Below, one piece after another: positions 1 to 32,670 of a stretch of 32,670 nt of DNA. The stretch comes from Pseudohongiella sp. (GTDB lineage: Bacteria > Pseudomonadota > Gammaproteobacteria > Pseudomonadales > Pseudohongiellaceae): assembly GCA_013204155.1 (NCBI GenBank), contig JABMOK010000110.1, positions 1-32,670 of the forward strand, in the 5' to 3' direction. The notes under the pieces are model-generated. The model searched no databases. It was given only the letters and a program-made list of their open reading frames with translations, and was not told the origin of the DNA. Position 1 is the first letter of the stretch, and every line of letters begins with the position of its first letter. The translations under genes and the position numbers were made by a program.

Positions 1-7
1 ATATTAT

Positions 8-93
8 AGATTGTAGTTATCGATTGTAGTTATCGATTGTAGTTATCGATTGTAGTTACTTGTCGATTGTAGTTACTTGTCGATTATAGATAT
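8..93. repeat. Tandem repeat array upstream of glpQ
   Basis: Three 13-bp copies (8-20, 21-33, 34-46; unit CGATTGTAGTTAT, first base varied) are followed by two 17-bp copies (47-63, 64-80) that add CTTG to the same unit, then a diverged copy at 81-93. The array ends about 33 bp before the preferred glpQ start. It may continue to the left of the window. No ORF runs through it. It is one of about ten short tandem arrays at gene edges here. Confidence 0.9.
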
Positions 94-125
94 CGAATTT
101 CTGTTGACTAAAAATGGTAAGGCTC

Positions 126-1151
126 ATGAACGTGTTACGAAAGTTACGATTAATAGGTGTGTTGCTTATGGCTACTGGAGTATCTGCACAAGCTTTCTCT
201 CAAAAAATCGTGGTCGCCCACCGTGGTGCCAGCGGGTATTTGCCTGAGCATACGCTGGAAGCCAAGGCCATGGCTCACGCCATGGGAGCGGACTATATCG
301 AACAAGACGTAGTAATGACCAAGGACGATCAGCTTATCGTATTGCACGATATCACTCTCGACAGGACCACCGATGTTGCCGATCAGTTTCCGGCTCGAGT
401 TCGGGACGATGGCAGATTCTATGCCATAGATTTCACCCTGGAAGAGATACGCCGGCTTAATGTCAGCGAAGGATTTTCAATGGTCGGCGGCGTTAAGAAA
501 CAAAGCTTCCCCAATCGATTTCCGATGGGGAATTCTCAATTTCGCGTACCAACATTCGCCGAAGAGATCGAGCTAATTCAGGGCATGAATAAATCTACCG
601 GCAAAGACGTTGGTATTTATCCAGAAGTAAAATCGCCGGAGTTTCACCGCGCCGCCGGCAAAGATATCAGTACCGCCGTGGTAAAAATGTTAAAGCACTA
701 CGGTTATACCAGTAAGCAAGACAAGGTATTTCTACAGACTTTCAGTTTTGAAGAATTAAAAATTATTCACGACGAAATTCTTCCGGCTGCTGGAGTCGAG
801 TTGAAACTGCTTCAGTTAATTGACAATGCGGACACCAATCCATGGATGTTCGAAGCTAACGGGATGGAAAAGCTGGCCAATTTTGCCGATGGAATCGGGC
901 CGGAGAAAAGTCTGATAATCGATCGCGCTTCGACGAAATCGAAATTACTTATTACCGATCTGGTGGACAGGGCTCATGCGGCTGGCATGTTGGTTCACCC
1001 CTATACTTTTCGTTTAGACCCGGGCCAGGTGCCACGATATGCGGACAGCTTCGAGGAAATGTTGGATTTATTCTACTTCAAGGCAGATATCGATGGCGCT
1101 TTCTCGGATTTTCCCGATAGAGTTGCCGACTTTTTGAAGAACAATAAGTAG
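126..1151 (+). CDS. glpQ: Periplasmic glycerophosphodiester phosphodiesterase GlpQ
   Basis: Hydrolyses glycerophosphodiesters from phospholipid turnover to glycerol 3-phosphate and an alcohol, in the periplasm. The protein follows E. coli GlpQ from recall over its whole length. The HRGASGYLPEHT motif has the catalytic His-Arg at residues 32-33, the metal-binding E59 and D61 lie in YIEQD, and the second catalytic His is H75 in VLHD. STGKDVGIYPEVKSP and DGIGPEKSL also match. I prefer the ATG at 126 over the one at 114, because AAGG lies 5 nt upstream and the resulting 341-residue product opens with a clean signal peptide ending near SAQA. No glycerol 3-phosphate transporter gene lies next to it in the window. 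Short tandem arrays sit on both sides, and the downstream one begins at the stop codon. Confidence 0.95.
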   Translation: MNVLRKLRLIGVLLMATGVSAQAFSQKIVVAHRGASGYLPEHTLEAKAMAHAMGADYIEQDVVMTKDDQLIVLHDITLDRTTDVADQFPARVRDDGRFYAIDFTLEEIRRLNVSEGFSMVGGVKKQSFPNRFPMGNSQFRVPTFAEEIELIQGMNKSTGKDVGIYPEVKSPEFHRAAGKDISTAVVKMLKHYGYTSKQDKVFLQTFSFEELKIIHDEILPAAGVELKLLQLIDNADTNPWMFEANGMEKLANFADGIGPEKSLIIDRASTKSKLLITDLVDRAHAAGMLVHPYTFRLDPGQVPRYADSFEEMLDLFYFKADIDGAFSDFPDRVADFLKNNK

Positions 1152-1270
1152 TAGTGGGATATGTAGTAGTGGGGTATGTAGTAGTGGGGTATGTAGTAAA
1201 GAGATAATTAGTAAAGAGATAATTAGTAACGAGACTCTCGGTAGCGGAATAATGAGTAGCGGATTAAGTA
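1148..1270. repeat. Degenerate 15-bp tandem array starting at the glpQ stop codon
   Basis: Eight units of 15 bp, each starting with GTA, begin at 1148, 1163, 1178, 1196, 1211, 1226, 1241 and 1256, with one 3-bp slip at 1193. The first three are nearly identical (GTAGTAGTGGGGTAT type), the next two are identical (GTAAAGAGATAATTA), and the last three are diverged. The first unit contains the TAG stop of glpQ. All frames are quickly closed by TAG and TAA within the units. Confidence 0.9.
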
Positions 1271-1315
1271 GTTGCCGCTAACTTCATGCTCGATGTCTGG
1301 CAATACCATCGCGCA

Positions 1316-3781
1316 TTAGAATTTGTAGCGTATCCCGATAAAACCAGCTCGGGGGGAGCCTGCTCCGAGAAAGATGGGAATAGTCATATCTTCAAGCACC
1401 GGCACTTCGACTTCGCCAGGCTCTTCGCCCAATAAACCAAAGCTTTCATATTCTTCGTCGAGCAAGTTTTCCAGCTTGGCAAATATTTCCAGTCTCTGGT
1501 TAATGCGGTACCGCCCGCGAAGATTTACTACCCCATAGCCGGACACTTCGCCTAATTGATTGGACTCGTCTCCACGTATTACCTGGCTGTCATTGCTTAA
1601 GATATCGAGGCCAAGGTTCACGCCATTGTGGAGCTGGTAATCCGCTGTCAGCTTGAACTGATTTCGCGGAATACCTGGAATGCTATCGCCGCGACGTACG
1701 TTGATCTTACCTGCACTATCTGCAAATTCATGATTAGGACTTAATACCTGGAAATCATCTTCAAAACTTGCATCGACAAAGCTGTAGGCCAGCAACCAGC
1801 TAAGGCTCCGCCATTGACCTCTCAGGCTACTCTCGAAACCTGCTCGCAGTGTCTCATCAACATTGGCAAATAGGCCGGTAGAACGGCCGGTGGTTTGAAA
1901 CAGGATGTCGTGTTTATTCGTGGTGTGAAAGAAGCCAAGGGAATAGCCAAGGTTGTTGATAAATCCGCGCGCGCCCAACTCAAAGCTTTTCGCGATGACA
2001 TCGTCCAACGGCGGATCTGCAAGAAAGGCATTGGGAAGGCGACATTCAAGATCGACATCAGCCGGATCTTCACCCGCCGCGATCGCATAGGCCACCGCCA
2101 GATCAAATACTCCGTCGTTGCAGGCGAGCTCGATCGGAGTTGGCGCTCTCGATGATTCGCTATAGGATGCATACAGATTGTGATCTTCGCTGGCTTGCCA
2201 GGTAATGCCAACAGATGGGTTGAGTCGAAAGAAATTGTGATCGCCATTCAGTTCCGGGCGCTGGCCGGATCTATCTCGCAAGACCACATTAGTATTGTTA
2301 GCACGGGCAGAAATCGTAACGGCCAGTGCGGTATTCAAATCCAGAGTATTGGTGAAATACAGGCTGCTGGATTCGGTTTGGGTATTGATAGAAGTTGCGG
2401 CCGCGTCGACGAACGTGCCTGTGCCTAGCCCAATGGTGAGTCGAGTAATCGGATTCATATTCGCAAGCTCGAGCACCGAATTAAATTTTGACTCGCCCTT
2501 ATAATAGGCTCCGCCAGCAATCAGCTGACTGTTATAGCCCAGGAAGTTTCCCGTTAAGGTCCACTGAAAATCCGCGCCGGTGCTATTCTGATCGCGATCA
2601 CTCAGATTATTAATTCCCTGGTCGGAAAGAACACCGGTTCCAGAAAGCTCGCCGGAAAAACTTTCCAGATTAAATTCTTGTTCAGCATGCAGCAGCAAAG
2701 AACGTTGATTAAGGAAAGTTTCGAGTGCATCGACATCGTTGAATTGGCTAGCGCAGATAGCGTTATTGTCCAGCCCTAGCAGTTCCAGCGCATTGGTGTC
2801 CAATCCGTCGATCAGTTGCTCGCTAGCACCGAGCTCGCAAATCGAAAAATCAGAGCTGTCACCGTTAAAGGAATCAGTTTTGTTTTGTCGATAGAAAATA
2901 TTGCCACCAAAACTGATGTTAGCACTGACTTCCTGTGCAAAATCGAGACTGATCATTTGCAATTTGTTGGCGGTAATATCGGGTCCGGTAAACAGGGCCT
3001 TACGGTCAAGCTTTAACAGCTCGACAGGTGATGCCCCATTACCAATCAGATCAGAATCGCCGTATTGATAATTAAGATTTAGTCGGCTCAAGTCGGAACG
3101 CCAACCGATGCTTCCATAGAAATTCAGCGCCTGGGATTTCGATTCGTCCCGCCAACCGTCTTCATCAAAATATTCCAGATTGCCGTAGTAGCCAAGGGAG
3201 CCATTGTTAGCGCCCAGCTCCAGGGTCGTTGTGGTTCGGTTGAAAGATCCTTTGCTGATTTCGGCGCCGAATCCTTCAAAATCGAACCCGTCTTTCATCT
3301 CGATAGCCAGAGACCCGCCAAGGCTGTTGAGGCCGAACAGGGGATTCGCGCCGCCGGCCAGCGTTATGTTCTGGATAGCCGACTGTGGAAGCAGATCCCA
3401 ACTCACCGCATCACCCAGAGGTTCATTAATCCGCACCCCGTTCTGATAGACGGCAAGCCCCTGCGCCAGACCTAGCAGTGGAGAAGCGGTAAACCCCCGG
3501 TATTGCAGGTCGGGTTGCAGCGGATTGTTTTGCGCGTCATTGAGGGAAATGCTGGTAAAGCTCTGTCTTAGGAAATCGGCGATAGTCAGGGAGTTGGCAT
3601 TCTCGAGGTCATTGGCATTGGCATTCTGCACTGGGAAAGGGATCTTGTCCTTATCCAGGCCCGCTCCGGCTGGCACCACGCCGATAACCAGCAGTTCTTC
3701 AGGTTCCTGGGCGAAAGACTGTAAGCCCACTGTCTGCAAACCAACAGACAGCGTAAACAGTAAAGCCGGAAAGCCGCGCAT
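1316..3781 (-). CDS. TonB-dependent outer-membrane receptor
   Basis: An outer-membrane beta-barrel with an N-terminal plug, for energised uptake of an unidentified substrate. The sequence shows a signal peptide ending near QSFAQ, a plug domain (DLQYRGFTASPLLG, then GVRINEPLGD and GGANPLFGLNSLGGSL, typical plug strands), a long barrel of alternating polar and hydrophobic strands, and a C-terminal strand ending in Phe (GIRYKF), as outer-membrane barrels require. I start it at the ATG ending at 3781, preceded by AAGGGG; an open frame continues to 3904 but its 41 extra residues are Cys- and Arg-rich and unlike a signal peptide. The product is 821 residues. A TonB box is not obvious, though PEELLVIG near the mature N-terminus could serve. 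Nothing nearby identifies the ligand. Confidence 0.93.
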   Translation of the reverse strand: MRGFPALLFTLSVGLQTVGLQSFAQEPEELLVIGVVPAGAGLDKDKIPFPVQNANANDLENANSLTIADFLRQSFTSISLNDAQNNPLQPDLQYRGFTASPLLGLAQGLAVYQNGVRINEPLGDAVSWDLLPQSAIQNITLAGGANPLFGLNSLGGSLAIEMKDGFDFEGFGAEISKGSFNRTTTTLELGANNGSLGYYGNLEYFDEDGWRDESKSQALNFYGSIGWRSDLSRLNLNYQYGDSDLIGNGASPVELLKLDRKALFTGPDITANKLQMISLDFAQEVSANISFGGNIFYRQNKTDSFNGDSSDFSICELGASEQLIDGLDTNALELLGLDNNAICASQFNDVDALETFLNQRSLLLHAEQEFNLESFSGELSGTGVLSDQGINNLSDRDQNSTGADFQWTLTGNFLGYNSQLIAGGAYYKGESKFNSVLELANMNPITRLTIGLGTGTFVDAAATSINTQTESSSLYFTNTLDLNTALAVTISARANNTNVVLRDRSGQRPELNGDHNFFRLNPSVGITWQASEDHNLYASYSESSRAPTPIELACNDGVFDLAVAYAIAAGEDPADVDLECRLPNAFLADPPLDDVIAKSFELGARGFINNLGYSLGFFHTTNKHDILFQTTGRSTGLFANVDETLRAGFESSLRGQWRSLSWLLAYSFVDASFEDDFQVLSPNHEFADSAGKINVRRGDSIPGIPRNQFKLTADYQLHNGVNLGLDILSNDSQVIRGDESNQLGEVSGYGVVNLRGRYRINQRLEIFAKLENLLDEEYESFGLLGEEPGEVEVPVLEDMTIPIFLGAGSPRAGFIGIRYKF

Positions 3782-3945
3782 ACATCCCCTTAAACTACTT
3801 ACTACGCAAATGGACAAAGCAAAGCGCCGAGTATAGCAGAAGCATCCTCGGGTAAGCAGCGACATACCGTCAGGACGAAAGGCTACGGCGTTAAGGGAGT
3901 TCACTCCCGCTAGCCAAACAAGACGCCGGACATTGGAAGAAACTT

Positions 3946-3974
3946 TTGACGCCTGATTCCCAGACAGGTAGATT
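3946..3974 (+). promoter_or_regulatory. Sigma-70-like promoter for the dehydrogenase at 4021
   Basis: TTGACG at 3946-3951 and TAGATT at 3969-3974 are separated by 17 bp, in the divergent gap between the TonB receptor and the dehydrogenase. Transcription would begin near 3981, about 40 bp before the start codon. The match is 5/6 and 4/6 to consensus; it has not been tested. Confidence 0.5.
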
Positions 3975-4020
3975 CACTCTCAGACTTACTCATCCCATTG
4001 CGTGTCACACAGGAGAGGAA

Positions 4021-4713
4021 ATGGCGACGGTCCTGATCACTGGAACAAACCGAGGAATCGGCTATCAATTTGCACAGAAATTTCTACTGCGCGGTGACCG
4101 TGTATTGGCAACTTGTCGAAGCATCGAGATTGCCGATGAGTTGAAGCAGCTGGGAGTTACTCATCCGAATCTGGAAATACTGGAGTTAGATGTCTCCTGT
4201 TCGGAATCGATGCAAGATTTTCCGCATTTGTTGCACGGCGAAGCCATCGATATTTTCGTTAATAACGCAGGAGTCTACGGGCCGCAAAGCAGCGCTTTTG
4301 GAGCGATCAATGGGCCAGCATGGGCGGAGGTTCTGCAGATAAACGCGATTGCGCCCTTATTACTCACCCAACTTATAATCGATAATCTACGCAAGGGTAA
4401 GGACAAGAAGCTGCTCTATGTCACTTCCAAGATGGGTTCTATCGAAGACAATAACGGCGGCGGTTCATACATTTACCGGAGTTCGAAAACAGCCCTCAAT
4501 TCTGTGGTGAAGAGCTTGTCGGTGGACCTGGCTAGCGAAGGATTCAAAACCGCGGTGCTGCATCCGGGCTGGGTACTTACGGATATGGGAGGACCCAACG
4601 CACTCATCGATACCGACACCAGCGTAACCGGCATGATGCAAGTGATCGATGAGCTTGGGGTAGAGCAATCCGGGAGTTTTTTCAATTATGACGGCAGTAT
4701 TATTCCCTGGTAG
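4021..4713 (+). CDS. Short-chain dehydrogenase/reductase, C-factor-like
   Basis: A 230-residue cytosolic SDR of the C-factor/sniffer type, an NAD(P)-dependent oxidoreductase with unknown substrate. It has the nucleotide-binding TGTNRGIG near residue 8, the structural NNAG near residue 82, and the catalytic YRSSK (Tyr and Lys four apart) preceded by the SKMGSI segment that supplies the Ser. PGWVLTDMGGP after it is typical of the C-factor subgroup. An AGGAGAGGAA ribosome site lies directly upstream of the chosen ATG, so I do not use the longer frame that opens at 3946. It is divergent from the TonB receptor and followed after about 150 bp by the next gene on the same strand. Confidence 0.92.
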   Translation: MATVLITGTNRGIGYQFAQKFLLRGDRVLATCRSIEIADELKQLGVTHPNLEILELDVSCSESMQDFPHLLHGEAIDIFVNNAGVYGPQSSAFGAINGPAWAEVLQINAIAPLLLTQLIIDNLRKGKDKKLLYVTSKMGSIEDNNGGGSYIYRSSKTALNSVVKSLSVDLASEGFKTAVLHPGWVLTDMGGPNALIDTDTSVTGMMQVIDELGVEQSGSFFNYDGSIIPW

Positions 4714-4830
4714 TTTGATTGACAAGGCAGGGAAATGCTCCGCTTATGGCGATACCCTTCTGCTATAGCTTTTTTTGCGAGTATCGATCCCCTAATCGAA
4801 ATATGATAAGGTAGGCGCCTTTTTTGCCAG

Positions 4831-4863
4831 CCACTCTGGCTTCCACTCTGGCTTCCACTCTGG
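4831..4863. repeat. 12-bp tandem repeat abutting a start codon
   Basis: Two full copies of CCACTCTGGCTT (4831-4842, 4843-4854) and a partial third (4855-4863) end one base before the ATG at 4865. The array occupies the position where a ribosome-binding site would be, and no good Shine-Dalgarno sequence is visible. Confidence 0.9.
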
Positions 4864-4864
4864 A

Positions 4865-5497
4865 ATGAAACGACACATGCTGCAGCGAATTTCGCGCGTA
4901 CTAATAATGGTGCTGTCTTGCCTATCGGCCAAGGTAGCGATAGGGCATGGCGGGGTTGCCTATGAAGAAGACCTGTGTGTTATCAACATCAATTTCATGC
5001 AGGCGCATTTCACTGTGTTTCAACCCGAAACCAGAGACAGCGATGAATTCTGTGAAGAATTACCGGATGTCGCTCGATCGGTTTTTGTTATGCAATATCT
5101 GCACGAATTGTTGCCAGAGATGTTGCTCGATTTTCGCATTATTAGAGACGTCAACAATGTTGGAACCTACGCGACGTGGGAAGATATCCAGGCGATCGAT
5201 GATTTGGAGGCAGCGACGGTCTACTATGAATCGCCCCGAATTGAGCCCGGCGGCTATTTTAGCGCGAGTTACGAGTTTGCTGCCAAGGGGACGTATATCG
5301 GCATCGTAACTGCCGAGCATCCAGTCGAAGATAGATTCTATAACGCCGTATTTTTCTTTAAAGTGGGTGGGCCGGACTACGGTAGCTTCCCTGTTTTTAT
5401 TGGATTTCTAATCCTTCTCCAGCTTTTGTACTGGTTGAGTAGTGGAGGCCTGATTCGTCTTCGGCAACGGCTTGACAGAAACCGACAGGCACTCTGA
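4865..5497 (+). CDS. Periplasmic protein with C-terminal membrane anchor, unknown function
   Basis: A 210-residue protein I cannot assign to a named family. An N-terminal signal peptide (about residues 1-27) is followed by HGGVAYEEDLC. The middle is a soluble domain with two Cys (C38, C63) and several His (H28, H48, H80). A hydrophobic segment near residues 178-194 is followed by a basic tail, so the domain should face the periplasm. If signal peptidase cuts after AIG, the mature protein would begin with His28, as in some copper-binding periplasmic proteins; that is inference. The start codon has no clear ribosome site because a tandem repeat fills the space. Another tandem repeat overlaps the stop codon. 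Monocistronic by appearance. Confidence 0.8.
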   Translation: MKRHMLQRISRVLIMVLSCLSAKVAIGHGGVAYEEDLCVININFMQAHFTVFQPETRDSDEFCEELPDVARSVFVMQYLHELLPEMLLDFRIIRDVNNVGTYATWEDIQAIDDLEAATVYYESPRIEPGGYFSASYEFAAKGTYIGIVTAEHPVEDRFYNAVFFFKVGGPDYGSFPVFIGFLILLQLLYWLSSGGLIRLRQRLDRNRQAL

Positions 5498-5540
5498 TTT
5501 CTGCTTCTGATTTCTGCTTCTGATTTCTGCCTCTGAATTT
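5493..5540. repeat. 13-bp tandem repeat across a stop codon
   Basis: Three copies of TCTGATTTCTGCT (5493-5505, 5506-5518, 5519-5531, the last ending in C) and a partial fourth. The first copy contains the TGA stop (5495-5497) of the upstream gene, so the stop codon has been duplicated along with the unit. Confidence 0.92.
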
Positions 5541-5567
5541 CATCCTCCAGCCCGAAAACAGGCTTCT

Positions 5568-5586
5568 AATTCAATTTTTTTGAATT
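5568..5586. other. Small AT-rich inverted repeat
   Basis: AATTCAA at 5568-5574 and TTGAATT at 5580-5586 flank a T-run. It could be a weak terminator for the upstream gene, but the stem is only 7 bp and all A/T except for one G:C pair. Confidence 0.3.
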
Positions 5587-5744
5587 CCTCGTTACAAGTT
5601 TACGCCACGTAACACCACAAGCATTACAATTCTTCGATGCCCTAAACGCACGTTTACCGACCTGGCTTCAGTCACAAACAATTGCGCCGATGAATAGGAG
5701 GTGTAAACTTTACTTCTTGGCCCATTGTCTTCAGGTAATTTTGC

Positions 5745-6296
5745 GTGAATACCAAAATTCTGAGATTGAATAAGGCCGGTGTACCAGTAAGTTGGCTAAC
5801 GCGTGAACAGACAGCAACGCTATTAGTTAAGGATCTGGTAATCTGGTCTCTCGGTAGCACCGTGATAGAAATGCACGGGGGTTACAATCGCCGGGGTGTG
5901 CAATCTATTCTACGCTTGCCCAGCATTATTGCCTGCCATGGTAAAGTCCACACAGAATGCTTCGACCCTCCTCTGGAAAATAAATTTCTTTTCCGTCGCG
6001 ATAAAAATATCTGTCTCTACTGTGGAGAGCAGTTTATTGTTGCCGACCTGTCGCGGGATCATGTGCAGCCGCTGTCAAAGGGAGGAAGAGATATTTGGAC
6101 CAATGTTGTCACCTCATGTCGACGCTGTAATAACCGCAAAGCCGACAGAGTGCCGGAGCATGCCAATATGCAATTACTGGCCATTCCCTTCGTGCCGAAC
6201 CAATATGAATTTCTCTATTTGTCTAACCACAATGTGCTGGCCGACCAGATGGAATTTCTCAGTGCCAGATTCTCTCGTCATATTCAGCTCGGCTGA
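5745..6296 (+). CDS. HNH endonuclease family protein
   Basis: A 183-residue protein with a C-terminal HNH/zinc-finger nuclease domain. The two zinc-binding pairs are C90-x2-C93 (CLYC) and C125-x2-C128 (CRRC). Between them lies SRDHVQPLSKGG with the D105-H106 active-site pair, followed by the conserved N120 in WTNVV; CNNRK closes the motif. The N-terminal part (KILRLNKAGVPVSWL) resembles stand-alone chromosomal HNH proteins, not homing or phage enzymes. I use the GTG at 5745, with AGG about 9 nt upstream. Its cellular role is not known to me, and no methylase or toxin-immunity gene lies alongside. Confidence 0.88.
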   Translation: MNTKILRLNKAGVPVSWLTREQTATLLVKDLVIWSLGSTVIEMHGGYNRRGVQSILRLPSIIACHGKVHTECFDPPLENKFLFRRDKNICLYCGEQFIVADLSRDHVQPLSKGGRDIWTNVVTSCRRCNNRKADRVPEHANMQLLAIPFVPNQYEFLYLSNHNVLADQMEFLSARFSRHIQLG

Positions 6297-6448
6297 TTGT
6301 TAAGGTAGCTAATCCAGCTCAATTAGTCTGCTACAAAAACTTGGGGCGGGAGAAGCTTGCCATCAGAACTCAGGCTTTTAGGCGTTCCTCAGTTTAATAA
6401 GAACTCACTCAGCGAGCCGCTGGTTTCATGGGGGGAAAAGGAGATTGC

Positions 6449-6499
6449 GTGTTAGCATGCTCCCGTCCCAATTCAAACAAGCAATTTTACCATGCATAG
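6449..6499 (+). CDS. Possible 16-codon leader ORF overlapping the permease start
   Basis: A perfect AAGGAG at 6438-6443 is followed 5 nt later by a GTG (6449) that opens a 16-codon frame ending in TAG at 6497-6499. The ATG of the permease gene is at 6492, so the two overlap by 8 nt. The permease start has no ribosome site of its own, and its frame has a stop at 6453 upstream. The arrangement suggests translational coupling. No protein-level evidence supports the peptide itself. Confidence 0.4.
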   Translation: MLACSRPNSNKQFYHA

Positions 6500-7457
6500 T
6501 CCAACACCAAGGCATGTAGCAGGTTTTTTCCTGTCCCTGACCGCCGCCATTATGTGGGGCGTGTTGCCGCTTGCCATAAAAGAATTATTGGCCGAAATGG
6601 ATGCAACGACTATTGTCTGGTATCGATTCCTTGTCGCGGGTCTGGCGCTCTTCACCTGGCTTGCCTACTCGAGGCAACTTCCTGCGATCATACAAAAGGG
6701 GAGTCAGGTTCGTTATTTTCTTTTACTGGCCGCGGCGGGTCTGTGTTGTAACTATTTTCTTTTCTCTTATAGTCTGAATTTTGTCAACGGGGAGACCACC
6801 GAAGTCGTGATTCAATTAACGACTTTGTTTCTGATCCTCGGCGGCGTAATTATCTACAAGGAGCCATTCTTCGCGCTGCAAAAGCTCGGCACCAGCTTGA
6901 TAGTTGTTGGGCTGCTGCTGTTTTTTAACGACCGGTTGGCGGAATTTGACAGCTTTGATAATCGCGAAGCCATCGGGGTTTTGGTTCTCCTATTTGCCGC
7001 CATCACCTGGACAGTCTATGCACTTTTGCAGAAGCAACTGTTGGCCAGTTTTTCTTCTGCGCAAATTTTATTTTTAATCTATCTGTTTTCGGCACTGGTG
7101 TTACTGCCGTTTATTAGCCCATCGAGTCTGTTTCAATTGACCGGGTTTCAACTTTTTCTGCTGCTGTTTTGCTGTATGAATACCTTGGTTGCCTACGGCT
7201 GTTTCGCCGAAGCCTTGAACTGTTGGGATGCCTCCAAAGTATCTGCGGTCTTGGCGCTGGCACCAATATTTACAATTGGCGGCTTGAAGCTGGTGGTGCT
7301 GGTGTCGCCGGATTACCCGTTCTCTGATCGGCTCAGCTTTTTGTCCCTGACGGGTGCCGTATTACTGATAATCGGCTCGGTGTGTATAGCGCTGCTGCCG
7401 ATACTGAAACGGCCTCGTTACGCCGATCTTGCCGATGCCCCTTCTGTGGATGCCTGA
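6492..7457 (+). CDS. DMT-superfamily (EamA) inner-membrane permease
   Basis: A 321-residue polytopic membrane protein with about ten hydrophobic segments arranged as two homologous halves (roughly residues 8-145 and 160-305), as in EamA/RarD-type drug and metabolite transporters. MWGVLPLAIKELLAEMDATTIVWYRF near the start and the acidic/Pro pair YKEP in the fourth helix region are typical of this family. The substrate cannot be told from sequence. Translation probably depends on the overlapping upstream leader ORF. The following hydrolase gene starts only 41 bp after the stop and may share the transcript. Confidence 0.9.
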   Translation: MHSPTPRHVAGFFLSLTAAIMWGVLPLAIKELLAEMDATTIVWYRFLVAGLALFTWLAYSRQLPAIIQKGSQVRYFLLLAAAGLCCNYFLFSYSLNFVNGETTEVVIQLTTLFLILGGVIIYKEPFFALQKLGTSLIVVGLLLFFNDRLAEFDSFDNREAIGVLVLLFAAITWTVYALLQKQLLASFSSAQILFLIYLFSALVLLPFISPSSLFQLTGFQLFLLLFCCMNTLVAYGCFAEALNCWDASKVSAVLALAPIFTIGGLKLVVLVSPDYPFSDRLSFLSLTGAVLLIIGSVCIALLPILKRPRYADLADAPSVDA

Positions 7458-7498
7458 AGAGTAGACTCTCTGTGCTAAGCGTTGACTAAGGAGCGGAA

Positions 7499-9628
7499 AT
7501 GCTAAAAACTCGGCAATCAACTAATTCCGCGAATCAAATAGCAGAAAAACTGGGTATTACCATGAATCTAACGAACATGAATCTAACGAACATGAATCTA
7601 ACGAACATGAATCTATCGAACATGAATCTAGCCAAGTCTCTTAAATCCGCGTTGGCAATTCTCCTGCTGGTCAGTACAGGGCCGTTGTTTGCCGAAGTAA
7701 CAAGCGTTGAAATCACCCATCGAGAAACCTTGTCCGATGAGGCTAGCGATTTCACTTATGAAGCGGTCTACGGCGTGCTGCATTTCAGCCTCGATCCCGC
7801 TGATCCGGCCAATGCGGCGATTACGGATATCCGCTATGCGCCGGTAAATAGCCAGGGTTTGGTAGAATTTTCAGCCGATTTCAAGATGTTGGTGCCACCT
7901 GCTTCAATCGCTAACGGAGGATTGTTGTATCACGTTAATAACCGGGGTAGAAGTACAGTTCCTCCAGAGATATCCCTGCAACACCCCTTAAGCGCCATGG
8001 GCTTTACTTATCTGGTTACCGGTTGGATTAACGAACTGCAACCCCGGGAGGATCGTTTGCGCCTGCACGCACCGATAGTTGGATCTACGCAAAACCCGAT
8101 TACCGGTGAAGTTCGCTACGAAGTCAGTGTCGGCGAGGCAGCAAACGGGGTGAATATTGCGACGGATGGACATTTGGCCTACGAACCAACGGTGGCTGGA
8201 TTGCAGAATGTGCGTTTGAATCAACGCCTGTATCAGGACGACCCTCGTATTCCAATTGAGAGCTCGCAGTTCAGTCTCGATGTTGAACCAGAACTTGAAA
8301 ACAATCAGGCCCTTATCACGCTCAATCTGGATGGCGGATTTCAGCCCGGCTATATCTACGAACTAGTCTATGAAGCCAAAAATCCGGTTCTCGCTGGAGC
8401 GGGCATGGCAGCGATTCGCGACATGGTTTCACTGATTCGTTTTGGTGGAGATAATGCAGAGCAACTGGACCAACTGAATCTGCCGACAATCGAGAATGCG
8501 GTGGCCTGGGGTAATTCCCAGAGCGGACGTCTATTGCGACAGTATATGTATGACGGTTTCAATGCAGACCTGGAAGGTCGCAAGGTATTTGATGGCATGA
8601 TCCCGGTTATTGCGGGTAGCGGCTACGGCATGTTTAACAACCGCTTCGCCATGCCCACAAGAACCAATGGTCAACACTCCAATCATCTATTCCCCAATGA
8701 TTTATTTCCGTTTACCTATGGCGAAAGCACCGACCCTTTTACTGGTCGCAGCGATAGCATATTAGGCAAGTCGCGCGCTACCAATACCGTGCCCAAGGTA
8801 ATGCATATCCAGACCTCCAATGAATATTGGCTACGAGGCGGCTCACTTCCGCATACTAACCCGCAAGGGACTCTGGATGCTGTGCTTCCAGAGGAAGTGC
8901 GTTTCTATACCATCGGCGGCTCTCAACATGGCTCCGGCAGTGGTCAGCCCGAACCGGCGAATTCGGGTCAGTTGCCGCGAAATCCAAATATGTGGACACC
9001 TTTCGAAGACTCGCTGATCGTTGCGATGTATAACTGGGTAGCCAATGATGAGCAACCGCCGGCATCCAGATATCCCAAAATTGCCGATGGCACTCTGGTC
9101 CCCTCTCACACCGAGCGTGGCATTAACCGCGATGCATGGAATCGCTTAAGTGGAGTCAATCATCCCGCTGCAATCTATGTCCCCGCCTACGTGGACTATG
9201 GTGATAGATGGGAGGATCAACGCATCGTCGATCGACATCCAACATCGGCCAGTCAGTACTACCGTCCATTGGTGCCGGCGGTAAACACAGACAACAATGA
9301 CTTTGCCACCAGTACAGTTCTTCCGCCCCTAACACAGGTGCCACTTGGCACATTTATACCCTGGAATCTAAGGGCGGTTGCCAGTGGCGCGGAAAAATCG
9401 CTGGCGCGATTGTCCGGAGGCTACATTCCTTTTTCGGCGAATACCGCAACAGCGGTGCAATCACGGGATCCAAGAAATTCGATAGCGGCCTTATACGCTT
9501 CATACGATGATTATCTCGAAAAATACGAAGCGGCCACTGACAAGCTGATCGAAGAGGGCTATCTGCTGCCTGGCTTTAAACAAGTGATTATGAATATCGC
9601 GAACAGTAACGGCTCGGTATTCGAATAG
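7499..9628 (+). CDS. Secreted alpha/beta hydrolase-domain protein
   Basis: A 709-residue exported protein of the large 'alpha/beta hydrolase domain' family (Abhydrolase_10-like), with unknown substrate. The nucleophile region is GNSQSGR at residues 338-344, where S340 is the likely nucleophile. A hydrophobic signal segment around residues 48-65 ends near LFA. The start at 7499 has AAGGAG 5 nt upstream, which places an unusual stretch before the signal peptide: four and a half copies of the pentapeptide MNLTN, each with its own ATG (7562, 7577, 7592, 7607, 7622). Any of those could also serve as a start and would give a shorter n-region. It follows the permease gene by 41 bp. Confidence 0.85.
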   Translation: MLKTRQSTNSANQIAEKLGITMNLTNMNLTNMNLTNMNLSNMNLAKSLKSALAILLLVSTGPLFAEVTSVEITHRETLSDEASDFTYEAVYGVLHFSLDPADPANAAITDIRYAPVNSQGLVEFSADFKMLVPPASIANGGLLYHVNNRGRSTVPPEISLQHPLSAMGFTYLVTGWINELQPREDRLRLHAPIVGSTQNPITGEVRYEVSVGEAANGVNIATDGHLAYEPTVAGLQNVRLNQRLYQDDPRIPIESSQFSLDVEPELENNQALITLNLDGGFQPGYIYELVYEAKNPVLAGAGMAAIRDMVSLIRFGGDNAEQLDQLNLPTIENAVAWGNSQSGRLLRQYMYDGFNADLEGRKVFDGMIPVIAGSGYGMFNNRFAMPTRTNGQHSNHLFPNDLFPFTYGESTDPFTGRSDSILGKSRATNTVPKVMHIQTSNEYWLRGGSLPHTNPQGTLDAVLPEEVRFYTIGGSQHGSGSGQPEPANSGQLPRNPNMWTPFEDSLIVAMYNWVANDEQPPASRYPKIADGTLVPSHTERGINRDAWNRLSGVNHPAAIYVPAYVDYGDRWEDQRIVDRHPTSASQYYRPLVPAVNTDNNDFATSTVLPPLTQVPLGTFIPWNLRAVASGAEKSLARLSGGYIPFSANTATAVQSRDPRNSIAALYASYDDYLEKYEAATDKLIEEGYLLPGFKQVIMNIANSNGSVFE
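7562..7630 (+). repeat. 15-bp in-frame tandem repeat encoding MNLTN units
   Basis: Units ATGAATCTAACGAAC at 7562, 7577 and 7592, a variant at 7607 (one A to T change) and a partial copy at 7622. Because the unit is five codons long, copy number changes would keep the reading frame and simply lengthen or shorten the segment ahead of the signal peptide. Confidence 0.95.
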
Positions 9629-10179
9629 GGGTTTATGTGATCTGCACGCGAAGCCGAGTCGGCGAGTCCCTTGGCGCACAATCAAGTGAACACGGCTGGT
9701 CTTTGCATTTCTATAAACCTAAAACAGCAAACCTCTTGTAGCTATAAGTAGTTATCCGCAATCCTGACGCCATTACTGAAGTTAGGCGCCTGCCCTCTAC
9801 CCTGTCTTTCTTGCAATCAGAGTACGTTTTAGCGCGGCTATTTTTTCAGATTAAGCGAGGACAGAACACGTTAGACTGAATCTCTGGCGGTAAGTGAAAG
9901 CGCATTTTTATTCGAATTCCGAGATGTCGCTGGAGGAATCCTTGAGTCGAAGACGAGTTCCGCAGCGCTGAAAAAATAGCCGCGCGTGTGCTCGCAAGAA
10001 AGACAGGGTAGAGGGCAGGTGCCGGAAAAATTTCATCTAACAGAGGCGGCAGCAAACATTATCGGTAGTCCAGTGCCCGTGCTCTTTTTCGAATTCAGCG
10101 CGCTATCCAAAAATTATCAGGATTATCTTATTGAGCTAACTGAATATTTTGTGAAGATTTCTCAGACTCTCCCCCGAGA
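9629..10179. other. 551-bp non-coding region containing a long palindrome
   Basis: No convincing gene. The first about 155 bp show nothing I recognise. Then comes the large inverted repeat (9785-10023), then about 155 bp leading to the convergent beta-helix gene. A 65-codon frame beginning inside the right arm (9986-10183) has no ribosome site and resembles no family I know. Confidence 0.7.
9785..10023. repeat. Long imperfect inverted repeat (MITE-like or structured RNA)
   Basis: Left arm 9785-9849 pairs with right arm 9968-10023. The outer part is 30 bp with one mismatch, including a perfect 26 bp (9789-9814 with 9994-10019). An uneven internal loop (17 versus 8 nt) separates it from a perfect inner 18 bp (9832-9849 with 9968-9985). 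The 118-bp centre shows patchy further complementarity. I see no target-site duplication at the edges and no transposase. Confidence 0.9.
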
Positions 10180-11397
10180 TTAATCATCAGGGGGAAAGGC
10201 AAAAGAAATTTTCGGTAGTCTGGGCAAACTGCATCGATGTGCGGTGGTGTCTGTAGATGCCGCCTCTGGACTCGCTCCGCCATTGAGGTTAAGAAAGCTT
10301 TCTTCACCATTGTTGGCAATACAAATAAGATTTTCGGTGCTACCCCCTTGCTTAACCAGGCCGCCCCAAACTATGTTCGGAGAGTCCAGGCCCGTCGCTT
10401 TATGCCACGGTATCAGCAGGGCGTGACCCGGTACGGTACCGCCGCCGACAAACTCATTGTCATGAATATAGATTTGTTCCGGATAGGGGTCGTAGTCAGG
10501 GTCTTCGATGCTGCGACCGCCAAGCGCATAGCTATATATCATCACATTCACACTATTGTTATCTGCGAATCGATTGCCAAATACTTCGATATTGTCATTG
10601 GCCAGTATTAACAGTCCGGTGCCATCAGGAACATTGCCGACAATATTTCCTTCCGGCGCGAAGTTTTCATTATTGTTTTCAAAAATTTGATTGTCAAAAA
10701 CGCGCGTGGCTTGACCTCCTTGCACCGGCAGGTTTGGTAGATCGAACACCAGAATGCCGCCAGTGTTGTTGGTAGCAATATTGTCGTAAACATCAGCAAA
10801 GGTAGAATTCTCGATCTCGATACCCGCTACATTATATTCCGCACGGGAATTACGCACGATGATCTGGCTGGACTGACCAACATAAATACCCGCATCGGAA
10901 GCGCCGATCGCGACAGACCCTTCGATCAGCACATTTTTGCTTTGTACGGGATAAATACCATAGGCACCGTTATCTGTATTCGCGCCACGGGTCCATTCTG
11001 TGCGCACACGGCGGATGGTGACATTGGTGCTTTCATTTATCTTAAGTGCATCGCCCACGGTATCCTCGATGGCGATATCCTGGATAATGAAATCGTCAGC
11101 GGTGACTAAAAGTCCTTCAGCGCCCTGCACCTGGTTCTTGAACGATAGAATTGAATCGTTCATGCCAGCGCCGCGAATAGTCACCCCGGGCACAGCCAAG
11201 GAAAGACTGCGGGTAAATTCATGAATCCCGGCGGGTACTTCGATAACATCACCTGGCTTGGCTTCGATCAGTTGTGCCTGGAAAGTTTCTGCGAAACTGA
11301 GTTCGGGTGCCGGTACTTCGGACTCGCCGCAGGAGATCAGCAAGACGGCCGTTGAAAATGGGATGGCCAGCTTTAGAATGCCTGGTGTGATTGTCAT
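10180..11397 (-). CDS. Parallel beta-helix repeat lipoprotein
   Basis: A 405-residue lipoprotein: the signal peptide ends in LISC, a canonical lipobox with the lipidated Cys at residue 23. The body is a right-handed parallel beta-helix: repeated short strands with N/I/V ladders such as NVTIRRV, NVLIEGS, IIVRNSRAEYNVAGIEIENS, ADVYDNIATNNTGGILV and NIEVFGNRFADNN. The N-terminal part (PGDVIEVPAGIHEF, then VTIRGAGMNDSIL) is typical of this family, which may include sugar-acting enzymes, although no catalytic residues are evident. AGGAG precedes two adjacent ATGs; the second gives the better 6-nt spacing. Gene context gives no substrate. Confidence 0.87.
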   Translation of the reverse strand: MTITPGILKLAIPFSTAVLLISCGESEVPAPELSFAETFQAQLIEAKPGDVIEVPAGIHEFTRSLSLAVPGVTIRGAGMNDSILSFKNQVQGAEGLLVTADDFIIQDIAIEDTVGDALKINESTNVTIRRVRTEWTRGANTDNGAYGIYPVQSKNVLIEGSVAIGASDAGIYVGQSSQIIVRNSRAEYNVAGIEIENSTFADVYDNIATNNTGGILVFDLPNLPVQGGQATRVFDNQIFENNNENFAPEGNIVGNVPDGTGLLILANDNIEVFGNRFADNNSVNVMIYSYALGGRSIEDPDYDPYPEQIYIHDNEFVGGGTVPGHALLIPWHKATGLDSPNIVWGGLVKQGGSTENLICIANNGEESFLNLNGGASPEAASTDTTAHRCSLPRLPKISFAFPPDD

Positions 11398-11446
11398 CAT
11401 AGTCTCCTGGCGACTGTTGTTTTTATGATTGTGGTATTGCCCCTAT

Positions 11447-11468
11447 AATGGCACAAGAATGGCACAAG
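11447..11468. repeat. 11-bp direct duplication
   Basis: AATGGCACAAG occurs twice back to back (11447-11457, 11458-11468), about 50 bp upstream of the beta-helix lipoprotein start. Confidence 0.85.
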
Positions 11469-11528
11469 CTGTGTATTTGCAAAATCTTTCATGAAGGGTT
11501 TCCCCTTTAGGTCTGCCTTCTTCTCGCT

Positions 11529-11563
11529 GGAACAACTCATTGGAACAACTTACTGGAACAAAG
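11529..11563. repeat. 13-bp tandem repeat downstream of marR
   Basis: GGAACAACTCATT (11529-11541), GGAACAACTTACT (11542-11554) and a partial GGAACAAAG (from 11555). The array lies in the gap between the MarR gene and the beta-helix gene. Confidence 0.85.
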
Positions 11564-11608
11564 TGGCGGCCTGCATTTACTATTAAGTCAGCATTAGATT
11601 CTCAATCT

Positions 11609-12073
11609 TTAAAGATAGCGACGCTGGTCCAGATATTGGCGGATTTTTTCCAGCTCTTTTAGCTGTTTTTCTATTTTGGCCGCTGGAAACACACGGGCAA
11701 ATTCTTCGAATAGTGGTGCCGTACCGGCTATGGCCAAATTTCGCATTTCTCTGCCTTTAGCGGTAATCGTAACCTTCTTCTTGCGTCCACTGCTCTCATC
11801 CGGCTCAACCTTGATCAGCTCCTTGGCCTCCAACTTCTTGAGCGTATTGGTCATTGCGCCTGCGGTTACCTGAAAGGCTTTCGCAAGGCGACCCGGGGTT
11901 GCTTGGGCGTCAACTCTAATAAACCAGTTCAAAACGCCAAATTGAGAATTGCTTAAGCCATCTGGCAAACCCTGTTCAAACAAAGAGGTACTCAACTGGG
12001 AAATAATCCCGATTTCATTAAATAACTGGAACATCACGAATTCGTCGCCTGCTTTTTCCCTGGTTTTATTCAT
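11609..12073 (-). CDS. MarR-family transcriptional regulator
   Basis: A 154-residue DNA-binding regulator. The winged helix-turn-helix spans about residues 55-110: TPGRLAKAFQVTAGAMTNTLKKLEAKELI forms the helix-turn-helix and EPDESSGRKKKVTIT the wing, with the usual Asp/Arg pair. Flanking helices should form the dimer interface. GGGAG lies 6 nt before the second of two adjacent ATGs. It is divergent from the gene at 12230, and the space between them holds a 14-bp dyad and a -10 box for this gene, so autoregulation and control of the divergent gene are likely. The ligand is unknown. Confidence 0.92.
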   Translation of the reverse strand: MNKTREKAGDEFVMFQLFNEIGIISQLSTSLFEQGLPDGLSNSQFGVLNWFIRVDAQATPGRLAKAFQVTAGAMTNTLKKLEAKELIKVEPDESSGRKKKVTITAKGREMRNLAIAGTAPLFEEFARVFPAAKIEKQLKELEKIRQYLDQRRYL

Positions 12074-12122
12074 CATTCACTCCCGCTGGACCTATTTGAC
12101 TGACTCTATAGGCGGTGCAGCT

Positions 12123-12128
12123 ATTGTA
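12123..12128 (-). promoter_or_regulatory. Candidate -10 box of the marR promoter
   Basis: Read on the minus strand this is TACAAT (5/6 to consensus), about 45-50 bp before the MarR start. The region 17 bp upstream falls at the edge of the proposed operator and has only a weak -35. Confidence 0.4.
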
Positions 12129-12139
12129 GTTGCAATTCA

Positions 12140-12184
12140 TTTAACATTAAACACTTTAACATTAAATAGTTTAATGCTAAAGTA
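12140..12184. promoter_or_regulatory. Candidate MarR operator
   Basis: ACTTTAACATTAAA (12153-12166) and TTTAATGCTAAAGT (12170-12183) are inverted copies around a 3-bp centre, matching at 13 of 14 positions. The same region reads as three direct 15-bp units beginning TTTAA at 12140, 12155 and 12170, so the operator may hold more than one dimer. It sits between divergent genes, one of which encodes a MarR protein. Confidence 0.7.
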
Positions 12185-12229
12185 TCTCTCGTGTCGCAAT
12201 TATGCGCGAATGAGAAGAGGAGAATTTTG

Positions 12230-12637
12230 ATGCGGTACTTGATTTGGTCAATAGGGATTCTACTGGGTCTTGTGCTGGCATTTCTGGGCATCCAGACCCT
12301 GGCGTCAGAAAGAGTGGAAGTGGTTCAGTTGCACACGCTTGATGATGCGGGAAAACAGGCGACAACGCGGCTCTGGGTAGTGGACGATGAGGGTTATCAG
12401 TACCTGCGTGTGGGAGCCGATGGCTCGGGCTGGTTTAGTCGCATGCAGAAAAATGGCGAATTTCAGCTGACTCGAAATGACGAAACCCTGGGTTATACGG
12501 CGCTGCCACGGCAGGAAAAATCAGACAGGATTAACGAGCTGATGCAGCAGAAGTACACGTGGGGAGATACGTTTTTTGCCTATGTCGTAGGCGGAAGAGA
12601 AGGTTCAACGCCGGTTGAACTGCATATTAGCCAATAA
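12230..12637 (+). CDS. Membrane-anchored small protein, possibly split-barrel flavin/F420-type fold
   Basis: A 135-residue protein with one N-terminal membrane segment (about residues 3-24) and a soluble domain. TTRLWVVDDEGYQYLRVGADGSGWFSRMQKN resembles the strand pattern of PNPOx-like or deazaflavin-dependent nitroreductase-like split-barrel proteins; this is a weak fold-level guess. AGGAG lies just upstream of the ATG at 12230. It is divergent from marR across a strong dyad, so it is the likely target of that regulator. A rho-independent terminator follows directly. Confidence 0.75.
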   Translation: MRYLIWSIGILLGLVLAFLGIQTLASERVEVVQLHTLDDAGKQATTRLWVVDDEGYQYLRVGADGSGWFSRMQKNGEFQLTRNDETLGYTALPRQEKSDRINELMQQKYTWGDTFFAYVVGGREGSTPVELHISQ

Positions 12638-12641
12638 AATT

Positions 12642-12662
12642 GGCTGGCTAAGCCAGCCTTTT
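12642..12662 (+). terminator. Rho-independent terminator
   Basis: GGCTGGC (12642-12648) pairs perfectly with GCCAGCC (12652-12658) around a 3-nt loop, followed by TTTT. It lies 4 bp after the stop of the preceding gene. Confidence 0.8.
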
Positions 12663-12689
12663 AACAAGGCTCTTGCAGCAAACCGGACA

Positions 12690-12953
12690 TTAAATACCAA
12701 TTCGGCTGAGGGTATTGATCACTTCCCGGATCAGTTTCTCCGCCACCGGGTGGTTAACCGCAAAGATTGCTTCCAGTGCAATGGCATCATCCATTACCGT
12801 GTTTTCAGCGCTGTCGACTTCCGGGTTGACCAAATCATCGATGTCACTTTCGAGTTGACTAATCGTGCCTACCAGCTGTTCATCAACACCCTCTGTTTGC
12901 TTGATTTCTGACAGCAATTCACTAATCAGCTGCTTGATTCTTTGCTCGCTCAT
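12690..12953 (-). CDS. DUF4404 family protein
   Basis: An 87-residue soluble protein of the DUF4404 family, common in Gammaproteobacteria and of unknown function. The N-terminal half is a predicted helix or coiled coil (MSEQRIKQLISELLSEI onward), and the C-terminus carries the family signature ALEAIFAVNHPVAEKLIREVINTLSRIGI. Length is normal for the family. CAGGG lies just upstream of the ATG. It faces the terminator of the convergent gene and is not obviously co-transcribed with anything. Confidence 0.85.
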   Translation of the reverse strand: MSEQRIKQLISELLSEIKQTEGVDEQLVGTISQLESDIDDLVNPEVDSAENTVMDDAIALEAIFAVNHPVAEKLIREVINTLSRIGI

Positions 12954-13158
12954 ACCCTGTTTCCTATTAACTGCATCAACTCAGTTTTGCCTTGATTCAA
13001 CCCAAGTCAAGTTTACTCCATGCGTTAAACATTCGCTTGTTTAAAGCCAACAAAAATAACTTTTTTAAATAAAGGAACCCAAAAAGAAGAAATTTAATCT
13101 TCGACACGATTGATTGGAAGCCGTTGCAAACACCGATAAGAGGCGGGAAGGAGAGCGT

Positions 13159-13196
13159 TTAGAGGGATGGAGTAGTTTTGCTCTCCACCCCTCTAA
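13159..13196. other. Strong hairpin 3' of the diiron protein gene
   Basis: TTAGAGGG (13159-13166) pairs with CCCTCTAA (13189-13196), and after one mismatch TGGAG (13168-13172) pairs with CTCCA (13183-13187), leaving a 10-nt loop. On the minus strand it follows the stop of the diiron gene by about 30 bp. There is no T-run, so it may protect a 3' end or be a weak terminator. Confidence 0.55.
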
Positions 13197-13225
13197 GAGG
13201 TCTTAACAAACATTGTTGTCAGGCA

Positions 13226-14158
13226 TTACATCAGTGTTTCCAGCGCGGCTCCGATTCTGGCCATTTGTTCTTCAGTAATCATGCCAGTTAGCACTTTTTG
13301 GAATCTTTCCAATTCCACTCCGGAGAAGATGTATTGCCAGCGATAAGCCTTGAGTATTCCATCATGAATAGCAAGTTTTTGCTCTTCGCTAAATTTTCTT
13401 TCATTAATGCTCAGAAAGTAGTCGCAGTCCGCTCTCGATTGCATTTGCAATATTCCATCAACGGCAACCGCTAACTGAATAAGATCATCTACCGCCTGGT
13501 CTCGTTCGTGTTCAGAAAGTTTGTTGTCTTCACGGACCCATTCCAGTTCATCCAGAATTGCATGCTGGCTTTCTTCCTGCCAATGATAGAGGAATACATC
13601 TTTAAAAAGAGGTGACAAATTGTCTGAGGACTCGATGCTCTTACGGTAGTGAGCCTGGGTAAAGAGCTCGATTAAACAAGTTAATCCCAATACCGACCAT
13701 GTGCTCTTGGTTAACACGACAGAGGCAACATCATCAGGCTGTGGCATAAAGCTATAGCCGACCGGCATTCCCTCAGCAATCATACGTTCCAGGCGGCGAA
13801 ACAATTCTTGATGCTTGAGCTCTTCGTCGCTAAAGCGGATCAATGCCTCCAGTTTAGTTTGATTGCCCAGCCAATGGTCACGGCTGATTTCCAATATCTT
13901 AGCGTTGATAAATCGCTCCACCAGACCGAACATATTGGCATATGTTCTACCCTGGATATGACTGAGGAAGCGCGCCTCTTGCGGGTCAAGAAAATCAATC
14001 TTGCTAATTTGTGAGATGCCGTCTGGCAGCATGGTCATTTCAAAGTCAAATGAGCGGCCACGAATAACATCTTTATCGATGTCCCAGCGGATGCGTTTCG
14101 AGACTTCGATACATTTGCTATAGCGGGCAATTTCCTGGGTATCTACCTGTGCGTTCAT
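13226..14158 (-). CDS. Ferritin-like diiron protein (putative oxygenase)
   Basis: A 310-residue protein with the ligand set of a four-helix-bundle diiron enzyme: E81, then E113-x2-H116 (DEELKH), then E164 (CLIELF), then E196-x2-H199 (EESQH). This two-fold E...ExxH pattern is shared by ferritin-like oxygenases, including AurF-type N-oxygenases; overall resemblance to any characterised member is too low to name a reaction. AGGAGA lies just upstream of the ATG. The gene is divergent from a fused hydrolase/LuxR regulator with nested dyads in the shared gap, which suggests that protein controls it. It has no signal peptide and is probably cytosolic. Confidence 0.85.
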   Translation of the reverse strand: MNAQVDTQEIARYSKCIEVSKRIRWDIDKDVIRGRSFDFEMTMLPDGISQISKIDFLDPQEARFLSHIQGRTYANMFGLVERFINAKILEISRDHWLGNQTKLEALIRFSDEELKHQELFRRLERMIAEGMPVGYSFMPQPDDVASVVLTKSTWSVLGLTCLIELFTQAHYRKSIESSDNLSPLFKDVFLYHWQEESQHAILDELEWVREDNKLSEHERDQAVDDLIQLAVAVDGILQMQSRADCDYFLSINERKFSEEQKLAIHDGILKAYRWQYIFSGVELERFQKVLTGMITEEQMARIGAALETLM

Positions 14159-14249
14159 AATCTTCTCCTAAACTTTGTTTATTGGTGTTTTAGCTAAGTA
14201 CTGGAGCCATTATGTGGCGCTGGCAAATATTACACATGAGGCATATGTC

Positions 14250-14319
14250 CTGATTTAGCGGGGAATTGCTGGTAATCACTGGGACAAACGTCCCGATTGC
14301 ACACCAGTACCGAAATCAG
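14250..14319. promoter_or_regulatory. Nested dyads between the diiron and hydrolase-LuxR genes
   Basis: Three inverted pairs share nearly one centre (about 14285-14288): CTGATTT 14250-14256 with AAATCAG 14313-14319; CTGGT 14269-14273 with ACCAG 14303-14307; GGGAC 14281-14285 with GTCCC 14290-14294. This could be an operator for the LuxR-type regulator or a folded leader RNA. Confidence 0.5.
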
Positions 14320-14359
14320 CCCGCTAGAAATCGACCGGTTTTAGTGATAATTTCTCGGC

Positions 14360-15421
14360 ATGAGCCGGCAAACAATTCAATTTACCAAGACAGCTGATAA
14401 TGTCCGCTTAGCCTATGGAGTATCTGGTTCGGGACCAATTCTGGTGAAATGCGCGAATTGGCTCAATCATCTTGAATATGATTGGGAAAGCCCGATTTGG
14501 AAGCATATGCTCGAATTCTTCAGTGCACACTTCACCCTGATCCGCTATGACGAACGCGGCTGCGGCTTGTCTGACTGGGATTGCAAGAACAATAGTTTCG
14601 AAAAATGGGTTGATGACCTGGAACAAGTAATCGAAACCAATGAGCTGGATAAATTTCCCTTGCTGGGGATCTCCCAAGGAGCGGCGGTAGCGATAGAATA
14701 TGCCCTGCGTCACCCGGAAAAAGTAAGTCATTTGATTTTGTATGGGGGGTATCTCGTTGGCCGAGACAAGCGAGGATCTAATGAGTATAAAAAACAGCAA
14801 CTGCTACTGGCAATGATTGAAAGTGGCTGGGACGATCAGAATCCCGCTTTTCGCCAAGTGTTTGCTTCACTGTTCGTTCCCAATGGAAGCCATGAACATC
14901 AACAATGGTTCGCCGAGTTATGCAGAAAAACGGCAACTGCGGAAAATGCCCATCGAATACAAACCATCTGTTCAGGTGTTGATGTAAGAGAGCGTTTAGA
15001 TGAGCTCGACATACCGACTCTGGTATTGCATGCCAAAGACGATGCGATGGTCCCGATTGAAGCGGGCAAGTACATGGCGGCAGAAATTCCCAATGCACAG
15101 TTTGTGCAACTCGATAGTGCTAATCATCTTCTACTCAGTGACGAGCCTGCATGGGAGCATTTCTGTGATGAGGTTTTACGTTTTCTCAATGTGCCGGAAC
15201 AAAAAGTGGAGAGTGTAGAACTAACAAAGCTTGAGCTACTCACGGCCAAAGAAAAGAGTATTTTGGCCTTACTAGGCCAAGGCTTAAGCAATAACATGAT
15301 TGCAGAAAAGGCTTTTCTCAGTGAAAAGACAATTCGTAATCATCTGACTAATATCTACGACAAGCTGGGAGTATCCACGCGCTCAGAAGCGATTGTGCTG
15401 ACTCGATCATCTATTCTATAA
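14360..15421 (+). CDS. Alpha/beta hydrolase fused to a LuxR-type DNA-binding domain
   Basis: A 353-residue two-domain protein. Residues about 1-278 form an alpha/beta hydrolase with an apparently intact triad: S105 in GISQG, D227 or D228 in HAKDDAMVP, and H256 in SANHLLL. Residues about 291-350 form a LuxR/NarL-type helix-turn-helix: LTAKEKSILALLGQGLSNNMIAEK, then SEKTIRNHLTNIYDKLGV. It may sense, and possibly hydrolyse, a small ester, amide or lactone and switch transcription accordingly (inference). No ribosome site precedes the ATG; a TGATAAT sequence lies about 10 bp upstream, so leaderless initiation is possible. It is divergent from the diiron protein gene. Confidence 0.9.
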   Translation: MSRQTIQFTKTADNVRLAYGVSGSGPILVKCANWLNHLEYDWESPIWKHMLEFFSAHFTLIRYDERGCGLSDWDCKNNSFEKWVDDLEQVIETNELDKFPLLGISQGAAVAIEYALRHPEKVSHLILYGGYLVGRDKRGSNEYKKQQLLLAMIESGWDDQNPAFRQVFASLFVPNGSHEHQQWFAELCRKTATAENAHRIQTICSGVDVRERLDELDIPTLVLHAKDDAMVPIEAGKYMAAEIPNAQFVQLDSANHLLLSDEPAWEHFCDEVLRFLNVPEQKVESVELTKLELLTAKEKSILALLGQGLSNNMIAEKAFLSEKTIRNHLTNIYDKLGVSTRSEAIVLTRSSIL

Positions 15422-15434
15422 AGGCCTGCTACAG

Positions 15435-16559
15435 CTAAGCCAGTAAGCCCTCGATAGTCCTCACTCGGTGACTCTCGCTATCGGTGACATAGACCACCCC
15501 CTCGTGCACACAGACCCCATGTGGGCGATTAAGTTTGCAGGACAGTGGATCCCCATCCGGGCCATCACCACGCTCGCCACTGCCCAACACGGTATCGATA
15601 ATGCCGCTGCCAAGTGACATCCGTCGGATCACATGGTTCTCGGTGTCCACTATATAGAGGCTATGGTCTGCCCGTGAGTAGGCGATTCCCTTGGGACCGT
15701 TAAAGGTGGCCTCGAGTGCGGCACCGCCGTCGCCGCTATAACCTTTCTCTCCAGTGCCGGCGATACGCTGTAGACGGTTACCCTGGATATCGAGTTGGTA
15801 GACGGCGTTACCCTCTCTGAGGACCAGATAAGCATTGCCGTCAGGATCGGTATCCAGAGAGCGGGGCCCGAGCAAGGGCGTCCCTTCCAGAGGCCCGCTA
15901 TCCGGCGTAGCGATGCGCTCGCCGGTGCCCGCCAGAGTGGTAATGACACCGGTTTCAATGCTCACGGTTCGAAGCCGGCTATTGCCAATATCGCAGATGA
16001 GTAAATTTCCCTGGCTATCGAAAGCCAGACTGTGAGGTTGTCTAAGCTGGGCAAGAACCGAAGAGCGGCCATCGCCCGAATAACCCGCCACGCCCGTTCC
16101 GGCGACAGTGGAGACGAATCCGCTTACAGCGGCTATTCGGCGTACCACGTGTCCGTCGCGCTCAACCACGTAGAGATTGCCTTGCTCATCGAATCGAATC
16201 TCATGGGGTGCAGAAAAAGACGTCTGGGAGGCCAGTCGCGCTTCCCTGACAAAGCCCTTCTCTCCGGTGCCGGCGATAGTGCTTAGGCGCTTGCTGCCTA
16301 AGTCCAGTCGTCTTATGCGTCCCGTATCAACTTCGCAAAAATACAATGCACCGTCCGGCCCGATGACCAGGCCATAGGGATTGTTTACTGGCGTTTCGGT
16401 GGCCAGTAAGCCGTTAGCCCCTTCTGCTTCATAGCCCGCGATACCGGTGCCGGCGATGGTGCTCACCTGGGGTGCCTGAGCGACACTTAGGCGTGCTGCG
16501 GAGAAGGCCGCCGCGCCCAGTACAGTTTTGATAAATGCGCGTCTAGTGGGGCGGAACAT
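15435..16559 (-). CDS. Tat-exported NHL-repeat beta-propeller protein
   Basis: A 374-residue protein with a twin-arginine signal (RRAFIKTVLGAAAF, RR at residues 6-7; cleavage near VAQA) followed by NHL repeats forming a six-bladed propeller. Each blade carries a variant of STIAGTGxxGY followed by PxxLAFDxxGNLxIxDxxNxRxRxV; VSTVAGTGVAGYSGDG and RIAGTGEKGYSGDGG are clear copies. Such propellers bind proteins, peptides or ligands, or act as lyases; no catalytic residues stand out here. AAGGA precedes the ATG. Its stop is 13 bp from the end of the convergent hydrolase-LuxR gene. Export by Tat suggests it folds, possibly with a cofactor, before crossing the membrane. Confidence 0.9.
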   Translation of the reverse strand: MFRPTRRAFIKTVLGAAAFSAARLSVAQAPQVSTIAGTGIAGYEAEGANGLLATETPVNNPYGLVIGPDGALYFCEVDTGRIRRLDLGSKRLSTIAGTGEKGFVREARLASQTSFSAPHEIRFDEQGNLYVVERDGHVVRRIAAVSGFVSTVAGTGVAGYSGDGRSSVLAQLRQPHSLAFDSQGNLLICDIGNSRLRTVSIETGVITTLAGTGERIATPDSGPLEGTPLLGPRSLDTDPDGNAYLVLREGNAVYQLDIQGNRLQRIAGTGEKGYSGDGGAALEATFNGPKGIAYSRADHSLYIVDTENHVIRRMSLGSGIIDTVLGSGERGDGPDGDPLSCKLNRPHGVCVHEGVVYVTDSESHRVRTIEGLLA

Positions 16560-16737
16560 GGTTGTATCCTTATTCTACTGTCAGCGACGGAAGACGGCGT
16601 TTGAGATCAACCGCCACAGGCAGGCGCTGGATTGAAAAATTAGTATTGTTTTTTACCTCAGTCCCAAATACTCTCACATTTCAGAGTCGAGAATAAGACT
16701 AATAATGGCTCAACCGATGAGCATTGAGGAGAACATC

Positions 16738-17616
16738 ATGTGTGATCTGGATACCCAAAAAGATGCCGACGAATTTTTGCGTCGCAAAGGCGATATGACC
16801 CGTAGGCAATTTGGCAAATTGTCTGCCGCCGTAGGGGTGGCAATGGTATTGCCAACTGTGGCCAATGCCCAGGCAGTAACAGAATCGGATGTCGACATAA
16901 CAACTCCGGACGGGGTGGCCGATTGCTATTTTGTACACCCTTCCAGTGGCAGCCACGCCGCTGTTATTGTCTGGCCCGATATCCTGGGATTAAGGCCGGC
17001 GTTCCGAGCGATGGGCAAGCGCCTCGCCCAGTCAGGCTATTCAGTATTAGTGGTGAATCCTTTCTACAGAGATGCCCGTTCTCCGGTGGTGGGAGAGGGA
17101 GCCAGCTTCAGTCAGCCGGAGATTCGCAGCCTGGTATTACCGATGGCAGGTCATCTCAACGCCGAGACTCACTTTACCGATGCCCGCGCGATGGTGAACT
17201 TTCTGGATCAGCAGGCTTCTGTAGATACTTCACGCAAGATTGGTACCACGGGATACTGCATGGGTGGGCCGATGGTGATGCGCACCATGGCGGCCGTACC
17301 TAGCCGTGTGGGTGCCGGTGGCACTTTTCATGGTGGCGGACTGGCTACCGATGCTGACAATAGTCCACACCTGCTAATCCCTCAGATGCGCGCTTCCGTG
17401 CTGCATGCTGTTGCCGGGAACGATGACGAAACCGACCCCGAAGCGAAGAATAAATTGCGCGCCGCTTATGCCGCCGCAGGATTATCAGCGGAGATCGAAG
17501 TGTATACCGATACGCTGCATGGCTGGTGTCCACCAGATTCACAAGTCTATAACGAAGCTCAGGCAGAACGTGCCTGGAGTCGGATGTTGAATTTGTTTGA
17601 TTCTGCGTTGGCTTAA
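16738..17616 (+). CDS. Tat-exported dienelactone hydrolase family protein
   Basis: A 292-residue hydrolase. The Tat motif TRRQFGK (RR at residues 22-23) and a hydrophobic stretch ending in ANAQA direct it to the periplasm. The catalytic triad of the dienelactone hydrolase family is present: C174 in GYCMGG, D229 or D230 in AGNDDE, and H261 in LHGW. WPDILGLRPAFRAMGKRLA is the usual N-terminal signature. GAGGAG lies 6 nt before the ATG at 16738, so I prefer it over an upstream ATG at 16705. Its substrate is unknown; periplasmic members are common near other exported hydrolases. A strong terminator follows. Confidence 0.92.
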   Translation: MCDLDTQKDADEFLRRKGDMTRRQFGKLSAAVGVAMVLPTVANAQAVTESDVDITTPDGVADCYFVHPSSGSHAAVIVWPDILGLRPAFRAMGKRLAQSGYSVLVVNPFYRDARSPVVGEGASFSQPEIRSLVLPMAGHLNAETHFTDARAMVNFLDQQASVDTSRKIGTTGYCMGGPMVMRTMAAVPSRVGAGGTFHGGGLATDADNSPHLLIPQMRASVLHAVAGNDDETDPEAKNKLRAAYAAAGLSAEIEVYTDTLHGWCPPDSQVYNEAQAERAWSRMLNLFDSALA

Positions 17617-17630
17617 CAGCGATCTGTTTT

Positions 17631-17670
17631 AAAAAGGCGGAGAAGTTGATGACTTCCCCGCCTTTTTTTT
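17631..17670. terminator. Bidirectional rho-independent terminator
   Basis: AAAAAGGCGG at 17631-17640 pairs with CCGCCTTTTT at 17658-17667, with a further stem GAAGT/ACTTC inside. A-run on the left and T-run on the right allow it to work for both the dienelactone hydrolase gene and the convergent broken gene. Confidence 0.88.
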
Positions 17671-17673
17671 GCG

Positions 17674-18216
17674 CTAATTTGCAGAAATCAGATTAAAACT
17701 CCACCAACGATCATCGCGCACCGCATCCGCTGGCGGTGCTGGATTGCCGGGACCCCCGTGAACCTGGAGCTTACTTACCCGGGCAGCCCAAGCCTTATCG
17801 AGTTCTTCGGGGTCAAGCACGCGATGGAAGGTCACCGGGTAGACCAGACCATTCAGGCGTACGCGTCCCGATTCATTTTCACCGACCTTGCTCGCCCAGT
17901 ATTTGCTCTCACAGACCGAGCAGCTCAAATACAGTTTGCCTTCGGCGGTCGACATACAATTGAGGTTGATGGAATGCGGTCGTATACCGGCCCAGATCTG
18001 AATTTGGCAGAGAGGGACCTGATTAACGAAGGACCAATCGGAAACGGCTTCGGTGGAACGCTCACCCAGTAATAGTCCTCCAGGTGTTCGCTCGCAGGGG
18101 CAGATTTATGAATAGATGAAAAAACCTGCAACAGCGCCTACTGCAATAGCCGCCGCAGCGGCTATAAGGATAGTGCGGGTTCTGGAGCTTTTGTTAGTGG
18201 TTTGTTCTTCGCTCAT
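17674..18216 (-). pseudogene. Membrane-anchored conserved protein interrupted by an in-frame TAA
   Basis: Read from the ATG at 18216, the frame gives MSEEQTTNKSS, a hydrophobic anchor (AAAAAIAVGAVAGFFIYS), then a TAA at 18106-18108 (codon 37). The same frame continues without another stop for 143 codons, beginning ICPCERTPGGLL and running through VPLCQIQIWAG, PHSINLNC, KLYLSCSVCESKYW and RLNGLVYPVTFHRV to DDRWWSF. The downstream part keeps the look of a real conserved protein and of a PNPOx/DUF2255-like split barrel (fold-level guess). So the two halves belong to one 180-codon gene split by a nonsense codon. It could be a recent mutation, a sequencing error, or read-through. There is no good start codon just after the stop. 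Confidence 0.8.
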
Positions 18217-18379
18217 GGCCAGGCCTCTTATTCTTGGTTTGAAACGAGTATACGCCCACCGGCGATGCAGTCAAAAGTCTCTTGACCGGCAAGCCCCTGC
18301 AAGCTACGCAGGTCAAATTCAGCGCCGTTCTGAGCGCCGCGGCATAGTGTCGCAGGCGCCCAAATAGCCACTGGAATGC

Positions 18380-18388
18380 TGTTATACT
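18380..18388 (+). promoter_or_regulatory. Extended -10 promoter for the 28-codon ORF
   Basis: TG at 18380-18381 one base before TATACT (18383-18388) makes an extended -10 element. No -35 of note lies 17 bp upstream, which extended -10 promoters tolerate. Transcription would start about 20 bp before the ATG at 18416. Confidence 0.5.
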
Positions 18389-18415
18389 GAGCACCTGAAG
18401 AAAAGGAGCGGGATA

Positions 18416-18502
18416 ATGATTCACCTTCGACACATGCTTTATCTAATGCTTGCGCCAATCGTCACTGCGCTTATTTGCTGGGCAATTTGGACTGTTATTT
18501 AA
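18416..18502 (+). CDS. Possible 28-residue single-pass membrane peptide
   Basis: The frame encodes 28 residues: a short basic N-terminus (MIHLRHML) followed by about 20 hydrophobic residues (MLAPIVTALICWAIWTVI) and a TAA stop. An AAGGAG ribosome site lies about 7 nt upstream of the ATG, and an extended -10 promoter lies at the right distance. This is the size and pattern of small bacterial membrane proteins or type I toxin peptides. I recognise no homologue. It sits between a broken gene and a convergent lipoprotein gene. Confidence 0.5.
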   Translation: MIHLRHMLYLMLAPIVTALICWAIWTVI

Positions 18503-18533
18503 TACCTTAGACTAGATGCCTGCTGGCAAGCGA

Positions 18534-19709
18534 TCACTGCCCGGTGATGCTCTCGCCGGTTTCCAGCTCAAACAAGCTTCTCAGTATTCCGCGCCATTCA
18601 CGATACTGCTGTTCCATGGTGCCATTGAGTCCACGTACCTGAGTATTCAACTCGAGTATTGCCGGTGCCAATTCAGTGTTGAAACCAGAAGCCAATTCAG
18701 TAAATTCCCGCTCGAAAATCTTGCTCCACTTAAATCTGTCGTAGCGTTGACTAAGCGATAGAAAGCCGCTCGAGTTTCCATAGTTGTTGCTTTCTGCCTG
18801 TTGCCTGGCCGCTTCTGCTTCGCTAATCTCATCGATTGAATAACGTCGCCACAAAACATAGGCCGGTTTGATGTCGTCATACAGCGTTGTATAGTATTCA
18901 TCAACCGTATCGATAAAAAGCTGATGGCGATACTGCATATCGGCGACTCGTGACAGCATCGGATCATCACGCGCTAATAAACTGTCCACCATGAGTAAAC
19001 CATCGGGACCTTCGACTAAAGTGCGAGCGAAGGTATCTGGTGAGAGATCGCGGGCATAGGTCATCTCTGTAACAGAATTTAGTTTGCCGAGAGACTGTTC
19101 GCTTAAACTGTCTCGTACCGCCAAGAGATCATTGGAAATCTGATTGTAAACATCCTGAAATGGATCGATAAAATTGCTGGCATCGAAAGTATTATCGAGG
19201 GTGAAGCGCGTGGATTCCGGATAGTCGCCGAAGCCAGCGGCGTCGGCATAGATTTTATTCAGCCATTCGCGGCCGGCACTGTCTTTCGCGTTAATTTCCA
19301 GTACCAGATTAAGCCCATCGGATTTAATGATGCGACCGGACACAAACAAATCCAGAGAAGGATCGCGCTCCGGGACTACCCGGATCGCGCCCCATTGATT
19401 AGACTCAAGCAGTGTGTTCTTCAGTAGATGCGGCAGGAATCGGGTTTCTTTCTGGATGATTTCATCGAAAATCCAATCTCCAGGTTGATATTCCTGTTGT
19501 TGCTTATCGTCTACAGTGAAAACCAATACGCCAATTTCGAGCAACTGTGGTTGAGAGGGCAGGGTAATCGCCTGGATCAAACTAACACGACCAACCAGAT
19601 CGAGTGGCGGCACCGGTGCTTCGACCGGAGTTTGAGCACAGGCGGTCAACAATGCCGTTAGTAGAATGCAGAGTAGCTTGATAGCCTTGGGGTGGGAGAG
19701 AGGTTGCAT
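18534..19709 (-). CDS. Lipoprotein of unknown function
   Basis: A 391-residue lipoprotein: the signal peptide ends in LTAC (Cys24), a canonical lipobox, followed by a Pro-rich linker (AQTPVEAPVPP). The body has a first region of beta-type sequence (SLIQAITLPSQPQLLEIGVLVFTV, RFLPHLLKNTLLESNQWGAIRVVP) that could be an envelope-assembly-like domain, then a helical C-terminal half rich in E, Q and R (SEAEAARQQAE, KWSKIFEREFTELASG). I do not recognise the family. The open frame begins at a TTG (19724) overlapping the stop of the upstream gene; the ATG at 19709 gives the more normal signal peptide. The two genes are probably one operon. Confidence 0.8.
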   Translation of the reverse strand: MQPLSHPKAIKLLCILLTALLTACAQTPVEAPVPPLDLVGRVSLIQAITLPSQPQLLEIGVLVFTVDDKQQQEYQPGDWIFDEIIQKETRFLPHLLKNTLLESNQWGAIRVVPERDPSLDLFVSGRIIKSDGLNLVLEINAKDSAGREWLNKIYADAAGFGDYPESTRFTLDNTFDASNFIDPFQDVYNQISNDLLAVRDSLSEQSLGKLNSVTEMTYARDLSPDTFARTLVEGPDGLLMVDSLLARDDPMLSRVADMQYRHQLFIDTVDEYYTTLYDDIKPAYVLWRRYSIDEISEAEAARQQAESNNYGNSSGFLSLSQRYDRFKWSKIFEREFTELASGFNTELAPAILELNTQVRGLNGTMEQQYREWRGILRSLFELETGESITGQ

Positions 19710-19720
19710 AAGCAAGAGAT

Positions 19721-20479
19721 TCAAAAATCAACATCCGCTTGATTGCAGACCCTGCCGCGGCTGAGGGTTTGTACACATTCAAATTCGTCGACAGGCGCAT
19801 CGTAGTGATTAAATGCCTGAATTAGATTGAAGGGTTCGGAACCTTTGCTGGAGATGCTGGTAATAAGATTGAGTAGTTGCTGATCGGCAGAGACGCTGAA
19901 ACGGTGCGCGACGATCAGGTCATCCGGGAGCATGATCTGAAACACCAACTGCTGCCCGTCCCAGCCACAAACTTCCACGCCGTGTTCATTGGCGAAGGTT
20001 TCCATGATGCCAAAATCCATGCCGCAAACCAGAGCCGCTTCACCGCGGCGCTCGATTCTGATCTCTTCTCGTGTCTGGGTAATTTTCAGTGTGGATTGCC
20101 GACTAATGTATTCCGCCAGACGAGCGACGTCTACAATATTGGCGCCGCGTCCTGAGCTACGGCTCAGATTTACATTACCAATAGCAATAGGCGGAGCAGA
20201 CCTTGAGCGACCGGAAGAGCCTTGGGTACTTTGTCGAGCCGCCGCTTCCTGCCGGATTCTCATGGAACGGCCCAACTCATCTTCCCAATTGTCGCTGCGT
20301 CGAAAATCTTTCTCCCAGGAACCGGAAAAATCCAGCCGGATAGGCCGGTTTAGATTGAGAATGGGCAAGTCGTCCATTGCCTGAGCCAGAGGAGCCATGG
20401 CCGCAATAACAAACAGGAGAATGCGCCCTGGCCGAGGCATTTTGCGAAGCTGTTGCTGAATTAATGTGGCGTTGATCAT
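19721..20479 (-). CDS. Exported protein of unknown function
   Basis: A protein of about 252 residues with a signal peptide (PRPGRILLFVIAAMAPLAQA, cleavage after AQA). The mature part begins MDDLPILNLNRPIRLDFSGSWEKDFRRSDNWEDEL, has a Ser/Arg-rich low-complexity linker (SSGRSRS), then a compact domain with four Cys that could form two disulfides (VCGMDFG, EVCGWDG, EFECVQ, RVCNQ). SGSWEKDFRRSDNWEDEL recalls lipocalin-like or similar secreted starts, but I cannot name a family. ATGs at 20479 and 20440 are both possible starts; neither has a clear ribosome site. It overlaps the start of the lipoprotein gene downstream, so they likely work together. Confidence 0.75.
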   Translation of the reverse strand: MINATLIQQQLRKMPRPGRILLFVIAAMAPLAQAMDDLPILNLNRPIRLDFSGSWEKDFRRSDNWEDELGRSMRIRQEAAARQSTQGSSGRSRSAPPIAIGNVNLSRSSGRGANIVDVARLAEYISRQSTLKITQTREEIRIERRGEAALVCGMDFGIMETFANEHGVEVCGWDGQQLVFQIMLPDDLIVAHRFSVSADQQLLNLITSISSKGSEPFNLIQAFNHYDAPVDEFECVQTLSRGRVCNQADVDF

Positions 20480-20534
20480 TGGCGCAAAATTTATCGGTAA
20501 GAGCGCAAAACATTGCACTGGAGTTTATACGCTT

Positions 20535-20576
20535 CGCGAGCAATAACTACTCGCGGCCCGAGGCGGCATTGCCTCG
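20535..20576. other. Two adjacent hairpins upstream of divergent genes
   Basis: CGCGAG 20535-20540 pairs with CTCGCG 20550-20555, and CGAGGC 20559-20564 pairs with GCCTCG 20571-20576. They lie in the divergent gap between the exported unknown protein and the MBL hydrolase, and could be regulatory. Confidence 0.4.
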
Positions 20577-20718
20577 TCATGGGGCTAATCCCAGCATACT
20601 GTAAACTACTTGATCAAGATTCTAAATACGCTAAATACAACAATCTTGTGATTGGACATTCTCAACCGAGGCTCTTATTCTCTCAACCAGCAAGTAATCA
20701 TCTGAAGGAGCCACCGTT

Positions 20719-21585
20719 ATGTCCCTGAGCCGCCAAGTCCGATTCGTACTTACCCTGCTGTCATGCCTGACCCTGTCAAATACTGTTCTGTCCCAACAAG
20801 ACTTCAGCAATGTCGAGATTGTGCCCCACCATGTGGCCGGCAGCGTCTACTATCTTGAAGGACAAGGTGGAAATATAGGCCTGTCCATAGGCGAAGACGG
20901 CGTGGTGATGATTGATGATCAGTATGCGCCACTGACCGAGAAGATACTGGCCGCTATCGCAACCTTGAATGATGGGGAGATTCGCTTCCTGATCAATACC
21001 CACGTGCATGGCGATCACACCGGCGGCAATGAAAATCTGGGCAAGATGGGGGTGCTCATATTGGCCCGAGACGAAATTCGGGTCCGCCTGAGCGCTCAGG
21101 CCCCGGAGGCGGCATTGCCGGTGCTTACCTACAGTGAATCCATCACTCTTCATCTCAATGGCGAGGAAGTCTACGCATTTCCTGCTCCTCCCGCGCATAC
21201 CGATGGCGATACCTTCATTTATTTTAAGGATTCAGACGTAATTCATTCCGGCGATGTATTTCGCACCACAGCGTTTCCGGTTATCGATACCAATAATGGG
21301 GGAACACTAAATGGCACGCTGGAAGCGTTGGGGATACTGATCGGTGTGGCCGGGCCCAATACCAGGATAGTTCCTGGCCATGGTGTTGTTTCCAGCCGCG
21401 GCGATGTCATGGGATTTCGGGATATGGTGCTGGATGTCGCGGAAAGAGTCGCTCCTCAGGTTGAGCGAGGCATGTCCTACGAGCAGGTGGCGGCAAGCAA
21501 TCCAACGGCGGCTTATAATGCCAGATACGGCGACCCGGAACGCTTTCTGCGGGCGGTATATTCCGAGCTTGGCGGTGGGAACTAG
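20719..21585 (+). CDS. Secreted MBL-fold metallohydrolase
   Basis: A 288-residue metallo-beta-lactamase-fold protein with a signal peptide ending near TVLSQ. Metal ligands are complete: H95-x-H97-x-D99-H100 in THVHGDH, H160 in PPAHTDGD, D179 in SGDV, and H221 in VPGHG. This is the pattern of the large group of periplasmic MBL hydrolases that includes quinoprotein-relay and B3-like enzymes. Its substrate is unknown and beta-lactam hydrolysis should not be assumed. AAGGAG lies upstream of the ATG. The secreted esterase starts 7 bp after its stop, so they form an operon. Confidence 0.92.
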   Translation: MSLSRQVRFVLTLLSCLTLSNTVLSQQDFSNVEIVPHHVAGSVYYLEGQGGNIGLSIGEDGVVMIDDQYAPLTEKILAAIATLNDGEIRFLINTHVHGDHTGGNENLGKMGVLILARDEIRVRLSAQAPEAALPVLTYSESITLHLNGEEVYAFPAPPAHTDGDTFIYFKDSDVIHSGDVFRTTAFPVIDTNNGGTLNGTLEALGILIGVAGPNTRIVPGHGVVSSRGDVMGFRDMVLDVAERVAPQVERGMSYEQVAASNPTAAYNARYGDPERFLRAVYSELGGGN

Positions 21586-21592
21586 AATCGCC

Positions 21593-22864
21593 ATGAACTT
21601 GAATTCCAACACCGGGCTTTGTATTCGATTTTTCTCAGGGCTACTCTGCCTGGGGTTATTCCAGTCTGCGGCAATCGCCGCCGAGGCTGTAGATGAGCAG
21701 AAGTTGCTTAGTAATTTCTGGACAGCAACTTCTGCAGACCAACAACAAAGGAGTCAGGAGCAATTCATAAAGCAGATTCCTGACGTGACTAGCGCGTATC
21801 AACGACTCAGGGCGGGCCCATCCTTTTCTCCGGATGTGGCAGTTGGTCAACAAGAGAGCGTCCGCATCGCAGCAGATGGCACTCGCTTTCCCTATGTGAT
21901 CCTGGTGCCCGAAGCATACGATCCAGCGATCAGCTATCCAGTTGAATTTATGCTGCACGGGGGCGTGAGTCGACCAGAGTGGGAAGCGGGGGGAGCCTGG
22001 TGGCGACGGGGTTATGATTCTCTAAAACAGCCAGATCGCATTACAGTTGTGCCCGCTGCCTGGAACGATGCTTTCTGGTGGTTCGATAATCAGGCGGACA
22101 GTGTTCCAGCAATTCTTAGAACGATAAAACAAAGCTACAACGTAGATGATAATCGGGTGAGCCTGAGCGGTGTATCGGATGGAGGCACAGGCACCTACTT
22201 CTTCGCTTTCAAACAGCCTACAGAATGGGCGGCGTTTCTGCCCTATATCGGACATCCCGGGGTGTTAAGAAACACACAAAGCGGCAGTGGCTACCGGCTC
22301 TATTTCGAAAACTTAATGAACAAACCTCTGTATATCGTAAACGGGGAGAACGATCCGCTTTATCCGGTGTCATCGGTTATGCCTTTTATCGAAATACTTA
22401 AACAGGCCCAAATTAACTATATCTTTAAACCAATTGCTGGCGGCGGCCACAACACCAATTGGCTGCCTGATGAAAGCCCGATGATTGAACAATTCAAACT
22501 CGATAATCCAAGAGATCCCTTTCCGGAAAAAATTCTTTGGGTGGCAGATCGCACAGACAGATACAATCGCAATCTTTGGATACGCGTGGACGAGTTGGAA
22601 AATGAAAGCCAGCCCGGGATCTTGCAAGTGGGTAGAGTCGGGAACACGTTTGAGGTTGTGGCAGATTCTGTTGCCGAATTTACCTTGTTGTTGAATCCTC
22701 AGGAGATTGATTTCTCCAAGGCAGTGCAGGTGAATGTAAACGGGGCGCTTTTGTACGATGATTTGGTTACTCAAGACATAAATGTACTCTTAAAATGGGC
22801 GCGACGTGATCTTGACCGGTCTATGTTGTATACCGCCGAACTACAATTGAAAACGAATCAATAG
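21593..22864 (+). CDS. Secreted alpha/beta-fold esterase/peptidase-like hydrolase
   Basis: A 423-residue exported hydrolase. A signal peptide (ending near AAIAA, residue 30) is followed by an alpha/beta hydrolase with the triad S195 in GVSDGG, D254 in NGENDPLYP and H286 in GGGHNTNW. FMLHGGVSRPEW near residue 119 is the oxyanion-loop region. The fold resembles prolyl-oligopeptidase or carbohydrate-esterase-like enzymes (e.g. PHB depolymerase-type); I cannot choose among them. The open frame extends upstream into the MBL gene, but the ATG at 21593 is the only start that gives a signal peptide. No strong ribosome site, so translation is probably coupled to the MBL gene 7 bp upstream. Confidence 0.87.
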   Translation: MNLNSNTGLCIRFFSGLLCLGLFQSAAIAAEAVDEQKLLSNFWTATSADQQQRSQEQFIKQIPDVTSAYQRLRAGPSFSPDVAVGQQESVRIAADGTRFPYVILVPEAYDPAISYPVEFMLHGGVSRPEWEAGGAWWRRGYDSLKQPDRITVVPAAWNDAFWWFDNQADSVPAILRTIKQSYNVDDNRVSLSGVSDGGTGTYFFAFKQPTEWAAFLPYIGHPGVLRNTQSGSGYRLYFENLMNKPLYIVNGENDPLYPVSSVMPFIEILKQAQINYIFKPIAGGGHNTNWLPDESPMIEQFKLDNPRDPFPEKILWVADRTDRYNRNLWIRVDELENESQPGILQVGRVGNTFEVVADSVAEFTLLLNPQEIDFSKAVQVNVNGALLYDDLVTQDINVLLKWARRDLDRSMLYTAELQLKTNQ

Positions 22865-23028
22865 TAAGAGAAGCCGGGCCGTCTGCATGCGCTGAATGTC
22901 AATCGAAGGCGATGCTGGGTTTTTTGGCATGTTCCCTGATATTCAGAGTAGGATCGCCCATAGAGAAAGTATGATTGCCAGTATCACTCGGTAGTGAACA
23001 TTCGCCGCGTAGTTAGTACACTCTCCGT

Positions 23029-25203
23029 ATGAGCGATCGTATCCAGAAAGGCGGGCTGCAAGTGGCAACTGAATTTGTTCGGTTTGTTGATGCTGAGCTA
23101 TTGCCGAAAATTGATCTGCAGCCAGACAGCTTTTGGTCCGGTTTCGAGGCCCTGATAAACGACCTTAGCCCGAGGAATTCCGAACTTCTCGCCATTCGCG
23201 ATGCGCTGCAGAAAAAAATCGATGCTTGGCATACAGCCAATCGCGGTTCCCCATATGATCCTGAAGCGTATCAAGTTTTTCTCAGAGAGATTGGTTACTT
23301 ACTCGAGGAGGGCAATGATTTCGCTATCGATACGCAGAATGTTGATACAGAGATTGCTATTCAGGCCGGCCCGCAGTTGGTGGTGCCCGTGAAGAATGCA
23401 CGCTTTGCGCTGAATGCAGCCAATGCCCGCTGGGGAAGCTTGTATGACGCGTTATATGGGACAGATGCAATTTCCGAGGCAGGCGGCGCAGAACGTGCAG
23501 CGGACTATAACCCGGTACGGGGTAACAGAGTCATCGCCTTCGCACGGCAGTTTCTCGATCAGGCTTGTCCTCTACTGCGAGGTAGCCATGCCGAAGCCAC
23601 TCGCTATGCCATTGTCGATGGTCGATTAGTGGTCGAATTGGCTGAGGCAATGAGCGAGCTTGCCGATGCAACACAGCTGCAAGGTTTTTCCGGCAGCGCA
23701 GATGCGCCAGAGGCGGTGCTGCTAAAAAATAATGATCTGCACATCGAGATACAAATAGACCCTGCTTCGGCAATCGGCGAAACCGACAGGGCCGGAGTAA
23801 AAGATGTAGTGCTGGAGGCGGCCATCACCACCATTCAGGACTGTGAAGACTCTGTCGCCGCCGTAGACGCCGAAGACAAGATACAGGTGTATCGAAATTG
23901 GCTAGGCTTAATCTATGGTGATCTCTGTGAAACATTTACTAAAGGCAATAGTTCAGTCAATAGAACGCTGAATACAGATCGGCAGTACACGGCTATCAAC
24001 GGTGACAAACTCGTCTTGCCCGGCCGTAGTCTATTGTTGGTGCGCAATGTTGGACATCTAATGCGCAACCAAGCCATCCTGGATAGAAACGGCGAAGAGG
24101 TATATGAAGGGATACTGGATGCGGTAATTACTGCCGCGGTCGGCGCCATCGATGTGAAGCAACAAAATAGGCTACGAAATTCCGGGACCGGCAGCATCTA
24201 TATCGTCAAGCCGAAAATGCATGGCCCGGATGAAGTCAAATTTACCTGTATTTTGTTTGAGCGAGTGGAAACGCTATTGGGCCTTGCCCCTAACTGCATC
24301 AAAATCGGCATCATGGATGAGGAGCGTCGTACCAGCGTAAATTTGAAACAGTGCCTGCGTGCGGCAAAACACAGAGTGGCTTTTATTAACACGGGTTTTC
24401 TCGATCGTACCGGTGATGAAATTCACACCAGTATGGAAGCGGGCGCAATGATCCCGAAAGCGGAAATGAAAGCCACCGCATGGATTAGCGCCTATGAGGA
24501 TAATAATGTTGACGTAGGGCTCGCCTGTGGTTTACCGGGCCACGCTCAGATCGGCAAGGGCATGTGGGCGATGCCGGACTTGATGGCAAAAATGCTGAAA
24601 GAAAAAATTGCCCACCCTCAATCGGGAGCCAGCACAGCCTGGGTGCCCTCGCCTACCGCCGCCGTGTTGCATGCGATTCACTACCACCGAATTAGTGTGC
24701 GGGCTCGACAGGAAGAAATCAAAACTCGCAAACCAGCAAGTCTCAGCGACATGTTGACCCTGCCGATTGTTTCGGATCAATCGAGTCTCAGCGCAGAAAT
24801 CATTCAGCAAGAACTGGATAATAACTCGCAGAGTATCCTCGGCTATGTGGTGCGATGGATCGATCAGGGAGTGGGTTGTTCCAAGGTCCCCGATATTCAT
24901 AACATCTCCTTGATGGAAGACCGGGCGACTCTGCGAATATCCAGCCAGCATATTGCCAATTGGCTACATCATGGTGTGTGTAGCGAAGCGCAGGTCAGAG
25001 AAACGCTACAGCGCATGGCGGCGGTTGTTGATCGACAAAATTCCGTCGATCCGCATTACCGGCCGATGGCTCCCGAGTTTGATAAATCAATTGCTTTTCA
25101 GGCCGCCTGCGACCTGGTGTTCGATGGTGCGCGGCAGCCAAATGGTTATACCGAACCGAGACTGCACGCGCGCAGACTTGAGATGAAATCGAAGAGAACC
25201 TGA
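23029..25203 (+). CDS. glcB: Malate synthase G
   Basis: Condenses glyoxylate with acetyl-CoA to malate in the cytosol. At 724 residues it matches E. coli GlcB in length and order. The catalytic Arg lies in [10 protein letters not shown], the metal-binding and acidic residues in [10 protein letters not shown] and [11 protein letters not shown], and the C-terminal catalytic Asp in [54 protein letters not shown] is the family's N-terminal signature. No isocitrate lyase, glycolate oxidase or glc regulator lies in the window. No strong ribosome site precedes the ATG. A 10-bp hairpin follows the stop. Confidence 0.98.
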
Positions 25204-25231
25204 TTCTGTCGAGTAGCTTCGGATTACGCCC

Positions 25232-25269
25232 GCTAGTGTAGTGCCATCTATTCAGGACGCTACACTAGC
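25232..25269. other. Perfect 10-bp inverted repeat after glcB
   Basis: GCTAGTGTAG (25232-25241) and CTACACTAGC (25260-25269) flank an 18-bp loop. It lies about 30 bp after the glcB stop and 115 bp before the quinohemoprotein start. There is no T-run, so it may be an operator or an RNA 3'-end hairpin. Confidence 0.6.
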
Positions 25270-25383
25270 CATCAAATATCGACGAGTGCAATGAATTCCC
25301 TCTAGCGTTCTGATTGCCCGCAGCAAGATTACTTGTTCCACGAAATGGAATATGATGCTGTAAAACAAAATAAGGAAGGCAGC

Positions 25384-27273
25384 ATGCCGCAATCCCACTT
25401 GGCCCGCTTGGTAAAACTCGTTCTTCTGCTAGTCCCAATTTTCACTATGAGTCTACTACAGGCGCAATCCTCTTCCAGCGATGAGCCCCCCGGCAGGGCC
25501 TTGTTTGAAGAGCATTGCAGCAGTTGTCATGGGGGAGCGGATGGACAGGGAAATAATGGACAAGCTCCGCTGTTGGGCAGTCTGCAGACGATGACAGCCG
25601 CCGCGCTGGAGTTCGCCATTAACGAAGGGGTAATGTACGGTCAGGCTTCTGTGTTGCCTAATGAAGTTAAGGCCGCGATAGTCGATTACCTGGCCGCAGA
25701 AGAAGACGATAGCTGGTTGGCGGCGACCATGTGCGCCGCTGATAATAGATTGGTCGATCTGAATCAGCCGGCGTATTTAACCGGCGTTGGCGTCGATGCC
25801 AATAGCAGTAGAAATATGCGTGTCGAAAATGCCGGACTTACCACTGTCGACATGTCAAACCTGGAGCTGGCATGGGCCCTGGCTTTTCCTAATGTTGCGG
25901 CCTTGCGGGCCTCGCCGGTAATAGTTGGCTCCACCGTGTTCTACTCGGCTACCGGCTCACGCAAAGTGATGGCGCTGGATGCCAATAGCGGCTGCGCGAA
26001 ATGGGTATTCAGCTCGCCAACCCGGCTGCGTTCTTCGCTGGCCTATGGGCCACTCGGCGAAACCGGCGTGAACGCGGTTATCTTTGGTGACGGCGAAGGA
26101 TTCGTGTATGCACTCAATGCGGCAACAGGTGAACAGATCTGGTCCGCCGATGTGCGTAGCCACGGGCGTGGCGTGCGTCTTACCGGGGGCATGGCCCTGC
26201 ATGAGGACAAGGTGTTTGTCCCGGTGTCGGCATCGGGGGTATCCCAGGGTGGAACGCCGACGTTTGAGTGCTGTGTCGGCCATGGCGAGATCGTCACCCT
26301 GGATGCAGCCAGCGGCGAAGTACGCTGGGTTTATCACACCATGCCCGAGGCAGAATATACCGGCGCCGTGAGTTCAATCGGAGTGCGCTTAAGAGGTCCG
26401 TCCGGCGCGCCCATCTGGTCAACCCCGACAGTCGATGCGAAGCGTAACAGTCTGTATATCACCACCGGTGAAAATACCTCTCACCCGGCCACCAATACCA
26501 GTGACGCGATAATCGCGCTGGATCTCGATACCGGCAATGAGAAATGGGCATTTCAGGGCATGGTTCACGACGTCTGGAATACCGCCTGTGGTCGTACCGC
26601 CGGGCCTAACTGTCCTAATCAGGCGCCGAGTACTCTGGCAGATAAAGACTTCGGCGGGTCGGCCACCCTGGTCGAGAGAAGTGCGGGGGATGTTCTGCTC
26701 GCCGGTCAGAAGAGCGGCGACTTGTGGGCTCTGAATCCCGACACAGGCTCACTATTGTGGAACCAACGAATCGGCAGCGGCACCGCTTCGGGGGGTAATC
26801 ATTGGGGAATCGCGACAGACGGTGAGCGCGTTTTCCACCCCATCAACGACCCCGGGGTGGCGCGCGGAGCCTATGCGCCACGACCTGGCATGTACAGCTT
26901 CTTTGTAGGCAGCGGTGAACCGAGCTGGTCTCACCCGGTGCAAGCGGATTGTGAGAATCGTTCCGAGCGAGTGCCCAGCTGCGAGAATCGCAATGGTCTT
27001 TCTGCTACTCCACTGCTTATCGATGGCGCGCTAATAAGCGCCGGAGTCGATGGGCGGCTGTATATATTCGACAAGAACAACGGCGACATCCTGTTTGAAT
27101 ACGACAGCGTGAGAGATTATGACACCGTGAACGGTGTACCTGGCATCGGTGGCAGCGTAGACAGCCATGGCATAGCGGCCGGAGGCGGAATGCTTTTTAT
27201 CGGCGCCGGTTATGGCCGAATGGGGGGCGTGCCCGGTAATGTGCTGTTGGCATTCAAGCCGAAGGGCAACTGA
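25384..27273 (+). CDS. Quinohemoprotein (PQQ and heme c) dehydrogenase, PVA-dehydrogenase-like
   Basis: A 629-residue periplasmic dehydrogenase. After a signal peptide (ending near LLQAQ) comes a cytochrome c domain with CSSCH at residues 45-49, then a PQQ-binding eight-bladed propeller. Propeller repeats such as NVLLAGQKSGDLWALNPDTGSLLWNQ, GEIVTLDAASGEVRWVYHT and GNEKWAFQGMVHDVWN are clear, and the adjacent Cys pair in FECCVGHG could form the vicinal disulfide typical of PQQ alcohol dehydrogenases. The heme domain before the propeller is the order in polyvinyl-alcohol dehydrogenases. The true substrate is unknown, probably an alcohol. AAGGAAGG precedes the ATG at 25384, favoured over an upstream ATG at 25333. 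It is downstream of glcB. Confidence 0.92.
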   Translation: MPQSHLARLVKLVLLLVPIFTMSLLQAQSSSSDEPPGRALFEEHCSSCHGGADGQGNNGQAPLLGSLQTMTAAALEFAINEGVMYGQASVLPNEVKAAIVDYLAAEEDDSWLAATMCAADNRLVDLNQPAYLTGVGVDANSSRNMRVENAGLTTVDMSNLELAWALAFPNVAALRASPVIVGSTVFYSATGSRKVMALDANSGCAKWVFSSPTRLRSSLAYGPLGETGVNAVIFGDGEGFVYALNAATGEQIWSADVRSHGRGVRLTGGMALHEDKVFVPVSASGVSQGGTPTFECCVGHGEIVTLDAASGEVRWVYHTMPEAEYTGAVSSIGVRLRGPSGAPIWSTPTVDAKRNSLYITTGENTSHPATNTSDAIIALDLDTGNEKWAFQGMVHDVWNTACGRTAGPNCPNQAPSTLADKDFGGSATLVERSAGDVLLAGQKSGDLWALNPDTGSLLWNQRIGSGTASGGNHWGIATDGERVFHPINDPGVARGAYAPRPGMYSFFVGSGEPSWSHPVQADCENRSERVPSCENRNGLSATPLLIDGALISAGVDGRLYIFDKNNGDILFEYDSVRDYDTVNGVPGIGGSVDSHGIAAGGGMLFIGAGYGRMGGVPGNVLLAFKPKGN

Positions 27274-27454
27274 CGTTGCTTCGACAATTCTGCTAGGTCG
27301 CTAGCCCATCACCGAACCTGTAGCCTTTGCCATTGCAAAACAGTGTCCCTATCTTGATGTTGGCGGTTCGCTTGAGGTGTCAGAGGCGATGCAGATTTCC
27401 GTTTAGGGAAATTGAAAAATAGAGAAGGCGTCGAGCCTCCTGGATGATGTATGT

Positions 27455-27778
27455 ATGAGTTTAAAGCCGAATAACATTTTTGAGTTTTTGCCAGCGAATC
27501 TGGACACAGAAGTGTTCGAGAATATTTTTCAAAGCGGCGAGTTAAAGGTAGAGCGAATAATTTCCAAAGGACACAGCTCTCCTGCTACCCAATGGTACGA
27601 CCAGGCTCAATCCGAGTGGGTAATGATTCTCCAGGGAGAAGCAATAGTTGCAGTAGAGAATGATGAGGACCAGCATTTGCTGCCTGGTAGTTATTTAAAT
27701 ATACCGGCGCACACCCGACACAGGGTGAAATGGACAAGTTCCGAGGTCGAAACCATATGGCTTGCTATTCACTATTAG
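27455..27778 (+). CDS. Small cupin-domain protein
   Basis: A 107-residue single-domain cupin. The second cupin motif is PGSYLNIPAHTRHRV, with the metal-ligating His, and the first motif region is SPATQWYDQAQSEWVMILQGEA. The first motif lacks the usual HxH and has QWYDQ instead, so metal binding is uncertain. Similar small proteins bind metals or small ligands in diverse roles. No clear ribosome site. It begins a run of four small same-strand genes (cupin, SnoaL-like, GNAT, RibD-like) separated by gaps of about 80-140 bp, which are probably not a single operon. Confidence 0.85.
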   Translation: MSLKPNNIFEFLPANLDTEVFENIFQSGELKVERIISKGHSSPATQWYDQAQSEWVMILQGEAIVAVENDEDQHLLPGSYLNIPAHTRHRVKWTSSEVETIWLAIHY

Positions 27779-27873
27779 CGCTGGTGACACATAATAGTCA
27801 AATCACCAAGCACAGCTTAAGGTCCGCTTCTTGGCAAAGGCGTTAACGGCGCTTATCTCGGATGAAGTATTAA

Positions 27874-27929
27874 TGGACTATTACTTACGAACTATTACTT
27901 ATGGACTATTACTTATGGACTATGAAGCA
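27874..27929 (+). repeat. 14-bp tandem repeat containing start codons
   Basis: Units TGGACTATTACTTA at 27874, a variant at 27888, an exact copy at 27902, then a partial copy from 27916. Possible ATG starts fall at 27873, 27901 and 27915. Because the period is 14 bp, the frame changes with each copy; 27873 and 27915 are in the gene's frame, whereas 27901 leads to a 12-codon dead end. Confidence 0.9.
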
Positions 27930-28271
27930 GCGGTAGCCTTCGCAGAGGACTGGATCGATTCCTGGAATAGCCACGATATCGAACGAATTCTGAGTCACTA
28001 TGCGCAAGAGATTGAATTTTATTCCCCTCTGATTGTCGAGAGATACGCTGATCTAACGGGAGTCATCACAAGCCGGGTGAAACTCAAAGAATATTTTTCA
28101 CTAGGGTTAGCGAAGAACACTGCACTGAAATTCAAATTATTGGAAGTTCTCGTTGGAGTGAATCAAATATTGCTGTATTACGAAAACGCCCGTGGTGGTC
28201 GAACGGGAGAACTTTTCGAGTTTGGCTCGGGATCTAAAGTAATTCGATCATCGTCGTGCTATACAAACTAA
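27915..28271 (+). CDS. SnoaL/NTF2-like protein
   Basis: A 118-residue protein of the SnoaL-like (NTF2 fold) type, identified by AFAEDWIDSWNSHDIERILSHYAQEIEFYSPLI and the alpha+beta layout after it. Members are small cone-shaped isomerases, hydratases or ligand-binding proteins; function is unknown here. I start at the ATG at 27915, the last one in the tandem repeat, because this makes the product open with the family's usual first helix. An in-frame ATG at 27873 would add the 14 repeat-derived residues. No ribosome site is evident for either. Confidence 0.82.
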   Translation: MDYEAAVAFAEDWIDSWNSHDIERILSHYAQEIEFYSPLIVERYADLTGVITSRVKLKEYFSLGLAKNTALKFKLLEVLVGVNQILLYYENARGGRTGELFEFGSGSKVIRSSSCYTN

Positions 28272-28352
28272 TATCAGCATCGAAGACAGGGTTAACTGTC
28301 AAATCAGGGCGGGAATGTACTCGCAAATTACTCTGCAAGGGTATTATAAATT

Positions 28353-28790
28353 TTGAGATCTCGGCAAACCTATTCGATTGTTAGCGCAGACTCGGAGCCT
28401 CAGCACTTGAAGCAATTTCGAGAGTGGGTTGATGCGCAGTGGGACGAGGTCGATCCTTTTTCCGGTGTCGCTGGGGGGATTTTCGTACCGCCCCCAATAC
28501 TCGCGATTGATGATCAAAAGTTATTGGGCGGTCTCGCGTTCACGAGTTCCTCAATCCCCGGTGGCGAAGAAGCAGGGGTTTGGGTAAATGCTCTATTAGT
28601 TGCTACGGAATATCGAAGGATTGGCATTGCTTCTGAGCTTATTAAAGCGGCAGTAGTCGAAGCAGGACAGTTTAAGCTAAAAGAACTGTTCGTCTATACC
28701 GATGTTCCCGAACTGTATCAGAAGCTTTCCTGGCTCGTCGTGGATGGCCCGGGCGAATCTACAGTGCTAAAAAGAATTGTCATAAATTGA
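28353..28790 (+). CDS. GNAT-family N-acetyltransferase
   Basis: A 145-residue GNAT protein transferring an acyl group from a CoA thioester to an unknown amine. Motif A, VNALLVATEYRRIGIASELIKAAV, carries the acyl-CoA binding R-x-x-G-x-A version of the usual Q/RxxGxG/A. The N-terminal strands (YSIVSAD...LKQFREWVDAQWDEVDPF) and the late KELFVYTDVPELYQKLSW are typical. The frame starts at a TTG (28353) with an AAGGG 8-10 nt upstream; no ATG is available before the conserved part, so the start is uncertain. Confidence 0.85.
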   Translation: MRSRQTYSIVSADSEPQHLKQFREWVDAQWDEVDPFSGVAGGIFVPPPILAIDDQKLLGGLAFTSSSIPGGEEAGVWVNALLVATEYRRIGIASELIKAAVVEAGQFKLKELFVYTDVPELYQKLSWLVVDGPGESTVLKRIVIN

Positions 28791-28874
28791 GACTAAGAAC
28801 ATCGGGCTCAAATCAGCAAGGACACATTACAGCGTGTTTCTATTACAAACCTTACGTCGACACAGGTCCAGACC

Positions 28875-29411
28875 ATGGAAATAACTTACTACCTGGCAAG
28901 CAGTGCTGATGGTTTCATCGCAAAGGATGATGGTGATGTTGCCTGGATGGAAGAGATTGGTATTGCCTACGATCACAGTGGCTACAACGAATTCTTCTCC
29001 AGTATAGATGGGCTCATCATGGGACGAAAAACCTACCAGATGATTCAGGATTTTGCTTCGTGGCCGTATGAGGATAAGCCGACCTGGATTTGTTCTCATA
29101 ATAAGTTTGAGGCGATGCAGGGCTGTAATCTGCAGAAGGAGTCCCTGGCCCTCGAGGCGGTCGCCGCGGCAGATAAAGCAGGCCTTAAACATTTGTGGTG
29201 TGTCGGCGGTGGTGTGTTGGCCTCCGTGTTATTGGAAAACAATTTGCTGGACAAGTTATTTGTCACCCAACTGCCTATCGTGTTGGGAAGCGGAATTCCT
29301 ATGTTTAGCTCAATTCAATCCAGCAAAAAACTGGTTTTACAAAGTTCCAGCACCCACACGGCAGGATTTTCTCAAATGATTTATCAAGTTAGTAAAAATC
29401 CCGAGCAATAA
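28875..29411 (+). CDS. Dihydrofolate reductase / RibD C-terminal family protein
   Basis: A 178-residue reductase-fold protein of the RibD C-terminal/YyaP type. YYLASSADGFIAKDDGDVAWM, IMGRKTYQ and the GGG of VGGGVLASVLLENNLLDKLFVTQLPIVLGSG are the family's nucleotide-binding and core signatures. It is probably an NAD(P)H-dependent reductase of unknown substrate; neither folate nor riboflavin genes are nearby. The ATG at 28875 follows ACAGG. Convergent with the gene at 29484, with no clear terminator in the 72-bp gap. Confidence 0.9.
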   Translation: MEITYYLASSADGFIAKDDGDVAWMEEIGIAYDHSGYNEFFSSIDGLIMGRKTYQMIQDFASWPYEDKPTWICSHNKFEAMQGCNLQKESLALEAVAAADKAGLKHLWCVGGGVLASVLLENNLLDKLFVTQLPIVLGSGIPMFSSIQSSKKLVLQSSSTHTAGFSQMIYQVSKNPEQ

Positions 29412-29483
29412 AATTCTCGTAATAAAACCCTGACAAAAAAGTATAAACAATGCAGCTGAAGCCGCCGCGATAATTACACGGCG

Positions 29484-30509
29484 TTACTGCGCTTCCATTT
29501 GTTCAAGTCTCCTGGCGCCGGCCAGAATTCCTGCCATGCTGTGGTTGCCTTCATGACAGGCATATTCATAGATGGGCGCGTCGGTTCTCGAGAGTGGGTA
29601 CTCGCCGGAAAACTGTGCAGTGAATACTGTTGGATCGTCTACGGTAAATCCATAGATCAGTTTATTGCCAGTCTCTCTGCGAAAAGTTTCAATGAGGGTC
29701 ATATTCTCCACCGGCATGCCGCGCAACGTATGCCAGTTGTTGAAGTATTTGGTTTCTACTACCAGCGTATCGCCTTCCCAGCGACCGATGGAATCGCCCA
29801 TCCATTTTCTATGCGCTTCTCCGGCTGGATTACGTTCATCGGTAATCTTGATAATGCGCGTGTCATGGACCATTTCGGCGGTGATAGTGACATAGCCTGG
29901 AGACTGGTTGAATTGCAGATGGCTGTTGTAGATCACCGGGCTCATCACCGGGCCAGCAAGATTACCAAAGCCGACCAGACAGCGCTCGCCTAGCCCACGT
30001 CCCTCGGGGCCGTCGCTGCTACGACCATTGCTAGCGACTCTGAGTGCTTGCAGGCGTTCAGTTAATCCAGGCACACGCTCGGGCATGCGTCCATTGGCAG
30101 GATCGGTGATCGCCGAGGTTCTAAACTCGCCGTTGATAGTGGGAATGAATTTCGCATCCTCGCGCCAGAATAAATCGTAGTTGCCAATTGACGGCAGCGA
30201 TTCAGCCGCTTCCGGTGGCGGTCGGTTGGGGTCTAATGGCTGGTCATTCTCGGCGAATTTTTGCTGCACCACGCTTTCCAGGGCCACAGCCTCTGCTTCG
30301 GTGTAGACGCGTTTCTCGCCCAGTTCGCGGGGTCGCTCGAACGGCATTACCGTCGCATGTTTCCATACTCCCTGAAGATCAGGCACGCCCCATTCGGTCA
30401 TCGGCGTTTGATATTCTTGTGCGCCAGCCAAGCCGACAAAAAAAATCGGGCTTAGTAGTAGGAGAAATTGTAGTAGGAGAAATTGTAGCAGGAGAAATTG
30501 TTTTTTCAT
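29484..30509 (-). CDS. Secreted conserved protein of unknown function
   Basis: A 341-residue exported protein. The signal peptide has an extra-long hydrophobic core, because three 15-bp repeats encode QFLLL-type units (residues about 4-18) ahead of SPIFFVGLAGAQ. The mature protein begins QTPMTEWGVPDLQGVWKH, a start (WGxPDLQGxW) I recall in many secreted proteins of environmental bacteria, but I know no function. FNQSPGYVTITAEMVHDTRII and MGDSIGRWEGDTLVVETKYFN are conserved-looking core blocks. TGGAAG lies upstream of the ATG. It follows the copper-monooxygenase-like gene on the same strand by about 80 bp and may be co-transcribed. Confidence 0.82.
   Translation of the reverse strand: MKKQFLLLQFLLLQFLLLLSPIFFVGLAGAQEYQTPMTEWGVPDLQGVWKHATVMPFERPRELGEKRVYTEAEAVALESVVQQKFAENDQPLDPNRPPPEAAESLPSIGNYDLFWREDAKFIPTINGEFRTSAITDPANGRMPERVPGLTERLQALRVASNGRSSDGPEGRGLGERCLVGFGNLAGPVMSPVIYNSHLQFNQSPGYVTITAEMVHDTRIIKITDERNPAGEAHRKWMGDSIGRWEGDTLVVETKYFNNWHTLRGMPVENMTLIETFRRETGNKLIYGFTVDDPTVFTAQFSGEYPLSRTDAPIYEYACHEGNHSMAGILAGARRLEQMEAQ
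30461..30506 (-). repeat. 15-bp in-frame tandem repeat in a signal peptide
   Basis: Units GGAGAAATTGTAGTA (30461-30475), GGAGAAATTGTAGCA (30476-30490) and a third partial copy (30491 to about 30506). On the minus strand they encode three FLLLQ units in the hydrophobic core of the signal peptide. Each copy added or lost would lengthen or shorten the core by five residues. Confidence 0.93.
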
Positions 30510-30590
30510 TTTTATCTTCCACTAAGTAAAAGGCAGAGCATTTGAGCGGCCTTTCTGCAGTTGTCCTGCAGGTTTAATTTCTTTGCTAAT

Positions 30591-32276
30591 CTAATCCTTG
30601 TGAGCCTTCCAGATTATTTCCCCGAAGAACATCTCGTCCCAGCTTTGCTCCCCCCATGGAATGGGCCGGGAAGGATCAGGATTGGCAAGGTTCTGGGCGG
30701 AATTATCGAAATGTGCCGTGGAGGTGATTTTTGTTCCCGCCGGCATAGATATTGGTTTTTCCAAATCGTAGGTCAGTTGCCAGGCATAAGAATAATCAGC
30801 GATGTTAATTAATTCCTCGCGTCTGCCATCCGGGTAATCAGCAACCATTCGTAAATCTTTTCCGCGGAAATGCATATGCGGGTGATACTGATAAACATCG
30901 GCGTTTTCAGGGAGTATGAATGAGTTACTCACCTCGAAGTTTTTTGCAAAGGCAGGGATAGTGCGCCAGTCATTCGCAAAATTACCGATCAAATGCGACT
31001 TCATGCGCTCCTGGGGCACCACATCGTCCGGGTAGAACCACAGACCGAACTCACTCTCATCAATTGCTTCCCTGCCGCTGGTTGTATAGTGCATGGTCAC
31101 GTTTATCACACTGTCTTTTTTCAGTAAGCCACCGGTATTAGGCGGTTCAATACGAGGCTCGGCACCCGGTACATAACGATTTAAGACGGCTACATCTGGA
31201 TCTCGGCGTGGAGCCGTGTCGCCTGCCCCGGATACACTGCCGGTAGCATGATGTACGACAGTACGATCACCGGGAATAAATTCACTGGCTCTTAACCAGC
31301 GATCTTTTTCCATACCGACGATCGGTACTTGAATATGAACATACTCGAGAACCCCTGTTGCCGGAATCTCTTGCGCGGGTATTTTGACGATTAAGTCAGG
31401 CTCGCTACCCACATTCCATTTAGTGTCAGGCCAGGTGAGTGCGGCGAGAGGATCGGTGTCTCCATCGCGTGGAGAACCCGCCTCAACCCAACGTACAATA
31501 TTTTGCGCATCTTCTATCGCGAGGGTTCTACCGTTGCTAAATTTGTGCACATGGGGGTCTACCTGACCCGGCGGCATACGCTTGGTCAGCAATACTTCTC
31601 GAATCATCGGTGACCAGCCTTGCGCCATAGCATAGCTATCAAGGGCGAACGGAGCGATACCGCCCTTGCGGTGACAAGTAGCACAATTCTGCGCAATGAC
31701 AGGAGCGATATCCTTTGTATAGGAAATCGCGCTTTCCGTGCGATAACTAACGTCAGACCCGGACATGGCAACAGCCGCTGTGGAAATAGCTTTGCCATTG
31801 AGGAGGCTGTTTAACGCCGCTTCCAATTCGGGCCCTGTTGGTCCGCGGAAAACAACTCTGAAAGAGTTTGGGTCGAATAAAAATACTTCACCGCTTTTGT
31901 CCACACCAAGGGCTTCGGAGACCAGTTGGGTGTCATCCATCAATACCGGTATGTCCTGGGTGAGGGCGCTGATCTCGGCATTGACCGCGTCTCTGTTCAG
32001 ACGACCCATGGGGTTAATCATGAAAAACTGGATGCCCTGGCTGGCGAAGCGCTTTTGCAGGCCAATGTAGGCAGGCAAAGCTTTGCGCGTGGCATCGCTG
32101 CCGTTGGCCTGCACCAGCAAGGCGATGGCATGATTATCGTCATACCAGCTCATCTGGTGGGAATTACCGATTTGGTCCAGCAATGAAAAATCGCCGACCC
32201 TTTCGGCCCCCTGGCTTAATCCTGAAACCAGTAAGAGGCAGCATGAAACAGATTTAATAATGGCTGGAATTTTCAA
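30591..32276 (-). CDS. Cys-less thioredoxin-like / cytochrome c / PHM-like copper protein
   Basis: A 561-residue exported protein with three parts, numbered from the TTG at 32276. After a signal peptide (ending near SQGA), residues about 27-160 resemble a redoxin or thioredoxin fold but have no Cys (NGSD at the peroxidatic position). A cytochrome c domain follows with CATCH at 198-202. The C-terminal half is like copper type II ascorbate-dependent monooxygenases: an HH pair at 342-343, H396 in VTMHYTTSG, the H-x-H pair at 467 and 469 in HPHMHFRG, and M549 in DEMFFG. These are the CuH and CuM ligand patterns of peptidylglycine hydroxylating monooxygenase. AGAGGGA precedes the TTG; a frame continues to a TTG at 32318. 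The reaction is unknown. Confidence 0.85.
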   Translation of the reverse strand: MKIPAIIKSVSCCLLLVSGLSQGAERVGDFSLLDQIGNSHQMSWYDDNHAIALLVQANGSDATRKALPAYIGLQKRFASQGIQFFMINPMGRLNRDAVNAEISALTQDIPVLMDDTQLVSEALGVDKSGEVFLFDPNSFRVVFRGPTGPELEAALNSLLNGKAISTAAVAMSGSDVSYRTESAISYTKDIAPVIAQNCATCHRKGGIAPFALDSYAMAQGWSPMIREVLLTKRMPPGQVDPHVHKFSNGRTLAIEDAQNIVRWVEAGSPRDGDTDPLAALTWPDTKWNVGSEPDLIVKIPAQEIPATGVLEYVHIQVPIVGMEKDRWLRASEFIPGDRTVVHHATGSVSGAGDTAPRRDPDVAVLNRYVPGAEPRIEPPNTGGLLKKDSVINVTMHYTTSGREAIDESEFGLWFYPDDVVPQERMKSHLIGNFANDWRTIPAFAKNFEVSNSFILPENADVYQYHPHMHFRGKDLRMVADYPDGRREELINIADYSYAWQLTYDLEKPISMPAGTKITSTAHFDNSAQNLANPDPSRPIPWGEQSWDEMFFGEIIWKAHKD

Positions 32277-32318
32277 GTGCAATCCCTCTGCAGTCAGGGC
32301 GGCAATCGTCGTTGCCAA

Positions 32319-32670
32319 CTCTCTCGCTATAGATATTCAGTGTATTTTCGGTGCTTTTTAATGATTTACAGCCTATCACGTAAGGCTTTCAAGTCAATTA
32401 AGTGTTTGCGGCGTGGGGCAGCTTATCGCTTAGTGATCTGGGAGTGAAGGGCATTGGAATTTGTAATATTTCGTGATTTTTCGAAGTTTGTTGAAACTAC
32501 CGTCATTTATTTGTCATGATGGCCTACAGAACAGCAAATTGGATCACATCGGACCTGCTTTAATGAGCCCCAACAGTTGGTTTCAACAATCAGTTTCAAT
32601 TAATCAGTTCCGACAATCAGTTTCAACAATCAGTTTCAACAATCTGTTTCAACAATCAGTTTCAATAATC
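32319..32670. other. Non-coding end region with a tandem array
   Basis: No gene can be supported here. The first 250 bp show nothing I recognise. The last 100 bp form a 13-bp tandem array that is cut off by the window edge. Confidence 0.7.
32571..32670. repeat. 13-bp tandem array at the window edge
   Basis: The unit AATCAGTTTCAAC recurs at 32588, 32602, 32615, 32628, 32641, 32654 and 32667, with one 14-bp step and a few base changes. It continues beyond the end of the window. Confidence 0.93.

Follow-up and report, generated by a model that had tools for sequence, protein, structure and literature searches.

Dense tandem arrays of mostly unrelated units in a Pseudohongiella genome suggest raised in-place microduplication filtered by selection on genes

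A stretch of 32,670 nucleotides from Pseudohongiella sp. (contig JABMOK010000110.1; in the following called the window) contains short tandem arrays whose units are alike in size and different in sequence, and which lie at the starts and ends of genes. This raises the question of how so many of them arose and whether their position reflects a function. All eleven intervals of the original prediction overlapped an array reported by TRF at a minimum score of 30, ten of them at a score of at least 50, and the claimed unit sizes of 11-17 bp hold up as well (Table 1). With only the best-scoring row kept wherever TRF rows overlapped, the window yielded 10 rows with a period of 10-20 and a score of at least 50; 200 first-order Markov shuffles of the same sequence yielded 0.045 such arrays on average and never more than 2. 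In this count the left-end array accounts for two rows, and the array at 1144, kept as a period-30 row, stands outside the 10. The window arrays are thereby confirmed as real. No known RNA families were found in the window.

Table 1. Tandem arrays of the window with their coordinates and the evidence for each.
Feature	Position	Strand	Evidence
Array, 13-bp unit TTATCGATTGTAG grading into a 17-bp variant	4..89		TRF scores 103 and 81
15-bp-unit array over the GDPD stop codon (1149-1151)	1144..1270		TRF to 1234; translation
Perfect 12-bp array, 2.8 copies, immediately before the ORF starting at 4865	4831..4863		TRF score 66
13-bp array, 3.7 copies, over the stop codon of ORF 4865-5497	5493..5541		TRF score 82
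15-bp array, 4.7 copies	7561..7630	+	TRF score 133; translation
Perfect 11-bp duplication, two copies, intergenic	11447..11468		TRF score 44, 100%; weakest of the set
13-bp array, 3 copies, 84% matches, intergenic	11523..11561		TRF score 57
15-bp array, 2.3 copies, between divergent ORFs	12140..12174		TRF score 56
14-bp array, 3.6 copies	27873..27923		TRF score 88
15-bp array, 3.1 copies	30455..30501	-	TRF score 87; translation
13-bp array, 6.9 copies, off the right contig end	32580..32670		TRF score 138

The leftmost array runs off the left contig end and sits upstream of the GDPD gene at 114. The array over the stop codon of this gene degrades rightward, its translation giving six doubled in-frame stops and then three single ones (the stretch 1235-1270 is degenerate and was read by eye). 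At 7561..7630 the start codon itself is repeated, resulting in five in-frame ATGs and MNLTN repeats in the translation; the last of these ATGs, as matched by eye on the N-termini, equals the signal-peptide start of relatives. In the array at 27873..27923, ATG occurs three times (27873, 27901, and 27915), close to where the SnoaL-like ORF 27831-28271 probably starts; the Pfam SnoaL_2 match of this ORF starts at residue 39. Finally, the array at 30455..30501 lies in frame inside the signal peptide of ORF 29484-30509 and encodes LLLQF repeats.

Arrays are more closely packed in the window than in the remainder of the sampled genome (10 rows in 32.7 kb vs. 95 rows in 729 kb; P = 0.015, one-sided), so that the window overstates the genome-wide density about two-fold. 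Arrays of at least four copies (counted as 3.9 or more TRF copies) occurred at 44.7/Mb in this genome (34 in 761 kb sampled; about 155 when extrapolated to 3.48 Mb), whereas 80 named genomes contained 1.2/Mb (2 in 1632 kb) and 17 congeners 1.6/Mb. The density is thus about 40 times that of the named controls. Only one of 22 sampled congeners, G009, is as rich (38.7/Mb, resting on 5 arrays), with G007, G013, G017, G020, and G021 at most slightly raised in short samples; the sampling left out G004 and G008, and the group of G007, G013, G017, and G020 was picked after the tree. In a two-gene tree, this genome (G000) and G009 are parted by poorer relatives. The scan of genome and relatives thus showed this genome to be far richer than most of its sampled relatives, and the suggestion of a lineage-wide process stands as far as the genome itself and G009 are concerned, but not for the other sampled congeners, which are poor or at most slightly raised.

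Tandem repeats of this size class are familiar from the VNTR or minisatellite loci used to type pathogens, which are likely of slippage origin and far fewer per genome. The earlier statement that no described system matches these arrays was too strong, since satellite-rich prokaryotes and Borg elements have already been described. Satellites, i.e., short tandem arrays spread genome-wide and very unevenly among species, were surveyed in Methanosarcina, Methanobrevibacter ruminantium, Burkholderia, and Chloroflexus (Subirana and Messeguer, 2019; PMC6749651), M. ruminantium having many unique, unrelated units as observed here. By the criterion for prokaryotic satellites (tandem units 10-200 nt long, present in four or more copies and at many loci), the 34 arrays in 761 kb belong to this class. 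Table 1 of that survey, which covers species with more than 20 satellites, gives 23/Mb for the densest bacterium and 4.1/Mb for the densest gammaproteobacterium by the survey's own method, compared with 44.7/Mb by TRF here, the methods being different; some Methanosarcina are denser still (60-89/Mb). The satellites of Burkholderia and Chloroflexus stem from 6-8 nt repeats (PMC6749651), whereas the units of this genome are mostly 12-16 nt long and for the most part unrelated. Borg repeats resemble the arrays in their nearly site-unique units, the preserved reading frame inside genes, the presence of arrays at contig ends, a unit composition bias, and partial flank repeats (Schoelmerich et al., 2023; PMC9879509). 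Arrays of at least 50 nt with at least three units number 5.9 per 100 kb here (45 in 761 kb, imperfect ones included), a frequency similar to the Borg mean of 46 per 829 kb. However, Borg repeats are perfect and lie to 43-65% in ORFs (PMC9879509), whereas only 13 of these 45 arrays reach at least 95% matches (1.7 per 100 kb) and most arrays are intergenic; A hardly exceeds T on the sense strand (0.337 vs. 0.307). Borgs are also archaeal extrachromosomal elements (PMC9879509), whereas the host genome here is bacterial, and a Borg as carrier was rejected given that the window genes match ordinary bacterial families, all four genes searched having homologues in same-genus genomes. The TAACTGA repeats of Beggiatoaceae are likewise short intergenic tandem arrays in gammaproteobacteria, but consist of one fixed heptamer located mostly just upstream of start codons (MacGregor, 2015; PMC4679880). 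Such a single-motif type was rejected, as most units resemble each other no more than shuffled ones do, only 2 of the 99 TRF rows show a period of 7, and there is no excess near starts. Among the titles listed in the literature searches, none reported such repeats in this lineage. The phenomenon is therefore known in kind, its density being unusual for a bacterium.

Perfect duplications are in excess as well. In non-coding DNA they occurred at 5.70 per 10 kb in this genome (78 in 137 kb; 4 in the Markov shuffle), compared with 0.48 in the named genomes (11 in 230 kb; shuffle 4) and 0.28 in the 17 congeners (3 in 105 kb; shuffle 1), and copy numbers fall steadily, with 50, 15, 7, and 6 cases for 2, 3, 4, and 5 or more copies. 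In coding DNA they were about nine-fold commoner (3.36 per 100 kb, n = 21, vs. 0.36 in named genomes and 0.37 in congeners), while G009 had 1 in 112 kb. The reading frame is kept, with a period divisible by three in 20 of the 21 perfect coding duplications and a unit length divisible by three in 30 of 34 TRF arrays within genes (54 of 60 in the named genomes). TRF coding arrays of period 10-30 are hardly raised (5.12 vs. 4.28 per 100 kb in named genomes), and the raised coding rate therefore rests on the 21 perfect duplications. Genes were called with a simple hexamer scorer with uncertain starts, so that an upstream array can pass as coding, e.g., that at 7561-7630. Of the 66 perfect duplications with two copies, 40 had at least three extra matching flank bases (3.5% expected if duplication were blunt); such matches also occurred in 6 of 12 cases pooled from the other genomes, hence they are no peculiarity of this genome, and they could be remnants of longer arrays that shrank.

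Taken together, we consider it probable that the arrays are independent minisatellites born from a raised rate of microduplication and filtered by selection on genes. Short stretches, mostly of 12-20 bp, would be duplicated in place across the genome, probably through strand slippage between short pre-existing matches, and once two copies are present the array would grow and shrink by further slippage. Within genes, selection would purge most duplications and spare in-frame ones, which often lie in signal peptides or start regions, whereas intergenic duplications would persist. The proposal of a slippage-like process sparing gene cores is thus well supported by the genome-wide density, the frame filter, and the second rich genome, G009. 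The arrays would instead reflect an ordinary duplication rate if they were lost unusually slowly, due to weaker selection, a small population, or poor repeat deletion. This is the strongest of the competing explanations, although we regard it as rather unlikely: the near-ordinary TRF coding density would fit it, as would the negative outcome of the search for a gene raising the rate, but the perfect two-copy duplications in excess are probably recent. Moreover, the coding fraction (0.82) and the median intergenic length (119 bp vs. 115-122 in larger comparison sets) are ordinary and therefore give no sign of general relaxation.

A satellite family or small mobile element that spread through the genome, with the present differences due to decay, appears unlikely. 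Most of the 82 units compared are no closer to each other than shuffled units, in line with the original observation that units differ between loci. Nine unit pairs did score 11-13 (compared with 1-2 pairs in three shuffled sets), two of the nine being parts of one array, and an array on contig C70 differs by two bases from the left array of the window over a 20-base probe. The units are also not entirely random: of 91 non-coding array rows, 7 carried the motif TGTAGTT (0.26 expected), in both orientations, and this motif is also about twice as frequent as predicted by the Markov model outside arrays (23 vs. 11.6); none of 20 units examined from G009 contained it.

The arrays were also suggested to act in translation start, stop, or at mRNA ends, and regulatory elements at gene ends, such as binding sites or mRNA-end elements comparable to those proposed for the Beggiatoaceae repeats, would be the corresponding explanation, which we consider very unlikely. 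Intergenic arrays fell into tandem, divergent, and convergent regions in numbers of 43, 15, and 13, close to the 42.1, 18.1, and 10.9 expected from base pairs, no type being favoured. When compared with random placement within the arrays' own intergenic regions (20 of the 125 arrays of this genome lay outside gene-to-gene regions and were unplaced), overlap with starts showed no excess (6 vs. 10.5 expected, P = 0.07 for fewer), and only stop codons were overlapped more often, at a borderline level that would favour regulation (20 vs. 12.5; P = 0.006, uncorrected for the 8 tests made). Within the window the arrays do lie at gene ends, but in the larger sample such placement is mostly accounted for by intergenic space as such; under the proposed microduplication, arrays would seem to lie at gene edges because selection clears genes while intergenic arrays stay. 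Selection against duplication within genes can accordingly yield clusters of repeats at gene edges without any edge function. A weak motif shared by a subset of units, TGTAGTT, would speak for regulation, but units vary by locus and this subset occurs in both orientations. Compared with the remaining intergenic DNA, the units are GC-poorer (0.36 vs. 0.42) and more GC-skewed. They are also less structured, which would again favour regulation, but the weaker folding comes largely from base composition.

At three window genes the arrays are not conserved in relatives. Among 20 same-genus loci with a near-full GDPD gene (the scan left out locus L240), five carry a weak array (TRF scores 41-68) at a distance of up to about 165 bp, on the upstream side in two and on the downstream side in three, built from a different unit in each case. 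No array occurred within 300 bp in a further, partial locus from the genus or in two loci from other families. For ORF 7499, 18 of 19 relatives lack an array at the gene start; the remaining one (G003) also repeats the ATG, with a different 15-bp unit, which would be in favour of regulation. In 19 loci homologous to ORF 29484, two of which lack the N-terminus, no array occurred up to 250 bp from the gene; the family is so large, however, that the best-matching gene may not be the orthologue. An artefact of fragmented assembly is hardly credible: 15 of 95 examined contig ends lie in arrays compared with 1.66% of interior positions, but real long arrays likewise break short-read assemblies, most arrays are interior to contigs, coding duplications keep frame, G009 has a like density, with arrays inside contigs of 97 and 302 kb, and the unit at each window end recurs at the end of another contig (contig C173 starts with three copies of the left-end unit on the other strand, and C7 opens with 8 copies of the right-end unit).

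Tandem duplications of this size are uncommon among the bacteria sampled here, and a rich genome beside poor relatives offers a natural comparison for the control of tandem-repeat birth. Going further, one may tentatively speculate that a heritable mutator trait for in-place duplication of about 8-20 bp arose, perhaps twice, in this gammaproteobacterial genus, raising minisatellite density above that of any bacterium in one published survey and steadily supplying new variants of signal peptides, start regions, and stop regions. A repair defect or other genetic cause was not found among five tested enzyme genes, i.e., ExoI, RecJ, ExoVII (XseA), MutS, and the Pol I 5'-nuclease, chosen for their known links to slippage and flap processing. 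A lost repair enzyme was rejected as the cause, since ExoI (PF08411), RecJ (TIGR00644), XseA (TIGR00237), and MutS (TIGR01070) were all present in G000 and G009, and the Pol I-type 5'-nuclease domain PF02739 occurs in two genes in each of the two genomes. In a 30-genome alignment of Pol I pieces, columns that are invariant except for a single genome numbered two for G000 (T to S and P to A), none for G009, and 0-6 for the other genomes (44 for one fragment).

The eleven short tandem arrays listed in the original prediction were all recovered by TRF, ten of them with a score of at least 50, and the window contained 10 TRF rows of period 10-20 at this score versus a mean of 0.045 and a maximum of 2 in 200 Markov shuffles. 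The 32,670-bp window constitutes the entire contig G000:C91 of the source genome (G000; 202 contigs, 3.48 Mb), and an array reaches each of its two ends. The unit of the right-end array (window 32580-32670) also opens contig C7, and contig C173 starts with 3 copies of the left-end unit (window 1-89); these shared units suggest that both contigs are genomic neighbours of the window. Since 15 of 95 examined G000 contig ends lie inside an array, compared with 1.66% of interior positions, the arrays seem to interrupt the assembly and to be under-counted.

The density comparison covered 60 further G000 stretches (761 kb including the window), stretches from 22 of the 24 same-genus genomes, stretches from two further families within the order, and 80 loci taken from named genomes. 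G000 and its congener G009 were array-rich, with the lengths sampled from the remaining relatives being short (9-100 kb each). Within G000, density was higher in the window than in the other sampled sequence (P = 0.015). The value for the named genomes (1.2/Mb) is consistent with the satellite medians of 0-3/Mb given by Subirana and Messeguer, whose method was not TRF and in whose Table 1 no bacterial entry exceeds 23/Mb (PMC6749651). A locus of a genome from another family of the order (L238 of G028), that of a GDPD homologue, carries two perfect 10-bp arrays at 606-670 and 771-835, each of 6.5 copies and with differing units.

Tandem arrays (TRF, at least 4 copies, period 10-200) and perfect tandem duplications (period 8-30, at least 2 copies; numbers in brackets) in the sampled genomes
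Genomes	Arrays	Arrays per Mb (95% interval)	Perfect duplications, non-coding, per 10 kb	Perfect duplications, coding, per 100 kb
G000	34 in 761 kb	44.7 (30.9-62.4)	5.70 (78)	3.36 (21; in frame 20/21)
G009	5 in 129 kb	38.7 (12.6-90.3)	5.39 (9)	0.89 (1)
Four near relatives (G007, G013, G017, G020), pooled	0 in 217 kb		0.91 (4)	0 in 173 kb
17 other congeners	1 in 644 kb		0.28 (3)	0.37 (2)
Named genomes (80 loci)	2 in 1632 kb	1.2	0.48 (11)	0.36 (5)

Concerning placement, the midpoints of 125 G000 arrays of period 8-30 fell into complete intergenic regions (71), called genes (34) or contig ends (20). The 71 intergenic arrays were distributed over tandem, divergent and convergent regions (43/15/13) much as expected from base pairs (42.1/18.1/10.9). 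Each array was additionally re-placed at random within its own intergenic region 2000 times, in eight tests. Arrays had been proposed to concentrate at gene edges; this did not hold for starts, which were overlapped less often than expected (6 vs 10.5, P = 0.07), and received borderline support, allowing for eight tests, for stop codons (20 vs 12.5, P = 0.006), with G009 tending in the same direction (3 vs 1.2, P = 0.11). The six remaining distance classes did not depart from random placement. Taken together, array density around starts and stops was largely that of intergenic space, which tells largely against the gene-edge proposal. Periods were divisible by three in 30 of 34 genic G000 arrays, 54 of 60 in named genomes and 26 of 71 intergenic G000 arrays. 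Half of the genic G000 arrays (17/34 vs 5.3 expected; named genomes 7 vs 6.3) had their midpoint at most 60 bp from a gene end, a number partly due to uncertain called starts.

Perfect duplications were taken as cleaner marks of recent events. By that measure the coding rates indicate that G000 genes are also struck more often, with out-of-frame products absent; however, TRF coding arrays of period 10-30 are nearly as frequent in named genomes as in G000 (4.28 vs 5.12 per 100 kb). Assuming equal birth rates, about 94% of genic duplications would have been removed in G000 (3.36 vs 57 per 100 kb). Copy numbers of the perfect duplications fall off steadily. Slippage between short matches would predict extra matching bases in the flanks, and at least 3 of these were present in 40 of 66 two-copy G000 duplications of period at least 12 (3.5% expected for blunt duplication) and in 6 of 12 from the other genomes pooled, although arrays that have lost copies should leave the same sign. 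A raised rate of in-place microduplication, filtered by selection on genes, is probably the best explanation. We do not put it more firmly because TRF coding density is close to that of named genomes and because the motif TGTAGTT is over-represented outside arrays as well (23 vs 11.6 by a Markov model, about twofold). The readings partly overlap, and their likelihoods need not sum to one.

A heritable mutator trait for in-place duplication of about 8-20 bp, perhaps arisen twice in the genus, is conceivable but rather doubtful. On a midpoint-rooted two-gene tree of 18 genomes, poorer genomes stand between G000 and G009, so that richness arose twice or was repeatedly lost; for malate synthase alone, G009 is the nearest match of G000 (70%), which makes a common origin possible. 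Loss of a repair enzyme was rejected as cause for five candidates, the genes for ExoI, RecJ, the ExoVII large subunit, MutS and the Pol I 5′-nuclease being found in both genomes, and Pol I showed no striking change in either.

It is quite unlikely that a satellite family or small mobile element spread through G000 and later decayed; the TGTAGTT excess outside arrays would favor this, but the likeness among most of the 82 units does not exceed that of shuffled controls, which speaks against it. A small subset shares a core near TTGTAGTTGAAATCA, which may reflect sequences prone to slip or a few copied arrays. TGTAGTT is present in 7 of 91 rows (0.26 expected; two of the seven being parts of one array). 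Compared to other intergenic DNA, units are lower in GC, with stronger GC skew and weaker folding. An array of 13-bp units on contig C70 (L141 6880-6931) differs at two positions, in a 20-base probe, from the window's left-end unit and is a good case of a unit common to separate loci.

The arrays can be regarded as genome-wide minisatellites, a known kind, at a density unusual for a bacterium. They resemble the tandem repeats described for Borg elements in how many occur per unit of sequence, in having nearly unique units, in the filter for reading frame and in interrupting contigs, but differ in their often imperfect copies and mainly intergenic position (PMC9879509). They are not of the TAACTGA type, described as a single heptamer (PMC4679880).

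Individual genes illustrate what passes the filter. The array at 30455 extends the signal peptide of ORF 29484-30509 (- strand). None of 19 homologous loci, two of them missing the N-terminus, carried an array there. The protein had no Pfam match at E 0.001 and belongs to a large paralogous family with 44 matches in G000, 12-56 in each of 24 same-genus genomes (G012 and G013 candidates scored only in part) and none in 13 genomes of other families. The array at 7561 repeats the start codon of ORF 7499 five times in frame, and relatives' N-termini are, by eye, similar to its product from the last copy onward. In G003, otherwise poor in arrays, the corresponding gene carries at its start a separate 15-bp array (L246 3502-3534) in which ATG also recurs but the unit differs; the other 18 of 19 relatives have none there. 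At 1144, the unit spans the GDPD stop codon, which thereby recurs in frame, and 5 of 20 same-genus GDPD loci have a weak adjoining array of a different unit. Translation of window 1149-1260 yields six doubled and then three single in-frame stops behind GDPD, because the unit contains the stop region.
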